A program made the translations under genes and the position numbers. A stretch of 64,000 nt of DNA from Sinimarinibacterium sp. NLF-5-8. Its GTDB lineage: Bacteria > Pseudomonadota > Gammaproteobacteria > Nevskiales > Nevskiaceae. Location of the stretch: NCBI RefSeq assembly GCF_010092425.1, contig NZ_CP048030.1, positions 3,049,501-3,113,500 of the forward strand, in the 5' to 3' direction. Numbering within the stretch: the stretch's first letter is position 1; the number at the start of each line of letters is the position of its first letter. Positions 1 through 64,000 of the stretch are shown piece after piece. The notes below the pieces were generated by a model. The model did not search any database. It was not told where the DNA came from and was given only the letters and a program-made list of their open reading frames with translations.

Positions 1-1479
1 CCGTTCTGGGATAGCGTCAGCCCGTTTGTCGATCGTGAGCGTCAGGATCACGCCCAGGTGGATGCGCCGTCGGGCGAGCATTTGAGCATCAACGGTCACG
101 CGTTGACGTTCAATTACGACATGGACAGCAACACCACGGTCAAATCCATCAGCGGCTATCGCCAGATGAAGTGGAATGACTCGCTGGATCTGGATGGCTC
201 CCCCACGCCGCTGGCGTGGACGCAGCGCCTCACCGACTACGAGCAGTTTTCGCAAGATCTGCAAGTGCTGGGCAACTATGACCAGTGGAACTACGTCGCC
301 GGGATTTACTACTTTGCCGACAATGGCAACACCAACAATCCGCAGCAATTCTTTGCCGGTGCCGCCAACTTTGACTCCCGGTATGGCACCAAAACCGGCG
401 CCTGGGCGGGGTACGGCCAGTTGGACTTTCGCCCGATTGAGCGGCTGACCCTGAGCGCCGGTGTGCGTTACACCCGCGAGAAAAAACAGCTGGATCGCGC
501 GTTTGGCGTGCTCGACCCTGCCAGTGGCGCGCTGCTGCTGCCGTTGATTCCGGAAGGCACCCATGCCGAGGAAACCTTCAGCGCCACCACGCCGATGGGC
601 GCGATTGCGTGGAAGTTCAGCGACAACATCAATGCTTACTTCCGCTATGCCGAAGGCTTCAAAAGCGGCGGGTTCAATGGCGAGTTCAGCCAAGCGCCGA
701 CGGGCACAGAAACCCCGCAGGAAATTGCCGATCTGATCCAGCTGCACAACGATGAAACCGTGCGGCCGTACCGTCCTGAAAAGCAGCGCTCTTACGAGCT
801 GGGGCTGAAAACCGCGTTTGCCGACAATCGCGCGCAGTTCAATCTGGCGCTGTTCCAGAACAAGCTCAAGGACTTCCAGGCCTCGATCTTCTTAGGGCAG
901 GGCGCGGCAGCGACGATGGTGCGCAATGCCGGTCGCACCACCATGCGCGGGGTTGAGGTCGAGTTTGCGGTGGTGCCGTTCAGCGGCACGCGGCTGTCGG
1001 CCAACTATGCGTATCTGGATGCCAAGTACGACGAGTTCATGGACGGCGGCGTCAACGTTGCCGACGATCGGGCGATTCCGCACGCGCCGGAGCACAGCTT
1101 CAACATCGTGCTCGACAGCGAACTGCTGCGCCGGGATTGGGGCACCGTGCGCGCGGTGGCGGACTATGCGTGGACCGATCGCTTCTACACCTTTGCCTAT
1201 CAGATCAGCGGCGATTGCAGCGCCGATCCAACGCCGCGCAGCCAGGTGGCCGGTTGCACCCAGGTTCCGGCGCATGGCCTGCTCAACCTGCGTTTAGGCG
1301 TGACCGACATTCCACTGTCGCGCGGCTCCACCGCCGAAATCGCGCTGTGGGCGCGCAACGTGCTGGATGACGACAGCCCGGTCAACTTCATCGACTTTGG
1401 CTACGGCTTTGGCAACCTCACCGTGGCCAACTTTGAAGAACCGCGCACGTTTGGTATCAGCGGTATCGTGCGCTGGTAA
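1..1479 (+). CDS. TonB-dependent outer-membrane receptor, C-terminal part
   Basis: The reading frame is open from the first base of the window, so the signal peptide, plug and early barrel lie upstream. About 492 codons remain. The visible part is all beta-barrel: alternating aromatic strands such as YFRYAEGFKSGGFNGEF and YELGLKTAFADNRAQFNLALF, typical of TonB_dep_Rec barrels, and a C-terminal VRW whose terminal aromatic is the usual outer-membrane insertion signal. The strand patterns and the GFKSGG motif resemble receptors often found beside sterol, aromatic or polyketide genes, but the substrate cannot be read from the sequence. It converges on the lipid-synthase operon and is separated from it by a strong bidirectional terminator. 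Confidence 0.93.
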   Translation, partial: PFWDSVSPFVDRERQDHAQVDAPSGEHLSINGHALTFNYDMDSNTTVKSISGYRQMKWNDSLDLDGSPTPLAWTQRLTDYEQFSQDLQVLGNYDQWNYVAGIYYFADNGNTNNPQQFFAGAANFDSRYGTKTGAWAGYGQLDFRPIERLTLSAGVRYTREKKQLDRAFGVLDPASGALLLPLIPEGTHAEETFSATTPMGAIAWKFSDNINAYFRYAEGFKSGGFNGEFSQAPTGTETPQEIADLIQLHNDETVRPYRPEKQRSYELGLKTAFADNRAQFNLALFQNKLKDFQASIFLGQGAAATMVRNAGRTTMRGVEVEFAVVPFSGTRLSANYAYLDAKYDEFMDGGVNVADDRAIPHAPEHSFNIVLDSELLRRDWGTVRAVADYAWTDRFYTFAYQISGDCSADPTPRSQVAGCTQVPAHGLLNLRLGVTDIPLSRGSTAEIALWARNVLDDDSPVNFIDFGYGFGNLTVANFEEPRTFGISGIVRW

Positions 1480-1510
1480 ATCGCAAGTTGAGGCGACGCT
1501 GATCCATTCG

Positions 1511-1534
1511 TCATGCCCGCTTTGGCGGGCATGA
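1511..1534. repeat. Perfect 10-bp hairpin, dispersed-repeat unit
   Basis: TCATGCCCGC, a four-base TTTG loop, then GCGGGCATGA forms a perfect inverted repeat just after the receptor stop codon. It has no T-run, so it is not a classical terminator. It resembles one half of the CCGTCAT...ATGACGG element at the other end of the window (63720-63809). It is most likely a short intergenic palindromic repeat, and could also stabilise the 3' end of the receptor mRNA. Confidence 0.6.
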
Positions 1535-1573
1535 CCTCGCAGCCTTGAGTTCATCAGCGTGTCTGTGAAGCGT

Positions 1574-1609
1574 GACAAAAAAGGGCAGCCTCGGCTGCCC
1601 TTTTTTGTC
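1574..1609. terminator. Bidirectional rho-independent terminator
   Basis: A long perfect inverted repeat of the form GACAAAAAAGGGCAGC / GCTGCCCTTTTTTGTC with a four-base loop. The A-run on one side becomes a T-run on the other strand, so it can stop transcription from both the receptor (+) and the lipid-synthase operon (-), which converge here. Confidence 0.9.
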
Positions 1610-1624
1610 TTTGGCAAGGCAGAC

Positions 1625-2446
1625 TTACGTTGCCAAAAAGTCGCGGATTGCAGCCTGAACGACGTGCGGCTGCGACAGCGGAAAAAAGTGGCCGGCATCG
1701 GCCAGCTCCTGATAGCGCGCGCGCGGCAGCAGCTTTTGCAGCGCGTGGCCGCTGTGCACGCAGCGTGAGAGCCCGGCGTAGAACAACAGCACCGGCATCG
1801 GCAGTGCGGCGATTTGCGCTGCGCTGATGCCGGGCTGGTCGAGCTGTTCGCGCGCGTCGGTGTGATCGAGCAAATCCAGCCAGGCTTTGGCCGCGCGCAG
1901 GGCACCGCGCCCTTCACCAAACGGGGTGAAGTCGTCGTGCGCGCGCGGCAGTTTGCCGGCCACGCGCATGCGCGCGGCGGTTTCCAAAAACAGATAGCCC
2001 ACCTGTGGCAGCGCTGCCCAATCCACATCGGCGGTGGCGGCCACTTCTTTTTCGGCCTCGCTGATCCATGGCGTATCGTGCAGGCGCATCAAGGGTTGCA
2101 GGCGCGCCACGCGGGTGTCGATCAAGCCCAGATGGCTGACCCGATCCGGGGCTTGCCCTGCGGCTTCCAGCGCCGCTGCGCCGCCGTAGCTGTGGCCGAT
2201 CAGCGCCGCGCGCGCGATGCCGAATTGATCCATGACGCTGAGCACGTCCCCGGCAAAGTCGGTGGGCGTGTAGCCGCTGGGCGGGCGCTCGCTGTAGCCG
2301 TGCCCGCGCAGGTCAAACAAGGTGACGCGGTAGCGATCTTGCAACGCCACTGCGGTGGGGTACCAAAACGCGCGGTTGGTGGCCAGACCGTGGATCAGTA
2401 CCACGTCCGGGCCTTCGCCAAGCTGTTGGGCGGCGAGTTTGGGCAT
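1625..2446 (-). CDS. Alpha/beta hydrolase, last gene of the lipid-synthase operon
   Basis: A 273-aa alpha/beta-hydrolase with no signal peptide. The oxyanion HG is at residues 19-20, the nucleophile elbow GHSYGG at 84-89 (Ser86) and the catalytic His in DAGHFF at residue 253. Its ATG overlaps the stop of the upstream carrier-protein gene by one base (TGATG), which implies translational coupling. From that position the likely job is thioesterase or ester-forming release of the product of the two large synthases. That is inference: the sequence alone also fits haloperoxidase- or esterase-like enzymes. Confidence 0.88.
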   Translation of the reverse strand: MPKLAAQQLGEGPDVVLIHGLATNRAFWYPTAVALQDRYRVTLFDLRGHGYSERPPSGYTPTDFAGDVLSVMDQFGIARAALIGHSYGGAAALEAAGQAPDRVSHLGLIDTRVARLQPLMRLHDTPWISEAEKEVAATADVDWAALPQVGYLFLETAARMRVAGKLPRAHDDFTPFGEGRGALRAAKAWLDLLDHTDAREQLDQPGISAAQIAALPMPVLLFYAGLSRCVHSGHALQKLLPRARYQELADAGHFFPLSQPHVVQAAIRDFLAT

Positions 2447-2727
2447 CAGGCGCTGATGTTGTGGGCGGCTAAAAAGTCGGCAATCTGACCAATGGAGAGA
2501 TCATCCACATAGCGGCCTTCTTTCATCAGCAGCAGATCAAACGACATTTTCGCCTTCACGATGTCTTCTTGAATGGCCACGATGAGCTGGATGATGTCGA
2601 TGGATTCAAACGACAAATCCGCCAGCAGCTTGGTGTCGCGCGTCATCGGTGCGTCGAGATCCAGATCCCAGTCCTGGGTGAAGTCTTCCAGCAGGACGAT
2701 GAGTTTTTCAACGAGGGCAGTGCTCAT
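2446..2727 (-). CDS. Stand-alone acyl carrier protein
   Basis: A 93-aa acidic protein with the four-helix carrier-protein pattern. The predicted phosphopantetheine attachment serine is Ser42 within LSFESIDIIQL, where FES replaces the common DSL. It is distinct from the four nearly identical ACP domains inside the large synthase, so it probably carries a different intermediate, such as a starter, a finished chain awaiting transfer, or an aminoacyl or acyl group for the neighbouring transferase. The start lies eight bases after the acetyltransferase stop. The phosphopantetheinyl transferase domain at the end of the 1617-aa synthase could activate it. Confidence 0.88.
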   Translation of the reverse strand: MSTALVEKLIVLLEDFTQDWDLDLDAPMTRDTKLLADLSFESIDIIQLIVAIQEDIVKAKMSFDLLLMKEGRYVDDLSIGQIADFLAAHNISA

Positions 2728-2735
2728 GGTGTTTT

Positions 2736-3539
2736 TTATGAATACAGGGGTTGAGAAAGCGCCTGGCTGCTGAAGCGGCCATTGGCGCGCGTGAGTTGCC
2801 AGGTCGGCGGGGTGAGTAATTGCAACTGGTTTTGCGCCAGCCGCGCTTCCAGGGTTTCAACGCAGGCGGGCAGGTTGGTGAAATCCAGATCGGCCTTATG
2901 CGGGGTTAGATCAAAGCGCCACCATTGCAGCGCCAGCAAGCGTTCGATCAGCGTTTCGCGGGTACGCAGCCTGAGCACGCGCGCGGGGTTGCCGACAACG
3001 ATGCTATATGGCGGCACGTCTTTGGTGACCACGGCATGGGCGGCGACAATGGCGCCATCGCCCACCGTCACGCCACGGCGGATGAACGCCCCGGCGCCGA
3101 CCCAGACGTCATGCCCCAGCGTCGTCACCATCGGCGGGATGAAGGTGGGCGGGGCGTCCTCATCCGGTGCCAGCGCCGCAAATTCTTCAAATTGATAAAA
3201 GTGCGGCAAATACTTGCGGCGGGTGAACGCAAACGGATGGGTGGTGAATTGATCCACCGGATGTTCGGGCGCGCCGATCACCACCGATTCGGCAATCGAG
3301 CAATAGCGGCCGACGCGGGTGCCGTAGAGGCTGGAGGTGTAATGGCCGTTGATGTACGAAAACGCCCCCAGCGTGCAGTTCTTGATTCTTCGTGGATCAA
3401 ACACAAACGCCGGGCGCTCATAGATCAGCGTGCCCAAAATGCCTTTGCCCTCGATCACCGCCAACCCTTGCGCCAGCAGATCGGCGGGTGTTTGCCCGCC
3501 GGGCTGGTTTTCGGCTGCGGGGTAAAACGGCTGACTCAT
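2736..3539 (-). CDS. CatB-type hexapeptide-repeat acetyltransferase
   Basis: A 267-aa left-handed beta-helix acyltransferase of the xenobiotic acetyltransferase (CatB/Vat) type. Hexapeptide turns are visible in [18 protein letters not shown] and in [20 protein letters not shown], ending in the usual VGNPARV. The loop before the second coil is long, as in CatB. The ATG at 3539 is chosen because it overlaps the upstream stop as ATGA; an upstream in-frame start would run into the previous gene. Members use acetyl-CoA or acyl-ACP to acylate hydroxyl or amino groups. In this operon it probably O- or N-acylates the product or its head group (inference). Confidence 0.88.
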
Positions 3540-5140
3540 TCCATGTACCCGAGCATTTGCAGTTGCTCGATGATTTGTTTTTGCTCGCCAGCATCCATTT
3601 CTTCGTCCAGCACGCGGCGCTGCGGCGCTTTGGTCGGCGCGCCTTTTTTCACCGGATGCTCGGCCATCCACTCTGGGGTGAAGAAGCTGGTGGGCACCTG
3701 ACCTTCAAAATCGACCGGCACGGCCAGGCCAATGCTGTGCAGCAGCGTAGGGGCGACGTCTACGATTTGCCGCAGTTCCACGCGACCCGCCGCCGGAATG
3801 CCGGGGCCATAGGCCATGAAAATGCCGTCTGGGTGGTGAGTGCCCGCCGCGTGCGGACGGTCGGCCACCACCGGCTGATAATTTTTAATGGAAACAAAGC
3901 CGTGATCGGACAGCACCAAGGTCAAGTCGCAAGCGCGCTCCATGTGCGGGCCGGGAAACCATTCTTCGCGCTTGAGCACGTCGGTGATGATTTGCTCGCC
4001 GGTGACCGGATGCTTGAGCGATTTGAGATCGGCAATCAGCTGATCGCGGAAACGCTCGTAATCTTCCGGCGCAATGCCGGGATCGCCGGGTTTTTCGGCG
4101 ACGCGGATGTGGATGCCGTTGGACGAAGGCGTGCGGCAATAGGCCGTGGTTTTGCTCCAGTCGAGGTTGGCAAAGTCGGCGGCCTCGCGGCGAATCGCCA
4201 TGTCGGAGCCATCGCTGTCGGCCCAGGCCAGATAACCTTTTTCGGCCAGAAACGCATTGATGCGCAGCACATAGGTGGAGGCGGTAAAGCCGTGATCGGA
4301 GGCAAAAAACACCTGGGTTTCGGGGCCGGCCAGTTCTACCAATTTTTTGATAAAGCCATCGAGGTTGCGGAAATACTCCAAGCACACCTCGCGCATTTCT
4401 TTGTCGTGGCCTTGCGGGTTTTTGGGCAGCAGATTCAAATCCAGCCACGGCCACGCCTGGTGCTGGATCTTGTCGGTGCCGTCAAACATCACCGCCATGA
4501 AGTCGGGCTGATCGTTCTTCAAAATAAACTCGGCCACGCGGAACCATTGCGCCTCGCGCGGCAAGTGGTAGCGCACCCATTTGGCGGTTTCATCGGCCGA
4601 CAGCGACTCCATCGCCTGCTTTTCTTTATCAAAGTCCCAGGCCAGTTCCTTGGGATCAAAGCCGGAGATCTGGGTTTTGATCCGCTCAAACAACTCGCGC
4701 GGGTGCGTGTTGCGGCGCAAATGCTTGGCCGGAATAAAGCCCGGCACAATCGCGCCCTTGAGTTCTTCGGGGGCGGGTGCGGTCAGCGGAAAGTTCAGCG
4801 CCGCCACCGACACCTTGCGCCGTGAGCAGATCGACCAGATGGTTTCGGCATCAATATCGCGCGCGTCGTACAGCGTCCAGAACACCTGGCCGCCCTTGTC
4901 CTCGGCGCGGATGAAGTCAAACACGCCATGCACGCCGGGGTTTTTGCCGGTCATGATCGAGCACCACGCGGGCGGCGTCAGCGGATTGGGCGTGGAGCGC
5001 AGCTTGGCCTGCACGCCGCGTTCCATCAGCGACTTCAAAAACGGCATGGTGACGCCCTCGCCGGGCAGGTCGCTAATCATTTGATCCAGCACTGTGTAAG
5101 TGCAGCCGTCAAGGCCAATGAACAAGGTTTTGGTGGTCAT
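3536..5140 (-). CDS. Alkaline-phosphatase-superfamily phosphodiesterase/phosphotransferase, cytosolic
   Basis: A 534-aa protein of the type I phosphodiesterase/nucleotide pyrophosphatase group (the COG3379-like branch). Metal ligands start at Asp11 in FIGLDG. The nucleophile region [12 protein letters not shown] places Thr55 at the nucleophile position, and FFASDHGF supplies the second metal-site Asp/His. [12 protein letters not shown] gives the distal histidines. No signal peptide or membrane segment is seen, so it should act in the cytoplasm. It sits between the synthases and the acetyltransferase, with a 63-base gap to the former and an ATGA overlap with the latter. It may add or remove a phosphate-containing head group, but the substrate is unknown. 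Confidence 0.85.
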
Positions 5141-5203
5141 GCGTTGTGTGCCTTTTGTTCGTGAAAGTAGTCGTGTGTCAGGGGGGAGATTGTGCCGCAG
5201 CGC

Positions 5204-8200
5204 TCAAGCGGGCGCGTGCAGACACAGTGCGCTGATTGCCTCGCTGCCTTCAAATTGCAGCACCACATCAAACTGCTGGCCGCCGTGCGCCACGCGCGCC
5301 GACCCCAGCGGACTTTGCGCCGGTTGCAGATGACAGGCGCTGATCAACCAGTCCTGCGGGCGGCCCTGCAAACCGCTGCCCGCGGCCTTGGACGCGGCTT
5401 CCTTGGCGCACCATAGCGCCGCCGCAATCAACCCTTGGCTGCTGGCGTCGGCCTGCGCAAACCAGTGTTGCTCGGCGGGCGCAAACGCGCCTTGAATCAA
5501 ATCCTGCGCGCGCAAATGGCGTAAGCGCTGGTAGTCCACGCCCACCGCCAAACCGGGATCGGCCACCACCGCCGCTGCCCAGCCATGACTGTGACTGATC
5601 GACAGTGCGGGCATTGGCACTGCCCCCAGCGCATCAATCTGCACGCGGGGCTTGCCGCGATCATCGCCGCTGATGGCAATGTCGATACTCGCCAGTTCCA
5701 TACCGTGGCGCGCGCGCGCCCAGTCGCGCGCGGCTTCCTTGGCGGCCAGGCGTCCCAGCAGCCATTCGCTGCGGCGCGCGCTGCTGGCGGGCAGGCCATA
5801 CCAGAACGCGCGCTCGGCGGGCGTCAGTGCCATATGCGCCAGACTGCGACCCCAGATGCCGCCGCCTTGATCAAGCAAAGCCTCGTCAAACGGGGCAATC
5901 CGGCGCGCGTGAATCCCCTGCGGTAATTGCGCCGCCAGCCACGGCTCACCCAAAAACTGCGTCGGCGGATTTAAGCGATAAGTGTGAAAGCGCGCGGGCA
6001 CGGCAAACGTGCGGTCATCCCAGTTTTCAACCCGCATCACCACATGGCCATCCGCGCCAATGGCATCGGCCTGCGCGCGCAGTTGATCGGGGGCGATTTG
6101 CTGGATGTGCGCGCGGCAAACAAAGCGGCTGTCCGCCACCGGCGGCGGCGCAAACAGACTCAGGCGCGCGATGGAGAACGGGAAGCAGTTGAGCTGATCG
6201 CCGTGCAGTTCTTGCAGCCAATAAAAATAGGTTTGGCCGACGGCATCGGCCAGCGCCGCATCCAGTTGCAGCGTGGGCGTGGCGGTAAAGCCAAAAAAGT
6301 CATGCGTTGGCAGCGCGCGCAGTTCCACATCAATGGCCTGTTCATTCCATGCCTGCACCTGCACCGCCCCCTGCAAGCGCGCGCCGTGGAACATGCCGTG
6401 GGCGTACAGGCGTTGATCGGCATTGAACACGGGCGCGCGGCGCTCGCCCTGCCATGCCAGCGGCGTGGGCGCAGCGGGGTAATCGGCGGCCAGCAACACC
6501 TGCGCTTCAAACACGCCAACGCCTTGCGGGTTGGCCGTGTTATCGAGCACAAACAGCCGCACTTGCACGCGCGCGCTACTACCTTGTGCGGGCAGTTTTT
6601 GTGCATGGATGCGCAGGTTCAGGCGGCCATCGTCCAGCGACAGCCAGCGGCTACCGCGCGCGTTTTCCAGCGCAATAACCTTGAGCGCCGGGTTGCCGAT
6701 CAGCCGCGCCGCCGCTTGCGCGCAGATTTCCATGCTGAAGGTGAACGGCACCACCGGAATCGGCAAATGCTCTGGCGCGCGCGCGCTGGGCGTGCCGCCA
6801 ATGCAGTGATCGCGCAAAAACTTGTCCGTTTCCAGATCAAAACAGCGCCGACTTTCAAGCTGATCCGCGCGGGGTTGGCTGATGCGCCCCAGCAGGGGAA
6901 ACGCCGGGTCGAGATCAGGCAGTGACACTGACGGCGCGCGCGGTGCGGACTCATTCGCGGCCAAAGCCGCTCCCACGGGTGCGTGGCCGTCGAGCAGGCC
7001 GAGCACGCGCGCCTGGCTGTCCAAAAAGTCTTGCATCAACGCAAAGTGCGCCTGTAGCGCCACGCTGCGCGGGTCGCTGGGCGCGGCGGGTGTCGCCATG
7101 GTTGCCGGAGGGGGCGTCGGTGCGGGCGCAGCGGGCGGCGCGCGCGCGGCTTCGGCGGCGGGCGCTGCCACCGTTGTTGGCAAAGGACGCTGCCACTGCG
7201 GCGGCAGATGCACTTCAGGCATTTGCAGCGCGCCGTGATCTTGCACGCTGGGCTTGGCGGCGGCAGGCGGGGCGAGCAAATCCAGTGCCGCCAAGCGTCG
7301 CTGGCTGTAGAGCCGCTGCGGATCAAACGCTGCACCGGCGCAGAACAATGCCGCCAAGGTGCTGTGCAACTGCGCCAGCCCGCCGCGCCGACGGCTGTCG
7401 CTGGCCAGTGCCAGCACGTCGCTGCGCGCGCGCAGGGTGTCGCCGACAAACGAGGTGAGATTGCCGCCGGGGCCGACTTCTAAAAACACCCGATAGCCTT
7501 CGTCATAAAGGCGCTCGATGGTTTGAGTAAAGCGCACCGGGTTTTCCCACTGTTTGGCGGCCAGTTCGCGCATGGCGGCGGCGTCCTGCGGAAACGGTGC
7601 GACGCTGCACGCGCTGTATAGCGGCACACGGCCGGGGGTGAATTCCAGGTCTTTGAAATAGCTGCGAAAAGCGTCCGCCATTGGTTTGAACAGCGGCGTG
7701 TGATAAGCACGGCCAAACGGCAGCGGTTGGCAAATCGCGCCTTGCGCGGCCAAGCGCGCGCGCAGTTTTTCAGCGGCCTCGGGCGCGCCAAACAGCACCA
7801 GTTGATTGGGGCAGTTGTCCATCGCCAGTTGCATGCCGTCCACACCGGCGAGCAGCTCGGCGCGGGTGGTGGCATCCAGCCCGCCGACCGACAGCAGCGT
7901 GCCCTGAACGATTTGGCCATCAGCATCCAGCCGTTCAAAGAATTGGTGCAGCACTTGCACCGCCTCGGCCAAGGCTTCGGGGCTGTCGTAATGGCGCACG
8001 CCGGAGGCGGTCAGTGCGGTGTTTTCGCCGGTGGAGTGGCCGAGCATCGCATCAAATTGCAGCCCTAAATCGTCATAGAGCTTGAGCAGCGCCAGGCTGG
8101 CGGAGAACACGCTTTCGGCGCCGATGTCCATGCTGTGCAAATCGGCTTCGAGCGCCTGACGTTGTTCGCTGCTGTAGCCGGTGGGCGCGGGGTAGAGCCT

Positions 8201-10057
8201 GGCCGCGCGCGAACGGCTGCCGCGCGCGTGCGCGGCCTGTTCGATGAAGTCAAAGCCTTCGCGCACTTGGGCAAAACGCAGCGCCAGATCGCGCAGCATG
8301 TCGGGGTATTGCGAGCCTTCGCCGGGGAACAGCAGCACCACTTTGCCGGGTGTGGCGGCCACGCTGTATTGCACACCGTTGCGGGTTTTGAAGGCCGCGC
8401 CCGCGCTGAGTTTATCCAGCGCGGCATCGAGTTTTTTGGCGAGGTCGGCAGCGTTCGTGCAGGGGATTGCCAGCCGGTGCGCGCCTTGGCTGTGCTGTGC
8501 TGCGGCCTTGCAGATGGCCGCCAGCGCGGCGGGTTTGGCGGCATTCAATTGAGTCTGTACCGCGCGCGCCAGGGTGAGCAATTGGGCGTGACTTTCGGCG
8601 GCCAGCAGCAGCAGTTCGCCGCCATCGTCGCTGGTCAAAACCTGCGGCACGGCCACTGCGCCGGTGGCGCGGGGGCGGTATTCCTCCAGCACCACATGGG
8701 CGTTGATGCCGCCAAAGCCAAAGGCATTGACGCCGGCGCGGCGCGGGTGCTTGCCGCCGTGTATCCACGGACGGGTTTCGGTGTTCAGATAAAACGGCGT
8801 GCGCTCCAGATGCAGCGCCGGATCGGGCTCGCCGCAGAGCATCGGCGGCAGCACTTTGTGATGCAGCGCAAACGCGGTTTTGATCATCGAGGCGGTGGCG
8901 GTGCCGGGCAGGCAGTGGCCGATCATCGACTTGACCGCCGACAGCGCAATCTGCGGCCCCGCGCCGCGCGCGCCATAAATGGCTTGCAGGGCTTCGATTT
9001 CGATTTTGTCGCCCAGCGCGGTGCCGGTGCCGTGGGCTTCGATCAAATCCAGCGTCAGCGGATCAATGCCGCAACTTTCATAGGCGCGCTGCATAGCGAG
9101 GACTTCGCCCTCCAGGCGCGGGGTCAAAAAGCCCTTGGCCTTGCCGTCGGAGGCGATGCCGGTGCCTTTGATGACGGCGTAAATGCGATCGCCATGCGCC
9201 TCGGCCAGATCCAGCCGCTTGAGCATCATCATGCCGCTGCCTTCACCAAGCAGGGTGCCGTCTGCGCCTTTGGAAAAAGGCCGTAGCTGGCCGCGCGTGA
9301 GCGCATTGATTTGCGAAAACTGGATGTACAGCATCGCCGGGGTTTGCACTTGGGTGCCGCCCACCAGCATCGCATCGCAGCGGCCGGAGGCGATCTCGCG
9401 CGCGGCGGCATCGACCGCAATCAGCGACGAAGCACAGGCCGCATCGACGATGTAATTGGGCCCCATCAAATCCAGACGGTTGGCAATGACGCCAGCAATG
9501 GCATTGGGCGTCAGCAGGCCGACCATGTCGCCGCCGTAGGGCGGTAACTGCCCCAGCATGTGCTTTTGCAGTGCGCGCACTTCCTCGGCAGAAAAATCGG
9601 GGCGCAGTTGGCGCACCACCGCCATCATTTGTTCCAGGAAAAAACCGCGCGACAACATGCTGGCAAAGCCACGGTTGCCGTAAGTGCCACGGGCGACGAT
9701 GACGCCGGTGCGCTGGCTGTCAAACGCACGCTTGGCATAGCCGGCATCGGCCAGCGCATCGCGCGCCATTTTCAGCGCCACCAGGTGATCGGGGTCGGCG
9801 CCAGCGGCCACGGCGGGCATCAAGCCCACTTCCAGCGGATCGACTTGCGCCAGCTCGCGCAAAAAGCCGCCGCGCTTGGCGTACATGCGGTCGTTGTCGT
9901 GGCTGTCGGGGTCGTAATAAGGGCCGTACCACTCGGGATCGGCCTCGGTGATGCCATCGACTTTGGTGCAGATGTTGTGCCAAAACGCCTGCGCATTGGC
10001 GGCCTTGGGGTAGACCCCGGCAACGCCGATGATGGCAACGTCCAGTGGCGTGCTCAT
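5204..10057 (-). CDS. Multidomain fatty-acid/polyketide synthase: KS-AT-DH-phosphopantetheinyl transferase
   Basis: A 1617-aa megaenzyme. The ketosynthase (about 5-460) has Cys208 in VDAACASS, His342 in EAHGTGT and His381 in IGHCLPG, so it is a catalytic KS and not a chain-length factor. The acyltransferase (about 572-880) has Ser675 in GHSTGE. A Pro/Ala-rich linker follows (about 930-1040). The dehydratase-like double hot-dog region (about 1050-1370) has His1084 in RDHCIGG and a DxxxQ pair, Asp1271/Gln1275. A C-terminal 4'-phosphopantetheinyl transferase (about 1405-1600) shows GVD (1506-1508) and WCAKEAASK (1549-1557). There is no ACP in the chain, so it must work with the ACPs of the 2986-aa partner or the free ACP. 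Its start overlaps the partner's stop (ATGA). Confidence 0.93.
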   Translation of the reverse strand: MSTPLDVAIIGVAGVYPKAANAQAFWHNICTKVDGITEADPEWYGPYYDPDSHDNDRMYAKRGGFLRELAQVDPLEVGLMPAVAAGADPDHLVALKMARDALADAGYAKRAFDSQRTGVIVARGTYGNRGFASMLSRGFFLEQMMAVVRQLRPDFSAEEVRALQKHMLGQLPPYGGDMVGLLTPNAIAGVIANRLDLMGPNYIVDAACASSLIAVDAAAREIASGRCDAMLVGGTQVQTPAMLYIQFSQINALTRGQLRPFSKGADGTLLGEGSGMMMLKRLDLAEAHGDRIYAVIKGTGIASDGKAKGFLTPRLEGEVLAMQRAYESCGIDPLTLDLIEAHGTGTALGDKIEIEALQAIYGARGAGPQIALSAVKSMIGHCLPGTATASMIKTAFALHHKVLPPMLCGEPDPALHLERTPFYLNTETRPWIHGGKHPRRAGVNAFGFGGINAHVVLEEYRPRATGAVAVPQVLTSDDGGELLLLAAESHAQLLTLARAVQTQLNAAKPAALAAICKAAAQHSQGAHRLAIPCTNAADLAKKLDAALDKLSAGAAFKTRNGVQYSVAATPGKVVLLFPGEGSQYPDMLRDLALRFAQVREGFDFIEQAAHARGSRSRAARLYPAPTGYSSEQRQALEADLHSMDIGAESVFSASLALLKLYDDLGLQFDAMLGHSTGENTALTASGVRHYDSPEALAEAVQVLHQFFERLDADGQIVQGTLLSVGGLDATTRAELLAGVDGMQLAMDNCPNQLVLFGAPEAAEKLRARLAAQGAICQPLPFGRAYHTPLFKPMADAFRSYFKDLEFTPGRVPLYSACSVAPFPQDAAAMRELAAKQWENPVRFTQTIERLYDEGYRVFLEVGPGGNLTSFVGDTLRARSDVLALASDSRRRGGLAQLHSTLAALFCAGAAFDPQRLYSQRRLAALDLLAPPAAAKPSVQDHGALQMPEVHLPPQWQRPLPTTVAAPAAEAARAPPAAPAPTPPPATMATPAAPSDPRSVALQAHFALMQDFLDSQARVLGLLDGHAPVGAALAANESAPRAPSVSLPDLDPAFPLLGRISQPRADQLESRRCFDLETDKFLRDHCIGGTPSARAPEHLPIPVVPFTFSMEICAQAAARLIGNPALKVIALENARGSRWLSLDDGRLNLRIHAQKLPAQGSSARVQVRLFVLDNTANPQGVGVFEAQVLLAADYPAAPTPLAWQGERRAPVFNADQRLYAHGMFHGARLQGAVQVQAWNEQAIDVELRALPTHDFFGFTATPTLQLDAALADAVGQTYFYWLQELHGDQLNCFPFSIARLSLFAPPPVADSRFVCRAHIQQIAPDQLRAQADAIGADGHVVMRVENWDDRTFAVPARFHTYRLNPPTQFLGEPWLAAQLPQGIHARRIAPFDEALLDQGGGIWGRSLAHMALTPAERAFWYGLPASSARRSEWLLGRLAAKEAARDWARARHGMELASIDIAISGDDRGKPRVQIDALGAVPMPALSISHSHGWAAAVVADPGLAVGVDYQRLRHLRAQDLIQGAFAPAEQHWFAQADASSQGLIAAALWCAKEAASKAAGSGLQGRPQDWLISACHLQPAQSPLGSARVAHGGQQFDVVLQFEGSEAISALCLHAPA

Positions 10058-13000
10058 TTGGCGTCTCGCACGATCGGCACCACGCGGTTGAGCTGGGCGC
10101 TGAGCGTGCTTTCGCCGCCGCTGATGGCGTAGCGCACCTGGCCTTGCGCGTTCACATATTCGGCGTCGTAGCGCAGCGTGGCGCCGTCGAGTTCGCGCAC
10201 CGCCACATGCAGTTTGAGATCGCGCTCCAGCGGCGCATCGCCAAAGCGTTGCACCCGCAGCAGGCGCGCGGGCAGCGCGGCTTGCTGGTGTTGCAGATAG
10301 CCCCAGACCCAGGCCAGTTGCGGCGCAGCATCGATCAGCGCCGGATCAAACAGCCATTGCCCCGCCGCACCGCCCAGCAATTGCGCGGGCGTGCTCGGGT
10401 GTAGGGTGGCGCTGGCGCCGTCGGCACTGAGGCCGTGCAAGGTGCTGATGCAGTGAAACATCGGGCCGTGAATCAGCAGCCGCGCGTACATCGGCGCGCC
10501 GTCCATGCCGCCTTGATTGATTGCAGGCAGTTGCGCGGGCGGGCAGGGCAGCGCGCTTTGTGCCAGCACCACCGTGGCGCGGTAATTCACTCCGGCTTTG
10601 CGTGCGGGGTCGAACAGCTCCACCGTCACCGCTTGAAAACCGGGTTCGGAATGGGTGGCGGCGCGCGCGCGCAGGCGGATGGCCTGTTGCCCGTCGTGGC
10701 CGAGCATCAGCCCGCCCATCAATTGCAGATCGCGGATTTCTACCACCTGCCAGCCCGGCCAGCCGGCGGCAGCAAATTGCGCCATGTATTCCAGCGCGCC
10801 GGCCATCGGCAGCACCGCGTTGCCGTCAATGATGTGATCGGCCAGATAGGGGTCGGCAGACAGATTCAATTGATGATCCATGACCACCGCGCCGCCAATC
10901 CCCAGCGCCGGTGCGCTGCGTACCAGCGGATAGCCGCTGGCGGTCGCAGTGCTGCTGGCGGGTACTTGCGTGGGCACGCCAAGGTTGTGCCAGGGGCCTT
11001 GACCGGCGACCAGTTCCACATCGCCCATCGCCCCGCGCGCGAGTTCATCCACAAAGAATTGGCAACCGGCGCTCAGCAGAATCGGCTCCATGCCCGCTTC
11101 GCGCATTTGTCGTTTGACACCTTCGCTGGCCATGCCGCCATCCCACGGCCCCCAGTTGATCGCCATCACCCGCGTTTGCGGCCAGGCGCGATGCAGTTGC
11201 CAGGCCAGCCGGTTCATCGACTCATTGGCGGCGGCGTAATCGCTTTGGCCGCGATTGCCGTAGCGACCGGCCACCGAGGTGAAAAACGCAATCGCCTTGA
11301 GTGACTGCGGGCGCAGCTTGCGGGATAGCACAAACGCCGGATCGAGCTTGGTGCCGATGACGCGCGCGAATGAATCGGCGGTTTTGTCGGCCAGCAGCTT
11401 GTCCTCGATGACCCCGGCGGCATGCAGCACCAGATCAATGCGGCCGTGTTCGGCATACAGCTGGTCGATCAACGCACCCAGCGCGGTTTCGTCGCGCGCA
11501 TCCACTGCGCGGTAATCAACAATCGCGCCGCGCGCGCGCAGGGTTTGCAAGTTGGTACGCAGCTCGCGCGCGGTGAGGATTTGGCCAATTTGCCGGTCAA
11601 TCTCCACCGGCTTGGGCTTGTCCCCGCGCGCCAGTGCCGCCGCAATCAGCGCCTTGCGCAGTGCGCCCGCGTCGGCATGGGCAGCGGTGGCGGCATCCTC
11701 TGCCGCCGGTTCTGGCGTGCGTCCCAGCAGCACCAGGCGCATACCCGGCAGCGCCAGGGTTTCAACAATGTGCGCGGTAATGCCGCGCGCGCCGCCGGTG
11801 GCCAGCACCACCCAATCGGCCTGCGGCGTCAGCCCCGTCACCGCGCCGGTCAAGGGCGCAGCAAGGCTCATGCTGCCCAAGCGCGCGCTGCCGACGTAGC
11901 CGACTTCCGGCTCGCCGTCGCGGCTGTGCAATTCATCGCATAAATGTCCGGCGATTTGCCCCGCCGTCTGCGCGCCAAAATCCACCGCGCGCGCGATGCA
12001 GCCGGGGGCTTCCACGCGCAGGCAATTCAAGATGCCGTTGGCCGCGCCACCGAGTGCGCTGCCATCGCCCGCCGCATCGCGGCCAAAGCTGCCGCCCAAA
12101 CGGCTGGCCGCCACCACGCGCGCGCGCGCCAGATCGGGCAAACACACTTGAATGGCATGGAACAGCGCCAAAATCTGTGGCGCGTAGTCGGCCTGCCAAT
12201 CCGCCAGCGTTTGGCTGCTGTCGGCAGTCAGACCATGCAGATCAACCAGCGCCGCCACCGCGCCATGCTGCGCGCGCGCATCGCTGATGGCCTGACGCAG
12301 CGCCTCGGCCTCGGTGGTGGCAATCGCCACTGGCGTCAAGCCGTGCTGCTTGAGCTGCTTGACCAGCGCCTTGCGCACGGCGTTGTCCTCTCCCAACACC
12401 AGAGCCAGACCGCTGATCGGATCGCGCGCACCCAGGGCTGCGGGGCGGCTTTGCAGTAAGTAACGGGGCAGGGCTGAGGCGGTTGTTTGCAGTGCCGTGG
12501 GCTGCGCGCGCGCGCTCACCTTTGCTTGACTTGCCGTGTTTGCGGGCGCGGGCAGCAGGTCAGCGAGTGCCGCTAAAACCGCATTCAAAGTGCGCGCCTG
12601 GGTGTAGCGCTCCATGTTGGTTTGGATGCTGGCGGCAGCGCTTTCCGGCAACGCTTTTTGCAGCGCGCCGATGATTTCCACGCGCTTGATGGAGTCGATG
12701 CCGAGATCAGCTTCCAAGTCTGCATCCAGCGCCAGCATGTCGGTGGGGTAGCCGGTGCGATCGGCCACGGTGTTCAGCAATAAGGCTTTGTAATCAACGG
12801 TGGGCGCGGTACTTGGCGCGGGCGCGCTGGTTACTGTTTCACTTGCAACACTTGCGGATGCGGGCAGCAGATCAGCCAGTGCGGCTAAAACCGCATTCAA
12901 GGTGCGCGCTTGGGTGTAGCGCTCCATGTTGGTTTGGATGCTGGCCGCAGCGCTTTCCGGCAGGGCTTTTTGCAGCGCACCGATGATTTCCACGCGCTTG

Positions 13001-16000
13001 ATGGAGTCGATGCCTAAATCAGCTTCCAAGTCCGCATCCAGCGCCAGCATGTCGGTGGGGTAGCCGGTGCGATCAGCAACGGTGTTGAGCAGCAGGGCTT
13101 TGTAATCAACGGCGGGCGCGGTGCTTGGCGCGGGCGCGCTGCTCACTGTTTCACTTGCAACACTTGCGGATGCGGGCAGCAGGTCAGCCAGTGCAGCCAA
13201 AACTGCATTCAAAGTGCGCGCCTGGGTGTAGCGCTCCATGTTGGTCTGAATGCTGGCGGCGGCACTTTCCGGCAGGGCTTTTTGCAGCGCGCCGATGATT
13301 TCCACGCGCTTGATGGAGTCGATGCCTAAATCAGCTTCCAAGTCCGCATCCAGCGCCAGCATGTCGGTGGGGTAGCCGGTGCGATCGGCCACGGTGTTGA
13401 GCAGCAGGGCTTTGTAATCGACGGCGGGCGCAGCGGCTTGAACCACTGTGCTGGGCGCGCGCGCGCTGGTCACTGCTTCACTTGCCGCACTTGCGGATGC
13501 GGGCAGCAGGTCAGCCAGTGCAGCTAAAACCGCATTCAAAGTGCGCGCTTGGGTGTAGCGCTCCATGTTGTTTTGGATGCTGGTGGCGGCACTTTCCGGC
13601 AGGGCTTTTTGCAGCGCGCCGATGATTTCCACGCGCTTGATCGAGTCGATGCCGAGATCAGCTTCCAGGTCCGCATCCAGCGCCAGCATGTCGGTGGGGT
13701 AGCCGGTGCGGTCAGCGACGGTGTTGAGCAACAGGGCTTTGTAATCAACGGCGGGCGCAGCGGCTGGTGCTGGCGCAACGGCGACTGGCGCACTTTGCGC
13801 GCGCGCGCTTGCTGCTGGCGGGACAGGGATTGAGGAGGCGGGTTGTGCGGTGGGAGTCGCCGTCACAGGCAGTGTTGGCAGTGCTGGTAGCGCCGGGGCC
13901 TGATCTGGTGCGCTGCCGCCCAAAAACTGCTGCACCACGCGCTCTTGCAGGGCGAGGAACTGCCGCATGGTTTGCTGGTAGGCGAGCATGGCTTCGCTGC
14001 TGAGCGCGGCGCTGGCTTGTGGTGCCATCGCAGGGGCGGCGATGCGCGCGGCGGGCGTGGGCTGCGGCGCGGGCGCGCTGGGCGCTGAGCTTGCTTGGCG
14101 CTGCTGCGCGAGTTTGGCGCGCGCGGCGGTGCGGCTGGCCTGGGTCAGTGCGGGCAGTTTGCCGGTGCGGCGTTCGGCCTGATCCTGGGGGCGCGCGCAG
14201 CCACCGCTGAGCAGCCACACATGCTTGGGCAGCACGGTTGCTGCGGCGCGTTCGGCCAAGGTATTCAGCGCCATCAGCGGCAGGTTGCGACCGGCATAGA
14301 GCGCGCTGGCGTCAAAGGGCACGCCCAAGGTGAACAGTTCGGCCAGCGCCAGTTGCACGCTTTTAAGGCCGTTGCCGCCCGCGTCCAGCGCCACGGCGGC
14401 GGCGTCGGGATGGTCGGCAAGGATTTGTTTGACCAGTCCGGCGCAGATGTTGCGCGGGCCAATTTCGATGAAAACGCGGCTGCCCGCGGCGTACATGGCG
14501 TTGATTTGGCTGACGAACTCAACGCTGCTGAGCAGGTGATCGTCGAGCTGTTTTTGCATCGCCTTGGGCTGGTCGGGGTAGGCCTGACCGCTGCTGTTGG
14601 AAAACACCGTGAACTGCGGGTTGGCAAACGCGGCCGCGCGAATCGCCTTGGACAGCGGCGCTTTGGCGGGGGCGACCAGCTCGGTGTGAAACGCACCGGA
14701 GACCGGCAGCATCACCGTGCGCAAACCGGCATCAGCCAGTGCTTTGGCGGCGGCTTCCACGCCTTCGCGCGGGCCGGAAATCACCGATTGCTGCGGGGCG
14801 TTGTGGTTGGCCACGCGCACGCCGGGGAAGGCTTTGAGCAGTGGCTCAATCGCCTCGCGCGCGCCGCGTACCGCGGCCATGCTGCCGGGCGCCGAAACCG
14901 CGCTGGCTTCGGCCATGGCCGCACCGCGCGCGGCGGACAGGCGCAAAAAGTCGGTGGCGGTGAGCACGCCAGCGGCCATCAGCGCGCTGTATTCGCCATA
15001 GCTGTGACCGGCGCTGGCTTGCGCGCGCAGGCCCAGGCGCTGGGCAAAGCGCAAGTAGCCGAGAGAGAGCGCGCCAATCGCAGGCTGGGCAAAGCGGGTG
15101 TCGGTGATCGCGACGGCTTGCTGCTTTTGGGTTTCGGTATCAAACGCATGCGGCGGATAAATGCGCGCGGACAGCGGCTCTGGCAAAACGTCGATCAGCG
15201 TGCGATCGGCCAGTTCCAGCGCATCGCGCACTTCATCCAGATGCAGCGCGGCTTCGCGCCCCATTTGCACCTGCTGCGCGCCCTGGCCGGGAAAGACAAA
15301 CGCAACCGGCGGTGCGCTGCCGGGCGTTGCGAGATTGCAGTGAATGTTGGGTGGCAGTTTGGTGCTGCTGTTTTGCAGATGCGCCAGCGCGCGCGCCAGA
15401 TCGGCTTTGAGTGCGGCAAGGTCGGCGGCCACAATCGCCAGCGTTGCTGGTTGGGCGGCTTTGAGGTCGGCCTCGCGCGCCAGCGCTTGTGCCAGCTCGC
15501 CGGGTTGCAGCGGGCTGTTGTCGGCCAGTGCGTCATGCACGCGCTGGAGTTGCTGGGTCAGGGCTTGTGCGTCTGCCGCGCGGAACAGGAACAGCTCGCA
15601 GCTCCAGCGCGCGCCACCGGCGCTGCCGCTTTGACCGCTGTATTCCTCTAAAACCGCATGGAAGTTGGTGCCGCCAAAGCCAAAGGCGGATACCGCGCCA
15701 CGGCGCGGGTGCAGCGGGTGGCGCAGCCACGGCTGCGGGTCTTTGAGCAGGTACAGCGGCGCGTTGGGATCAGCGATGACGTCGATCGGATTCTCCACGC
15801 CGTAATGCCCCGGCAGGCTGCGGTGATGCAGCGCCAGTGCGACTTTGATCAGGCCGGATACGCCCGCCGCGGCCTTGGTGTGGCCGAGCAGGGTTTTGAC
15901 CGAGCCGATCGCTACGCTGCGCGGCGGTGCGCCAGCGGCGCTGAGCGCGCGCGCAACGGTTTGCGCTTCGGTGCGGTCGCCCACGGCGGTGCCGGTGCCG

Positions 16001-19000
16001 TGGGCTTCGACCATGCCCAGCGTGGCCGGTGAAAAACCGGCCTTGGCATAGGCGCGATCGAGCGCGCGCACCTGGCCTTCCACGCGCGGGGCGGTCATGC
16101 CCAGGGCTTTGCCGTCGCTGGAACCGGCGGTGGATTTGATCACGGCGTAAATGCGGTCGCCGTCGCGTTCGGCGTCTGCCAGCCGCTTGAGCGCGATCAT
16201 CGCCACGCCCTCGGCAATGGCGATGCCGTTGGCGGCCTGGTCAAACGTGCGCGGGCTGCCGGTGGCCGATAGCGCCTGGGTTTTGGCAAAGGCCATGAAA
16301 GCGTAGGCGCTCATGGTGGTGTCAAAACCGCCGGCCAGCACAAAGTTGCTGCGGCCGGTTTCCAGCTCATGCACGGCGATGTTGATGGCCGCCAGCGAGG
16401 AGCCGCAGGCGGCATCGACGGTGAAATTGACGCCGCCAAAGTCGAGGCGGTTGGCAACGCGACCGGCGCCGACGTTCATCAGCGTTCCGGCAAACGATTC
16501 TTCGGTCCATTCCGGCAGGCGATCCCAGACCTCCGGCGAGAGTTCTTCAACAAAGCGCATCAGCTCGGCGCGCATGCCGTATTGCTGGCCGACGTCGCCC
16601 GCGCCACCGCTGGAACCGAGGATGACCGAGGCGTTTTCGCGGTCAAAGCTGCCATCGGCATAACCGGCATCGGCCAGCGTGCGCGCGGCGGTTTCCAGCG
16701 TCAGCAGTTGGAAGGGGTCGATCGAGCGCATCGAGCGTGGCGGGATGCCGAACTTGAGCGGGTCAAACGGCACGTCGTCCAAAAAACCGCCCCATTTGGA
16801 GTACACGCGGTCGCGGGTTTTGGGGTCGGGGTCGTACATCAATTCCGGATCCCAGCGGTCGGGCGGGGCTTCGCGCAGGATGCAGCGCTGTTTGAGCACC
16901 AGCTCCCAGTAATCATCCGGGCTGTTGGCGCCGGGCAGGGTGACGCCGATGCCAACGATGGCGATATCCGATGGTTTGGCGGCGGCTTTTTTCGCGCGCG
17001 CGCCGAATTGTTTGTCCAGCAGTTTTTGCGCGTCCACGGTGACGCTGCTGTGCAGCTTGGACAGCGGTACGGCAGCGTCGCGCAGCGTGGCGACCTGGCC
17101 GATCATGTACATGCCTTCGCTGCGCTGGCGCGCTTCCGGCACTTCGACCACCTGGCCTTCGGCGTTGCGTTCGGTGCCTTTGGAGGCGATGCGCAGACGC
17201 CCCAGATTCAGGGCTTCCAGGGCATCGCGGATGTCCTCGGCGCTGCGCTCATCACGGATCATTTGCCGCCGCTGGGCGTAAAAATCGCGCGCGAATGGGG
17301 TATCGACGCAGCGTGAGGCGTGACCGGGGCCGGATTCCAGATTGACCGTGTGTGTGCAACGCAGGGCTTCGTCCTGGAAGGCTTCAACCACCGCACCACT
17401 GTTGACGATTTCCTGGGTGAACAGATAGGCCGTGCCCATCAGGCAGCCGACCTTGATGCCGCGCTCGCTGAGCGGCGCGGTCATCGCTGCGACCATTGCG
17501 CCGGAAAGGGCGTCGTGAATCCCGCCTGCGAACAGCACATGCACGTTTTTGGCGTCGGCGGCGCTGACGTGTTCGAGCAGCACGTCGATCATTTGCTCCC
17601 ACAGCGGGAAGCTGGCGATGGGGCCAACGTGGCCGCCACATTCGCGGCCTTCAAACACAAAGCGGCGCGCGCCTTGATCCAGATACAGCTTGAGCAGCGC
17701 CGGTGCAGGGGCGTGGATGTAGGTGGCAATGCCGCGCGCTTCAAACTCGGCGGCCTGGTCGGGGCGGCCCCCGGCGATCAGCGCAAACGGCGGTTTGCAG
17801 TTCCAGATGGCCTGGCACTGCTCATCGCGCAGCGCTTGCGGAGCAAAGCCAAGCATGCCGACGCCCCACGGCAGATCGCCAGCCAGCGCGCGGGTTTGTT
17901 CCAGCATGGTTTGCACTTGCGCACCGCGCATCAGCGCCAGCGCCAAAAACGGCAATGCCCCGGCTTTGGCGACATCGGCGGCAAAGGCAGGGGAGTCAGA
18001 TACGCGCGTCATCGGCCCTTGCGCCAGTGCAAAGCGGGTGCCGTGGGATTGCGCCAGCGGGCTGTTTTCGTCCAGCGCCTTGAGTTCGGCGGCGGTTTGC
18101 GGCAATTGGCGCGCGGCGCGGCGCAGGACTTGGATAAAGCGGGCGACGTTGCCGTAGTGCTGGCGGTAGCCGGAGGCCATGCCAATGGCTTGTCCCAGCG
18201 GCAGCAGTTGCTCGGCGTGCCAGCCGATGCGGGCGTGCAGTTGCGCCGCCCAGTCGGCGGTTTTGATCAGGCCGCCTTCGGCCTGGCGGGTTTGGTCTTC
18301 ACTGACTTTGAGCGCCGGATGCGCCGGGCGCGCGTAGATGCGGTGAGTAAGATTGAGCAGCTCACCCAGCGGTTTGCATTCGGCACCGTTCAGGCGCGCG
18401 AGTTCGGCTTGCTGGGCGGCAGACAGCGGCGATTCGGCCAGCAGCAGCAGTGCATCGTCCACCACCACCCCGGCAGCACCGGCGGTGCGGCAGGCGGCGG
18501 CGGCGCGCACGCCAATACCGCCCTGGGCGTAAATCGGCAGGTCAATCTGGCCGTGGAGTTTTTGCAGCAATACAAAGCTGGAATCGGCGCCGACGCGACC
18601 ACCGGCTTCGTGACCGCGCGCGATCAGGCCATTGGGTTGTGGGGTGCCGCTGGCGAGTTCGCGCGCGTCTTCAAGACTGAGCGCCTCTGCCAGCCAGGTG
18701 CTGCCGTTGGCAAGCGGGAGCTTGGCGTGCAGCGCGCGCTGGTCTTTGGGGCTGCCGCAGGTGATCAGCGTCAGCGGCAGATCGCCAGCCAGTGCCATCA
18801 ATTGCGCGGCGAGCGCGCGCTGGGCGAGGCTGCTGCGCAGGCCGATGTGCTGTGCGCCGGCGCTGAGCAGCTGGGCAAAGTTGCGCGCGGCGGCGGTCGC
18901 GTCGTGTACGTACTCAAGATCCACCAGGCCGGTGGCGCCGTTGCGCGCAAGGGCGAGGGCGAGATTGGGATGTGCCAGATCGGCGGGCGTAATACCTAAA

Positions 19001-19014
19001 ACGTGCAAGCTCAT
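10054..19014 (-). CDS. PUFA-synthase-like megasynthase: (NMO-like)x2-KS-AT-ACPx4-KR-DH
   Basis: A 2986-aa synthase. Residues 1-570 are two nitronate-monooxygenase-like FMN barrels. The second (about 325-570) has GRECGGHVGP and FAGGIHDA, as in PfaD-type enoyl reductases; the first is a weaker version with GHEAGGRVG and YAQGGIG. KS (about 682-1125): Cys870, His1005, His1045. AT (about 1236-1540): GHSYGE with Ser1338, and AFHT at 1441-1444. An Ala/Pro linker is followed by four ACPs whose DSIKR serines are 1791, 1900, 2004 and 2108. KR (about 2200-2680): TGGARGIT at 2406 and Ser2580/Tyr2593/Asn2597. DH (about 2713-2986): His2727 and Asp2895xxxGln2899. All catalytic residues looked for are present. 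Tandem ACPs with a PfaA-like KR suggest iterative synthesis of a long reduced or unsaturated acyl chain. Confidence 0.95.
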   Translation of the reverse strand: MSLHVLGITPADLAHPNLALALARNGATGLVDLEYVHDATAAARNFAQLLSAGAQHIGLRSSLAQRALAAQLMALAGDLPLTLITCGSPKDQRALHAKLPLANGSTWLAEALSLEDARELASGTPQPNGLIARGHEAGGRVGADSSFVLLQKLHGQIDLPIYAQGGIGVRAAAACRTAGAAGVVVDDALLLLAESPLSAAQQAELARLNGAECKPLGELLNLTHRIYARPAHPALKVSEDQTRQAEGGLIKTADWAAQLHARIGWHAEQLLPLGQAIGMASGYRQHYGNVARFIQVLRRAARQLPQTAAELKALDENSPLAQSHGTRFALAQGPMTRVSDSPAFAADVAKAGALPFLALALMRGAQVQTMLEQTRALAGDLPWGVGMLGFAPQALRDEQCQAIWNCKPPFALIAGGRPDQAAEFEARGIATYIHAPAPALLKLYLDQGARRFVFEGRECGGHVGPIASFPLWEQMIDVLLEHVSAADAKNVHVLFAGGIHDALSGAMVAAMTAPLSERGIKVGCLMGTAYLFTQEIVNSGAVVEAFQDEALRCTHTVNLESGPGHASRCVDTPFARDFYAQRRQMIRDERSAEDIRDALEALNLGRLRIASKGTERNAEGQVVEVPEARQRSEGMYMIGQVATLRDAAVPLSKLHSSVTVDAQKLLDKQFGARAKKAAAKPSDIAIVGIGVTLPGANSPDDYWELVLKQRCILREAPPDRWDPELMYDPDPKTRDRVYSKWGGFLDDVPFDPLKFGIPPRSMRSIDPFQLLTLETAARTLADAGYADGSFDRENASVILGSSGGAGDVGQQYGMRAELMRFVEELSPEVWDRLPEWTEESFAGTLMNVGAGRVANRLDFGGVNFTVDAACGSSLAAINIAVHELETGRSNFVLAGGFDTTMSAYAFMAFAKTQALSATGSPRTFDQAANGIAIAEGVAMIALKRLADAERDGDRIYAVIKSTAGSSDGKALGMTAPRVEGQVRALDRAYAKAGFSPATLGMVEAHGTGTAVGDRTEAQTVARALSAAGAPPRSVAIGSVKTLLGHTKAAAGVSGLIKVALALHHRSLPGHYGVENPIDVIADPNAPLYLLKDPQPWLRHPLHPRRGAVSAFGFGGTNFHAVLEEYSGQSGSAGGARWSCELFLFRAADAQALTQQLQRVHDALADNSPLQPGELAQALAREADLKAAQPATLAIVAADLAALKADLARALAHLQNSSTKLPPNIHCNLATPGSAPPVAFVFPGQGAQQVQMGREAALHLDEVRDALELADRTLIDVLPEPLSARIYPPHAFDTETQKQQAVAITDTRFAQPAIGALSLGYLRFAQRLGLRAQASAGHSYGEYSALMAAGVLTATDFLRLSAARGAAMAEASAVSAPGSMAAVRGAREAIEPLLKAFPGVRVANHNAPQQSVISGPREGVEAAAKALADAGLRTVMLPVSGAFHTELVAPAKAPLSKAIRAAAFANPQFTVFSNSSGQAYPDQPKAMQKQLDDHLLSSVEFVSQINAMYAAGSRVFIEIGPRNICAGLVKQILADHPDAAAVALDAGGNGLKSVQLALAELFTLGVPFDASALYAGRNLPLMALNTLAERAAATVLPKHVWLLSGGCARPQDQAERRTGKLPALTQASRTAARAKLAQQRQASSAPSAPAPQPTPAARIAAPAMAPQASAALSSEAMLAYQQTMRQFLALQERVVQQFLGGSAPDQAPALPALPTLPVTATPTAQPASSIPVPPAASARAQSAPVAVAPAPAAAPAVDYKALLLNTVADRTGYPTDMLALDADLEADLGIDSIKRVEIIGALQKALPESAATSIQNNMERYTQARTLNAVLAALADLLPASASAASEAVTSARAPSTVVQAAAPAVDYKALLLNTVADRTGYPTDMLALDADLEADLGIDSIKRVEIIGALQKALPESAAASIQTNMERYTQARTLNAVLAALADLLPASASVASETVSSAPAPSTAPAVDYKALLLNTVADRTGYPTDMLALDADLEADLGIDSIKRVEIIGALQKALPESAAASIQTNMERYTQARTLNAVLAALADLLPASASVASETVTSAPAPSTAPTVDYKALLLNTVADRTGYPTDMLALDADLEADLGIDSIKRVEIIGALQKALPESAAASIQTNMERYTQARTLNAVLAALADLLPAPANTASQAKVSARAQPTALQTTASALPRYLLQSRPAALGARDPISGLALVLGEDNAVRKALVKQLKQHGLTPVAIATTEAEALRQAISDARAQHGAVAALVDLHGLTADSSQTLADWQADYAPQILALFHAIQVCLPDLARARVVAASRLGGSFGRDAAGDGSALGGAANGILNCLRVEAPGCIARAVDFGAQTAGQIAGHLCDELHSRDGEPEVGYVGSARLGSMSLAAPLTGAVTGLTPQADWVVLATGGARGITAHIVETLALPGMRLVLLGRTPEPAAEDAATAAHADAGALRKALIAAALARGDKPKPVEIDRQIGQILTARELRTNLQTLRARGAIVDYRAVDARDETALGALIDQLYAEHGRIDLVLHAAGVIEDKLLADKTADSFARVIGTKLDPAFVLSRKLRPQSLKAIAFFTSVAGRYGNRGQSDYAAANESMNRLAWQLHRAWPQTRVMAINWGPWDGGMASEGVKRQMREAGMEPILLSAGCQFFVDELARGAMGDVELVAGQGPWHNLGVPTQVPASSTATASGYPLVRSAPALGIGGAVVMDHQLNLSADPYLADHIIDGNAVLPMAGALEYMAQFAAAGWPGWQVVEIRDLQLMGGLMLGHDGQQAIRLRARAATHSEPGFQAVTVELFDPARKAGVNYRATVVLAQSALPCPPAQLPAINQGGMDGAPMYARLLIHGPMFHCISTLHGLSADGASATLHPSTPAQLLGGAAGQWLFDPALIDAAPQLAWVWGYLQHQQAALPARLLRVQRFGDAPLERDLKLHVAVRELDGATLRYDAEYVNAQGQVRYAISGGESTLSAQLNRVVPIVRDAK
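12547..13752 (-). repeat. Four tandem acyl-carrier-protein repeats in the megasynthase
   Basis: Four ACP units of about 85 residues share an almost invariant core (DYKALLLNTVADRTGYPTDM, then DLEADLGIDSIKR). They are joined by short Ala/Ser/Pro linkers. Serine-to-serine spacing is 109, 104 and 104 residues, giving a DNA period of 312-327 bases. Units 2-4 are nearly identical in protein; unit 1 differs by TSIQNN against ASIQTN. The DNA is also highly similar, so unit number may change by recombination. Multiple ACPs in PUFA synthases raise output rather than change the product, by established knowledge of that family. Confidence 0.93.
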
Positions 19015-19106
19015 CGGTGAACCTTGAGTGATGGTGCGCGGCAGCTCCCCAGCCGCCGCGCGTGTTGATTTTTGTGCGCGATCCCCCTCGCGCCGTGGTG
19101 TTGCCG

Positions 19107-19922
19107 TTAGCGTTTTTTACCTTCCAGAAAAGGCACTTGCAGCACTTTTTCGTGAACGATGGGGCCGTGACCAAAGTAGCCGCCTTCGCCAAAGCACTCG
19201 CCGTGATCGGCGGTGATGATGAAGTGCGTGCCTTTGGGCGCTTTGCTGATCAGCGCATCGAGCACGCGATCGACGTGTTCCACGCATTTGATTTGCTGGC
19301 GATGCAGGTCCTGCATTTGCTGGTCGTTGAAAAACACATCGCTGGTTTGCTCGCCCATTTCGTCGTCCATGCGCTTGAACACGCCGTGAACGCCGGAGAT
19401 GTGCGGCAGCGATTTGCCGTCGAGCATGTAGGGGTAGTGGGTTTCGCCGAGGTTGAGGAAGTACATCGACGGCTCATCGTCGTAGAACTCGATGTCGTCG
19501 ATCATGCCGGCGAAATCGTTGTGATTTTCCATCAGCTTGTAATCGTCAAAGTGCTTGTTCAGGTGCGAGGTGGGGTTGAGCACCGGCATCGACACGCGCG
19601 CGAGGGTGCGGTAGCCGTTGTCTTGCAGCACCTTGGGCAGCGAAAGCTGCGGCACAAAGCTCTTGAACGACAGATCGTCAATGCCAAGGCGATCGACCCA
19701 TTTGACGAAATCCTGCTTGTACACCTCAGAGGCAAACACGCCCTGCGGGCTGGTGTGCGGGATCATCCCCATCAGATAGGTGTAATGCGAGGGCGATGTC
19801 CACGATGCGTAGGCATAGCGCGCGTCACCGGCGCCGATGCGATCCATGTTGGGGCGTTTGGCGGCTTGGTAGCTGTCAAAGCGGCAGCTGTCCATGATGA
19901 TGTAAACCAGATTGTTGCTCAT
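19107..19922 (-). CDS. Cytosolic sulfatase-fold (alkaline phosphatase superfamily) enzyme, first gene of the lipid-synthase operon
   Basis: A 271-aa sulfatase-family protein, short for the family. The metal-site Asp11 lies in IIMDSCRFD. Where a sulfatase has Cys-x-Pro-x-Arg this protein has W-T-S-P-S-H, putting Thr42 at the nucleophile position, as in lipoteichoic-acid synthases and phosphoethanolamine transferases. ITADHGECFGEGG gives the second metal motif. There is no signal peptide or membrane anchor. The ATG at 19922 is preferred because AAAGGA stands upstream of it. It lies 92 bases before the 2986-aa synthase on the same strand. It is more likely a phosphodiesterase or phosphotransferase than a sulfatase; the substrate is unknown. 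Confidence 0.82.
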   Translation of the reverse strand: MSNNLVYIIMDSCRFDSYQAAKRPNMDRIGAGDARYAYASWTSPSHYTYLMGMIPHTSPQGVFASEVYKQDFVKWVDRLGIDDLSFKSFVPQLSLPKVLQDNGYRTLARVSMPVLNPTSHLNKHFDDYKLMENHNDFAGMIDDIEFYDDEPSMYFLNLGETHYPYMLDGKSLPHISGVHGVFKRMDDEMGEQTSDVFFNDQQMQDLHRQQIKCVEHVDRVLDALISKAPKGTHFIITADHGECFGEGGYFGHGPIVHEKVLQVPFLEGKKR

Positions 19923-20057
19923 GCCAGAAAATCCTTTGCGGGGGGAAGAATCATGGGGGACAATCCATGCGCGCGATGCGGGACATCGCTGCGGGGGACA
20001 ACAAAAACGAGACAGCTCCTCATCAGCACACGCACCAGAGTTCAATGCCCTGGGTTG

Positions 20058-20066
20058 TTTATACCA
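20058..20066 (-). promoter_or_regulatory. Candidate extended -10 of the lipid-synthase operon
   Basis: Read on the minus strand, TGGTATAAA resembles an extended -10 element about 140 bases before the first gene's ATG, in the 247-base gap after apaH. No convincing -35 hexamer is seen, so this is only a candidate. Confidence 0.25.
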
Positions 20067-20169
20067 GCCCCGGGACGCCGTGATGGTCGTCACCGGTGCT
20101 GGCTGGAGTGTGTGATTTTATTCGCAAATAACCACAACACATTGGCCGAATGGATGAGTGTGCATGTTG

Positions 20170-21006
20170 CTATGGACGTGTGGAAACGAGGGCGGGCGTC
20201 TGGGATGGATTTTGGAAAACCCGGCCATCTTCCAGCCTCAGCGCCGTCAATGCACCACCCCAGACGCAGCCGGTATCCAGTCCGCAGACGTTGAAGCGCG
20301 GCCACTGTACGCGCCCCAGCGTGGACCAATGGCCGAACACGATCCGTGTCTCCAGACTGCGCCGCTGCGGCAGCGTGAACCACGGCTGCAAGGTTGCGGG
20401 CTGGCTGCCGGGGGTGCCTTTTTGGGTAAAGTCCAGACGCCCATCGGCAAAGCAATAGCGGCTGCGGGTCAGGATGTTGATGATGGTGCGAATGCGCGCG
20501 CTGCCGGTCAAATCGTCCTGCCAGCGGTCGGGGGTATCGCCATACATCTCGGGCAGGAACGCCTGCAACTGCACCGGATCGCGCAGCACAGCTTGCGCCT
20601 GTTCGGCATGGCGCAAGGCATCCTGCGCGCGCCATTGGGGCGCCAGCCCGGCATGGACGACCAGGGTGTTGCTGGCAGGGTCTGACCAGGCCAGCGGACG
20701 CTGGATCAGGGTTTCCAGCAGTTCGGCAGCGTCGGCAGCATCGAGGAGGGTCTGAAAGTCGGGCTTGATCCGGCCAATCCCATGCGCCTGCGCGATCAAA
20801 TGCAGATCGTGATTGCCGAGCACGGCAGCACAGGCGGGGCCCAGGCTGCGTAAAAAGCGCAGGGTGCCGAGGGAATCCGGCCCGCGCGCGACCATATCGC
20901 CGGCGCAAACCAGAAGATCGCGAGCCGGATCAAAGCGCAGTTGCTCCAGCAATCGCTGCAGTGGGGTGAGGCAACCTTGCAGGTCGCCGACGACGTAAGT
21001 GCTCAT
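20170..21006 (-). CDS. apaH: Bis(5'-nucleosyl)-tetraphosphatase, symmetrical
   Basis: A 278-aa metallophosphatase, the usual ApaH length. The N-terminal VGDLQGC, then CAGDMVARGPDS and GNHDLHLIAQA, are the metal-binding motifs of the PPP family in the ApaH arrangement. The start MSTYVV at 21006 is chosen because it begins directly at the conserved first strand. ApaH cleaves Ap4A to two ADP in the cytoplasm and limits alarmone-like dinucleotides. It is divergent from the glutathione transferase gene, and the 140-base gap should hold both promoters. Confidence 0.93.
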   Translation of the reverse strand: MSTYVVGDLQGCLTPLQRLLEQLRFDPARDLLVCAGDMVARGPDSLGTLRFLRSLGPACAAVLGNHDLHLIAQAHGIGRIKPDFQTLLDAADAAELLETLIQRPLAWSDPASNTLVVHAGLAPQWRAQDALRHAEQAQAVLRDPVQLQAFLPEMYGDTPDRWQDDLTGSARIRTIINILTRSRYCFADGRLDFTQKGTPGSQPATLQPWFTLPQRRSLETRIVFGHWSTLGRVQWPRFNVCGLDTGCVWGGALTALRLEDGRVFQNPSQTPALVSTRP

Positions 21007-21146
21007 TGATTGGGTGATGCGTGATGAGTGGGGGGATGGAACGATGCTGCCTGCCGTGACCTCCAATGTCGGTGCATGGCGTTATGCTGCACAGCACGCG
21101 CAGCCATACGATGCGCTTTTGATCAATATCCCATTGGAGTTTTGCC

Positions 21147-21755
21147 ATGAAGTTGTATTTTGCCCCAGGTGCTTGCTCGCTGGCGTCGCGGATCGCGGCA
21201 TTGGAATCCGGCATTGAACTGCAAACCGAGCAAGTTGATTTGGCGAGCAAGAAAACCGCCAGCGGTGCCGACTTTGCGGCACTCAATCCCAAAGGCTATG
21301 TGCCGCTGCTGGTACTCGACGATGGCAGCAAGCTCACCGAAGGCCCGGCAGTACTGCAATACCTCGCCGATCAAAACCCCGGCGCGGGGCTGGCACCGGC
21401 CCACGGCACGCTGGCACGTTACCAAGTGCAGGAGTGGCTGAACTACATCGGCACCGAAATCCACAAAACCTACAGTGTGATGTTCAACCCCGCGTGCACT
21501 GCCGAGGCGCGCGAGGCAGCGATTGCCGGTTTGAGCCGTCGCTATGACTATGTTGAGCAGCAGCTTGCCGGGCGCGACTACCTGATTGGTGCGCAGTTCA
21601 CCGTGGCCGACTGCTACCTGTTTGTGACCACCAGTTGGGGTGCGCATCTGAAAATCGACCTGCTGTCGTCGCGACCCAAGCTGCAAGGCTATATGGGGCG
21701 CATTGCCGCGCGCCCGGCGGTACAAGCCGCGCTCAAGGCCGAAGGGCTGATGTAA
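21147..21755 (+). CDS. gstA: Beta-class glutathione S-transferase
   Basis: A 202-aa bacterial GST. The N-terminal thioredoxin-like domain begins MKLYFAPGACSLA with the beta-class Cys10. NPKGYVPLLVLDDG carries the cis-proline, and LTEGPAVLQYLAD supplies the glutathione gamma-glutamyl site. The all-helical C-terminal domain includes FTVADCYLFV, the N-capping region. It conjugates glutathione to electrophiles in the cytosol. GGAG precedes the ATG. The patatin gene follows three bases after the stop, so the two are probably co-transcribed. Confidence 0.93.
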   Translation: MKLYFAPGACSLASRIAALESGIELQTEQVDLASKKTASGADFAALNPKGYVPLLVLDDGSKLTEGPAVLQYLADQNPGAGLAPAHGTLARYQVQEWLNYIGTEIHKTYSVMFNPACTAEAREAAIAGLSRRYDYVEQQLAGRDYLIGAQFTVADCYLFVTTSWGAHLKIDLLSSRPKLQGYMGRIAARPAVQAALKAEGLM

Positions 21756-21758
21756 AGC

Positions 21759-22880
21759 ATGGCCACGCCAGAGCCTGCGCCCGCAGAGGGGGCGGACGCC
21801 AAAAAAGACGCCAGACCCGATTTCAAACTCACCTGGTCGGGGCTGCGCCGCCCGCGCGCCGTGACGGGCGATGTGGCGGAGGACGTAGCCGTCCCCGCAC
21901 CACAACCGCCTGTCATCGGCCTGGCGCTGGGCAGCGGTTCGGCACGCGGCTGGTCCCACATTGGCGTGATTCTGGAGCTGGAGGCGCTCGGCATTCGTCC
22001 GCAGGTGGTGGCGGGCACCTCCATCGGCGCGCTGGTCGGCGCGGTTTATGCCGCCGGTCAATTGCAGGAACTGGCCGACTGGGTCAGCGCGCTGACCGTG
22101 CGCGATGTGATGGGGCTGATGGATGTCACCTTTACCGGCGGCGGCATGGTGCGCGGCGAAAAACTGTTCAGCACCTTTGCCGAGCGGCACAGCAACCCCA
22201 ACATCGAAGATCTGGCATTGCGCTACGCCAGCGTTTGCACCGAAATGGCCAGTGGCCGCGAAATCTGGATCACCCAGGGGCCGATTCTCACGGCCGCGCG
22301 CGCTTCCTGCGCCTTGCCTGGCGTGTTTACGCCGGTCAAGCACCAGGGGCGCTGGATGCTCGATGGTGGCTTGGTCAATCCGGTGCCGGTTTCGACCTGC
22401 CGCGCGCTGGGCGCCGATGTGGTGATCGCGGTCAATCTCAATGCGCAACTGGTGGGCGCGCATTGGTCGCGCGCCAGTCGCCTGCAAGCCGAGCAGGAGA
22501 TTGCAGCCCCGAGTACCCCACTGGCCGAAGTCAATGCCATCAACAGCGGCGGCGGCCTGCCGAGCGACGATGCCAGAGGCCGAAACGATGCGCGCGCGGG
22601 ACGTGGGTTCTGGCAAAAAGTCATGGGCTACCTTGAAAGCAGCGACCCCGACCGTCCGGCGCTGTTTGATGTGGTCGCCGCCAGTGTCAACATCATGCAG
22701 GATCGCCTGACCCGCAGTCGCATGGCCGGTGATCCCCCGGAAATCACCCTGGTACCACTGCTGGAGGATTACGCCTTGATGGATTTTCACCGTGCCGAAC
22801 AAGCGATTGCCGAGGGGCGCGCGCTGGTGCGTCGCCACGAAGCCGAACTCTGCGCCTGGGCGCAGCCCGCGGCGCGCTGA
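21759..22880 (+). CDS. Patatin-like phospholipase (RssA type)
   Basis: A 373-aa patatin-family lipid acyl hydrolase. The oxyanion stretch GLALGSGSARGWSHIG (54-69) is followed by the nucleophile motif GTSIG (Ser88) and the catalytic DGG (Asp202). No signal peptide is seen; a 50-residue polar, Pro/Ala-rich N-terminus precedes the domain. Residues about 220-300 form an extension after the core. RssA/YlbK-type proteins are cytoplasmic or membrane-associated esterases whose physiological lipid substrates are mostly unknown. It is coupled to the GST upstream and to a small secreted protein downstream. Confidence 0.88.
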   Translation: MATPEPAPAEGADAKKDARPDFKLTWSGLRRPRAVTGDVAEDVAVPAPQPPVIGLALGSGSARGWSHIGVILELEALGIRPQVVAGTSIGALVGAVYAAGQLQELADWVSALTVRDVMGLMDVTFTGGGMVRGEKLFSTFAERHSNPNIEDLALRYASVCTEMASGREIWITQGPILTAARASCALPGVFTPVKHQGRWMLDGGLVNPVPVSTCRALGADVVIAVNLNAQLVGAHWSRASRLQAEQEIAAPSTPLAEVNAINSGGGLPSDDARGRNDARAGRGFWQKVMGYLESSDPDRPALFDVVAASVNIMQDRLTRSRMAGDPPEITLVPLLEDYALMDFHRAEQAIAEGRALVRRHEAELCAWAQPAAR

Positions 22881-22882
22881 CG

Positions 22883-23545
22883 GTGGCGCAGATGGCTGCT
22901 CTGCACGCCTGCCTGCGAACAGCCCTGCTTGGCACAGGCTTGCTGCTCGGCAGTTTTGCCGCACAAGCCGCCAGCGGTGATGAGGTGATGCTGGGCTTGC
23001 GCTGGGGGATGTCGCCCTTGCAGGCCGGCATCGACGGTGCGCAATTGGTCAAGGAAGCCGAAGTCTTTAATCTGCAAGCCTTTCATGCGAACACAGTGGC
23101 GGTTCCGCTACAGGGTTTCAGCACCTATCAGCTGGTGTTTGCGCGCGACAGTCTGGTCAAGATTGTTGCCAGTGGCGACGCGATTGAACACGACCCGAGT
23201 GGCGTGAAGGGACAACAGCGCTTTGATGCGCTGAGTCAGTGGTTGCATGAGGCATTTGGCGAGCCTTACTACGCCGCGCGCCAGATCGGCGGTGCCGATG
23301 GCCGTGTGGTGCACCCGAGTTTTTATCAGTGCCTGCAATCCACTGAATGCGGACGCTGGTTCGTCAACTTCAGAACGGCTGATCGTTCGGTGACACTCGA
23401 ACTCCAGGGCGACGGCCTCGACAGCGGCTTTGTCCGCATCATCGTCGAAGCACAGCCGCAATGGCCCGAAGCCCTTGCCGAATATCGCGGTCATCAACTC
23501 GAATCAGCCGAAAAAGCAATGCCAGACCATCCCGATCAACCCTGA
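22883..23545 (+). CDS. Predicted secreted protein of unknown function
   Basis: A 220-aa protein with a typical N-terminal export signal: a hydrophobic run ending SFAAQA|AS at about residue 29. The mature part is a mixed alpha/beta protein. Two cysteines in YQCLQSTECGRW could form a disulfide after export. No family is recognised. The first possible start is GTG at 22883, two bases after the patatin stop; an ATG at 22892 is an equally good alternative and keeps the signal peptide. It probably belongs to the same operon as the GST and patatin genes. Confidence 0.75.
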   Translation: MAQMAALHACLRTALLGTGLLLGSFAAQAASGDEVMLGLRWGMSPLQAGIDGAQLVKEAEVFNLQAFHANTVAVPLQGFSTYQLVFARDSLVKIVASGDAIEHDPSGVKGQQRFDALSQWLHEAFGEPYYAARQIGGADGRVVHPSFYQCLQSTECGRWFVNFRTADRSVTLELQGDGLDSGFVRIIVEAQPQWPEALAEYRGHQLESAEKAMPDHPDQP

Positions 23546-23607
23546 TTGATTCTGAATGATCACCCGGCAGTGCCAGACACCCGCCGTGGAAAGGCTTGGC
23601 TTCCCCC

Positions 23608-24399
23608 TCACCCCATAAACGCCCCGCCATTCGCATCCAGCGACGCGCCGGTGATTGCGCTGGCGTAGTCGGAGGCCAGAAACAGTGCGGCGCGGGCGCA
23701 TTCGGTGTCGGTGGGGATGCGGCGTAGGGGGATGCTGTTGATGATCGGTTGGGTGAGGGTTTCCACCGGCACCTGTTGTTCGCGTGCCTGCCATTCAAAG
23801 TAGCCCTGCACGGGCGCGCCCCACATCCAGCCCATGTGGATGCTGTTGGCGCGGATGTTGTGCGCGCCGACTTCGGTGGCGAGGTATTTGACGGCGTTGG
23901 CGAGTGCGGCTTTGGAGGCGGCGTAGCCGGCTTCGCCCAGCGGTGGCACTTGCCGGGTGGCCATGGTGTTGATCATGACGATGGCACCGCTGCGTTGTGC
24001 TTTCATGTGCGGGAGTACGGCCTGGGTGAGTTTGAGCGTGCCGATGAGGTTGGTCTCGAACACTGCTGCCCAGCGGTCCAGGTTGGCGGTGGAGACGTGA
24101 TCCATGTCGCCATGAAAGAATGCGCTGTTGATGAGGGCGTCGATGCGGCCAAAGGCTTGGATGCTGGCGGCTGCCATCGCTTCACACTGCGCGCGATCGG
24201 TGATGTCGGTGATGTGTTTGAGGACGTGGCAGGCGGGGTTGACTTCCGCGATGCGGTGTTCGGCGTCGTCGAGTTTGTCTGCCGTGCGTGCGCCGATGAT
24301 GACGGCGTGCGCGCCTTCACGCGCGGCTTCTACGGCGAGTTTGACGCCAAGGCCGGGGCCGATGCCGGAGACGATGACGACTTTGTTGTTCAATAGCAT
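23608..24399 (-). CDS. Short-chain dehydrogenase/reductase
   Basis: A 263-aa classical SDR. The nucleotide-binding turn SGIGPGLG is at 11-18, and the active-site YAASK is at 159-163. At the catalytic-serine position the sequence reads MINTMATR, so the usual Ser may be replaced by Thr. The C-terminal LDANGGAFMG is typical of family members. It is the third gene of a minus-strand operon after DUF1214 and sulfotransferase genes. This trio suggests oxidation or reduction of a hydroxylated hydrophobic substrate such as a steroid, which is inference from context. Confidence 0.9.
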   Translation of the reverse strand: MLLNNKVVIVSGIGPGLGVKLAVEAAREGAHAVIIGARTADKLDDAEHRIAEVNPACHVLKHITDITDRAQCEAMAAASIQAFGRIDALINSAFFHGDMDHVSTANLDRWAAVFETNLIGTLKLTQAVLPHMKAQRSGAIVMINTMATRQVPPLGEAGYAASKAALANAVKYLATEVGAHNIRANSIHMGWMWGAPVQGYFEWQAREQQVPVETLTQPIINSIPLRRIPTDTECARAALFLASDYASAITGASLDANGGAFMG

Positions 24400-24408
24400 G
24401 GGATGTGC

Positions 24409-25560
24409 TCAATGGATATGCCGCGCGCGATAGTCGGCAAACAGGGTTTTGAGTTGTGCATCGCTCAGGCCGAATTGTGAGGTGTCGTATTCGTGCGCGG
24501 CGCGGGTGTTGCGAGTGTGGGTGGTGAGCCAGTGTTGCATGGCCTGTTCCACCTCCGGCGTCAGGGTTAGCCCTGCCCATGTGTAGATGGCGCGCACCAC
24601 GGTGAGCGGTTTTTGCACGGTGTCGAGAAACGCGACGTCGAAAAATGGATCGGGGTTTTGGTCACGCACGTGCATCGTGTGGCGGAAGGCGCGTGCCATG
24701 AGATCGCTCCATTCCTGGCCTGCGGCGGTGGGGTCAACGTCGTTGCTGTAGATGCGCCACAGGGTGTCGAGAAAGCTGGCGATGGATGGGATGGTGTCCA
24801 CCGGGTCGCGGTGGGTTTGGATGATGCGTGCGCCGGGGAAGATGTCCAGCAGCAGTTTCATGCGCAGCAGGTGGTGTGGCGCTTTGAGTACCCAGCGACT
24901 TGCGGTGATGCCGCGTTGGCGTTTTTGCCATTGCAGGAATTTGAGCATTCGCTTGAGGTACGCATACGCGGGGCGCTCGTCCACCTGCGCGAGCCAGTTC
25001 ATGTAGCTGGGGATGTGGGCGTAGGTGTTCAGCGCGGCCATGAAAGTGTGTTCCATCAACATCACTTCTTCGTCGGCCTCGTCGGCGTCCATTGGGTGAA
25101 TGCTGAGGAGTTTGGGCATCGCTTCGACCATCACCTTGACCTCGGCGCGTGCTTGTTCGATGCGCTGGATCGGCTCGGCCAGCGATTCGCCGGGGAAGGG
25201 GACGGGGTAGCGCGATTCCCACCACGGCATGGAGTAGAACTGCGGGTCTTGGGCGAGAATGCGTTGCAGGTGCGTGGTGCCGGTGCGCGGCAGGCCGACG
25301 ATGACCAGCGGCGCAGCCAGCGGTTCGTCGTCAATTTCGGGATGCCGCCGATACCAGTCCTCGATGCCGAGGCGGTTGGTCAGCAGTTCCATGACCTTTT
25401 GGTGCAGCAGGCCACGGCCAAAGTCGGACAGTTGGGCTTCGGTTTCCAGCGCGTGGCAGAACACGGTCAGCCCTTCGCGAAAGCTCGGTTCGCCAAAATC
25501 GGAGAGTCCGGTCTGGGCGCGGGCTTCGGCCAGCAGGGTGTCGGGATCAAAGCGGATCAT
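24409..25560 (-). CDS. Sulfotransferase-family protein
   Basis: A 383-aa protein of the bacterial sulfotransferase_3 type. The 5'-phosphosulfate loop VGLPRTGTTHLQ is at 88-99 (PRTGTT 91-96). The 3'-phosphate-binding region is around RIIQTHRDPVDTIPS. A PWWESRYPVPFPGE motif follows the P-loop, common in this cytosolic subfamily. These proteins are presumed to transfer sulfonate from PAPS to a hydroxyl group, but substrates of this branch are unproven. The ATG overlaps the upstream DUF1214 stop (ATGA at 25557-25560), so the two are translationally coupled. Confidence 0.88.
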   Translation of the reverse strand: MIRFDPDTLLAEARAQTGLSDFGEPSFREGLTVFCHALETEAQLSDFGRGLLHQKVMELLTNRLGIEDWYRRHPEIDDEPLAAPLVIVGLPRTGTTHLQRILAQDPQFYSMPWWESRYPVPFPGESLAEPIQRIEQARAEVKVMVEAMPKLLSIHPMDADEADEEVMLMEHTFMAALNTYAHIPSYMNWLAQVDERPAYAYLKRMLKFLQWQKRQRGITASRWVLKAPHHLLRMKLLLDIFPGARIIQTHRDPVDTIPSIASFLDTLWRIYSNDVDPTAAGQEWSDLMARAFRHTMHVRDQNPDPFFDVAFLDTVQKPLTVVRAIYTWAGLTLTPEVEQAMQHWLTTHTRNTRAAHEYDTSQFGLSDAQLKTLFADYRARHIH

Positions 25561-26666
25561 CGGGGCAAGTCCTTGAGTTGGGCGTGGGGGACGACGCGCA
25601 ATTCGGGATCAACAGTTTCACTCGCGCCGACCCAGCGCAGGCAGAGCGTGCCGCGATCATGGCCGGCGGTTTCCAGCCAGTTGGCCGCGCCGGGATCGCG
25701 GTGCGCGAGGATCAGCGTCACGCTGCCGTCGGCGGCCACTTGCGCGCTGTGGGCGTTGTGGTGGATGCGGTGGTAGCGGTAGTCCAACGACTCCATCCAC
25801 CAGTTGTTGATTTGCAGGTTCCAGAACCGGCACGCGGGGATGCGCGGCAGGCGGATCACCAGCGCCTCGTCGTCTTTGAGTTCCCAATACGAGTGGTAAT
25901 AGAGGATGTTGGGATCGCCGCCGACGCGCTGGCACAACGCCTGATCGGCCAGCGGCAGTTGGTTGGGATGCGCCAGATAGCTCTGCGCCCAGTTGGCAAA
26001 CAGCGTGGCGGTGCCTTCGACAAAACCCGCCGTGTTGTGCAAGGCGCGCTGGATACGTTGCGCATTGATCGGTGCAGGCTGCGCGTCGCTGTTGCGACGC
26101 TCGATGGTCAGCGCCGCAGGGCGCTCGGTTTTGCGATCCAGAAAGGTTTGCCGCACCAGCACGGCGTTGGACGCCGGTTCAATGCGTAGCCAGTGTTGCG
26201 CGTCTGTGGGACGCGTGGCGCTGACGATGATCTCAAACCGGCCTTCATCGTCCAGTTGCAGATCATTGCCATCGATAAAGCCGGTCTGTTCCATCTTGCC
26301 GTCGCTTTCATAGCCGCCTTTTTGTGAGCCGACCGACAGATAGGAGACACTGCCGCGTGTGCCGCGCAGCACATACTCATTGGCACCGTTGATGCGCGCC
26401 ATCAGATACAGATTGTCGGGATTGTCGGCGCCGATCTTGCCGGTTTCGTGCGACGGCATGAAAAACGCTGGAAAGTCCGGGTCGGCACATTCCAGGTGCA
26501 TCTCCAAACCAATGCGCAGCAACCGCGTCAAATAGCGCCAACCTTCGGCGCGATCCAGTTCGCTGAGCGGCGCTTCAGGACGCAACACCTGCTGCCCGGC
26601 ACGCTTCAGTGCATCACAAAAATCGCTCCAGACCTGCCCGGAGATCACGTCATCAGATACCGCCAC
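25557..26666 (-). CDS. DUF1214-domain protein
   Basis: A 369-aa protein without signal peptide. The C-terminal third carries the DUF1214 signature: FWNLQINNWWMESLDYR, then DGSVTLILAHRDPG and NWLETAGHDRGTLCLRW. Function is not established. It recurs beside SDRs and sulfotransferases in hydrophobic-compound degraders (my recollection, not checked). A GTG start at 26666 is supported by an AAGGAGGAG ribosome-binding site nine bases upstream. It is the first gene of a three-gene operon preceded by a palindromic operator. Confidence 0.85.
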   Translation of the reverse strand: MAVSDDVISGQVWSDFCDALKRAGQQVLRPEAPLSELDRAEGWRYLTRLLRIGLEMHLECADPDFPAFFMPSHETGKIGADNPDNLYLMARINGANEYVLRGTRGSVSYLSVGSQKGGYESDGKMEQTGFIDGNDLQLDDEGRFEIIVSATRPTDAQHWLRIEPASNAVLVRQTFLDRKTERPAALTIERRNSDAQPAPINAQRIQRALHNTAGFVEGTATLFANWAQSYLAHPNQLPLADQALCQRVGGDPNILYYHSYWELKDDEALVIRLPRIPACRFWNLQINNWWMESLDYRYHRIHHNAHSAQVAADGSVTLILAHRDPGAANWLETAGHDRGTLCLRWVGASETVDPELRVVPHAQLKDLPR

Positions 26667-26694
26667 TGTCGTTACTCCTCCTTATGTCTTTCTA

Positions 26695-26709
26695 TAGTTT
26701 CAGACACTA
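26695..26709. promoter_or_regulatory. TetR-type palindromic operator for the DUF1214 operon
   Basis: On the minus strand TAGTGTCTGAAACTA is a 15-base dyad with six of seven arm positions paired around a central base (TAGTnTC-n-GAnACTA). It lies about 30-43 bases before the GTG start and overlaps a TATAGA -10-like sequence, a typical repressor position. The regulator is not encoded nearby. Confidence 0.55.
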
Positions 26710-26917
26710 GGTCGGGGGCGGCGATATGGCTTCATCTGTTTGTATGAGCACGCCAGCATCGGGGCGGGATGGCAGCAGGGCGCGCGAACAACGGATCATC
26801 GCGCGCCGGACTTGGATTCAAGGCGGTATTGTCCCGCCTATGCTGCAAGCGAAGGGGTGGGGACTGCTTGCGCAACACAGTCCAGAATGAGCCGACACTT
26901 CATGAGGAGAGATAGCA

Positions 26918-27271
26918 ATGCAGACCCTGAGCCTTGTTTTTTGGTTGTTTGCTGCTGTGGCCGTAGGGGGCGTGACGCTGGCATCAGCCAGCACGCTGGG
27001 TTTAAAGCTGCCCAAGGCATTGGGCATGGTGCATGGCATGGCCGCATTGGCGTCAGTGGCATTGCTGCTGATCGTCAATTTCCTCGGCGGGCAAGATACC
27101 CCTGAAACTGCATGGTGGGCGCTGGCTGTATTCACTGTGGGCTTGATCGGCGGGCTGCTGTTTTTTCGTGTGTTATTTCCACAGCGCACGCCAACGTTGT
27201 TGATCGTCGGTCACGGAGGGTTGGGCGTGCTGGGTTTATATCTGCTGTATTGCGCAGCACAACCCTTCTAG
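26918..27271 (+). CDS. Small four-helix membrane protein
   Basis: A 117-aa hydrophobic protein with four predicted transmembrane helices, at about 4-26, 36-56, 65-87 and 93-112, separated by very short loops. GAGGAGA stands at a good distance before the ATG. No family is recognised with confidence. It is an isolated single gene between the DUF1214 operon and the GH3 gene, with about 200 bases on each side in which no other gene is evident. Confidence 0.75.
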   Translation: MQTLSLVFWLFAAVAVGGVTLASASTLGLKLPKALGMVHGMAALASVALLLIVNFLGGQDTPETAWWALAVFTVGLIGGLLFFRVLFPQRTPTLLIVGHGGLGVLGLYLLYCAAQPF

Positions 27272-27475
27272 TCTGGCACGCAGGCTGATCAGGAAAGACG
27301 TGCCGACGAATCTGTTGCTGCGGTGAGCTGACGGTTTTTGGACGGCGCAGGTGTGAAAACACCAGCGCCGTGCCTGTCGCTCAAACTGAGTATGGCAGTC
27401 GTGTGCGCGAACCGGCATCCTGTGGTGATAAGAGATCAGCTTTGTTGCTGAACTTGATAACCACAGGAGAAGCAT

Positions 27476-29707
27476 ATGCGTTCAGTGATTCGATCCGTTT
27501 GGGTAGTGGCGCTGTTGACTGTGGTGGGCTGTGGGGGTGGCACTGATCACGGTACGTCGCCGCTGACGCTCGGCGCGTCGCGTTGTGGCAACGTCGCAGA
27601 ACGTCCGTGGTGCGATGCGCGGCTTGACCCGGCAGAGCGCACGCGCCTGCTGCTGGCGGCGATGACGCTGTCGCAAAAAATCGACCTGATGGCGGGCGAC
27701 CATTTTCTTGGCGTTGCCACCAGCGATCCGGCCACCGGCACCGTCAATGGCATTCCCGAACTCGGCATTCCGCCGCTGTATATGTCGGATGGCCCTGCCG
27801 GAACCCGCGAAGGCATTTCCACCGCGTTTCCTGCACCGATTGCGCTCGGTGCCAGTTTCAACCCGGAACTGGCGTATGACATGGGCAAGGTCATTGGCCG
27901 TGAAGTCCGCCTCAAAGGCAATGATCTGGTACACGGCCCGACCGTGGACATCATGCGCACTGGCCTTGCCGGACGCACGTTCGAGACCTATGGCGAAGAC
28001 CCGTATCTGGCGACGCGGCTCGGCGTGCGCTGGATCGACGGCGCGCAGAGCGAACACGTCATCGGCAACGTCAAACACTATTTGCTCAACAATCAGGAAG
28101 GGCAGGTGGGCGCGCCGCCGCTGCTGTCGCTGATCGGCGGGCGGCATTTGATCAGCGCGATGGTGGACGAACGCACGCTGCGTGAAATCTACCTGCCGCC
28201 GTTTGAAGCAGCGGTCAAAGAAGCGGGCGTCGGCTCGGTGATGTGCGCGTACAACCTCATCAACCTGCAACCGGCGTGCAGCCATCGACATCTGCTGCAA
28301 GGCGTGCTGCGCGACGAATGGGGCTTTGATGGCTTTGTGGTGTCCGATTACCTGCTGGCCGTGAAGGACACGGTCATGTCGATCAACAACGGCAACGAAA
28401 TCGAAATGCCGGTCGGGTTCTTTTACCAACCCGCAGAAATCCAGCTTGCGGTGGCAACCGGGCTGGTCAGTGAGGCGACCATCGACGTGCGCGTCGGCAA
28501 CATCCTGCGCACGCTATTTCGCTTCGGATTCTTTGACCGCGCCGATTTTCCCAGTGACGACGGCCTGATCGACTATCCGGCGGGCGATCTCGCCGCGCGC
28601 CGCGTCGCCGAAGAAGGCATGGTGTTGCTGAAAAACAACGGCGTGCTGCCGCTGAACAGTGCCACGCGCAGCATCGCCATCATCGGTAAACCCGCCACCA
28701 CCTATCACAACGTCGGCGGATCGGCGGCGGTCACGCCGTGGCGTTACACCAGCGCGGTGGACGCGATCACCGCGCGCGCCGGATCGAACGTCACGGTGAC
28801 CTACGACGACGGCAGCCAACCCGCACGCGCCGCCGCGCGGGCCGCCGCCGCAGACGTGGCGCTGGTGTTCGTGGGCGACAACGCCAAGGAAGGCACCGAC
28901 AAAACCTGTCTGGCGCTGGACTGCCCGCCGTTCTGGATGGGGCCGCTGCTGTCCAGCCCGCAAAAGAATTTGATAGAAGCCGTGGTTTCTGCAAATCCGC
29001 ACACCGTGGTGCTGCTGGAACTCGGCGGGCCGATCCTGACGCCGTGGCGGGATCGCCTCGCCGGACTGTTGACGACGTGGTACGGCGGGCAGGCCACCGG
29101 CAGCGCGGTGGCGCTCGTGCTGTTTGGCGATACCGATCCGGGCGGACGCCTGCCGGTCACGTTTCCCGATGCCGAAAGTCAGACGCCCACCGCAGGCAAT
29201 TTTTTGCAATATCCGGGGCAACTCGTCGCGCAGTACAGCGAGGGCGTTTTCATCGGCTATCGCTGGTACGACCATCAAGGCATCGCGCCCGCGTACCCGT
29301 TCGGCTTTGGCCTGTCATACACCACGTTTGCGGCCAGTGACCTGACGCTGAACCTCGTCGATGGCCGCGTGCGTGCCACCTGGCAGATCACCAATACCGG
29401 CACCCGCGCAGGCTCCACCGTGGGGCAGGTGTACCTCGGTAAACCGATGCCGGAACCGGGCGTGGAACAGCCGCCAAGTGCGTTGAACGGCTTTCGCAAG
29501 GTCACGCTGGCTGCGGGCGCGTCGCAGACGGTGAGTGTTGATCTTGATGACGCCGCATTTGCTTATTGGAGCGAATCGCAGAATGGCTGGCGGGTGGCCG
29601 ATGGCTGTTACACGATCCGTGTTGGCTTTTCGTCGCGTGATCTGCCGTTGACGGCAGCGCTGGAGCGCAATGGTACGGGCTGGCGTATTCAGCCTGCGTG
29701 CAGGTGA
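27476..29707 (+). CDS. Glycoside hydrolase family 3 lipoprotein (beta-glucosidase-like)
   Basis: A 743-aa secreted GH3 enzyme. The lipobox LTVVGC puts the lipid-anchored Cys at residue 19. The (beta/alpha)8 domain carries FETYGEDPYLAT and NVKHYLLNNQE, and the nucleophile Asp291 in GFDGFVVSDY, where Tyr replaces the more common Trp. The second domain (about 370-600) starts GVLPLNSATRSIAIIG, and the third is an Fn3-like domain after YPFGFGLSYTTF. It should hydrolyse beta-glycosides in the periplasm or at the outer membrane. The AGGAG ribosome-binding site is clear. A second lipoprotein hydrolase follows 196 bases later. Confidence 0.92.
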   Translation: MRSVIRSVWVVALLTVVGCGGGTDHGTSPLTLGASRCGNVAERPWCDARLDPAERTRLLLAAMTLSQKIDLMAGDHFLGVATSDPATGTVNGIPELGIPPLYMSDGPAGTREGISTAFPAPIALGASFNPELAYDMGKVIGREVRLKGNDLVHGPTVDIMRTGLAGRTFETYGEDPYLATRLGVRWIDGAQSEHVIGNVKHYLLNNQEGQVGAPPLLSLIGGRHLISAMVDERTLREIYLPPFEAAVKEAGVGSVMCAYNLINLQPACSHRHLLQGVLRDEWGFDGFVVSDYLLAVKDTVMSINNGNEIEMPVGFFYQPAEIQLAVATGLVSEATIDVRVGNILRTLFRFGFFDRADFPSDDGLIDYPAGDLAARRVAEEGMVLLKNNGVLPLNSATRSIAIIGKPATTYHNVGGSAAVTPWRYTSAVDAITARAGSNVTVTYDDGSQPARAAARAAAADVALVFVGDNAKEGTDKTCLALDCPPFWMGPLLSSPQKNLIEAVVSANPHTVVLLELGGPILTPWRDRLAGLLTTWYGGQATGSAVALVLFGDTDPGGRLPVTFPDAESQTPTAGNFLQYPGQLVAQYSEGVFIGYRWYDHQGIAPAYPFGFGLSYTTFAASDLTLNLVDGRVRATWQITNTGTRAGSTVGQVYLGKPMPEPGVEQPPSALNGFRKVTLAAGASQTVSVDLDDAAFAYWSESQNGWRVADGCYTIRVGFSSRDLPLTAALERNGTGWRIQPACR

Positions 29708-29903
29708 TGACAACGTTTGATCTGTTCGCTCCCTCGCAGTTGCCCGTATTGCCCGCGTGCGAAAGGCTCGGAGAACAGGCCGTGGTGCTGCGCGGTTGGG
29801 GCAACGGCGCGTCAATTTGACATTGCGCCAGGCGCGCTGACGGTGCACCCATCATTGCCGCCCAATCATTAAACCGATCATTAATAACAACACGAGAAGC
29901 ATT

Positions 29904-31229
29904 ATGGGATTCATGCGCGCGCTGTCATCGCTGTTACTGATGATGCTGCTGGCCAGTTGCGATGGCAGTGATGCCGTTGATGTTTCAGCCAGTCACAGCA
30001 ACGACGGCTGGGTCGGTGCGTGGTCTGCCGCCCCGTACGGGCCTTATCCGTTGGGGCCGCTGAGCGCGTTGTTACCGTTGCCGGAGACGATGCCTTTACC
30101 GCCAATTCCAAGCTATCTGCCCAACAATCAGGCGGTCGATCAGGGCTTTCGGATGGTGGTGCGTCCAACCCTGGGCGGCGAGGCGCTGCGCGTGCGCTTA
30201 TCTAATCTGATGGGCGATCGGCCTGTGCATATCGGCCCGGTGCGTGTGGCGCAGCGCGCGCTGGGGCCGGCCATTGTGCCGGGCAGTGCGCAGCCGGTTC
30301 TGTTTGGGGGTCGCGAAGACGTGATCATCGCCCCCGGCACAGAAGCCGTCAGTGATGCGCTGGCGTTTGCGGTGACTGAGGGTGCCGATCTCGCCGTGTC
30401 TTTTCATGTGATTGGCGAAAGTGGGCCGATCACCTGGCACGCGGTGTCGTTTGCGTTGAATTATGTGGGGTTGCCCAACGTGCTCGAGCACACGGCGGAT
30501 TTGTCAGGGCTCCGCTTTCCGCAAGTCACTTTGGGCTGGTTTTTTTTGAGTGGGATTGATGTGCAGGCACCGGAGTCGTCGGGAGCGATTGTTGCCATCG
30601 GTGATTCGATCACTGATGGCGCGTACAGCGTGCCGGAAACCAATACGCGCTGGACAGACTGGTTTGCGGCACGGCTGCGCGCGCGCGGTGTGGCGATGTC
30701 GGTCCTCAGTCAAGGGATTAACAGCAATACCGTGACACGTGAAGCGGTTGATCCCGACAGTCTTTATCAGGGGCCGCCCGCCGAAGAGCGTTTTCAGCGC
30801 GATGTGTTATCACGCGCCGGGGTGCGTTCCGTGGTGATCTTTGAAGGCACCAATGATCTTGCCGCTGGCGTGGCTGCCGAGACCATCCACGCGGGCATTC
30901 AACGGCTGGCGCAGCGCGCACATGCGGCGGGGCTATGCGTGGTGATTGGTACCATTCCACCGCGGCTGGATATTGCCTTGGGCTGGAATCCTCTCAGTGA
31001 TGAGCCGCAGCGCCAGCGCCTGAATGAACTGATTCGCGCTGATACCAGCTTCGATGCACTTGCGGATTTTGAGGCGGCGTTAGCGTTACCCGGTTTGCCC
31101 ATGCTGCCGAACGCGGCGTTGTATTTTCCCGATCTGCTGCATCCCAACTCGGTCGGCTTTGCGGTGATGGCAGAGGCAGTGCCGCTGGAGGCATTGGTGC
31201 CGCCGCCAGTAGGACGTTGTGTGCGTTGA
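29904..31229 (+). CDS. SGNH/GDSL hydrolase lipoprotein
   Basis: A 441-aa lipoprotein: a short signal ending MLLASC with Cys19. An N-terminal beta-rich region (about 35-220) is followed by the SGNH domain with AIGDSITDG (Ser235), the block III FEGTNDLA, and the catalytic DLLHPN near the C-terminus. The overall layout fits rhamnogalacturonan-acetylesterase-like or DUF4886-like esterases with an N-terminal carbohydrate-recognising region. It probably deacylates glycans or glycosides outside the cytoplasm, which would suit the neighbouring GH3 lipoprotein (inference). Confidence 0.9.
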   Translation: MGFMRALSSLLLMMLLASCDGSDAVDVSASHSNDGWVGAWSAAPYGPYPLGPLSALLPLPETMPLPPIPSYLPNNQAVDQGFRMVVRPTLGGEALRVRLSNLMGDRPVHIGPVRVAQRALGPAIVPGSAQPVLFGGREDVIIAPGTEAVSDALAFAVTEGADLAVSFHVIGESGPITWHAVSFALNYVGLPNVLEHTADLSGLRFPQVTLGWFFLSGIDVQAPESSGAIVAIGDSITDGAYSVPETNTRWTDWFAARLRARGVAMSVLSQGINSNTVTREAVDPDSLYQGPPAEERFQRDVLSRAGVRSVVIFEGTNDLAAGVAAETIHAGIQRLAQRAHAAGLCVVIGTIPPRLDIALGWNPLSDEPQRQRLNELIRADTSFDALADFEAALALPGLPMLPNAALYFPDLLHPNSVGFAVMAEAVPLEALVPPPVGRCVR

Positions 31230-31347
31230 TGGAGCGGTGCTTGTTCCATTGTCATCGGCACTGAAAGTTTGAGCGCAAGCTTCGGAGTGCCAATGTGGTC
31301 GGTTACGTCTACGGTGACGCACCATCCAGCGTTTTGAGGCATGTGTG

Positions 31348-32439
31348 ATGACATCCGTTTCTTCTCAACCCAAGCCGCACTCAACAGAGCATGATCCGCG
31401 CTGGCAGGCGGTGTTAGCGCGGGATGTGGCGGCGGCAGATTGTTTTGTCTACGCGGTGACGACCACGGGCGTGTATTGCCACCCCGGCAGTCCGACGCGC
31501 TTGCCAAAGCCTGCGCATGTGGTGTTTTTTGATACGCCGGCAGATGCGGAGGCTGCGGGATATCGGCCCAGCCAGCGTACGGTAGCCAGTCGCGATCACG
31601 TCGCACGAGTAGCGCAGGCGTGCCGACGCATGGATCGGGGTGAAGCTGCATCGCTGACAGCATTGGCTGCGGCAGCGGGCATGAGCCCGTATCACTTTCA
31701 TCGAGTGTTTAAAGCAGCCACTGGCGTGACGCCGAAAGCCTACGCCGCGGCCGCGCGCGCCAAAGCCTTGCGTGCGACGATGGCGGACAGCGCTACGGTG
31801 ACGGCGGCCTTGTATGACGCCGGATTTGGCTCCAGCAGCCGCTTGTACGAAGCGGCCGATGCCGTGCTGGGGATGATACCCGGCGACTATCGCGCGGGTG
31901 GTGCCAACACGCAGATTCGCTTTGCCATTGCCGTTTCGTCGTTGGGGGCGTTGTTGGTGGCATGCAGTGCGCGCGGCGTTTGTGAGATTGCGTTGGGAGA
32001 CGATGCCGATGCGCTGGCGCGCGCGCTGCAAGATCAGTTTCCGCATGCCACCTTGATTGGCGACGATCCGGCGTTTGATGCGCTGGTGGCGCGCGTGGTT
32101 GGCTGCGTTGAATCACCGGGGCAGGCGCTTGATCTTCCGCTGGATGTGCGCGGTACCGTGTTCCAGCAGCAGGTGTGGGCGGCGTTGCGGCAGATTCCGC
32201 CAGGAACCACGACCACTTATGCCGAGATCGCGCAACGGATTGGCTGTCCCACGGCAGCGCGCGCGGTAGCGCTGGCTTGTGCCGCAAACCGGCTTGCAGT
32301 GGCGATTCCATGTCATCGTGTGGTGCGTAGTGATGGCGCGTTATCTGGCTATCGCTGGGGCGTGGAGCGCAAGCACACATTGCTGGCGCGCGAGCGTCAG
32401 CACCATCTTTCACCAGAGGGTGTATCGCATGATTGCTGA
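31348..32439 (+). CDS. ada: Ada-like DNA repair methyltransferase/regulator with degenerate N-terminal zinc site
   Basis: A 363-aa three-domain protein in the Ada order. The N-terminal domain keeps FVYAV-TTGVYC, with the methyl-acceptor-position Cys44. The other three zinc ligands are replaced: Ser48, Ser75 and Thr78 stand exactly where the spacing predicts Cys. An AraC-type HTH follows (about 85-180, SPYHFHRVFKAATGVTPKAY). The C-terminal O6-alkylguanine methyltransferase domain has the acceptor Cys322 in IPCHRV. GAGG precedes the ATG at 31348; a GTG at 31345 is in frame. O6-alkylguanine repair is probably retained. Phosphotriester sensing is doubtful. It overlaps the crotonase gene by 11 bases. 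Confidence 0.9.
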   Translation: MTSVSSQPKPHSTEHDPRWQAVLARDVAAADCFVYAVTTTGVYCHPGSPTRLPKPAHVVFFDTPADAEAAGYRPSQRTVASRDHVARVAQACRRMDRGEAASLTALAAAAGMSPYHFHRVFKAATGVTPKAYAAAARAKALRATMADSATVTAALYDAGFGSSSRLYEAADAVLGMIPGDYRAGGANTQIRFAIAVSSLGALLVACSARGVCEIALGDDADALARALQDQFPHATLIGDDPAFDALVARVVGCVESPGQALDLPLDVRGTVFQQQVWAALRQIPPGTTTTYAEIAQRIGCPTAARAVALACAANRLAVAIPCHRVVRSDGALSGYRWGVERKHTLLARERQHHLSPEGVSHDC

Positions 32440-33208
32440 TCCGGTTTTGATTGAACGGCGCCCGCCGTTGTTGATTGTGACCCTCAACCGTCCCGACGCG
32501 CGCAATGCTGTTGATGGTGCTACCGCCCGCGCATTGGCGGATGCGTTTCGCAGCTTTGAAGCGGATGCCGAACTGAAGGTGGCGATTCTGACTGGCGCGG
32601 GTGGGCATTTTTGTGCTGGCGCTGATTTGAAAGCGATTGCGTCCGGCGATGCGGTGCGCGCCAATCGCATTGATCCGGCAGGCGACGGGCCGATGGGGCC
32701 TACTCGCATGCAGCTGTCCAAGCCGGTGATTGCCGCGATCTCTGGTTTTGCAGTCGCAGGAGGTATTGAACTGGCGGTGTGGTGTGATTTGCGCGTGGCC
32801 GATGAAAACGCCGTGTTTGGCGTGTTTTGCCGTCGCTTTGGTGTGCCGCTGATCGATGGTGGCACGGTACGCCTGCCACGGCTGATCGGCATGAGCCGTG
32901 CGCTGGATTTGATCCTGACCGGGCGTGCGGTCGAGGCTCAGGAGGCGTATGCCATCGGGCTGGTCAACCGTATTGTTCCTGCCGGGCAGGCATTGGCCGC
33001 CGCAGAACAGCTGGCCATGCAGATTGCGGCGTTTCCACAGCAGTGCTTGCGTAATGATCGCGCCAGTGCCTACGCACAGTGGAGTCTCGACGCCGATACG
33101 GCCATCGCCAACGAATTTCGCTGCGGACTCGACACGCTGCAGACAGGAGAAACCCAAAGTGGCGCGGTGCGCTTCACCCAGGGAGCTGGGCGACAAGGGC
33201 AATTTTGA
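32429..33208 (+). CDS. Crotonase/enoyl-CoA hydratase-family protein
   Basis: A 259-aa crotonase. The CoA-thioester oxyanion motif GHFCAGADLKAI and the second hole GFAVAGGIELAVWCD are clear. At the positions of the two hydratase glutamates the sequence reads FCRRFGVPLIDGGTVRLPR, so the classical Glu pair is not evident. True hydratase activity is therefore uncertain, and isomerase or hydrolase chemistry is possible. The ATG at 32429 lies inside the end of the ada gene, suggesting coupled translation. Why a crotonase follows ada is not clear. Confidence 0.88.
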   Translation: MIADPVLIERRPPLLIVTLNRPDARNAVDGATARALADAFRSFEADAELKVAILTGAGGHFCAGADLKAIASGDAVRANRIDPAGDGPMGPTRMQLSKPVIAAISGFAVAGGIELAVWCDLRVADENAVFGVFCRRFGVPLIDGGTVRLPRLIGMSRALDLILTGRAVEAQEAYAIGLVNRIVPAGQALAAAEQLAMQIAAFPQQCLRNDRASAYAQWSLDADTAIANEFRCGLDTLQTGETQSGAVRFTQGAGRQGQF

Positions 33209-33241
33209 GTGCGGAATATAAATGGCGGTGCTTTCTAATTG

Positions 33242-33289
33242 ACCACTGACTCGGTCACTGGCTCGACCATTGGGTCGGCCATTGACTGG
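33242..33289. repeat. Imperfect 12-base tandem repeat, four units
   Basis: Four consecutive 12-base units align on the pattern (A/G)(C/T)CA(C/T)TG(A/G)(C/G)T(C/G)G: ACCACTGACTCG, GTCACTGGCTCG, ACCATTGGGTCG and GCCATTGACTGG. They lie between the crotonase stop and the EamA start. The 12-base period could present a regulator once or so per helical turn, but it may be mere slippage. Confidence 0.6.
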
Positions 33290-33358
33290 CATTGAATTGC
33301 TTGCTTGCGTACTTCATCGCTGATTCCGATGTGATTGCGCGCGCCCTATGATGTGCGC

Positions 33359-34348
33359 ATGTCCAACCCGCATTCCGCTCACGCCGCATCTTTGCCTAGC
33401 TCGTCTGCCACCCTGACCGGCATTGCTTACGGCGCAGGCGCGGGCGCGTTGTGGGGGCTGGTGTTTCTGGCTCCCGAGCTGGTGCAGCAGTTTGGTCCGC
33501 TGGAATTTACCGTTGGCCGCTACCTGTGCTTTGGCATCCTCGCGCTGGCGCTGATGATGCCGCGTTGGCATCGCGTATCGGCACAGCTTTTTGTGCAGCA
33601 TTGGCGGCGTCTGGCGTGGCTGGCATTTACCGGCAACACGTTCTATTACATCTTGCTGGTTTCTGCGGTGCGGACGGGGGGTATCGCCACCACGACGCTG
33701 GTACTCGGCTTTCTGCCGGTGGCGGTCACCATTATCGGTAGTCGCGATGATGGCGCCGTGCCGCTGGAAAAGTTGCGATTTTCATTGTTGCTCTGCGCGC
33801 TGGGGATGATCTGCATTGGCGCCGGCGCGTTTGAAGATGCCGGTGGGCGAACGGTCAGCCAGCGTCTCATCGGTCTGTTGTGCGCACTCACCGCGCTGGC
33901 ATCGTGGACGATTTTTGCGGTTGGTAACGCGCGCGATCTGGCTAAATTGCAAAGTCTCACCGCGCATGACTGGAATCTGCTGACCGGGCTGATGACCGGC
34001 GCGCAAAGCCTTGTATTGCTGCCGGTAGTGCTGTTGGTGACGCCGCTCGGCGATCACAGTGGCGTCGAGTGGGCACGCTTTGCTGCGGTTTCGGCGGGGC
34101 TGGCCATCGTTGCTTCGGTGGTTGGCTACGCCCTGTGGAACCGCGCCAGTCAACTGCTGCCGTTGACGCTGATCGGGCAAATGATTTTGTTTGAAACCCT
34201 GTTTGCACTGTTGTATGGCTTGCTATGGGAACAGCGGCTGCCAACGCTGCTGGAAGTAACGGCACTGGTGTTTGTGACGATGGGTGTGCTGACTTGCCTT
34301 GCCGCGCATCGCAGGCCTGCGCCGCAAGCGCAGACTGATGATGGGTGA
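33359..34348 (+). CDS. EamA-family (drug/metabolite transporter) permease
   Basis: A 329-aa integral membrane protein with about ten transmembrane helices in two EamA halves (about 20-150 and 165-310). The first helix starts GIAYGAGAGALWGLVFLAPE, and the second half ends with a hydrophobic LLEVTALVFVTMGVL stretch. The ATG at 33359 (MSNPH) is preferred over a TTG eight codons upstream. Members export amino acids, nucleobases or small metabolites across the inner membrane; the substrate cannot be inferred. It converges on the response-regulator gene with only three bases between stop codons. Confidence 0.87.
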   Translation: MSNPHSAHAASLPSSSATLTGIAYGAGAGALWGLVFLAPELVQQFGPLEFTVGRYLCFGILALALMMPRWHRVSAQLFVQHWRRLAWLAFTGNTFYYILLVSAVRTGGIATTTLVLGFLPVAVTIIGSRDDGAVPLEKLRFSLLLCALGMICIGAGAFEDAGGRTVSQRLIGLLCALTALASWTIFAVGNARDLAKLQSLTAHDWNLLTGLMTGAQSLVLLPVVLLVTPLGDHSGVEWARFAAVSAGLAIVASVVGYALWNRASQLLPLTLIGQMILFETLFALLYGLLWEQRLPTLLEVTALVFVTMGVLTCLAAHRRPAPQAQTDDG

Positions 34349-34351
34349 GCG

Positions 34352-35302
34352 TCAGCCGGAACGCTTGAACAGCGCGCGCAGGCCACGAATGCGATCCAGC
34401 AGTGATGTGGCGGTTTTGGGCAGGGCGGGGGTGGCGGCGTCTTCTGGTGGTGCGGCGACTTCGTAGCGTTTGTGCAGCTCCGGATTTTGTGCCAGTTTGT
34501 GGTGTTGGCGCAGCGCCGAGCCGATGGCGATACGGCACTGGCTGTCGTGGATCGGTTTGGTGATCAGCCGATAAATCTGCCCTTGGTTGATCAGATCGAT
34601 GGCGGTGCCGGCATCGGCGCGTTCGGTCACGATCACCGAGATCAGCTCGGGCTGGTGTTGTTTGAGCAGGCTGATGACGCCGACCACGGGATGGCCCTGG
34701 ACGCGGGTTTCAGACATCACCACGCCGATGTGTTCGCGCTCCATCAGGGTGATGGCCTCGTCCAGCGAGGTTGCGCCAAAGGTGCGAAAGGCGTCGCCAA
34801 GAATGGCGCGCACCTGCGGCAGGGTTTGCGGGTCTTCGTCGAGTACCAGCACGGCAGGCGCCTGGGCATCGGCGGCAAGGGGCGGGGCGTCGTCTGCACT
34901 GGCGTTGGCGCTTTCGCGCGCGGCGACGATGGCGCGATCCAGCGTCCTGCCGAGTTCTTCGTTGACCCACGGTTTGTTGACGAAGCGGAAAATCTCGCCT
35001 TCGTTGATCGAGCCGATGATGGCGTTGAGGTCGGAATAGCCGGTCAGCAGAATGCGCATGGCGTTGGGCGCAATATCGCGCGCCTCGCGCAGAAATTCGA
35101 TGCCGGTCATGTTGGGCATCCGCTGGTCGCTGACGATCACCTCGACCGGCTGTGCTTTGAGCAACTCAATGGCTTCCTGGGCGCTGGTGGCGGTGGTGAC
35201 CTGGTACTTGCTGCGAAACAGCATGCGCATGGAGGTGAGGATGCGCGGCTCGTCATCGACGAACAGGACGTGTGGCTTGGTTGCAGTGGTGGCTTCAAAC
35301 AT
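34352..35302 (-). CDS. Double-receiver response regulator
   Basis: A 316-aa protein (from the ATG at 35302) with two receiver domains and no DNA-binding or enzymatic output domain. REC1 (about 10-125) has FVDDEP, the phospho-acceptor Asp59 in IVSDQRMP, and KPW. REC2 (about 148-270) keeps LVLDEDP and the TKPI lysine but has Glu198 in VMSETRV where the acceptor Asp should be, a phospho-mimetic-like change. The C-terminus is a short basic tail. It follows the histidine kinase by 11 bases and is surely its partner, probably passing signal by protein contact. Confidence 0.88.
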
Positions 35303-35313
35303 GGTCAACGGAG

Positions 35314-37260
35314 TCAGTCAGTGGGCGTCGGTGACGCAGGTGCGGAAGATTGCTTGAGCGGCAGGCGGATCGTGAAGGTGGTGCCCTGGCCGGGGGTGGA
35401 ATCCACATCAATGGTGCCGCCGTGGTCTTCGATGATACGAAACACGATCGACATGCCAAGACCCGTGCCCTTGCCGACGGGCTTGGTGGTGAAAAAGGGT
35501 TCAAAAATACGCTGGATGGTGGCCTGATCCATACCGCAGCCGGTATCGGTGAAGCGAATATGGACACCATCGGTCTGTGCCAAGGTTTCGATGGTGATGC
35601 TGCCACCATCGTCCATGGCCTGCGCAGCGTTGTTGATCAGGTTGAGAAAAACCTGGTTGAGCTGGGAGGGCGAGCATTCGATGGCAGGGAGCTGGCCATA
35701 GTTTTTGACGATTTCGACGTGGTGCTTGAGCTGGTTGTGGGCAATCTTGAGCGCTGAGTCGATGCCGTCGTTGACATCAAACAGATCGTGGCGTGAACGG
35801 TCAACGCGCGAAAAATCTTTGAGCGAGGACACCAGTTCGGCGATTTGCTGCAGGCCATGATCGGTATCGCCGAGCAGATTGTCGAGCTCGTCCATCAGGG
35901 TTGCCGGTTCCAGTTCATGGCTCAGGGTCTGGGCGGCGGCGAGCGCCTCGGCGATGGCGGCATCGCTGGCGTCGTCGCGCGTCATCAGGTCGAGCGACAG
36001 CCCCTGGGCATCGACCAGTGTGCGAATTTCGTGCAGCGAGGTGCGCACGATCTCGGCATTGCTGCGCGCGTAGCCCAGAGGGGTGTTGATCTCATGGGCG
36101 ACGCCCGCAACCATCTGCCCCAGCGAGGCCATTTTTTCGGACTGGATCAGCTGAGCCTGCGAGGCCTTGAGCTCATCGAGGGCGCGGCTCAGATCCCGGG
36201 TGCGCGCGATTACCTGGCTTTCCAGGGTTTCGTTGGCCTGTTGCAGCTTGGCGTTGGCGCGATCCAGATCGCGGTAGCTGCGGCGCAGGCGCAGACCCAC
36301 CAGACCAAGCCCCAGCAGCAGCAGCGCTGCGTACAGCGACAACCACAGGCGGTATTGGTTGGCAATGGCGGTTTGTTCGGAATGCCAGCGGGTGTAGGCC
36401 TGTTCGAGCTGCTGGAGCTGCTCGGCCGTTGGCTGTGACAGAAAGTGGGTGATGCGCGCGACCAGTTCGGCCTTGTCGGAAATGACGTCATGACTGCGGG
36501 TGCGTAGTAATCGGGCGTCAGCGGCCAGAGATGAGTCGGTATCCTCGGCGTCGAGTCCAATGACAGCGTCGATCTGATCCAGCAGACTTTCGATGGTGCT
36601 CTGGTTCTCCGGATTCTGTGTGACGCCGTGCAGGGTGATTTCGGTGTTCAGACTCCCCAGCAGTGATGTCAGTGCGGTGCGCTGATCCGCTGGTGCAGCG
36701 GCCAGTATCTGGGTGCCAAGATCGGCTACGGCAGTCATGGCGGCGATCAGGCGTTGATGGGTGCGAACATTTTGAGCTTCAAAGTCAAAGGCCAGCTCAA
36801 ACTTGGATTCCACCGTATCGAGAAACTGATCCAGGGCGTGGTCGATCTGTGGCGTCAGACCGCGCAGGCCGGCCGGTTGTGACGGGGGCGAAAAATGAGC
36901 CAGCCAGGCGGCGAGTTGTGGCGGCAGTTCGATCGGCAGTTCGATCGGCAGTGCGGACGTGGGGGTAACGGCGCTGCCGGTTTCCAGTGCATCGAGTGCC
37001 TTGCCCAGTCGGGCGGTCGTGGTTGCGCGCAATCCGGTCTCGTTGACTTCGGTGCTCACGCCAACCTGGGTCACGGCGCGATTCATGCCCACATCCAGTG
37101 CGTCCACCGTGCGGATGTTGTTCAGCCGCGCAAGGTGCTGAACGTTGTCCACCACCTGGGTTTTGCGCACCAGAAAAATCAGGATGCCGATTGCGATGCC
37201 AACCAAGCACAGCACCAGCGTTGCGGTCAGGGTTTTATAAGCGATGCCCTTTTTGTTCAT
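35314..37260 (-). CDS. Membrane sensor histidine kinase
   Basis: A 648-aa kinase. TM1 is at about 9-31, a mostly helical periplasmic sensor at about 32-305, and TM2 at about 306-324. A coiled coil follows ([20 protein letters not shown]), then HisKA with His389 in [13 protein letters not shown], and HATPase_c with [39 protein letters not shown]. The architecture matches bacterial kinases of the NtrB/DctB-like branch. The sensor contains an IELPIELPP duplication encoded by a 15-base direct repeat. The MNKKG start at 37260 is preferred because GGAG lies nine bases before it. The signal is unknown. Confidence 0.92.
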
Positions 37261-37469
37261 GGGCTTGGTCTCCACCATTTATTTGGACTTTAGTTGAATG
37301 GGTGCACAAAAGCACCGCCCGTTTGCCTGCAACAGGCTTGTTTTTGCGGTGTGATGACGCTATGCCCTTCTGTGATGATGAACATCATGCGTGTGGAGGA
37401 GGCAGCGCGCGCTGATCATGTTGACGATCCGGATCAGGATTCCAGATCAATCGACTCAAGGAGAGCAGG

Positions 37470-37961
37470 ATGAGTTCGGCAGAACTGTTGCAGCGGATCA
37501 CTGCGCTGGAGGATGCACAGGCGATCCGTCATCTCAAATCGCGGTATTTGTTCAGTTGCGACCGCAAGGACGTGGCGCAAATGCGCGCGTGTTTTGCCGA
37601 TGGTCCGGTGGATATCGACTATGGCCCCATCGGCCAGTTCACCCGCGCCGATGATCTGGTCGAGGTGTTCAAGCGCATCGGCTGCCACGATCACATGGTG
37701 GAAATGCACCACGGCAGCAATCCACAAATTGAAGTGTGGGACGACCAAACCGCCAGCGCCAAATGGAGCCTGGAGTACCGGCTGATCAATACGCAGGAGC
37801 ACACGCTGACGCTGCTCACCGGCTATTACGAAGACGGCTACCGCAAGGTGGACGGGCAGTGGAAGATCAGCAAAACCCACTTTATCCCTGTTTCCAGCGT
37901 GGTATTGGCGCTGGCCGATGACACCGTCAAAGCCGTGTTTGCCGGGCGCGCGGCGGGGTAG
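37470..37961 (+). CDS. SnoaL-like (NTF2-fold) protein
   Basis: A 163-aa single-domain NTF2-like protein of the SnoaL_4 type. It starts with a helical LLQRITALEDAQAIRHLKSRYL, as in dehydratase/isomerase-like members. The strands GSNPQIEVWDD, AKWSLEYRL and LLTGYYEDGYRKVDGQWKI form the cone. Such proteins bind hydrophobic molecules in a pocket and include steroid isomerases and ring hydroxylation helpers. The function here is unassigned. AAGGAGAGCAGG precedes the ATG. It is divergent from the histidine kinase and converges on the metal-dependent hydrolase across a terminator. Confidence 0.85.
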   Translation: MSSAELLQRITALEDAQAIRHLKSRYLFSCDRKDVAQMRACFADGPVDIDYGPIGQFTRADDLVEVFKRIGCHDHMVEMHHGSNPQIEVWDDQTASAKWSLEYRLINTQEHTLTLLTGYYEDGYRKVDGQWKISKTHFIPVSSVVLALADDTVKAVFAGRAAG

Positions 37962-37986
37962 CGCGCGCGCAACCATGCGAAGACAA

Positions 37987-38021
37987 AAAAGCGCGAAAAA
38001 GCTGGGCCTTTTCGCGCTTTT
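37987..38021. terminator. Bidirectional rho-independent terminator
   Basis: AAAAGCGCGAAAA and TTTTCGCGCTTTT pair perfectly around a nine-base loop. The A/T ends serve as T-runs for both strands. It lies between the converging SnoaL-like and metal-dependent hydrolase genes. Confidence 0.88.
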
Positions 38022-38039
38022 GCGTTGCAACGGTCAAAC

Positions 38040-38906
38040 TCAGGCGGCTTTGGCCTGCTCGGCCAGGAAGCTATCCATCGTCGCCAGATACTCGCTGTTG
38101 TCGTGATCCCAGGGGTGGAAACCGGGGCGGAAGTAGCTCACATAGGCGCCGAGCTGTTTGCTCAGCAGGCCAACATCACCAAAGGCAAAGGTGTAGAACT
38201 TGCGCCAGCCTTTAACGTCGGTGAGTTTGCCTTGCTCGGCCAACACGCCCAGAAATGCCGGAACTGTTAATGCCCAGAAGATCACGGTGGCCGCAACCAT
38301 GCCACCGCTGCGCAGTGCGTAGGCTTTGGTGCCACGCCCCATCACCGTATCCCACACATCGTAGGCAACGCCTTTGTGCTCGGTTTCTTCCAGCGCATGC
38401 CAGTGCCACACCGCGCTGAAGTGCGGCTCAACGCCGGGGGCGGTCAGGCGCGGTTCGCGCAAAACGCTGTCAGCGAGCAGGGCGGTGAAGTGTTCCAGCG
38501 CAATGGTGGCTGATAAGCGCGCTGACGGCGGCAAGTTGTTTTTGCCCCAGTTGAGCAGGCCGCTGACCAGCTTTTCAAAGCGAGGGGCGATTTTCGACCT
38601 GGCAAAAAAGGCGTTGTTGTATTCCTCATGCTCGCGGCCATGCATGGCTTCCTGGCCGATGAACGCGGTCACGGCTTTTTTAAGCTCAGGATCGGTGATG
38701 AAGTCGCGGTGCGCGCGCACGCTGTCGATAAAAAAGCGCTCACCGACCGGCAGCACCACCGAAAAAGTGTTCAAAAACGCAGTGAACTGCGGGCCGCCGG
38801 ATTCGTGCCAGTCGTTGATGCGATCGGCAGGTAGGTTGAACTTAACGTCGCGGCGGGTGGGCAGCAGTTTGTTAAAGCGGGCAGAGAGTTTTTTAACGTT
38901 GCTCAT
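38040..38906 (-). CDS. Metal-dependent hydrolase (PF10118-type, di-iron-like)
   Basis: A 288-aa protein of the uncharacterised 'metal-dependent hydrolase' family. Conserved Glu/His pairs that could bind two metals are visible in GQEAMHGREHEEYN, LEHFTALLAD and WHALEETEHKGVAYD, a ferritin-like four-helix pattern. A hydrophobic segment at about 205-225 (MVAATVIFWALTVPAFLGV) suggests membrane association. The catalytic activity is not established; relatives occur in hydrocarbon and steroid degraders (recollection). It is transcribed alone behind a palindromic operator, after the meta-cleavage operon. Confidence 0.87.
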   Translation of the reverse strand: MSNVKKLSARFNKLLPTRRDVKFNLPADRINDWHESGGPQFTAFLNTFSVVLPVGERFFIDSVRAHRDFITDPELKKAVTAFIGQEAMHGREHEEYNNAFFARSKIAPRFEKLVSGLLNWGKNNLPPSARLSATIALEHFTALLADSVLREPRLTAPGVEPHFSAVWHWHALEETEHKGVAYDVWDTVMGRGTKAYALRSGGMVAATVIFWALTVPAFLGVLAEQGKLTDVKGWRKFYTFAFGDVGLLSKQLGAYVSYFRPGFHPWDHDNSEYLATMDSFLAEQAKAA

Positions 38907-38925
38907 GGGTTGGCTCCAAATAAAA

Positions 38926-38970
38926 ACAGTCGTCTACGGCAAAGTAGACGACTGTATACCCATTTGTCAA
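38926..38970 (-). promoter_or_regulatory. Promoter with overlapping 12-bp inverted-repeat operator
   Basis: On the minus strand a perfect TTGACA (38970-38965), an 18-base spacer and TACTTT (38946-38941) form a sigma70-type promoter for the metal-dependent hydrolase gene. A perfect inverted repeat, ACAGTCGTCTAC/GTAGACGACTGT with a six-base centre (38926-38955), covers the spacer end, the -10 and the start point, as expected for a TetR-family repressor site. The same hairpin is followed by TTTTTATTT on the minus strand, so it could also end transcripts of the aldolase operon. Confidence 0.6.
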
Positions 38971-38972
38971 CG

Positions 38973-38990
38973 GCGCCACGACAGTGGCGC
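38973..38990 (-). terminator. Short hairpin after the aldolase gene
   Basis: GCGCCAC and GTGGCGC pair perfectly around a four-base loop, ten bases past the aldolase stop codon. No T-run follows, so it is at best an attenuating or RNA-protecting hairpin. Confidence 0.35.
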
Positions 38991-39000
38991 GGGACGGCTT

Positions 39001-40053
39001 TTAAGCTGCGTCGGCGGCGATCAAACCGCGTTCTTTGGCCATGGTCAGCGCGGTGTCCATGATCATGTCTTCCTGACCACCGATCATTTTCTTGCGACCC
39101 AGCTCGACCAAAATATCGCGCGCTTCCAAACCATACTTTTTGGCCGCGCGGTTGGCGTGGAGCAAGAAGGTGGAGTAGACGCCAGCAAAGCCCAGGGTCA
39201 GCGAGGAGCGATCGACGCGGACGATGTGTTCCATCATCGGGAAGATCAAATCTTCGGTGATGTCCATCAGCCTGAACAGATCGCAGCCGGTTTTGATGCC
39301 CATGCGTTCGCACACGGCAACAAACACTTCCAGCGGCGTGTTGCCTGCGCCGGCGCCGAGGCCACCGACGGAGGCGTCGATGCGACTGGCTCCGGCTTCA
39401 ACGGCGGCGATGGAGTTGGCAACGCCCATGCCGAGGTTGTGGTGGCCGTGAAAGCCCACTTCGGTTTCGGGCTTGAGGATGTCACGCAGCGCGCGCACGC
39501 GGGCGGTAACGTCGGCGGGCAGCATGTAACCGGCGGAATCGGTCACATACACGGTTTGTGCGCCGTAGGACTCCATCAGCTTGGCTTGTTCGGCCAGCCC
39601 TTTGGGATCGTTCAAATGCGCCATCATCAAAAAGCCGGTGGTGTCCATGCCCAGCTTGCGGCCATAGGCAATGTGCTGCGGGCTGGTGTCGGCTTCGGTG
39701 CAGTGGGTGGCCACGTGAACGCTGCGCACGCCATGATCAAACGCGCTTTGCAGTTCTTTCATCGTCCCCAGGCCGGGAATCAGCAGCGCCGAGATCGTCG
39801 CCTGCTTCATCTTGGGCACTACGGCGTCCCAGTATTCTTCGTTGCTGTGCATGGCAAAGCCGTGTTGCAGCGAGTTGCCGCCCAGCCCGGCACCGTGGGA
39901 CACCTGAATCAGCGGCACGCCAGCGGCATCGAGCGCGGTGGCGACGTTGACCATTTCTTCAATAGAGATTTGTTCGTGCTTGGCGTGCATGCCATCGCGC
40001 AGCGACATGTCGTGCACGATCACCTGACGGCCATTGATGTTGAGTTGTGACAT
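39001..40053 (-). CDS. dmpG: 4-hydroxy-2-oxovalerate aldolase
   Basis: A 350-aa class II pyruvate aldolase (DmpG/BphI/HsaF/TesG). The TIM barrel carries [14 protein letters not shown] with Arg19, Asp20 and the base-like His23, and the metal ligands His202 and His204 in [10 protein letters not shown]. The C-terminal DmpG-communication domain (about 280-345) is present. It cleaves 4-hydroxy-2-oxo acids to pyruvate and an aldehyde, and channels the aldehyde to the partner dehydrogenase encoded just upstream. It is the last gene of the four-gene meta-cleavage operon. Confidence 0.95.
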
Positions 40054-40067
40054 ATGAAGGCTCCCGG

Positions 40068-40988
40068 TTAAGCGGCTTTGGCCGTGGCTTTGAGTTGGTA
40101 ACGACCGGCGATGATTTCCTGGGCAAACATCTCAGCCGTGCGCGCGGCGGCGGCGGTCATGATGTCGAGGTTGCCTGCGTAGGTGGGCAAAAAGTCGCCC
40201 AAACCTGCCACTTCCATAAAGACCGAGACTTTTTTACCGTCAAACACCGGGCCGTTGACCAGGCGATAGCCGGGCACGTATTTCTGCACTTGCGCCAGCA
40301 TATCCAGCACCGAGGTGCGGATTTTGTCCTGATCCGGTTCGTCATCGCACAGGCAGTAAATGGTGTTGCGCATGATGATCGGCGGGTCAGCCGGATTGAT
40401 GATCACCAGCGCCTTGCCGGTGCGCGCGCCGCCGACTTTGCAGACAGCATTGGAGGTGGTGTAGGTGAACTCGTCGAGGTTGGCGCGGGTGCCGGGACCA
40501 ATGGATTTGGACGACACGGTGGCGACGATTTCGGCGTACCCCACCGGTTGCACGCGGGCGACCGCGTTGACCATCGGGATGGTCGCCTGACCGGCGCAAG
40601 AGATCATGTTCACGTTCATCGCCGAGGCGTGCGCGTGACCTTCCAGGTTGACCGGCGGCACACACAGCCCGCCAATGGCGGCAGGGGTGAGATCCACCAT
40701 CAACACGCCCAGCTCATTGAGTTTGCGCGAGTTTTCGGCGTGAACGTAGGCAGAAGTGGCGTCAAACGCGATTTGCACGCCGTCTTCCAAAACGTGCGGC
40801 ACCAAGCCGTCAACGCCTTGGTCGGTGGTTTTTAGGCCCATATCGCGCGCGCGCGCCAAGCCTTCGGAGGTGGCGTCAATGCCGACCATCCACACCGGCT
40901 CCAGCAGTTCGGAGCGCTTGAGTTTGTACAGCAGATCGGTGCCGATATTGCCGGGGCCGATGATGGCGCATTTGATTTTTTTGCTCAT
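40068..40988 (-). CDS. dmpF: Acetaldehyde dehydrogenase (acylating)
   Basis: A 306-aa CoA-acylating aldehyde dehydrogenase (DmpF/BphJ/HsaG/TesF). The Rossmann motif [15 protein letters not shown] is at 9-23. The catalytic Cys131 lies in [13 protein letters not shown]. It converts the aldolase-derived acetaldehyde or propanal, with NAD+ and CoA, to acyl-CoA while bound to the aldolase. Its start overlaps the hydratase stop (ATGA, 40985-40988), and 14 bases separate it from the aldolase gene. Confidence 0.95.
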
Positions 40989-41782
40989 GCTTCAAATCCA
41001 ATACTGGCTTCGCCGATGCCGGCCAGTGTCATCTGGAAACGATCTCCCGGAGCCGCTGGTAGCAACGGTGCCAACGAACCGGACAAAATGATTTCACCCT
41101 TCAAAAAGGGAATGCCGTAACGCCCCAGCGTATTGGCCAGCCACGCGACCGCCTCAGCCGGGTGGCCTTGCACGGCCGAGCCTTTGCCGGAGGCGATGTG
41201 CGCACCGTTTTTGAGCACGTCCATGTGCACGGCGGCCAAATCCAGCGCATGCGGTTTGACGCGCTCGTCACCGACGACAAACACGCCGCAGGATGCGTTG
41301 TCGGCAACGGTGTCTTGGATTTTGATTTTCCAATCGTGAATGCGTGAATCGACAATCTCAAAACATGGCGAGACGTATTCGGTGGCGTCCATCACCTGAT
41401 CGGCGGTGACTTGAGTGCCTTTGATGTCTTTTTTCAGCACAAAGGCAATTTCGCCTTCCGCGCGCGGCTGAATCAAGCCGCTGCCAGCGATGCTGAGCAC
41501 GTCGCCGTTTTTAACCCACATTTGATTGGTTAAAAAACCAAAATCCGGCTGATGCACGCCGAGCATGTCTTGCACCGGCTTGCTGGTGACGCCGATTTTT
41601 TTGCCAACGACTTTTTCGCCAGCGTCTAAGCGCCGCTGCAAAAAGTGCAGCGAGATTTTGTAAGCGTCGTCAATGTCGATGCCATCGACACGATCGGTGA
41701 ACGGCGCAATTGTTTTGCGCGCGCGCAGGGCGTTGAAAAGCTCATCGCCCAGCGCGGTGATTTGGGGGGGCGCCAAAGCCAT
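40985..41782 (-). CDS. 2-oxopent-4-enoate hydratase-like enzyme
   Basis: A 265-aa member of the MhpD/DmpE/HsaE hydratase family in the fumarylacetoacetase fold. [14 protein letters not shown] carries the substrate-contacting lysine. [10 protein letters not shown] and the CFEIVDSRI stretch supply the Glu metal ligands. It hydrates 2-hydroxy-2,4-dienoates to 4-hydroxy-2-oxo acids for the aldolase. Decarboxylases of the same family are similar, but the operon contains no tautomerase or decarboxylase partner, so hydratase is favoured. It overlaps the hydrolase gene by one base. Confidence 0.92.
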
Positions 41783-42609
41783 CAGCCATGCTCCAAAAAG
41801 TCTAAAACCATGCGGTTGAACAGGTCGCGGTGCTCAATCATCACCCAGTGTCCGCAGTTGGGCACCAACACCATGCGGCCATTGGGCAGCCCTTTGCCGA
41901 GCCGCAAAATGCCGCTGTCCGGCATCATTTGTTCGTTCAGGCCCCACAGCGTCAGCGTGGGCTGTTGGATCTCGCCCAAGCGCGCGACCATGTTCGGCAC
42001 TTTGAGCGTTTGAATCGCTTGCGGACACTGGGTTTTGGCCAGCTCAAAGCGCTCATTCACCAGGTCTGCCGTCACCGCAGCGGGGTTGACGACAAACGCG
42101 CTGATAAAAAAGTCCTTGAGTTGTTCTTTGCTCGGCGGCGTGCCTGCGCCATACAGCGCAAACATTTTTTGCATGCCGGGCATCGCTAAATAATCGGGCA
42201 GATCGTTCAAGCCGCCCGGCGCCATCAGCACCATGCGATCAATGCGATCGGGATGCGCCAGTGCGCAGCCCAAGGCCACCGCGCCGCCGAGTGAGTTGCC
42301 AACCAGCGTTGCGCGGTCAATGCCCAGCGCATCGAGCATTTGCACCACACACTGCACAAACAAATCCAGGTGATATTCCACATCGGTGGGTTTGGCGGAA
42401 TAGCCAAAGCCGATCAAGTCCGGCACCAGCACCCGATACCCGGCCTCAACCAGCGGCGCGATGTTGCCTTTGAAGTTGGAATAACCACAGCCGCCGTTGC
42501 CGGAGCCATGCAAAAACACCACCACCGGGCCTTGGCCCTGGTCGAGGTAATGAATGCGATGGCCATTGGCGAGCTGCGCGTAATGGCCTTCAGGAACGGG
42601 TTTGCTCAT
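41782..42609 (-). CDS. Meta-cleavage-product C-C hydrolase (alpha/beta hydrolase)
   Basis: A 275-aa hydrolase related to BphD/HsaD/TesD. HGSGNGG forms the oxyanion region, Ser106 lies in GNSLGG, and the catalytic His in PNCGHWVMIEHRD. At the usual catalytic Asp position (WGREDxxxP in relatives) the sequence reads WGLNEQMMP, so Glu replaces Asp. It cleaves ring-fission products to a dienoate for the next gene's hydratase. The gene set matches the lower steroid or biphenyl pathway, but no extradiol dioxygenase is in this window. It is the first gene of the operon. Confidence 0.88.
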   Translation of the reverse strand: MSKPVPEGHYAQLANGHRIHYLDQGQGPVVVFLHGSGNGGCGYSNFKGNIAPLVEAGYRVLVPDLIGFGYSAKPTDVEYHLDLFVQCVVQMLDALGIDRATLVGNSLGGAVALGCALAHPDRIDRMVLMAPGGLNDLPDYLAMPGMQKMFALYGAGTPPSKEQLKDFFISAFVVNPAAVTADLVNERFELAKTQCPQAIQTLKVPNMVARLGEIQQPTLTLWGLNEQMMPDSGILRLGKGLPNGRMVLVPNCGHWVMIEHRDLFNRMVLDFLEHG

Positions 42610-42669
42610 GGCGGGTTTAAATTGGGTGAGTTGACTTTTTTATATTGGTGGAATGGTCGTGCAGCATCG

Positions 42670-42685
42670 TCACCCGATCGGGTGA
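42670..42685. promoter_or_regulatory. Perfect 16-bp palindrome between divergent genes
   Basis: TCACCCGATCGGGTGA is a perfect palindrome in the 191-base gap between the divergently transcribed C-C hydrolase operon and the SDR gene. It lies 61 bases before the hydrolase ATG, a good operator position. A dimeric repressor or activator controlling both directions is likely, but no regulator gene is adjacent. Confidence 0.55.
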
Positions 42686-42800
42686 TTGAGCAAGTCTTAC
42701 CCGCGCGCTTCACAAAAAGGGGTGACGCCGCGCGCGCGCTCACTGCGTAAAGTCGGGCGTATTCAGCCAATCACAAGGCCAACTCAGGGGCAATCCAACC

Positions 42801-43556
42801 ATGACACAGCAAACCGTATTGATTACCGGCGGCACCAAGGGCATTGGCCGTGGCGTTACCGAGGCTTTTTTGCGCCAAGGCGCGCGCGTGGTGATGTGTG
42901 GCCGCGGCGAGCCTGAAGCGCCGATTGAAGTGGACGGCAACCGCGCGGACTTCATCGCCTGCGATGTGCGCGATCACGCCCAGGTGGATGCGCTGTTTGC
43001 GCAAATCCACAGCCAATACGGGCAACTGGACGTGCTGATCAACAATGCCGGTGGCGCGCCGTTTGCACTGGCCGACAAAGCCTCGCCGCGTTTTCACGAA
43101 AAAATCTTTGCGCTGAATCTGCTGGCACCGCTGCATTTGGCGCAAAAAGCCAATGCAATGATGCAAACCCAGGCGCAGGGCGGGGCGATTGTTTTTGTCG
43201 GCAGCGTCTCGGCGCTGCGCCCGTCGCCCGGCACCGCCGCCTATGGCGCGGCCAAAGCCGGGGTGTTGAGTCTGGTGCAATCGCTGGCGGTGGAATGGGC
43301 ACCCAAGGTGCGGCTCAATGCCGTCAGCCCCGGTCCGGTGCTGACCGAACAAGCGGCGCTGCACTTTGGCGACGACGCCGGAATTGCCGCGGTGGCGCGC
43401 ACCATTCCACTGGGGCGGCTGGCAGTTCCGGCGGACATTGGCAACGCCTGTGTGTGGCTGGCGTCTGAGGCCTCGGCGTATGTCTCCGGTGCCAACATCG
43501 TGCTTCACGGCGGCGGCGAGCGCCCGGCGTTTTTGGATGCCGCCAACGCCAATTAG
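42801..43556 (+). CDS. Short-chain dehydrogenase/reductase
   Basis: A 251-aa classical SDR. TGGTKGIGRG (9-18) binds the cofactor, NNAG is at 81-84, and the catalytic triad is Ser135, Tyr148 and Lys152. The C-terminus HGGGERPAFL is typical of a SDR subgroup that is often found with degradation genes. Divergent from the meta-cleavage operon and possibly under the same operator, it probably oxidises an alcohol in the same pathway. The exact substrate is unknown. Confidence 0.9.
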   Translation: MTQQTVLITGGTKGIGRGVTEAFLRQGARVVMCGRGEPEAPIEVDGNRADFIACDVRDHAQVDALFAQIHSQYGQLDVLINNAGGAPFALADKASPRFHEKIFALNLLAPLHLAQKANAMMQTQAQGGAIVFVGSVSALRPSPGTAAYGAAKAGVLSLVQSLAVEWAPKVRLNAVSPGPVLTEQAALHFGDDAGIAAVARTIPLGRLAVPADIGNACVWLASEASAYVSGANIVLHGGGERPAFLDAANAN

Positions 43557-43662
43557 CGCAGTGCGCGCGCGGTTGGGGCGGATTTACGGCAGACAGTGGC
43601 GGTGATCCATCCCATCATGCGCAGCTCACCAAACCCGTTCACGACGTGTCGAGGAGCGCGCG

Positions 43663-45444
43663 ATGAATCTTGAAAAAACGTTTCTGCCGATCACCTGGGG
43701 TGCGGCGCTGTGCAGTGCTTTGCTGCTGGCCGCCTGTGGCGCGGGCGAGGATGCGCCGACGATCGGCACCGATGGCAGTCCTGCCATCACCCGCGCGCGC
43801 CCCAACCTGCTGGTGATCATGGCCGATGATCTGGGCTATTCCGATCTGAGCGCCATGGGCAGCGAGATCCGCACGCCGCATCTGGATGCGCTGGCACAAG
43901 ATGGCCGCCTGCTCACCAACTTTCAAAGCACGCCGCTGTGCGCCACCTCGCGCGCGGAGCTGCTCACCGGCGCCGATCATCACTTGGTCGGCGTTGGCAC
44001 CTTGTCGGAAAGCCGGTTTTTTTACCCCGGCCAGCCCAAATACCAGGGCAGTCTGGATGACTCGGCGCTGTCGGTTGCGCAGGTGCTGAAAGATGCGGGC
44101 TATCGCACCTATATGTCCGGCAAATGGCACCTGGGCGGCGGCGGCCCGGTTGAGCAGGGCTTTGAGCAATCGTTTTCGCTGGATTACGAGGCCGCCTACG
44201 CCACCAACTTCAAAGACGAGCGTGGCAGCGGTGAATCGGCCGCGCGCCCGTTTTTTGAAAACGGCCAGCAGGTGGAGGTGCCCAGCGATTTTTATTCCTC
44301 TGACTACTACACCGACAAACTCATCAGCTATATCGACCAAGGGCGCGCGCAAACGCCCGATCAACCCTTTTTTGCCTACCTGGCCTATCAAGCCGTGCAC
44401 TGGCCGCTGCAAGTGCCGGATGCGTATTTAGACCTCTATAAAGGCGTGTACGACGTGGGCTACGACGCCATCCGCGACGCGCGCCTGGCCAAACAAAAGC
44501 AACTGGGCTTGATTCCCGAAGACTTCACCCCCGCGCCGTTTGACACCGTGCCGATGCAGCGCTTTGGCATGCCCGGCGTCACCCGCAACACCGACTGGGA
44601 CAAGCTCACCGCCATCCAAAAACGCTCCGAAGCGCGGATCATGGAAATCTTTGCCGGCATGTTGACCAATATGGACGACAACATTGGCCGCCTCATCGCC
44701 CACCTCAAAGCCACTGGCGAATACGACAACACCTTCATCATTTTTATGTCCGACAACGGCGCCGACGGCATGGGGCACGGCTTTATTCCCTACCTGAATC
44801 TGGAAAACCCGCTGGATCGGCTCAAAACCAACAACAGCTTTGATAACTACGGCAAGCGCAGCTCGTTTTTATTCCGCAGCACCCGCTGGGCCGAGGTCGG
44901 CAACACCCCGCTGCGGCGCTTCAAAGCCTTTACCTCCGGTGGCGGGATCAACGTCACCGCCATCGCGCGCCTGCCCAAGGAATACGGCGGCGTGCACACG
45001 CTCGACACCCTCTCTGGATTGCGCGACGTTGCCCCCACCTTGCTGGCGCTGGCCGGAACCGAAAAGCCTGGCGCCGACTACCAAGGTCGCAGCGTCCAGG
45101 CCTACGAAGGTCGCTCCATGTTGCCTGCGCTGCGCGGCCAAACCGCGCAAATCTATGGCGATAAAGACGTGCTGGCCGGTGAGGTCAGCAACATCCGTTA
45201 TGTGCGCAAAGGCCCGTGGAAAATGACCCGTGTCGTCAACACCCTGCTGCCGTCTGCCGCCGCTAACGTCAGCCACGACTGGGAGCTGTACCTGATTGAT
45301 CAAGATCGCGGTGAAACCAAAAACCTTGCCGCCGAACATCCCGATGTGGTGCAAGACCTCATCCAGGACTGGGCGGCCTATGTGGAGCGCGTTGGCGTCA
45401 AGGCACCGATTCTGCCGATCACGCTGACGCCGATTGACGGCTGA
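43663..45444 (+). CDS. Lipoprotein sulfatase (formylglycine type)
   Basis: A 593-aa sulfatase. The N-terminal signal ends LLLAAC, with Cys25 as lipid anchor. MADDLGYSDL gives the first metal Asp pair. Cys93 in PLCATSRAELLTG is the residue to be turned into formylglycine, although the consensus Pro two residues on is Thr here. KWHLGG and FMSDNGADG complete the active site. It should hydrolyse sulfate esters in the periplasm or at the outer membrane. The gene downstream encodes a formylglycine-generating enzyme 11 bases after its stop, so the two form a self-maturing pair. Confidence 0.93.
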   Translation: MNLEKTFLPITWGAALCSALLLAACGAGEDAPTIGTDGSPAITRARPNLLVIMADDLGYSDLSAMGSEIRTPHLDALAQDGRLLTNFQSTPLCATSRAELLTGADHHLVGVGTLSESRFFYPGQPKYQGSLDDSALSVAQVLKDAGYRTYMSGKWHLGGGGPVEQGFEQSFSLDYEAAYATNFKDERGSGESAARPFFENGQQVEVPSDFYSSDYYTDKLISYIDQGRAQTPDQPFFAYLAYQAVHWPLQVPDAYLDLYKGVYDVGYDAIRDARLAKQKQLGLIPEDFTPAPFDTVPMQRFGMPGVTRNTDWDKLTAIQKRSEARIMEIFAGMLTNMDDNIGRLIAHLKATGEYDNTFIIFMSDNGADGMGHGFIPYLNLENPLDRLKTNNSFDNYGKRSSFLFRSTRWAEVGNTPLRRFKAFTSGGGINVTAIARLPKEYGGVHTLDTLSGLRDVAPTLLALAGTEKPGADYQGRSVQAYEGRSMLPALRGQTAQIYGDKDVLAGEVSNIRYVRKGPWKMTRVVNTLLPSAAANVSHDWELYLIDQDRGETKNLAAEHPDVVQDLIQDWAAYVERVGVKAPILPITLTPIDG

Positions 45445-45455
45445 AAAATCCTGCG

Positions 45456-46436
45456 ATGAGCCCGCGCCCCACGCCGCGCCCCAAGCTGTGCCACTTCGCC
45501 GCCGTCGTCAGCACGCTGGCGGCAGGTGGCATCGCACTGGCTTTTTGGCAAGCGCGCGCGCCGCAGATCGGCACCGGCTCCCCCTTGGGTGATTTGGTTC
45601 GCTGCGGTAATTACAGCGGCCTGCCGCAAGGCTGGGGACAAAACCCGCGCGCGGGCATGGTTTACATCCCCGGCGGCACATTTGAACAAGGCAGCGCGCG
45701 CGGCTACCCCGAAGAACGCCCACAGCGCGCGCAAAAAGTCGCCGGTTTCTGGATTGACCGCACCGAAGTCACCAACGCTCAATTTGCCGCCTTTGTAAAC
45801 GCCACCGGCTACGTCACCACCGCCGAACGCCAGCGCATCAGCGCCAGCTTTCAAATGCCCGAAAGCGACGCGCCGATTGCCGAAGGCAGCTGGTGGCAAT
45901 TAAACCCCGACGCCCACTGGCAACAGCCCGAAGGGCAGGGCAGCGATCTCAAAGGCCGCGAAAACCAACCCGTCGTACTCGTGAGTTTTGAAGACGCGCA
46001 AGCCTACGCGCGCTGGTTGGGGCGCGCGCTGCCCACAGAAGCGCAATGGGAATACGCCGCCAAAGCCGGCCGCAGCAACGAAGCCGCAGACGCCGCCCTG
46101 CGCGATGCCGATGGCAAGCTGCAAGCCAACTTCTGGCAAGGGCTGTTCCCGTATCACAACGAAGGCAAAGACGGCTTCACCGGTCGCGCCCCCGTTGGCT
46201 GCTACCCGCCCAACCCCTGGGGGCTGCACGACATGGTCGGCAACGTCTGGGAATGGACCACCGATCTTTTCAGCACAAGCCCCGCAACCAGCACCGCCCC
46301 CAGCCACGTCATCAAAGGCGGCTCCTACCTATGCGCCAGCAACTACTGCAGCCGCGCGCGCACCTCATCCCGCCAAGGCGAAGAAGCCGATTTGCCGTCG
46401 GTGCATCTGGGATTCAGAACGGTGCGCGCGGAGTAA
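45456..46436 (+). CDS. Formylglycine-generating enzyme-family protein (SUMF1-like)
   Basis: A 326-aa FGE-sulfatase-domain protein with an N-terminal hydrophobic segment (about 14-31), an export signal or anchor. FWIDRTEVTNAQFAAFV and WEYAAKAGR are family landmarks, and MVGNVWEWTTDLF precedes the active site. The two redox cysteines of true FGE are kept: Cys293 and Cys298 in GGSYLCASNYCSRAR, followed by HLGFR. It should oxidise the sulfatase cysteine to formylglycine. The exported form is notable because most bacterial FGEs act in the cytosol before secretion. Confidence 0.9.
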   Translation: MSPRPTPRPKLCHFAAVVSTLAAGGIALAFWQARAPQIGTGSPLGDLVRCGNYSGLPQGWGQNPRAGMVYIPGGTFEQGSARGYPEERPQRAQKVAGFWIDRTEVTNAQFAAFVNATGYVTTAERQRISASFQMPESDAPIAEGSWWQLNPDAHWQQPEGQGSDLKGRENQPVVLVSFEDAQAYARWLGRALPTEAQWEYAAKAGRSNEAADAALRDADGKLQANFWQGLFPYHNEGKDGFTGRAPVGCYPPNPWGLHDMVGNVWEWTTDLFSTSPATSTAPSHVIKGGSYLCASNYCSRARTSSRQGEEADLPSVHLGFRTVRAE

Positions 46437-46633
46437 GCGCACCGAGACACATGATCCGGGACGGGGCGGGATGAGGTGGGATTGGCTGGGATCGGTTTTG
46501 ATTACAGGCAGTTACGGCGAAATTGAGCAAAAACCGTGAGACACATGGTTTTGTTCACATTAACTGCTGTTTTGTATGGATTTGCCCAATAAATGCACCG
46601 GGGCAATCTTTTGCTGGCGGCATGGGGAAGCAA

Positions 46634-47128
46634 TCAATCCGGGTCTAAATAAGCCTTGGCGATGCGTTCAATGGCTTGTTTATCGTCATTTGAAAGCCCT
46701 ATGAACGCGCGTTTGGGCAAGCCGGGGGGATTCACTTTTTTGCTGAACACCGTGCCGCCGTCTCTGCCTGGGAACGCCAGTGCTTTGCCTTTCTTTGGCA
46801 GGATCACAAAAGGCTCGGTGCCTTCTTGATGGAAGCGGGCGTACTTTGCGGTGGCGACCACCTCGGCAAAATCAGCACCGTGGCGGGGGTAGATCTGGTT
46901 GCGCAGGGTGCCGCTATCGACCAAGGGCTTGCGCTTGCCACGCTTGAGATCGACCCACGGCACATCATCAGGATCAGTGCTGGTCTTGAAGCGCCGCTGG
47001 GTGCTCTCGGTCAAATGCTTTGAAAGCTCCAAAAACATCGGGCGGGCGTCGCGCCCAAAGCGCATGAGCCGTTCAAAGGTGGCTTGTGCGGCAGCATCGT
47101 CGAAGGTGATTTTGATGGTGTCAGTCAT
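46634..47128 (-). CDS. Mu-like phage virion morphogenesis protein (gpG-like)
   Basis: A 164-aa protein of the phage virion morphogenesis/tail completion family (Mu gpG). The N-terminal helix is followed by LTESTQRRFKTSTDPDDVPW, then RKPLVDSGTLRNQI and ATAKYARFHQEG, which are family hallmarks, and a C-terminal LPKRAFIGLSNDDKQAI. In Mu-like phages gpG follows gpF, as here. The rest of the prophage is missing, so this is a remnant. The gene itself looks complete. Confidence 0.88.
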   Translation of the reverse strand: MTDTIKITFDDAAAQATFERLMRFGRDARPMFLELSKHLTESTQRRFKTSTDPDDVPWVDLKRGKRKPLVDSGTLRNQIYPRHGADFAEVVATAKYARFHQEGTEPFVILPKKGKALAFPGRDGGTVFSKKVNPPGLPKRAFIGLSNDDKQAIERIAKAYLDPD

Positions 47129-47148
47129 GGTAGAGCCCCGATACCCGG

Positions 47149-47228
47149 CATCAGTGGAGGCCACGGCAGGTAGTTGGCAGCTCGGAGAACTCCGAGCTTG
47201 GTCACAGGTTCGAATCCTGTCCTGATGT
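47149..47228 (+). other. tRNA-like element with abnormal anticodon loop
   Basis: CATCAGT (47149-47155) pairs with CCTGATG (47221-47227) at six of seven positions. GCCA/TGGC (47160-47163/47175-47178) make a D-like stem. AGCTCGG/CCGAGCT (47179-47185/47192-47198) make an anticodon-like stem, and ACAGG-TTCGAAT-CCTGT (47204-47220) is a canonical T arm. The anticodon-like loop is only six bases and lacks U33, and no CCA follows. It is therefore a decayed or non-standard tRNA-like structure, lying antisense between the two phage genes. Confidence 0.45.
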
Positions 47229-47237
47229 CGGGTGCCT

Positions 47238-48041
47238 TCATTTCAGTTCTCGCAACTTTCCAAGCTGAGTCGCGCCGATGACTTTCATGGTGATAACCCA
47301 GCTCGCTTTTGCTGGGTCTTTTGTGCGAGTAGGCAAGCTATTCACACGTACAACAGCCACAAGGAAAACACCTTCAGCAATTTCGTGGGCGAACTGAAGG
47401 CTTTCCTCGTCACGAAAAGTCCGGGTCTTTGGCGACGCCACCCAGGCGGGAAGATCGCGTAGCGCCTCAGCCACTGTCTCGCGGGCGGATTTCGCGTCAC
47501 GAATCGCGTGATAAATCTGACGATCCGAGATTGCCAGCAACGCGGTTGACGGATCGAATCCAGGCCAAACTTGCCTGCCATTGGGCGAACGCACGTCTTG
47601 TCCTATTCGCGCCAGCGTCGATCCACTCAAAAACGTAACGGGGCTAACCGCGCCTTCGGGGCGAGCTTGTCCTGCATCAATTTCACGCTTGGCCTGATCG
47701 ACGCGCGCAGCGAAGCCTGCACTAAACCAATTCACACTGCGCCGCTGCGCATTCGCCAGTGCTGCATCACTCCACGGTTTGGGCAGTTGCATCACCTTTT
47801 CGCCAAAACTGGCGGCGGCGGGCATCGAGCGCGCGGCTTTGCCGACGTGATAGGCCCATTCGGGGGGTGGATCGCCCGCACTGGCTCCGGGCGTGGGATC
47901 GGGGCCGTCTTTGCCCAGCGCCGCCATCCGTCCTTTGCCAGCGCCTGAAACGGTGAATTGTCCACCGCAAATCGCTGAAAAAATTAAGCAGTCGGATGAC
48001 GAGTTAGCCCAGCATTGGTTGCAAGAAACGCAAGCCAGCAA
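47238..48041 (-). pseudogene. Mu gpF-like phage protein with nuclease-like C-terminus, probably truncated
   Basis: A 267-codon open frame on the same strand as the gpG-like gene. The C-terminal part (HAIRDAKSARETVAEALRDL, then WVASPKTRTFRDEES and FLVAVVRVN) resembles the PBECR2 barnase/EndoU-like nuclease domain that Mu-like gpF or minor head proteins often carry. The N-terminus is Cys-rich and unlike a normal gpF start, and the usual head-morphogenesis domain is absent. I read it as the 3' part of a gpF-like gene after prophage decay. The family assignment is moderate. Confidence 0.55.
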
Positions 48042-48064
48042 GGTGCCATAAGCGCGCGGGATGG

Positions 48065-48994
48065 CTACTCGGGCGTTGTTGTTGCTGCCGTCGATGCGGT
48101 CGCTGGCGTAGCGGGATCGGTTGGCGTGGCTGCCGGGGCATCGTTGAGCGCACCAGGCGCCGCTGGCAGTTGCAACAGGCGCTCAACTTCGGCTTTGGAC
48201 AAGGTGTGGCGCACTTGATAGCTGAGGTTGTCGATTTGCAGCTGCGGTTCGCGCGCGCTGATGCGCAGATTGAGTTCGCCGCTGTCCCAAACAATGTGGA
48301 TGGCGTCGCCGGTTTGTTCGGCGTCGCTGGCGGGCAGGGCGGCATTCCACATCGCGCGCGCGTCTTGCCAGGCGTCGATCAGGGGCTGGATCTGTGCGCT
48401 GCTGGCTTCGGGGTGTTCTTGGGCGCGCCAGGTTTTGCTGCCGGGATCAAAGTCGAGCGTGAGCCCCGGCAGTTGCAGGTGTTGCAGTTGCGCGGTGGGC
48501 GGGATCAGTTGCTTGGTGACCAGATCGCTGAAGTCTTTGTCGAGCGCGGCGCTGGGCGGGTCGAGCACCAGGGCGATGTGATCGGCGGTTTTGACGTAGC
48601 GACGGTACTCAATCGGCTCGGTATCGCCAAAGGCGAGGTCCTGATCGTTGAGCTTGACGGTAAACGCAGGCGGATCGAGTTTGAGCTGGGCAAGGTCGGC
48701 TTCATTCAGCGGCAGGCTGCGGCGCACGTCGAGGGTGGCAATGTTGATCAGGCTGGCCACTTCAAACGGATCGGCGGGGGCGGTGATGGGCGCGGTGAGC
48801 TGCCAGTCGTCGCCGGTTTTGCTAAGGGCAATGGTGGCGGTGCCGGGATGGATGAGTTCGATGTGGTGCACCTGATCGCGCGCGATGTCGGTCAGCGGCG
48901 GGAAGGTTTCGGGTTTTTCGCGCGTGAGCCAAAGTCCGGCGCTGATGGCGATGACCACGGCAAGCAGTAAAAGATTGAAATGGGCGCGTTTCAT
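48065..48994 (-). CDS. DUF4340-domain membrane-anchored protein
   Basis: A 309-aa protein with a single N-terminal membrane anchor or signal (FNLLLLAVVIAISAGLWL) and a long periplasmic part. WQLTAPITAPADPFEVASLI and the repeated beta-rich half after residue 150 are typical of DUF4340. The C-terminal 40 residues are Ala/Thr/Pro-rich and disordered. DUF4340 proteins accompany Gld-type ABC transporters. It is the last gene of the four-gene operon. Its start MKRAHF at 48994 overlaps nothing, and no other start fits the signal sequence. Confidence 0.85.
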   Translation of the reverse strand: MKRAHFNLLLLAVVIAISAGLWLTREKPETFPPLTDIARDQVHHIELIHPGTATIALSKTGDDWQLTAPITAPADPFEVASLINIATLDVRRSLPLNEADLAQLKLDPPAFTVKLNDQDLAFGDTEPIEYRRYVKTADHIALVLDPPSAALDKDFSDLVTKQLIPPTAQLQHLQLPGLTLDFDPGSKTWRAQEHPEASSAQIQPLIDAWQDARAMWNAALPASDAEQTGDAIHIVWDSGELNLRISAREPQLQIDNLSYQVRHTLSKAEVERLLQLPAAPGALNDAPAATPTDPATPATASTAATTTPE

Positions 48995-49067
48995 GGGCTG
49001 GCACTCAAAAACAGTTCGGTAAAACAATAAACCCGCCACCGCAGCGCGCGGTGGCGGGGGGCGGTTT

Positions 49068-50453
49068 TTAGCGGCGGCGGCGCAGTATCCAGCGAGTGAC
49101 GCCAAAGCCGAGCAAGCCCAATGGCAGGAGCAGCACAAAGAATCCGGCGATGCTCATCATCGCCCAGCCGGGCAGGAACAGGCTGGTATCGGGCGCTTTT
49201 TTCACGTCGATATTGAGCTGCGCGTCGCGGCTGGCCAGCCATTGGATCAGGTTGATGCCGAGCTGCTGGTTGCCGAGTTCGCCCAGATAGGCGTTGGCGA
49301 GAAAGTCGGCGTCGCCAACCAGGGCAATGCGTTGCTGGCGCGGTTTGGCGTCGCTGGCTTGAGCGTCCGCGCTGTCGGCTTTGGGCGCGTCGAGCATTTT
49401 GGTGAGGGTGACGCCGATGTTCAGCGGGCCGCGAATATCGTCATCGTCGAGCGTGACGTGGCCGGATTCGATGTTGCCGGTTTCCAGCCATGCGGCTTCT
49501 GAGGTTTGCAGCAGCGGCGTCAGCGTCCAGCCGTCGGCGCCTTGGCCGCCAACGCTGCGCGCGAACGGGAACAGTGTGACCATATCCAAGCCTTGAGTTA
49601 CGGCATTGGGCGGGTAGTTGATGGCGGCAAAAATGCCCGGATGGCCGGTGCCGATGAGTTGGTACTCCGGCATGATGACGTAGCCGTTTTGCCATTGAAC
49701 GCCCAAGTCTTGCGCCAGTTCAGCAGGTTCGGCGGGGGCGTCAGGGTCGGTGAGCCACAGCAGATTGCCGCCTTTTTGAACGTAGTCGCGGATGATTTTG
49801 ACTTCGCCCGGCAGCAGTTTGGCGCTGGGGGCGGCCAGCACGACGAGGCTGGCGTTGTCGGGGATCGCGGTGGTTTGTACCAGGTTGATCGGCTGAACTT
49901 TCAAGCCCTTGTCTTGCAACACCTGGGCAAAGCGCGCGTAGCCGTCAGGCTTTTGATCGGCAGTGCCGCGTTCGCCATGACCTTGGATGAACACCACAAA
50001 GTGATCGCCGGAAGTGGACAGCCGTTGCAGCGCGGTGGTGATCGCCTGCTCGGTGGTGGCGGTGAGGTTTTCGCGGCGGCCTTGGTATTCGGCGACCACT
50101 TCGCCAACAAAGCTGATGTTGAACTCGCGCACTTTTTGCGGCGACAGGCTGGGGTCAACATACTCGATGGAGAGGTCTTTTTTAACCCGCTGATATTTAC
50201 CCAGATCCTCGCTGACCGCGCGACGAATATCGGCGCCGCTGGGGGCAAAAACGTAAAACGTGATCGGGTCGGGCATCGCCTTGAGCAGCGTTACGCTGGA
50301 GGCGGTGAGGGTGTTGCGCTTGTTGGCGGTCCAGTCCAGCTCGGTTTTGAAGCGGGTGGAGGCAAAGGCCAAAAGCCCCAGGATCACGATGATCAGCAGG
50401 CCATTGACGAGCTGCTGCAAATGCGTGGCTTTTTTGTTGGATGGTGTGCTCAT
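49068..50453 (-). CDS. GldG-like ABC transporter auxiliary protein
   Basis: A 461-aa protein of the ABC_transp_aux (GldG) family. TM1 is at about 15-33, and a large extracytoplasmic domain includes FYVFAPSG, VVFIQGHGERG and NLLWLTDPDAPAEPAEL, which resemble a glutamine-amidotransferase-like fold. A C-terminal helix at about 432-455 is followed by the basic ILRRRR. In Bacteroidetes GldA/F/G support gliding; in Proteobacteria the substrate is unknown. It follows the permease gene by 13 bases. Confidence 0.87.
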   Translation of the reverse strand: MSTPSNKKATHLQQLVNGLLIIVILGLLAFASTRFKTELDWTANKRNTLTASSVTLLKAMPDPITFYVFAPSGADIRRAVSEDLGKYQRVKKDLSIEYVDPSLSPQKVREFNISFVGEVVAEYQGRRENLTATTEQAITTALQRLSTSGDHFVVFIQGHGERGTADQKPDGYARFAQVLQDKGLKVQPINLVQTTAIPDNASLVVLAAPSAKLLPGEVKIIRDYVQKGGNLLWLTDPDAPAEPAELAQDLGVQWQNGYVIMPEYQLIGTGHPGIFAAINYPPNAVTQGLDMVTLFPFARSVGGQGADGWTLTPLLQTSEAAWLETGNIESGHVTLDDDDIRGPLNIGVTLTKMLDAPKADSADAQASDAKPRQQRIALVGDADFLANAYLGELGNQQLGINLIQWLASRDAQLNIDVKKAPDTSLFLPGWAMMSIAGFFVLLLPLGLLGFGVTRWILRRRR

Positions 50454-50466
50454 GGTGGCCCCTTTT

Positions 50467-51213
50467 TTAATTGCGTTCCATGTCCAGCCGCAGCACGGTC
50501 AGCGACAGGAACAGGCCAGAAAACAGCAGGTAGTAAAGGGCGTCGGCACTGTCAAACACGCCGCGCCGCAGGCTCTCGTAATGGCCGATCAATGACAGAT
50601 AGCCAAACACTTCCTTGAACGGCACGCTGTCGTTGAAGGCCACCACGTTGAGCAGCCAAATCACCAGCAGCAGGCCAAAGCTGCCGACGGCAGCAATGGT
50701 CGGCTCGCGCGTCAGCGACGACACAAACAAGCCCGCCGAGCCAAACGCCATCATCAGCAAAAACAGCCCCAGCAGACCGGCAAACAAACGCCCCCAATCC
50801 AGATCGGTAGACCAATTCAGCGCCAGCGGCATCAACGCCAGCATGACAACAACGGCGGCGACAAAACCCATCAAGCCGACAAACTTGCCCAGCACGATTT
50901 GCGTCAGCGATACCGGCGCAGAAAACAGCAGGGTGATCGCGCCGCTTTTGCGTTCCTCGGCAAACAGCCGCATCGTCATCAGCGGCATCACCAGCAACAG
51001 GATGATGGTGGCAAAGCCGTAGAGCGAGCCGCCGATGTAGTCGGACACGCCCAGCCCATCGGGGCTGGCACCGGCGTTGGCGGCGTATTCGGCAATCAGG
51101 TTGATGTAGACAAACCCCATGATGAACTGGATCACCGCCAGCACCGCCCACGCCAGCGGCGACAAAAAGATGCGCCGCCATTCGCAGCGCGCGATATTCA
51201 AAACAGCGCCCAT
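50467..51213 (-). CDS. ABC-2 type transporter permease (GldF-like)
   Basis: A 248-aa membrane protein with six predicted helices. WRRIFLSPLAWAVLAVIQFI opens it; MRLFAEERKSGAITLLFSAP is the conserved cytoplasmic loop that contacts the ATPase, and further helices end at LSLTVLRLDMERN. It pairs with the ATP-binding subunit encoded upstream, whose stop overlaps this start by one base (TAATG). Confidence 0.9.
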   Translation of the reverse strand: MGAVLNIARCEWRRIFLSPLAWAVLAVIQFIMGFVYINLIAEYAANAGASPDGLGVSDYIGGSLYGFATIILLLVMPLMTMRLFAEERKSGAITLLFSAPVSLTQIVLGKFVGLMGFVAAVVVMLALMPLALNWSTDLDWGRLFAGLLGLFLLMMAFGSAGLFVSSLTREPTIAAVGSFGLLLVIWLLNVVAFNDSVPFKEVFGYLSLIGHYESLRRGVFDSADALYYLLFSGLFLSLTVLRLDMERN

Positions 51214-52163
51214 TACGCCGCCTCCTTCATATTGTTCGACACATCACTTGAGGTCAGCGCCACAAAAATGTCTTCCAGCGTGCGCGTTTGCGCCGCCAGC
51301 TCAATCAAACCCCAATCCCCGCGCGCGCTGGCGTCGGCCAGGGCTTCGCGCGGATCGGCACCGGCGGCGACCTCAATGGCAAAGCGGCCATTGCCCAGAT
51401 CGCGCGCGCTTTTGACGCCAGCGATCGCGGTGATGGCATCGACTTTGGGCGCGCGCAGCAGCCCCAGCGTCAGCGCCGTCAAGGCTTGATCGCGGGTGGC
51501 CTCGACCGGCTCGTTATAAACCGCCTGACCGTGGGCAATAATCATCACGCGTGAACACACGGCCTGGATTTCTGGCAGGATGTGGCTGGACAAAATCACA
51601 CTATGATTTTGTCCTAATGATTTGATTAAGTTACGGATTTCTAAAATCTGGATCGGGTCCAGACCCACTGTGGGTTCATCCAAAATCACCACCGGCGGGC
51701 GGTGAATGATGGCCTGGGCAATGCCCACGCGCTGCTGGTAGCCCTTGGACAAATTACCCACCAGGCGATGCCCCACATGGCTCAAGCCGCAGTCGCGCTT
51801 GGCCGAATCCAGCGCCGCCGCGCGCGCGCCGGGGGCTACGCCGTGCAAGCCCGCGCAGTAGCGCAGGTATTCATCCACGGTCAGTTCGGGATACACCGGC
51901 GGCTGCTCCGGCAAATAACCCAAAAACTGCTTGGCAGCCTTGGGGTTTTCACGCATCGACATGCCGTTGATCTGCACATCGCCTGCGCTGGGCGCGAGGT
52001 TGCCGGTGAGCATCTTCATGGTGGTGGATTTGCCCGCACCGTTGGGGCCGAGCAAACCGAGGATTTCGCCTTGATGCAGGGTCAGATTCAGATCATCGAC
52101 CGCCAGCATGGCGCCGTAGCGGCGGGTCAGTCCGCGCGCAGAAATTAAAACTTGATTCTCCAT
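51213..52163 (-). CDS. ABC transporter ATP-binding protein (GldA-like)
   Basis: A 316-aa ATPase. Walker A is GPNGAGKST, the Q-loop is in LGYLPEQPPVYPEL, the signature is NLSKGYQQR (LSKGY in place of LSGGQ), Walker B is VVILDEPTVGLDP, and the switch His is in SSHI. A C-terminal extension of about 80 residues follows. The start MENQVL at 52163 sits just after GGGG. A stretch at about 51598-51660 uses AT-rich codons (three TTA, TCA, GGA) unlike the rest of the gene. It energises the GldF/GldG/DUF4340 complex. Confidence 0.92.
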   Translation of the reverse strand: MENQVLISARGLTRRYGAMLAVDDLNLTLHQGEILGLLGPNGAGKSTTMKMLTGNLAPSAGDVQINGMSMRENPKAAKQFLGYLPEQPPVYPELTVDEYLRYCAGLHGVAPGARAAALDSAKRDCGLSHVGHRLVGNLSKGYQQRVGIAQAIIHRPPVVILDEPTVGLDPIQILEIRNLIKSLGQNHSVILSSHILPEIQAVCSRVMIIAHGQAVYNEPVEATRDQALTALTLGLLRAPKVDAITAIAGVKSARDLGNGRFAIEVAAGADPREALADASARGDWGLIELAAQTRTLEDIFVALTSSDVSNNMKEAA

Positions 52164-52277
52164 ATCCCCGTCGTTCTTCAAATGGTGAAGGCAGGTCGCG
52201 CACATGCGCGGCGTGTGTGACTGCAAGGCAACAAAAAAGTTTCGCGCGGTCGCTGGTGGCCGTGGTGCGGGCGCAGG

Positions 52278-53138
52278 CTAATAAAGTTCAGGCTCACCCT
52301 CGGGGCGGCGGCGGAAACGTTTATAGCCCCACCAGTATTGGTCGGGGTGCAGGCGCGCGCAGCGTTCCAGTCCGGCATTCATCGCCGCCACCGCCGTAGG
52401 CACGTCGGGCGAGTCGATCCCGTCCGGTGCGGCAAAGCAGTGCGCCACAAAGCCGCGTCCCCAGCTCAGGCGCTCGCCATAGAAAAACACCACCGGCGCG
52501 CCGGTTCTGTGCGCGAGCTTGGCCACCAGCGTCGGTGAGTGGGCGGGCACGCCAAAAAACGGCGCAAACACCCCGCGCCCCGGCGGCGGATCCTGATCGG
52601 GCATGAAGTAAACGGTTTCACCCCGATTGAGAACTTCAACAACCGCGCGCCCCACGCCGCCGACGGCGGGTTCCATCTGCCCACCAAAGCGGCAGCGGCC
52701 CTGGAGTGACAGCGCATCGACAATACCTTTTTGTGGTTTGTACAAGCCGGTTGCCGGGTAATCCTTTGAAAAGGGGATGGCAAACCCTTCCCAGTTGCCC
52801 TGATGCAAGGTGAGCAAAATCAGCCCCTTGCCTTGCGCCAGCGCCGCGTCGATGACCTCGCGGCCATGCCATGCACGCAGCAGTTTGAGCACGCGCTTTT
52901 CCGGTGCCAGCCAGATCACCGGCATTTCCAGGATGGTTTTGATCTCACTGCACAGTGCGCGCCGCACCAGCCGCCGCTGCTCGGCGCGCGTGGCCTCGGG
53001 CAGGCACAGCTCAATATTCAGATATGCCGCGCGGCGGCGGCTGTTGGGGATCAGCCACAAACCCCAGCCGACCACATTGCCAAGCCCCTGCAGAATCGGC
53101 AGCGGCACATGAGCCAGGAGATAAAAGAAAGTACGCAT
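52278..53138 (-). CDS. LpxL/HtrB-family lysophospholipid acyltransferase
   Basis: A 286-aa member of the lipid A biosynthesis acyltransferase family. An N-terminal membrane segment (LLAHVPLPILQGLGNVVGWGLWLIP) is followed by the catalytic TLHQGNWE (the HxxxxE motif), then FMPDQDPPPGRGVFAPFFG and GAPVVFFYGERL. It probably transfers a secondary acyl chain to lipid A or another lysolipid at the inner membrane. Being 286 residues it is slightly shorter than LpxL. It lies upstream of the ABC operon on the same strand, separated by 114 bases. Confidence 0.88.
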   Translation of the reverse strand: MRTFFYLLAHVPLPILQGLGNVVGWGLWLIPNSRRRAAYLNIELCLPEATRAEQRRLVRRALCSEIKTILEMPVIWLAPEKRVLKLLRAWHGREVIDAALAQGKGLILLTLHQGNWEGFAIPFSKDYPATGLYKPQKGIVDALSLQGRCRFGGQMEPAVGGVGRAVVEVLNRGETVYFMPDQDPPPGRGVFAPFFGVPAHSPTLVAKLAHRTGAPVVFFYGERLSWGRGFVAHCFAAPDGIDSPDVPTAVAAMNAGLERCARLHPDQYWWGYKRFRRRPEGEPELY

Positions 53139-53231
53139 AGCGCGGCATTGTGCGCAAAGCGGGGCGGGAATTAAAGAATGGATGGTGCAGGGATTGACCT
53201 TGCCCCTGTAATCCGTATCCCATAGCTGCTC

Positions 53232-53510
53232 TCATGCACTGGCCTGCCGGGGCTGATTGGCCTGCCAGTTCTCTTCGAACCGCATCGGACTGACATAGGT
53301 CAGCGTCGAATGCAGTCGATCGCGGTTGTACCAAAGCAGCCACGCCATCACCTCGTCCATGGCCTGGCGTCGGGTCTCAAAGCGCTGCCCGTGCAGCCGC
53401 TCCACCTTCAGCGAACCAAACAACGTCTCGCTGCAGGCGTTGTCCCAGCAGTTGCCTTTGCCGCTCATGGAGCTGGTGATGCCGTACTCGGCCAGCACCG
53501 CCCTGAACTG
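53232..53510 (-). pseudogene. IS3-family transposase OrfB, C-terminal fragment
   Basis: 92 codons of the integrase-like DDE domain end: AEYGITSSMSGKGNCWDNAC, the conserved Glu in SETLFGSLK, then WYNRDRLHSTLTYVSP. Everything before it is lost at the junction with the IS256-family end at 53510. Confidence 0.88.
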
Positions 53511-54655
53511 GGCCTGTCCGAATTTTTGTGTAAACGGCGTTTCATTCACAGCTGAGGAAGCCGCTCCTCGAATTGGATGGTAAATCGAGTCAGCGCAGCC
53601 TTCCAATCCCGGATCAACCTGGCCCAGTTCCGGCGCCAGGACTGGCCGATCGGCAGATACTCGGCATCCCACTTCGCCTCGAATTCCCCCAGCCGCTGCT
53701 CGGCTTCGTCGGCGGTGACGGACTGGTAGATGCGCTTCAGGTCGGCCGCGACTTCGGGGCGCCGCTTCCACGACACGTAGTTCAGGCTGTGCCGCACCAT
53801 GTGCACGATGCACAGCTGCACCGCCGCCTTGGGGAACACGGCCTCGATCGCCTCGGGGAAACCCTTCAGGCCGTCGACGCAGGCGATGAAGATGTCCTGC
53901 ACGCCCCGGTTCCGAAGTTCGGTGACGACCTGCAGCCAGAACTTGGCACCCTCGGTCTGGGCGAGCCACATGCCGAGCACCTCCTTCTCGCCGGCCAGCG
54001 TGACGCCGATGGCGAGATAGACCGCCTTCACCCGCACCGCGCCTTCGCGCACCTTGACGCGGATGCAGTCGAGATAGACGATCGGGTAGACCGGATCGAG
54101 GGGGCGCGCTTGCCAGGCCTTCACCTCGTCGGCCACCGCGTCGGTGATCGAGGAGATCAGGCTGGGCGAAACTTCGGTGCCGTACATCTCCTCCAGGTGG
54201 CTTTGGATCTCGTGGACGGTCATGCCGCGGGCGTAGAGCGAGATGACCTTGTCGTCGAAGCCGGTCCAGCGGGTCTGGTGCTTGGGGATAAGCAGCGGCT
54301 CGAAGGTGTCGTGGCGGTCGCGCGGGACTTCGATGGGCAACTCGCCGAATTCGCCCTTGAGGGTCTTCTTGCTACGGCCGTTGCGGGTGTTTCCGGCGGG
54401 ATTCGCGACCGGCTCGTGCTTGGCGTGGCCGAGATGCTGGGCCATTTCGGCGTCGAGCGCCTTCTCGACCAGCAACTTGGTCAGCCGCTTCAGGAGGCCG
54501 TTCTCGCCGATCAGGTCTTCGGGTTTCTGGTAGTCGGCCAGCAGGCTGGTCAACAGGGCGTCAGGTACGTCGTGTTTCTTGGTGCTCATCGTGTCTCCGG
54601 ACAAGTCGGCAGTTTCCTGCCAAAGGTCCGTTTACACAAAATTCAGGACACGCCC
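53510..54655 (-). mobile_element. IS256-family element, copy A, with 183-bp internal deletion
   Basis: It is bounded by imperfect inverted ends: GGGCCTGTCCGAATTTTTGT on the left and GGGCGTGTCCTGAATTTTGT read inward on the right, both running into GTAAACGG. It is 1146 bases, against 1329 for copy B. Flanking octamers (CCTGAACT and CTGTTCTC) do not match, so the target duplication is lost. It lies inside the IS3-family remnant. Confidence 0.88.
53546..54589 (-). pseudogene. IS256-family transposase lacking the catalytic Glu region
   Basis: 347 codons from the ATG at 54589. It is nearly identical to the intact 408-aa copy at 60920-62146, but 61 residues are missing in frame between NWARLI and RDWKAAL. 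The lost part contains [10 protein letters not shown], whose Glu is the third acid of the IS256 DDE triad, so the product should be inactive. The first two acids (YLDCIRVKV and FIACVDGLK) remain. The deletion joins two GGATC repeats, which points to slippage or short-homology recombination. Confidence 0.88.
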
Positions 54656-54888
54656 CTGTTCTCGAGCGAAAGATCAGCGTACATCTGCTTCAGGCGAGCG
54701 TTCTCAGTCTCGAGCTCTTTAATGCGTTTGAGCTCCGAGGCCTCGAGCCCTCCGTATTTTGACTTCCAGTTGTAGTAGGTCGCCGAGCTAATCCCGTGCT
54801 TGCGGCAAACCTCCTGCACCGGCAAACCAGCATCCGTCTCTTTCAGAATGGCGACGATCTGGGTCTCACTAAATCGGGATTTCTTCAT
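54656..54888 (-). pseudogene. IS3-family OrfA, 5' fragment
   Basis: 77 codons starting MKKSRFSETQIVAILKETD, the HTH_Tnp_1 helix-turn-helix (VCRKHGISSATYYNWKSKYGG) plus the leucine-zipper-like helix to YADLSLEN. The reading frame is cut by the right end of IS256-family copy A. Confidence 0.9.
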
Positions 54889-54983
54889 GGGTTCCTCCTG
54901 CGCTAAGTTTGCCAGAAGGTTCCGGTTATCGCCTGTCTACCTGGAGGGGGAGCTTACGCGCTGCCTGATGGGTATACACCAGA

Positions 54984-55115
54984 TTTGACAATAACTCGGC
55001 AGCCGTGGTGCTGCATGTACTGGCCGTTGTGATTGAGGAAATTCGTCATGGCAATGGTCTTGTTTCTGCCATGATCTCGGGTAAAAAAGTGTTTCGCCAG
55101 AAACCGCGTGACTGA
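54984..55115 (+). pseudogene. C-terminal tail of a cytochrome b561/hydrogenase-type cytochrome b
   Basis: 43 codons read VLHVLAVVIEEIRHGNGLVS, then AMISGKKVF and a stop. The histidine-bearing last helix followed by (A)MISGKK is typical of the end of bacterial cytochrome b561 or Ni,Fe-hydrogenase cytochrome b. The frame is closed by a stop just upstream, next to the IS3 end, so the gene was cut. It converges on the efflux operon. Confidence 0.6.
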
Positions 55116-55116
55116 C

Positions 55117-55407
55117 TCAGGTATGACCGATACCGCTCACCGGCAGTTGCCAGTAGGCAATGTCCTTGCCTACGCGGGTTGAGAGTCCTGCGATCACCCT
55201 GGCTGCGATTTCTTCGTCAATGATGATTTCAAACTGAACACGTTTGCGGCGACCACTGACCTGTTCAGTGACAGTCAGTTGTTCGCCCTCACCATGTCCC
55301 TGTACGACAAATGACGTGAAACCGCTAACCTCCTCCATTTCCAGCAGGTAGTCGACCATGTCATCTTCCAGTGCTGGTGGGATATTTAATACCAGAAGTG
55401 TTTTCAT
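55117..55407 (-). CDS. DUF3240 (P-II-like) protein of the metal-efflux operon
   Basis: A 96-aa ferredoxin-fold, P-II-like protein of the DUF3240 family, which commonly ends czc/cus-type operons. KTLLVLNIPPALEDDMVDYL opens it, and GRRKRVQFEIIIDEEIAARV forms the second half. It could sense metal or nucleotide at the pump, but the role is unproven. It overlaps the pump gene (ATGA at 55404-55407). Confidence 0.82.
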   Translation of the reverse strand: MKTLLVLNIPPALEDDMVDYLLEMEEVSGFTSFVVQGHGEGEQLTVTEQVSGRRKRVQFEIIIDEEIAARVIAGLSTRVGKDIAYWQLPVSGIGHT

Positions 55408-58400
55408 GCGGTTTCTCCTGCTGTTCGCAATGCATCATGCTTGTGAAATTGTCGGTAGATGATGGGCAGCAGGAACAGTGTGAGCAGGGTTGAGCTGATC
55501 AGACCACCAATCACCACAATAGCCAGTGGTTTCTGGATTTCTGAACCCGGGCCGGTAGCCAACAGCAGCGGCACCAGACCAATGGCACAGATGGATGCTG
55601 TCATCATCACGGGGCGTAGTCGGCGCAGAGCGCCTTCAAAGGCGACCTCTGCGGCCGGCATGCCCTTGGCGGCCAGGTGATTAAAGTGGGACATCATGAC
55701 CACACCATTAAGCACAGCGATGCCCAATAGCGCGATGAAACCCACGGACGCCGGTACCGACAGAAATTCACCGGTCAGCCATAACGCAATCAATCCCCCG
55801 GTCATGGCAAACGGGATATTGGACAGAATGATGATGGTCTGTTTAATAGAATGGAATGTCATAAACAGGACCAATGCAATCAGTAACAATGCAACAGGTA
55901 CCACCAGTCCCAGTCTGGCGGCTGCCCGCTGCTGGTTCTCAAATTCACCGCCCCACGCCAGTGTATAACCTTCCGGCAAATCAATTTGCTGGGCGATCGA
56001 CTGCCGGGCTTCGTCAACAAAGCCGACCAGGTCGCGCCCTTCCACGTTGGTTCTAATCACGGCAAAGCGCTGTCCATCTTCACGATTAATGGAAACCGGC
56101 CCTTCAACGCGTTCTATGCTGGCGATGCTGGTCAGCGGGATGTATCCGCCATCGGGCAGACTGATCAGGTTGTTACGCATAGCCGAATGGCCGTCGCCGC
56201 CGATCTTGTCGAAACGAATCATCAGCGGCACCCGGGCGCCGTCCTCGATTACGGTGCCGACGTTCAGTCCTTCAATCTGTGCTCGCAGGCGGCGCTGCAG
56301 TTGATCTGCGTCCAGCCCCAGCTCACCGGCGCGGATGCGGTCGACACTGATTTGCAGATATTGTGCGCCTTCGTTCAAGGTGGCGGTTGTGTCGACAGCG
56401 CCGGGAATTGACTCGACTGTATCCGAAATGCGTTGAGCATACTGATTCAGTGCGTCCAGGTCGGTGCCAAACAGTTTGATCGCCACATCGCCGCGCGAGC
56501 CGGTCAGCATTTCTGACACACGCATATCAATGGGCATGGTGAAGCCATAGTTGATGCCCCGGTAGCGATCCATGATGGCGCGCACATTGTTTTCCAGTTC
56601 TTCTTTGGAGGCGACCTGCCATTCATCCATGGGTTTCAGGTGCAGGAACATGTCTACTTCGTTCAGGCCCATGGGGTCCATGCCGATTTCGTCGGATCCG
56701 GTACGGGAAACCAGACGCTGAATCTCCGGAATTTCTGCCAGCAACGCACGTTCAACTTGAGTCACCAGGCGGGTTGAGGTTTCCAGATTGATAGACGGAA
56801 TCAGTTCCAGCTGCACAATCATGTCGCCTTCGTCCATGGTTGGCATAAAGGTCTTGCCAACCAGCGGGAAGATGGCCACGGTGGCAACCAGCAGGGCAAC
56901 AGCAACACTGATAATGTACAGGGGTTTGGCCAGCGCTTTTTTCAGCATCGGGGTGTAAATCTTCAGCAGATTTCTGGCCAGCCAGGGGTCTTCATGTTCA
57001 GCTTTGGTGATCAGATAAGAAGCGACCACCGGAATGACGGTCAATGACAGTGTTAGTGAAGCGACAAGGGCAAACACAATGGTCATGGTGACCGGGCCGA
57101 ACAACTTGCCTTCCAGACCTTCCAGTGACAGCAGGGGCAGGAACACGATGATAATAATCAGAATACCCGACGTGACGGGTACGGCCACCGATTTGACGGC
57201 ACGAAAAATGACATGCAGTTGTGGCAGCCGGTTGTTGTTATTGTGATGACTCATGGTGGCGACAATGTTTTCAACCACCACAATCGCCGAATCAACCAGA
57301 ATACCAATGGCAATGACCAGCCCGCCCAGACTCATCAGGTTGGCTGTCATAGAGACGCTGTTCATCAGCAAAAATGTGACCAGCGCGGAGAAGGGCAGGA
57401 TCATGGCCGCCGTTACCGCCGCACGGATATTGCCCAGGAATAGCACCAGCAGAATCACCACCAGTGCCACCGCTTCCAGCAGCGCTTTGGTCACGGTATT
57501 CACGGCACCGCCAATCAGAATGCTGCGGTCATAAAAGATGTCAAAATGCGTGCCGGCCGGCAAGGTGCTCTCGATTTCAGCCATTTTGGCTTTCACGCCG
57601 TTAACCACTTCGCGGGCGTTGGCACCGGTCATGCCGATGACCAGCGCCTGCACAGCCTCGCCAGTGCCATCAGCGGTGACCGAGCCGTAACGCTCCATGG
57701 TGCCGCTGGTGACATCTGCGATACTGGAAAGCGGTATGGCAGCACCTTCTGAGTTCATAATACGGATGTCGCGGATATCCTGCAGGCTGCCGATGGCGCC
57801 TGATACCCGGACCAACAGAGCTTCTTCGCCCTGATCGACGCGTCCGGCACCGTCGTTCTTGTTGTTGACCTCCAGTGCCGAGATCAGGTCTTCGTGACCC
57901 ACTCCCAGAGCCGCCATGGCAGCCGGGTCGGGTATCACTTCATAGGTGCGTACATAACCACCCAGAGCATTCACGTCTGCCACGCCGGGTACTGTTCGTA
58001 ATGCCGGACGAATGGTCCAGTCCACAAGAAAACGTTTTTCCTCCAGCGTCATGGTGTCGCTTTCGACCGTGAACATGAACATGTCGCCCAGCGGTGTGCT
58101 CATGGGTGCCAGGCCGCCGCTGATGTCTCCGGGCAGGTCGCCCCAGACATTGTTCAGCCGTTCGGCAACCTGTTGGCGCGCCCAATAAATATCGGTGCCC
58201 TCTTCAAAGTCCAGGGTGATGGAACTGAGTGCATATTTGGAGATCGAGCGCAGAATGGTTTTGCGCGGAATGCCCAGCAGTTCCACTTCTACCGGCTGCG
58301 TAATCAGCGCCTCAACTTCTTCCGGCGTCATGCCGGGCGCTTTGATAATGATTTTGACCTGCGTGGGCGAGATATCCGGGAATGCATCAATGGGCAATTG

Positions 58401-58496
58401 CAGCAAGGCCCGCATGCCGAACCCGGCAATCAGCAGCGCCAGCAGGCCTGTCAGCAGACGCTGGCTCAGCGATAGTTGTACGAGACGGGACAACAT
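55404..58496 (-). CDS. czcA: Heavy-metal efflux RND transporter (CzcA/CusA family)
   Basis: A 1030-aa inner-membrane RND pump with 12 predicted helices and two large periplasmic loops. LLQLPIDAFPDISPTQVKI near the start is typical of heavy-metal RND pumps. TM4 reads AIGILVDSAIVVVEN and keeps the proton-relay Asp but lacks the DFG signature of CzcA sensu stricto, so the metal cannot be assigned. It exports divalent or monovalent metal ions together with the adaptor and outer-membrane protein encoded upstream. The region has few GCGCGC runs, unlike its surroundings. Confidence 0.92.
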   Translation of the reverse strand: MLSRLVQLSLSQRLLTGLLALLIAGFGMRALLQLPIDAFPDISPTQVKIIIKAPGMTPEEVEALITQPVEVELLGIPRKTILRSISKYALSSITLDFEEGTDIYWARQQVAERLNNVWGDLPGDISGGLAPMSTPLGDMFMFTVESDTMTLEEKRFLVDWTIRPALRTVPGVADVNALGGYVRTYEVIPDPAAMAALGVGHEDLISALEVNNKNDGAGRVDQGEEALLVRVSGAIGSLQDIRDIRIMNSEGAAIPLSSIADVTSGTMERYGSVTADGTGEAVQALVIGMTGANAREVVNGVKAKMAEIESTLPAGTHFDIFYDRSILIGGAVNTVTKALLEAVALVVILLVLFLGNIRAAVTAAMILPFSALVTFLLMNSVSMTANLMSLGGLVIAIGILVDSAIVVVENIVATMSHHNNNNRLPQLHVIFRAVKSVAVPVTSGILIIIIVFLPLLSLEGLEGKLFGPVTMTIVFALVASLTLSLTVIPVVASYLITKAEHEDPWLARNLLKIYTPMLKKALAKPLYIISVAVALLVATVAIFPLVGKTFMPTMDEGDMIVQLELIPSINLETSTRLVTQVERALLAEIPEIQRLVSRTGSDEIGMDPMGLNEVDMFLHLKPMDEWQVASKEELENNVRAIMDRYRGINYGFTMPIDMRVSEMLTGSRGDVAIKLFGTDLDALNQYAQRISDTVESIPGAVDTTATLNEGAQYLQISVDRIRAGELGLDADQLQRRLRAQIEGLNVGTVIEDGARVPLMIRFDKIGGDGHSAMRNNLISLPDGGYIPLTSIASIERVEGPVSINREDGQRFAVIRTNVEGRDLVGFVDEARQSIAQQIDLPEGYTLAWGGEFENQQRAAARLGLVVPVALLLIALVLFMTFHSIKQTIIILSNIPFAMTGGLIALWLTGEFLSVPASVGFIALLGIAVLNGVVMMSHFNHLAAKGMPAAEVAFEGALRRLRPVMMTASICAIGLVPLLLATGPGSEIQKPLAIVVIGGLISSTLLTLFLLPIIYRQFHKHDALRTAGETA

Positions 58497-59596
58497 TATT
58501 CCGTTCCTCCCAGTCCCAGCTGAATGCCTTTGAGCACGGCAGCACCCTGGGTGACAATCTCTTCACCCGCAGTGATACCGCTGACAGCCAGGTAGTTGCG
58601 TCCGGCGGGTTGCAATTCAACGGTGCGTGCTTCTACGCCGCCCTGTCGGCGCACGTAGACAGTCGTCTCTGAGCCGTTAAACACCACGGCGCCGGCCGGC
58701 ACACGAATGCCGGTATTGGCCGGTGGCAGGATGAGTGTCAGGATCTGGCCGGGCATCCACTCTGTGACGTCGGTAAATTGTGCCAATACGCCAATGGTCT
58801 GTGTCTGGGCATCAATCTGTTGATCGATCTGACGAAGCGTCAGGCCGGCATTTTGTTCCGCGATGCGCATGTTCTGACCGACGCTGAGCTGCCCGGCCAG
58901 GTAGGCCGGCACCCGGGCCTGTAACCACGGCAGCTCTTCGCTGGCGATGGCTGCCACAGCACTGCCATCGGTGATGTAATCGCCGACCTGAGCCAGGCGA
59001 CGGACCAGCGTGCCGCTTTGTGATGCGCGCAGTGTATAGGTGCCGGTAGTTTGTTGTGAACGACTCAGGCTGTCCAGGTCGGTGGCTGAGAGTCCGGCGC
59101 TCAGCAGCCGCTGACGGATGGCGGCTGTGGACAGCGTCGCCTGCTGAAACTGACGACGGGTCTCTTCCAGTCGGGCTGAGGCGATCACGCCGGCGTCAAA
59201 CAGGTTTTGGTCGCGCTGCAGATTAGCGTCTGCGCTGGCCTGTGCGACCAGTGCGGCGAGCAAGGACTGCTGAGTGGAGAGTAATTCTTCACTGCGCAGT
59301 GTGACGATGGCGGTGCCTGCTTCGAGTGCGTCGCCCGGCGACACATGCCATTGGCTCAACACGCCTTCAAACCAGCTGTGTACTGTATGACTGGCATCCG
59401 GCGAGCTCATCACCGTGGCGGGCACCTGTTCGCCATCAGCATTGCCGACTGCAGCCGCAGGTGCAAACAGTATGGCCAGTTCACGCATTTCATCCGCAGA
59501 AACGGGAATGAACTCCTGGGCTGTCAGTGTGCCACTCAGGGGCAGCAGAATGCTGCTCAGGCTGTATGCCAGCAGGCGCTTCAGGGCGAGATTCAT
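58496..59596 (-). CDS. czcB: Efflux RND periplasmic adaptor (CzcB/CusB type)
   Basis: A 366-aa membrane-fusion protein. A signal peptide ends near LSGTLTAQ (about residue 27). The lipoyl/hairpin part includes WHVSPGDALEAGTAIVTLRS, long helices lie at about 105-180, and the barrel and membrane-proximal parts include GQILTLILPPANTGIRVPAG. It links the RND pump to the outer-membrane channel. Its stop overlaps the pump ATG by one base, and its ATG overlaps the channel gene's stop (ATGA). Confidence 0.9.
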   Translation of the reverse strand: MNLALKRLLAYSLSSILLPLSGTLTAQEFIPVSADEMRELAILFAPAAAVGNADGEQVPATVMSSPDASHTVHSWFEGVLSQWHVSPGDALEAGTAIVTLRSEELLSTQQSLLAALVAQASADANLQRDQNLFDAGVIASARLEETRRQFQQATLSTAAIRQRLLSAGLSATDLDSLSRSQQTTGTYTLRASQSGTLVRRLAQVGDYITDGSAVAAIASEELPWLQARVPAYLAGQLSVGQNMRIAEQNAGLTLRQIDQQIDAQTQTIGVLAQFTDVTEWMPGQILTLILPPANTGIRVPAGAVVFNGSETTVYVRRQGGVEARTVELQPAGRNYLAVSGITAGEEIVTQGAAVLKGIQLGLGGTE

Positions 59597-60855
59597 GGCA
59601 GGGCTCCGATAATCTGGTTATACGAGGAAATCAGGTGTTGTTGCTGTAATTGCAATGCGCGGAAGGTATTTTCAGCTTCTCTGGCCTGTTGCATGATGCG
59701 AACCACATGTGTCATGTCGACCTCGCCGTTCAGGTAGGCGGTTTCCGCCATCTGCAGCTGGCGTTGGGCCAGTTCGTGCTCGCGCTCGCTCAGGGGCAGG
59801 GATTGCTCCAGCGTATGCAACTGGTGTTCCACTTCGTGCAGCTGCTGATTAAGGCTGCGCATCTGATTGATCAGGGCAACTTCTGCTTCCGTGCGGCTGG
59901 CACGCGCATCACTGGTGCTGGCGTTAACTACACGGCGGCTGCTCAGCGGAATGGAGACGCTGATACCCACGCTTTCCACGTATGGCTGGGCAAAGTCTCC
60001 GCGCTCGCGGCGCACCCCCAATTGCACAGACGGGCTGCCCTTGGCCTGGCGTTCGGCCTCAAGAATGGCGGCATCACTGATTTGCAGATTTGCCTGCAGC
60101 AATTGCACCAATGGGTGATTGCTGCTGATTTCTTCTTCAGGGGATTGAAGTTCACGCAAAGCCTGTGCCGGTCTGGCCGTCAGGCCGCCGGTGAGAATCT
60201 GGTATTCGCGCTCGGCGTCGACCACCATGGCGTCTGCTTCAAGTACCTGCTGTTCGGCCGCCAGCAGCAGACTCTCAGCCTGCAGAACATCCATTTCAGC
60301 GGCGCTGCCGGCCTGTTGCAGTTGCCGGGTAATTTCAAGCAGTCGGCTGGCGTGCTGCTGAGCCAGCATGGCATTTGACATGGCCAGATCGGCGCGTTCC
60401 AGTTCGGCCAGCGACTCGCGCACCCGTCCCGCCGTCATCAATTGATACCATGCCTGCCAGGCCTGACTGCGCGAGTCAAAGGCAGCGCCGCGCTGACGGG
60501 CATCATTACGCTCACCCGGACGCCACAATTGCACCCGCACACCGGCTTCCATTTCACGCTGTCCGACGTCGCTCATCAGCGAATCATTAATGATGTTGGC
60601 TTCCAGGGAGGGGCTGCCAATGATCCAGCGTTGTCCGATCGCGCTGTAGGCCGAAGCCTGGTCGCTGGCTGATTCAGTCAGCAAGCGCTCCGGAGATGAT
60701 TCCAGAGCATGCTGCATGACTGTCTGGACATTTAACTGGCTGCTGCGCTCCAGTGGCTCATGATCGATGCCGGTTGCCTGGGTCGCGATAGCGAGCGTCA
60801 GCAGGGCAGAAGCAAACATCTTGAGCCGGTTTGCTGACAGGGCAGAGTGTTTCAC
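59593..60855 (-). CDS. czcC: TolC-family outer-membrane efflux protein (CzcC type)
   Basis: A 420-aa outer-membrane factor with a signal peptide (FASALLTLAIATQATG). It shows the long heptad-rich helices of TolC-family proteins in two repeats, for example RLLEITRQLQQAGSAAEMDV and SEREHELAQRQLQMAETAYL. It forms the exit duct of the tripartite metal pump. It is the first gene of the operon. Only 28 bases separate its ATG from the left end of IS256-family copy B, so native promoter sequence has probably been replaced by the IS end. Confidence 0.9.
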   Translation of the reverse strand: MKHSALSANRLKMFASALLTLAIATQATGIDHEPLERSSQLNVQTVMQHALESSPERLLTESASDQASAYSAIGQRWIIGSPSLEANIINDSLMSDVGQREMEAGVRVQLWRPGERNDARQRGAAFDSRSQAWQAWYQLMTAGRVRESLAELERADLAMSNAMLAQQHASRLLEITRQLQQAGSAAEMDVLQAESLLLAAEQQVLEADAMVVDAEREYQILTGGLTARPAQALRELQSPEEEISSNHPLVQLLQANLQISDAAILEAERQAKGSPSVQLGVRRERGDFAQPYVESVGISVSIPLSSRRVVNASTSDARASRTEAEVALINQMRSLNQQLHEVEHQLHTLEQSLPLSEREHELAQRQLQMAETAYLNGEVDMTHVVRIMQQAREAENTFRALQLQQQHLISSYNQIIGALP

Positions 60856-60883
60856 ACGGTCACTCCTTGCAAGATTAAGATTC

Positions 60884-62212
60884 GGGCCTGTCCGAATTTT
60901 TGTGTAAACGGCGTTTCATTCACAGCTGAGGAAGCCGCTCCTCGAACTGGATGGTAAATCGAGTCAGCGCAGCCTTCCAATCCCGGATCGGCATGGTCCA
61001 TTTCTGGCTGATGTTCCTCAGCGCCAGATAGAACAGCTTGATCAGCGCCTCGTCGCTCGGGAACGAGGCGCGGTTCTTGGTCAGTTTCCTCAGGCTCATG
61101 TTCACCGACTCGATGGCATTGGTCGTGTAGATCACCTTCCTGATCTCCGGCGGGTAGTCGAAGAACGGGATCAACCTGGCCCAGTTCCGGCGCCAGGACT
61201 GGCCGATCGGCAGATACTCGGCATCCCACTTCGCCTCGAATTCCCCCAGCCGCTGCTCGGCTTCGTCGGCGGTGACGGACTGGTAGATGCGCTTCAGGTC
61301 GGCCGCGACTTCGGGGCGCCGCTTCCACGACACGTAGTTCAGGCTGTGCCGCACCATGTGCACGATGCACAGCTGCACCGCCGCCTTGGGGAACACGGCC
61401 TCGATCGCCTCGGGGAAACCCTTCAGGCCGTCGACGCAGGCGATGAAGATGTCCTGCACGCCCCGGTTCCGAAGTTCGGTGATGACCTGCAGCCAGAACT
61501 TGGCACCCTCGGTCTGGGCGAGCCACATGCCGAGCACCTCCTTCTCGCCGGCCAGCGTGACGCCGATGGCGAGATAGACCGCCTTCACCCGCACCGCGCC
61601 TTCGCGCACCTTGACGTGGATGCAGTCGAGATAGACGATCGGGTAGACCGGATCGAGGGGGCGCGCCTGCCAGGCCTTCACCTCGTCGGCCACCGCGTCG
61701 GTGATCGAGGAGATCAGGCTGGGCGAAACTTCGGTGCCGTACATCTCCTCCAGGTGGCTTTGGATCTCGCGGACGGTCATGCCGCGGGCGTAGAGCGAGA
61801 TGACCTTGTCGTCGAAGCCGGTCCAGCGGGTCTGGTGCTTGGGGATAAGCAGCGGCTCGAAGGTGTCGTGGCGGTCGCGCGGGACTTCGATGGGCAACTC
61901 GCCGAATTCGCCCTTGAGGGTCTTCTTGCTACGGCCGTTGCGGGTGTTTCCGGCGGGATTCGCGACCGGCTCGTGCTTGGCGTGGCCGAGATGCTGGGCC
62001 ATTTCGGCATCGAGCGCCTTCTCGACCAGCAACTTGGTCAGCCGCTTCAGGAGGCCGTTCTCGCCGGTCAGGTCTTCGGGTTTCTGGTAGTCGGCCAGCA
62101 GGCTGGTCAACAGGGCGTCAGGTACGTCATGTTTCTTGGTGCTCATCGTGTCTCCGGACAAGTCGGCAGTTTCCTGCCAAAGGTCCGTTTACACAAAATT
62201 CAGGACACGCCC
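60884..62212 (-). mobile_element. IS256-family element, copy B, full length
   Basis: 1329 bases with the same imperfect inverted ends as copy A (GGGCCTGTCC... and GGGCGTGTCC...) and the same orientation. Flanking octamers (TAAGATTC and GCATGAAG) differ, so no target duplication is left and the flanks were rearranged after insertion. It separates the efflux operon from the truncated adhesin. Confidence 0.92.
60920..62146 (-). CDS. IS256-family transposase (intact)
   Basis: A 408-aa mutator-type transposase. DDE acids are in [29 protein letters not shown] and [10 protein letters not shown]. The C-terminal [20 protein letters not shown] is intact. The ATG at 62146 is chosen because GGAG lies six bases upstream. 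It differs from copy A by very few substitutions (for example His for Arg at CIHVKV) and the 61-residue segment lost there, so it may still mobilise copy A in trans. Confidence 0.95.
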
Positions 62213-63630
62213 GCATGAAGGCACTCACCAGCGTTGCCACAGCGTTGGGCGGGGGTACCACGGTGGATGCCGACGGCAAGCTGACCGGCACCTCGTACAC
62301 CATCAATGGCGTTGCCAAAACCTCGGTGGGTGATGCACTGGCCGCTTTGGATCAGGGCTGGACGCTGACGGCGGGTCAATCCGGCAGCGGCACGGTCAGC
62401 GGTACCAGCGATGCGGCCATCAAAGCCGGCAGCAAGGTCACTTTCAATGCGGGTGACAACATGGCCATTACCCAGGCCAATGATCAAATCACCTACGGTT
62501 TGAATCCGGCGCTGACGGGGATCAACAGTATTGGCTTTACCGGCGGGCCGAGCATCACGGTCACCAAAAATCAGCTCGACTTCAACGGTGGGCGCTTGAC
62601 CAATCTTGGCGATGCCAAAGACGCCAAGGATGCCGTGACCCTGGCGCAGGTTCAGACCTTGATTGCAGATGCCGGAACCGGCGGAACGGTTGGTCCTGCG
62701 GGGCCACAAGGCCCTGCCGGTCCGCAAGGGTCTGCCGGTGCTGACGGGGCGCCGGGCGCAACCGGTCCTGCCGGTCCGCAAGGGCCTGCGGGTTCGGGCG
62801 GCGGCACTGTGCAATTGCCAGACGGCGATACAGTGACAGTGGCGCAGGGCGTGACGCAGGCGATTGCAATGGCCTCCGGGAGCGATGGCCGTGCCTTCTG
62901 CAGCCAGGGCGCCGGCGAAAACTCCGTGCGCTGTGGTGCAAACACCACAGACGATGTCACGGCGGCCAACGGCATTGGTATTGGCACCGATGCGCAGGCG
63001 ATGGCGGATGGCGGGATCGCCTTGGGGCATAACTCCACGGCGGTGCAGTCCAACTCGGTGGCGATTGGTTCAGGCGCAACCGCGCGCTCGTCGGTGGCCG
63101 TTGGCACCGGTGCGCAGGCGGTCGGCACCAATACCACGGCTGTCGGTGACAATGCCGAGGCGTCGGGTGATTTGTCCGTGGCCGTTGGCAATAACGCCCA
63201 AGCCACTGCGGATAATTCAGTTGCGCTGGGTAATGGTTCGGTTGCCGATCAGGAAAATACGGTGTCGGTGGGCAGCCAGGATAACCAGCGTCGTGTGACC
63301 AACGTGGCTGCCGGGGTAGATGCCACGGATGCGGTGAATGTGGGTCAATTGCGTGAGCTGGAACAGCGCAACGATATTCGCTTTGATGAGCAGGGCAAGC
63401 GAATCAATGCCGTGGGCGCACTCAGTGCCGCGCTGGCGATGGCGCAGCCTGACTATCGTCTGAAAGGCGACTATCAGGTCAACGTCGGCGTCGGGCATTA
63501 CATCGATACCCAGGCCATCGGTGCCAGCTTCAGTGCCAAGCTGCGCGACAATGTGTCGCTGCGAGTCGGTGGCTCGGTTGCCGAAGGCGGTGAAAACATG
63601 ATCGGTGCTGGCGTAGGCTTCTCGTGGTAA
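62213..63630 (+). pseudogene. Trimeric autotransporter adhesin, N-terminally truncated by IS256
   Basis: About 472 codons of a YadA/Hia-type adhesin. In order: a passenger repeat region ([20 protein letters not shown], then [21 protein letters not shown]); a collagen-like stretch [13 protein letters not shown]; YadA-head repeats of the SVAIGSGA / TAVGDNA type at about 260-350; the neck [15 protein letters not shown]; a coiled coil; and the membrane anchor with [15 protein letters not shown] ending SW. The signal peptide and most of the passenger are missing because the frame starts at the IS end, so the product cannot be exported. The ATG at 62215 is internal. Confidence 0.9.
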
Positions 63631-63651
63631 GACCGTAAGCTGTTGTTGAGC

Positions 63652-63693
63652 AAAAGCCGCCATCCCGGGTTGAATCGGGGTGGCGGCTTTTTT
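63652..63693 (+). terminator. Rho-independent terminator after the adhesin
   Basis: AAAAGCCGCCA pairs with TGGCGGCTTTT, extended by CCC/GGG pairs, and is followed by a T-run, 21 bases after the adhesin stop codon. Confidence 0.88.
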
Positions 63694-63719
63694 GTGCATG
63701 CACGCGCAAAGCCTTCCAG

Positions 63720-63809
63720 CCGTCATCCTTGCGCAAGCAAGGATTCAGTGTCCGGGTTCGGCCATTCACCGAAGGTTTTTCTGGATTGCGGCGTTCGCCG
63801 CAATGACGG
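63720..63809. repeat. 90-base two-hairpin intergenic repeat (MITE-like)
   Basis: The ends are CCGTCAT and ATGACGG. Each half is a hairpin unit of the same design: CCGTCATCCTTGC-GCAA-GCAAGGATTCAG, and the reverse of CCGTCATTGCGGCG-AAC-GCCGCAATCCAG. Such CGTCAT...CCAG elements are widely dispersed in proteobacterial genomes. It lies between the adhesin terminator and the serine hydrolase end. Confidence 0.7.
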
Positions 63810-63815
63810 TTTTTT

Positions 63816-64000
63816 TTACCTACCTATCTGCCTGGGTTGTTGCTTGTGCCGTGTCGGCACCGGGCGGCACGCGCGCGTGATCGTGGCAACGATCCGGGCG
63901 GCGTGGAGCAACCCTGCCGGGGCAAAAGTCTTGCCGTTGTTGAGCAGGGCAACCGAAATATCCCGGCTCGGATCGGCCCAGCACAGCACGGTCAAAAAGC
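63816..64000 (-). CDS. Serine hydrolase (class C beta-lactamase family), C-terminal end
   Basis: About 60 codons run in from the right edge of the window. VLCWADPSRDISVALLNNGK followed by HAARIVATI is the typical last strand and helix of EstB/AmpC-like serine hydrolases (the WADPxRDLxVxxLxNG pattern). The catalytic SxxK lies outside the window. The last 20 residues are basic and look like a tail. Confidence 0.65.
   Translation of the reverse strand, partial: FLTVLCWADPSRDISVALLNNGKTFAPAGLLHAARIVATITRACRPVPTRHKQQPRQIGR

Follow-up and report, generated by a model that had tools for sequence, protein, structure and literature searches.

An Ars-like secondary lipid synthase operon with alkaline-phosphatase-superfamily enzymes in Nevskiaceae

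Background

Among enzymes whose kind of product is known, the closest relatives of megA, the larger of the two synthases described here, are the Ars enzymes (ArsA and ArsD; Type P of Shulse and Allen) of Azotobacter vinelandii and Beijerinckia indica. According to two sources, these enzymes make chains of about C22–C26 for phenolic lipids (PMC4824345, PMC3098273). The second, a 2011 survey, gives 14 of 20 secondary lipid synthase types without a known product. A third source (PMC13291983) reports clusters of Aquimarina TRL1 and Flavobacterium N502540 in which a fused pfaDA is paired with a fused pfaBC-PPTase, and likens them to Renibacterium salmoninarum; this Renibacterium-type layout is already published, with no product given.

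The window analysed here is a stretch of 64,000 nucleotides from Sinimarinibacterium sp. NLF-5-8 (Nevskiaceae, Nevskiales) that contains a seven-gene operon with two megasynthases, megA and megB. These have in common with Ars the tandem ER-KS-AT-ACP-KR protein and its DH-PPTase partner, the Ars layout being read from the Beijerinckia record. The window operon differs from Ars in lacking type III PKS genes, in the extra DH on megA and in the ArsD-like DH-PPTase, which is not stand-alone but fused behind an extra KS-AT in megB; it also adds a free acyl carrier protein (ACP), an alpha/beta hydrolase, a hexapeptide-repeat transferase and two enzymes of the alkaline phosphatase (AP) superfamily, AP1 and AP2. 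The Type M-like clusters of R. salmoninarum, Frankia, Aquimarina and Flavobacterium share the fused pfaDA/pfaBC-PPTase layout, as judged from their textual description. A Streptomyces plasmid cluster (L071) has this layout together with a free ACP and an alpha/beta hydrolase, but its tailoring genes encode a glycosyltransferase and a methyltransferase and it lacks AP1.

The first-pass annotation had considered the gene order unusual and unlike pfaABCDE. The fused pfaDA/pfaBC-PPTase clusters and the Beijerinckia Type P fusion precede it, making the layout less unusual than it seemed, but the part of the claim that concerns the product stands: in the accessible portions of the open-licence literature, we found no description of the seven-gene set or of what it makes.

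Structure of the operon

All seven open reading frames (positions 1625–19922, minus strand) are intact, with no internal stops, and are transcribed in the order AP2, megA, megB, AP1, hexapeptide transferase, free ACP and alpha/beta hydrolase. Overlaps of 4 bases join megA to megB and AP1 to the hexapeptide transferase, a 1-base overlap joins the ACP to the hydrolase, and the remaining gaps are 92, 63 and 8 bases. Inspection of the translations showed intact KS, AT, KR, DH and PPTase catalytic motifs in megA and megB. The first-pass annotation had read the locus correctly in these respects: seven minus-strand genes with overlaps or short gaps, the expected catalytic residues in both megasynthases, a free ACP, a fused PPTase, a hydrolase, an acetyltransferase-type gene and two AP enzymes. 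A scan of positions 19850–20250 found no promoter or terminator. The features are as follows.

19107..19922, minus strand: AP2, alkaline-phosphatase-superfamily (sulfatase-fold) enzyme, 271 aa (Pfam PF00884; longer ORF)
10054..19014, minus strand: megA, 2,986 aa, ER1-ER2-KS-AT-ACP x4-KR-DH, ArsA-like chain-building synthase (Pfam/NCBIfam, KS tree)
18115..19014, minus strand: ER1 of megA (aa 1–300), second, more diverged ER-like domain (identities, FabK model)
17155..18099, minus strand: ER2 of megA (aa 306–620), probable FMN-type TIM-barrel enoyl reductase (identities, FabK model)
15640..16968, minus strand: KS of megA (aa 683–1125) (Pfam, KS tree)
14380..15309, minus strand: AT of megA, malonyl type (GHSYG, Arg of RGxxM, GAFH motifs)
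12580..13767, minus strand: four tandem ACPs of megA, LGIDSIK at aa 1787, 1896, 2000 and 2104
11095..11859, minus strand: KR of megA (Pfam)
10057..10944, minus strand: C-terminal DH of megA, PKS type (PF21089/PF14765; HxxxGxxxxP and DxxxQ by inspection)
5204..10057, minus strand: megB, 1,617 aa, KS-AT-DH-PPTase
8678..10048, minus strand: KS of megB, outside pfaC (KS trees)
7388..8347, minus strand: AT of megB, PfaB-like; the carboxylate-binding Arg is missing and the domain is probably non-malonyl (residues)
5207..6922, minus strand: ArsD-like DH-PPTase half of megB (WCAKEA and GVD motifs; domains, identities)
3536..5140, minus strand: AP1, 534 aa, NPP/phosphonoacetate-hydrolase-like member of the alkaline phosphatase superfamily, the nucleophile position being occupied by Thr55 (PF01663)
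2736..3539, minus strand: hexapeptide-repeat acyltransferase, Vat/CatB/phosphonate-cluster type (Pfam/NCBIfam)
2446..2727, minus strand: free acyl carrier protein, 93 aa (weak NCBIfam ACP matches, neighbourhood)
1625..2446, minus strand: alpha/beta hydrolase, probable thioesterase (PF00561)

Further along the window, the genes at 23608–26666 (SDR, sulfotransferase and DUF1214) were rejected as cluster members because, in the regions of 20 relatives, the sulfotransferase and DUF1214 were unmatched and the SDR was matched at only 26–31%.

Affinity of the synthase domains

For ER2, KR and KS of megA, the highest identities are to Ars-type proteins. ER2 is 56–57% identical to three ArsA-type proteins and leaves the PfaD reference unmatched, the KR is 50% identical to ArsA-type KRs compared with 35–38% for PfaA-type KRs, and the KS is 49–50% identical to Ars-type KSs compared with 43% for the PfaA type. 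The tandem ER-KS-AT-ACP-KR fusion of megA matches the domain layout of three loci compared as Ars-type (L073, L074 and G175). In megB, the best matches of both the DH and the PPTase are ArsD-type proteins, and the KS is nearest to an hgl-type and a Streptomyces KS.

In KS trees whose reference rows were assigned by domain layout (none is a named PUFA producer or a named Type M sequence), the megA and Ars KSs form one clade (support 100/98) that also holds Streptomyces and ars-like rows. Within it the megA rows adjoin the ars rows without being interspersed with them, and the branching order of Ars, Streptomyces and megA is weakly supported (84/43); the KS_A of the Streptomyces cluster with the fused layout branches beside ars plus megA. 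The pfaA and hglE rows form the sister clade (100/99), pfaC is separate (99/97) and the megB-type group, KS_B, is weakly supported (56/90). The first-pass annotation had proposed such a phylogeny, and the KSs of megA and megB lie outside both the pfaA and the pfaC clade. The heterocyst glycolipid synthase (hgl, Type F) has a related KS-AT-ACP-KR core and no FabA-type DH/I in the partial regions examined, but its hglE-type KS groups with PfaA, it has no fused ER, and AP enzymes were not seen in those partial regions.

The two ATs differ in a residue. The motifs of the megA AT are those of a malonyl type. The carboxylate-binding Arg is present in all megA-type AT rows and is missing from every megB-type row and every pfaBC-type AT.

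Conservation and distribution

The megB KS occurs in 21 of 25 Nevskiaceae genomes (window included) and in 6 of 16 Nevskiales genomes from other families. All 16 Nevskiaceae regions keep megA, megB, AP1, AP2, the hexapeptide transferase and the free ACP together, and 15 also keep the hydrolase, which in the remaining genome (G006) lies about 35 kb beyond the free ACP gene. The seven-gene set is a conserved unit, not a chance assembly. A neighbourhood search had been suggested in the first-pass annotation, whose description of a self-contained secondary lipid synthase with its own tailoring set is supported by this conservation.

Of the operon's proteins, AP1 and AP2 are the best conserved in the Nevskiaceae regions, and neither they nor the hexapeptide transferase were found in four regions from other Nevskiales families. 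The hydrolase is present in all 20 Nevskiales genomes examined and has a homologue in the Streptomyces cluster. The free ACP has no Pfam match and only weak NCBIfam ACP matches; its homologues adjoin megB in Nevskiales, cyanobacteria and Acidobacteriota, and the Streptomyces cluster has an annotated ‘acyl carrier protein’ at the same place. In Fischerella, megB, the free ACP and AP1 are present, X500 (a protein of the companion locus described below) is absent and no megA lies within about 20 kb. Oxidising enzymes lie beside cyanobacterial versions, namely a P450 and a fatty acid hydroxylase in one (G326) and TauD in another (L064).

AP1 and AP2

AP1 shares PF01663 (150.9 bits) and the nucleophile and metal-ligand positions with the NPP/phosphonoacetate hydrolase family, but it matches solved structures weakly (PDB profile; best, 33 bits) and is tied to a lipid synthase. 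Residues D11, T55, D220, D223, H227, D282, H283 and H435, which match the nucleophile and metal-ligand positions of the superfamily, are invariant in 12 of 12 rows; the nucleophile and metal-ligand positions are kept in at least 34 of the 35 rows of a larger set, five of which repeat the genome of another row. Identity across the 16 Nevskiaceae regions is 68–86%. Among 539 cyanobacterial and acidobacterial genomes, six have a close megB-type KS (E ≤ 1e-150, a cut chosen after the lists were seen), and all five genomes with AP1 (E ≤ 1e-70) are among these six. A megB-type gene occurs without AP1 in G588, G315 and the Streptomyces plasmid record W01. AP1 tracks this type of synthase, a co-occurrence that is newly reported here.

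AP2 is 74–85% identical in the 16 Nevskiaceae regions and 66% identical in cyanobacterium G326. It matches the NCBIfam STM4013 family weakly (62 bits, well below the cut-off of 250), its best PDB profile match, also weak, is a phosphoethanolamine transferase, and no signal peptide was seen by eye. All five rows have T-S-P-S-H, with Thr42 at the position of the formylglycine Cys/Ser of sulfatases. A formylglycine sulfatase is unlikely, given Thr instead of Cys/Ser and the lack of CxPxR, the formylglycine motif.

A probable companion locus

An operon 1.57 Mb from the synthase encodes an efflux-like protein, an HlyD fusion protein, an unannotated protein that we call X500 and a sulfotransferase, and is probably the companion operon of the synthase. 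All 27 Nevskiales genomes that have the synthase also have X500, and none of the 14 that lack the synthase does; in 10 of the 27 it lies more than 25 kb away or on another contig. This co-inheritance of X500 and its locus with the synthase is newly reported; it shows linkage, not the reaction. Searches with X500 against Pfam, NCBIfam, the PDB and plasmids gave no match at the thresholds applied. A ‘family’ of about 538 amino acids beside the HlyD gene (X538) was dropped as an antisense reading of X500.

Proposed product

We put at about even the chance that the operon encodes an Ars-type secondary lipid synthase that makes a very-long-chain acyl chain, saturated or mostly so, for a lipid that carries a head group and is exported; a head-group-modified long-chain lipid is our best guess for the product. 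In such a pathway, the megB PPTase would activate the ACPs, the malonyl-type AT of megA would load extender units, and the KSs of megA and megB would elongate the chain, each unit being fully reduced by the KR, the PKS-type DHs and ER2. Transfer of the finished chain from the tandem ACPs of megA to the free ACP may then fall to the megB AT, which lacks the Arg. The hexapeptide transferase, together with phosphodiester or phosphoryl chemistry by AP1 and AP2, would install or process the polar head, and the hydrolase would clear or release chains. The proteins of the co-inherited second locus (efflux-like protein, HlyD fusion, X500 and sulfotransferase) may sulfate the product, export it or both.

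Alternative explanations

A polyketide-like or polyene product, for which the ER would act in some cycles only (or ER1 would be dead) and the retained double bonds or hydroxyls would carry sulfate or phosphate, is unlikely. It is favoured by the two PKS-type DHs, by the oxidising enzymes near cyanobacterial versions, by the sulfotransferase of the companion locus and by the divergence of ER1, which is 31–33% identical to ArsA-type N termini. The identity of ER1 to the Streptomyces N terminus is 35%, and its score against the FabK model is 28 bits, compared with 59 bits for ER2. ER2, however, is strongly conserved (418–546 bits for this domain across ER-fused proteins) and close to the ERs of ArsA-type proteins. 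ArsA-type ER systems yield saturated chains.

It is improbable that the chain is passed, as in ars, to a type III PKS encoded elsewhere to give alkylresorcinols or alkylpyrones. The Ars-type megA and the ArsD-like DH-PPTase fit such a phenolic-lipid pathway, but no type III PKS is present among the seven genes. Beijerinckia has two KAS-III C-terminal-domain genes between its FAS genes, which were taken as arsB and arsC, and their place is occupied here by the free ACP, the KS-AT of megB and AP1.

A rearranged PUFA synthase that makes a membrane polyunsaturated fatty acid, close to the reading of the first-pass annotation, is very improbable and was rejected on FabA, CLF, PfaD and KS phylogeny. 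PfaABCDE synthases (Types A and B) share with the window tandem ACPs, the KS-AT-ACPn-KR core and an Arg-less second AT, and the megA AT scores marginally better against a PfaA-type AT than against an Ars-type one (225 versus 217 bits). Tandem ACPs, of which megA has four, are common to PUFA and other secondary lipid synthases, and the PfaA label from TIGR02813, which megA passes with 1,302 bits, was rejected as non-discriminating because Beijerinckia ArsA also passes the cut-off (1,156 bits). Against the PUFA reading, no FabA-type DH/I was found by Pfam in megA or megB or by profile search in Beijerinckia ArsA and ArsD (PfaC control, 281 bits). Our own FabA HMM had no match in any ER-fused cluster examined, some of them incomplete, and matched eight of nine Pfa-layout clusters examined; the exception was Embleya L076, in which the PfaC ORF as called is 1,452 aa. 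There is no KS-CLF pair in megB, which has a single KS followed by the AT, and the KSs fall outside the pfaA and pfaC clades. The reductases had been called PfaD-like, but neither ER1 nor ER2 matched the PfaD model TIGR02814 at E ≤ 0.01 (PfaD control, 629.7 bits). The PUFA-type P0 motif, as defined in PMC3098273, was not found in the megB PPTase; Type P PPTases lack P0 too.

It is extremely unlikely that AP1 and AP2 are housekeeping phosphatases that merely happen to lie in the operon. Both come from broad superfamilies and relatives of AP1 (about 23–32%) occur on 35 haloarchaeal plasmids, but the two are the most conserved of the set and, in the two phyla sampled, every genome in which AP1 was found at E ≤ 1e-70 also has a close megB-type KS.

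Implications

The comparison replaces the vague label ‘PUFA-like’ with predictions that can be tested: the chain should be saturated and the terminal AT non-malonyl, there should be a dedicated carrier protein and head-group enzymes of the AP type, and export and sulfotransferase genes should form an unlinked locus with X500 as its signature protein. More tentatively, it is possible, though doubtful, that the two-locus pathway, inherited as a unit in Nevskiales and also represented in cyanobacteria, Acidobacteriota and other Gammaproteobacteria, yields saturated very-long-chain lipids that are exported and belong to a class not yet described. AP-superfamily phosphotransferases and a sulfotransferase would add the head, and X500 would be a new protein of the cell surface or of assembly. 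In Nevskiales, such a lipid could underlie the floating, paraffin-like pellicle known from Nevskia. Because the synthase is present in 21 of 25 sampled Nevskiaceae genomes, the lipid is likely to matter to the bacteria of this family.

The synthase operon

Seven minus-strand open reading frames run from 19922 to 1625 of the window, and the first-pass description of them, with overlaps or short gaps and the products named, was borne out. Adjacent frames overlap at three junctions, by four bases twice and by a single base once, and the remaining gaps are of 8, 63 and 92 bases; such overlaps and short gaps make a single operon likely. Domains of the two megasynthases (megA and megB) were called with Pfam, NCBIfam and HMMs built in this analysis.

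Genes of the operon (19922 to 1625)
Minus strand, AP2: alkaline phosphatase superfamily, sulfatase fold
Minus strand, megA: 2986 aa; two ER-like domains (ER1, ER2), KS, AT, four ACPs, KR and PKS-type DH
Minus strand, megB: 1617 aa; KS, AT, DH and PPTase
Minus strand, AP1: 534 aa, NPP-type, alkaline phosphatase superfamily
Minus strand, hexapeptide-repeat transferase
Minus strand, free ACP: 93 aa
Minus strand, alpha/beta hydrolase

The host genome, from a member of the Nevskiaceae (Nevskiales), is a single 3.2-Mb contig; two other genomes of its genus match the DNA of Sinimarinibacterium sp. CAU 1509 and of a Nevskiales MAG. GC content is 61–66% in 3-kb steps across the first 30 kb of the window. 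Approximately 3.7 kb past the upstream end of the operon, genes for an SDR, a PF13469 sulfotransferase and a DUF1214 protein are consecutive (23608–26666); this trio is not conserved beside the clusters of the 20 relatives examined.

Kinship with phenolic-lipid synthases

The operon had initially been read as PUFA/secondary-lipid-like. We reject a PUFA synthase (Pfa) identity for megA and megB on the basis of the KS phylogeny, the ER domains and the absence of FabA-type DH/isomerases. KS trees were built without named Type M or Type O sequences, a quick one from 75 of 109 extracted domains and a slower one from 59 (16 rows, comprising CLFs, near relatives and a long branch, were left out), and the two agree on the main groupings. 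The megA KS, which has matches at E ≤ 1e-110 in 10 of 274 gammaproteobacterial genomes (its own included), does not join pfaA, but forms one clade with KSs of the phenolic-lipid synthases (Ars, Type P) of Beijerinckia, Methylosinus and genome G175 (support 100/98), together with Streptomyces and ars-like rows; branching order inside this clade is weak (84/43). PfaA and heterocyst glycolipid (hglE) rows are its sister clade (100/99), and pfaC KSs stand apart (99/97). The megB KS forms its own group outside pfaC, with support of 87 in the first of these trees and 56/90 in the second, and is nearest to an hgl-type KS and the Streptomyces KS (45% each).

The reductases had been called PfaD-like, yet the PfaD model hits neither megA ER domain and gives a PfaD control 629.7 bits; ER2 is 56–57% identical to ArsA-type proteins. 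FabA-type DH/isomerases occur in eight of nine Pfa-layout clusters, which were taken from gammaproteobacterial genomes and named plasmids and classed by domain layout, none being a named PUFA producer; the exception is Embleya (L076), in which the PfaC frame as called has 1452 aa. These domains are absent from every ER-fused cluster compared, Ars included, some of the clusters being incomplete. Scores for the megA AT are too close to separate Pfa from Ars (225 bits against a PfaA-type AT, 217 against ArsA). With TIGR02813, the PfaA model, megA scores above the cut-off, but we discount the name because Beijerinckia ArsA does so too.

In layout, megA resembles ArsA but has an added DH, and megB resembles ArsD (DH-PPTase) but has KS-AT placed ahead. 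We read the system as a conserved, Ars-derived secondary lipid system. In a separate Ars-like variant (L091/L092, G053 contig 16, 15118–20648 of the joined region), KR is its own gene, and the DH-PPTase partner begins with an AT that has Glu where Arg would stand.

Conservation within Nevskiales

Of 41 genomes in the order, 27 carry a megB KS of at least 54% identity: 21 of the 25 family members, a count that takes in the window, and 6 of the 16 genomes belonging to other families. Hydrocarboniphaga, Nevskia and Sinimarinibacterium are among the records in which a relative of this KS occurs. We compared cluster regions from 20 of the 26 relatives (16 from the same family, 4 from others). The neighbourhood comparison suggested at first pass shows the genes conserved together: megA, megB, AP1, AP2, the hexapeptide transferase and the free ACP occur in all 16 family regions and the hydrolase in 15, the 16th having a 78%-identical hydrolase approximately 35 kb past its free ACP gene, adjoining companion genes. 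Across these regions AP1 (68–86%) and AP2 (74–85%) are more conserved than megA (54–68%, best segment) and megB (48–66%).

The four other-family regions all keep megA, megB and the hydrolase, and two keep the free ACP; AP1, AP2 and the hexapeptide transferase were not found within the stretch examined. Their neighbours include an esterase (4/4), which also adjoins many clusters of the window's own family, an outer-membrane efflux protein (2) and an ACP-sulfotransferase fusion (2). The fusions (G026, L037:10496-11869; G033, L051:4419-5780; another Nevskiales family) lie a few kilobases from the synthase and have a free-ACP-like N-terminal domain (37%) followed by a sulfotransferase domain, which in G026 matches PF13469. 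Hydrocarboniphaga effusa AP103 (NZ_AKGD01000001.1; L053, L054) carries the synthase region twice on one contig; the copies are separated by approximately 203 kb and share 21,386 identical bases, which points either to very recent duplication or to an artefact of assembly.

A probable companion locus, co-inherited with the synthase

Genes that recur in the flanks of relatives' clusters encode a 774-aa HlyD fusion, a 301-aa sulfotransferase-like protein, X500 (a protein of approximately 490 aa), an outer-membrane efflux protein, a CoA-transferase and an esterase. The window's genome has such genes 1.57 Mb from the synthase.

Companion genes outside the window (L132/L133)
G000:C1:1482597-1488768, one strand: efflux-like protein, HlyD fusion, X500 and PF13469 sulfotransferase, consecutive

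The efflux-like protein is 26% identical to a relative's Pfam OEP protein and the HlyD fusion, which is HlyD/intramembrane-protease-like, 45%; MMPL, DUF1329 and DUF1302 genes lie upstream. At the thresholds used, X500 has no match in Pfam, NCBIfam, PDB or plasmids.

Across the 41 genomes of the order, X500 (E ≤ 1e-20) is present in 27/27 with the megB KS (≥54%) and 0/14 without (p 2.8e-11, relatedness ignored). Presence and absence also agree within single genera: in one, ten genomes, among them the window's, have both genes and G002 has neither; in another, G027 has both and G034 neither. Families f1 and f3 show the same contrast. Of the 27 genomes, 17 have X500 no more than 25 kb from the synthase, 3 have it farther away on that contig and 7 on a different one. 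The second locus is strictly co-inherited with the synthase in the sample searched. Family names suggest that its products may act in sulfation and export.

Of 12 more genomes searched outside the order, 9 have X500, with weak matches in G314 and G316; the three that gave no match are Fischerella, G047 and the Ars-type G175. The homologue in Competibacteraceae UBA3908 (L117:7896-9350; G317:C148:27895-29349) has one in-frame TGA.

Relatives in other phyla

In Fischerella, megB, free ACP and AP1 are consecutive. megA, megB and AP1 occur together in a Synechococcus (megA in two pieces), Luteitalea, the acidobacterial G316 and G628 and the cyanobacterium G326; gene order varies, mostly with a free ACP and with a hydrolase or SDR. 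G326 also has AP2 (66%), and in the gammaproteobacterial G127 AP2 adjoins a megA-type gene. A Streptomyces plasmid carries megA-like and megB-like genes, free ACP, alpha/beta hydrolase, glycosyltransferase and methyltransferase. G316 has two differing synthase versions, each with AP1 (L114; L115+L116), and in Synechococcus sp. Tobar12-5m-g (L064) AP1 is followed by an extra TauD-type dioxygenase, an esterase and a condensation-domain protein.

To see whether AP1 tracks the synthase, we ran AP1 and the megB KS against one set of 292 cyanobacterial and 247 acidobacterial genomes, scoring the best five or six candidates per genome. AP1 (E ≤ 1e-70) was found in two cyanobacterial and three acidobacterial genomes, and a megB-type KS (E ≤ 1e-150) in three of each; at E ≤ 1e-100 the latter rise to 37 and 6 as more distant KSs enter. 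All five AP1 genomes are among the six with a close megB-type KS (Fisher p 1.6e-11, with relatedness ignored and the KS cut-off chosen after the lists were seen). G588 has the KS without AP1. The two genes are approximately 18 kb apart in G326 and on separate contigs in G824. Among eight records searched at E ≤ 1e-20, AP1 was not found in G315 or the Streptomyces plasmid. Across these varied clusters, a core with free ACP and hydrolase recurs, and AP1 is one of the interchangeable tailoring modules that accompany it.

Proposed chemistry and product

The Arg position of the AT domains, which we take to be carboxylate-binding, holds Arg in every megA-type row. The megB AT keeps Ser and His, and Arg is present in no megB-type row, where the position is Val, Ile, Met or another residue and the two Streptomyces rows are gapped; Arg is also missing from every pfaBC-type AT. 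Because this Arg is missing from the megB AT and PfaB is reported as a terminal acyltransferase in passages of PMC12895367 and PMC13311796, we infer that megA would build a reduced chain and that the megB AT would pass it to the free ACP. Excerpts on Ars chains give approximately C22–C26 (PMC3098273) and C23–C25 (PMC4824345), from which a saturated chain above C20 would be expected here.

The AP1 nucleophile and metal positions are intact in 12/12 rows and in at least 34 of 35 of a larger set; its nearest solved relatives, all weak matches, are phosphonoacetate hydrolases and nucleotide pyrophosphatases. In AP2, Thr occupies the formylglycine position of sulfatases, and the best match of this protein, a weak one, is a phosphoethanolamine transferase. 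Inspection by eye revealed no obvious signal peptide in either. It is reasonable to predict that AP1 and AP2 would act on the head group by phosphoryl or phosphodiester chemistry.

The layout had been considered unusual. For Aquimarina and Flavobacterium, PMC13291983 reports a fused pfaDA together with pfaBC-PPTase, the same layout as here when compared by description, and likens it to Renibacterium salmoninarum, which is Type M in the corresponding passage of PMC3098273; the layout is thus already in print. In the literature searched we found no description of the seven-gene set, its AP enzymes or the companion genes. Secondary lipid synthases comprise 20 types, 14 of them without known products, according to a passage of Shulse and Allen 2011 (PMC3098273). 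In PMC7798470 the pellicles formed by Nevskia are said to have a paraffin-like hydrophobicity, and we speculate that the synthase product may be linked to this pellicle.
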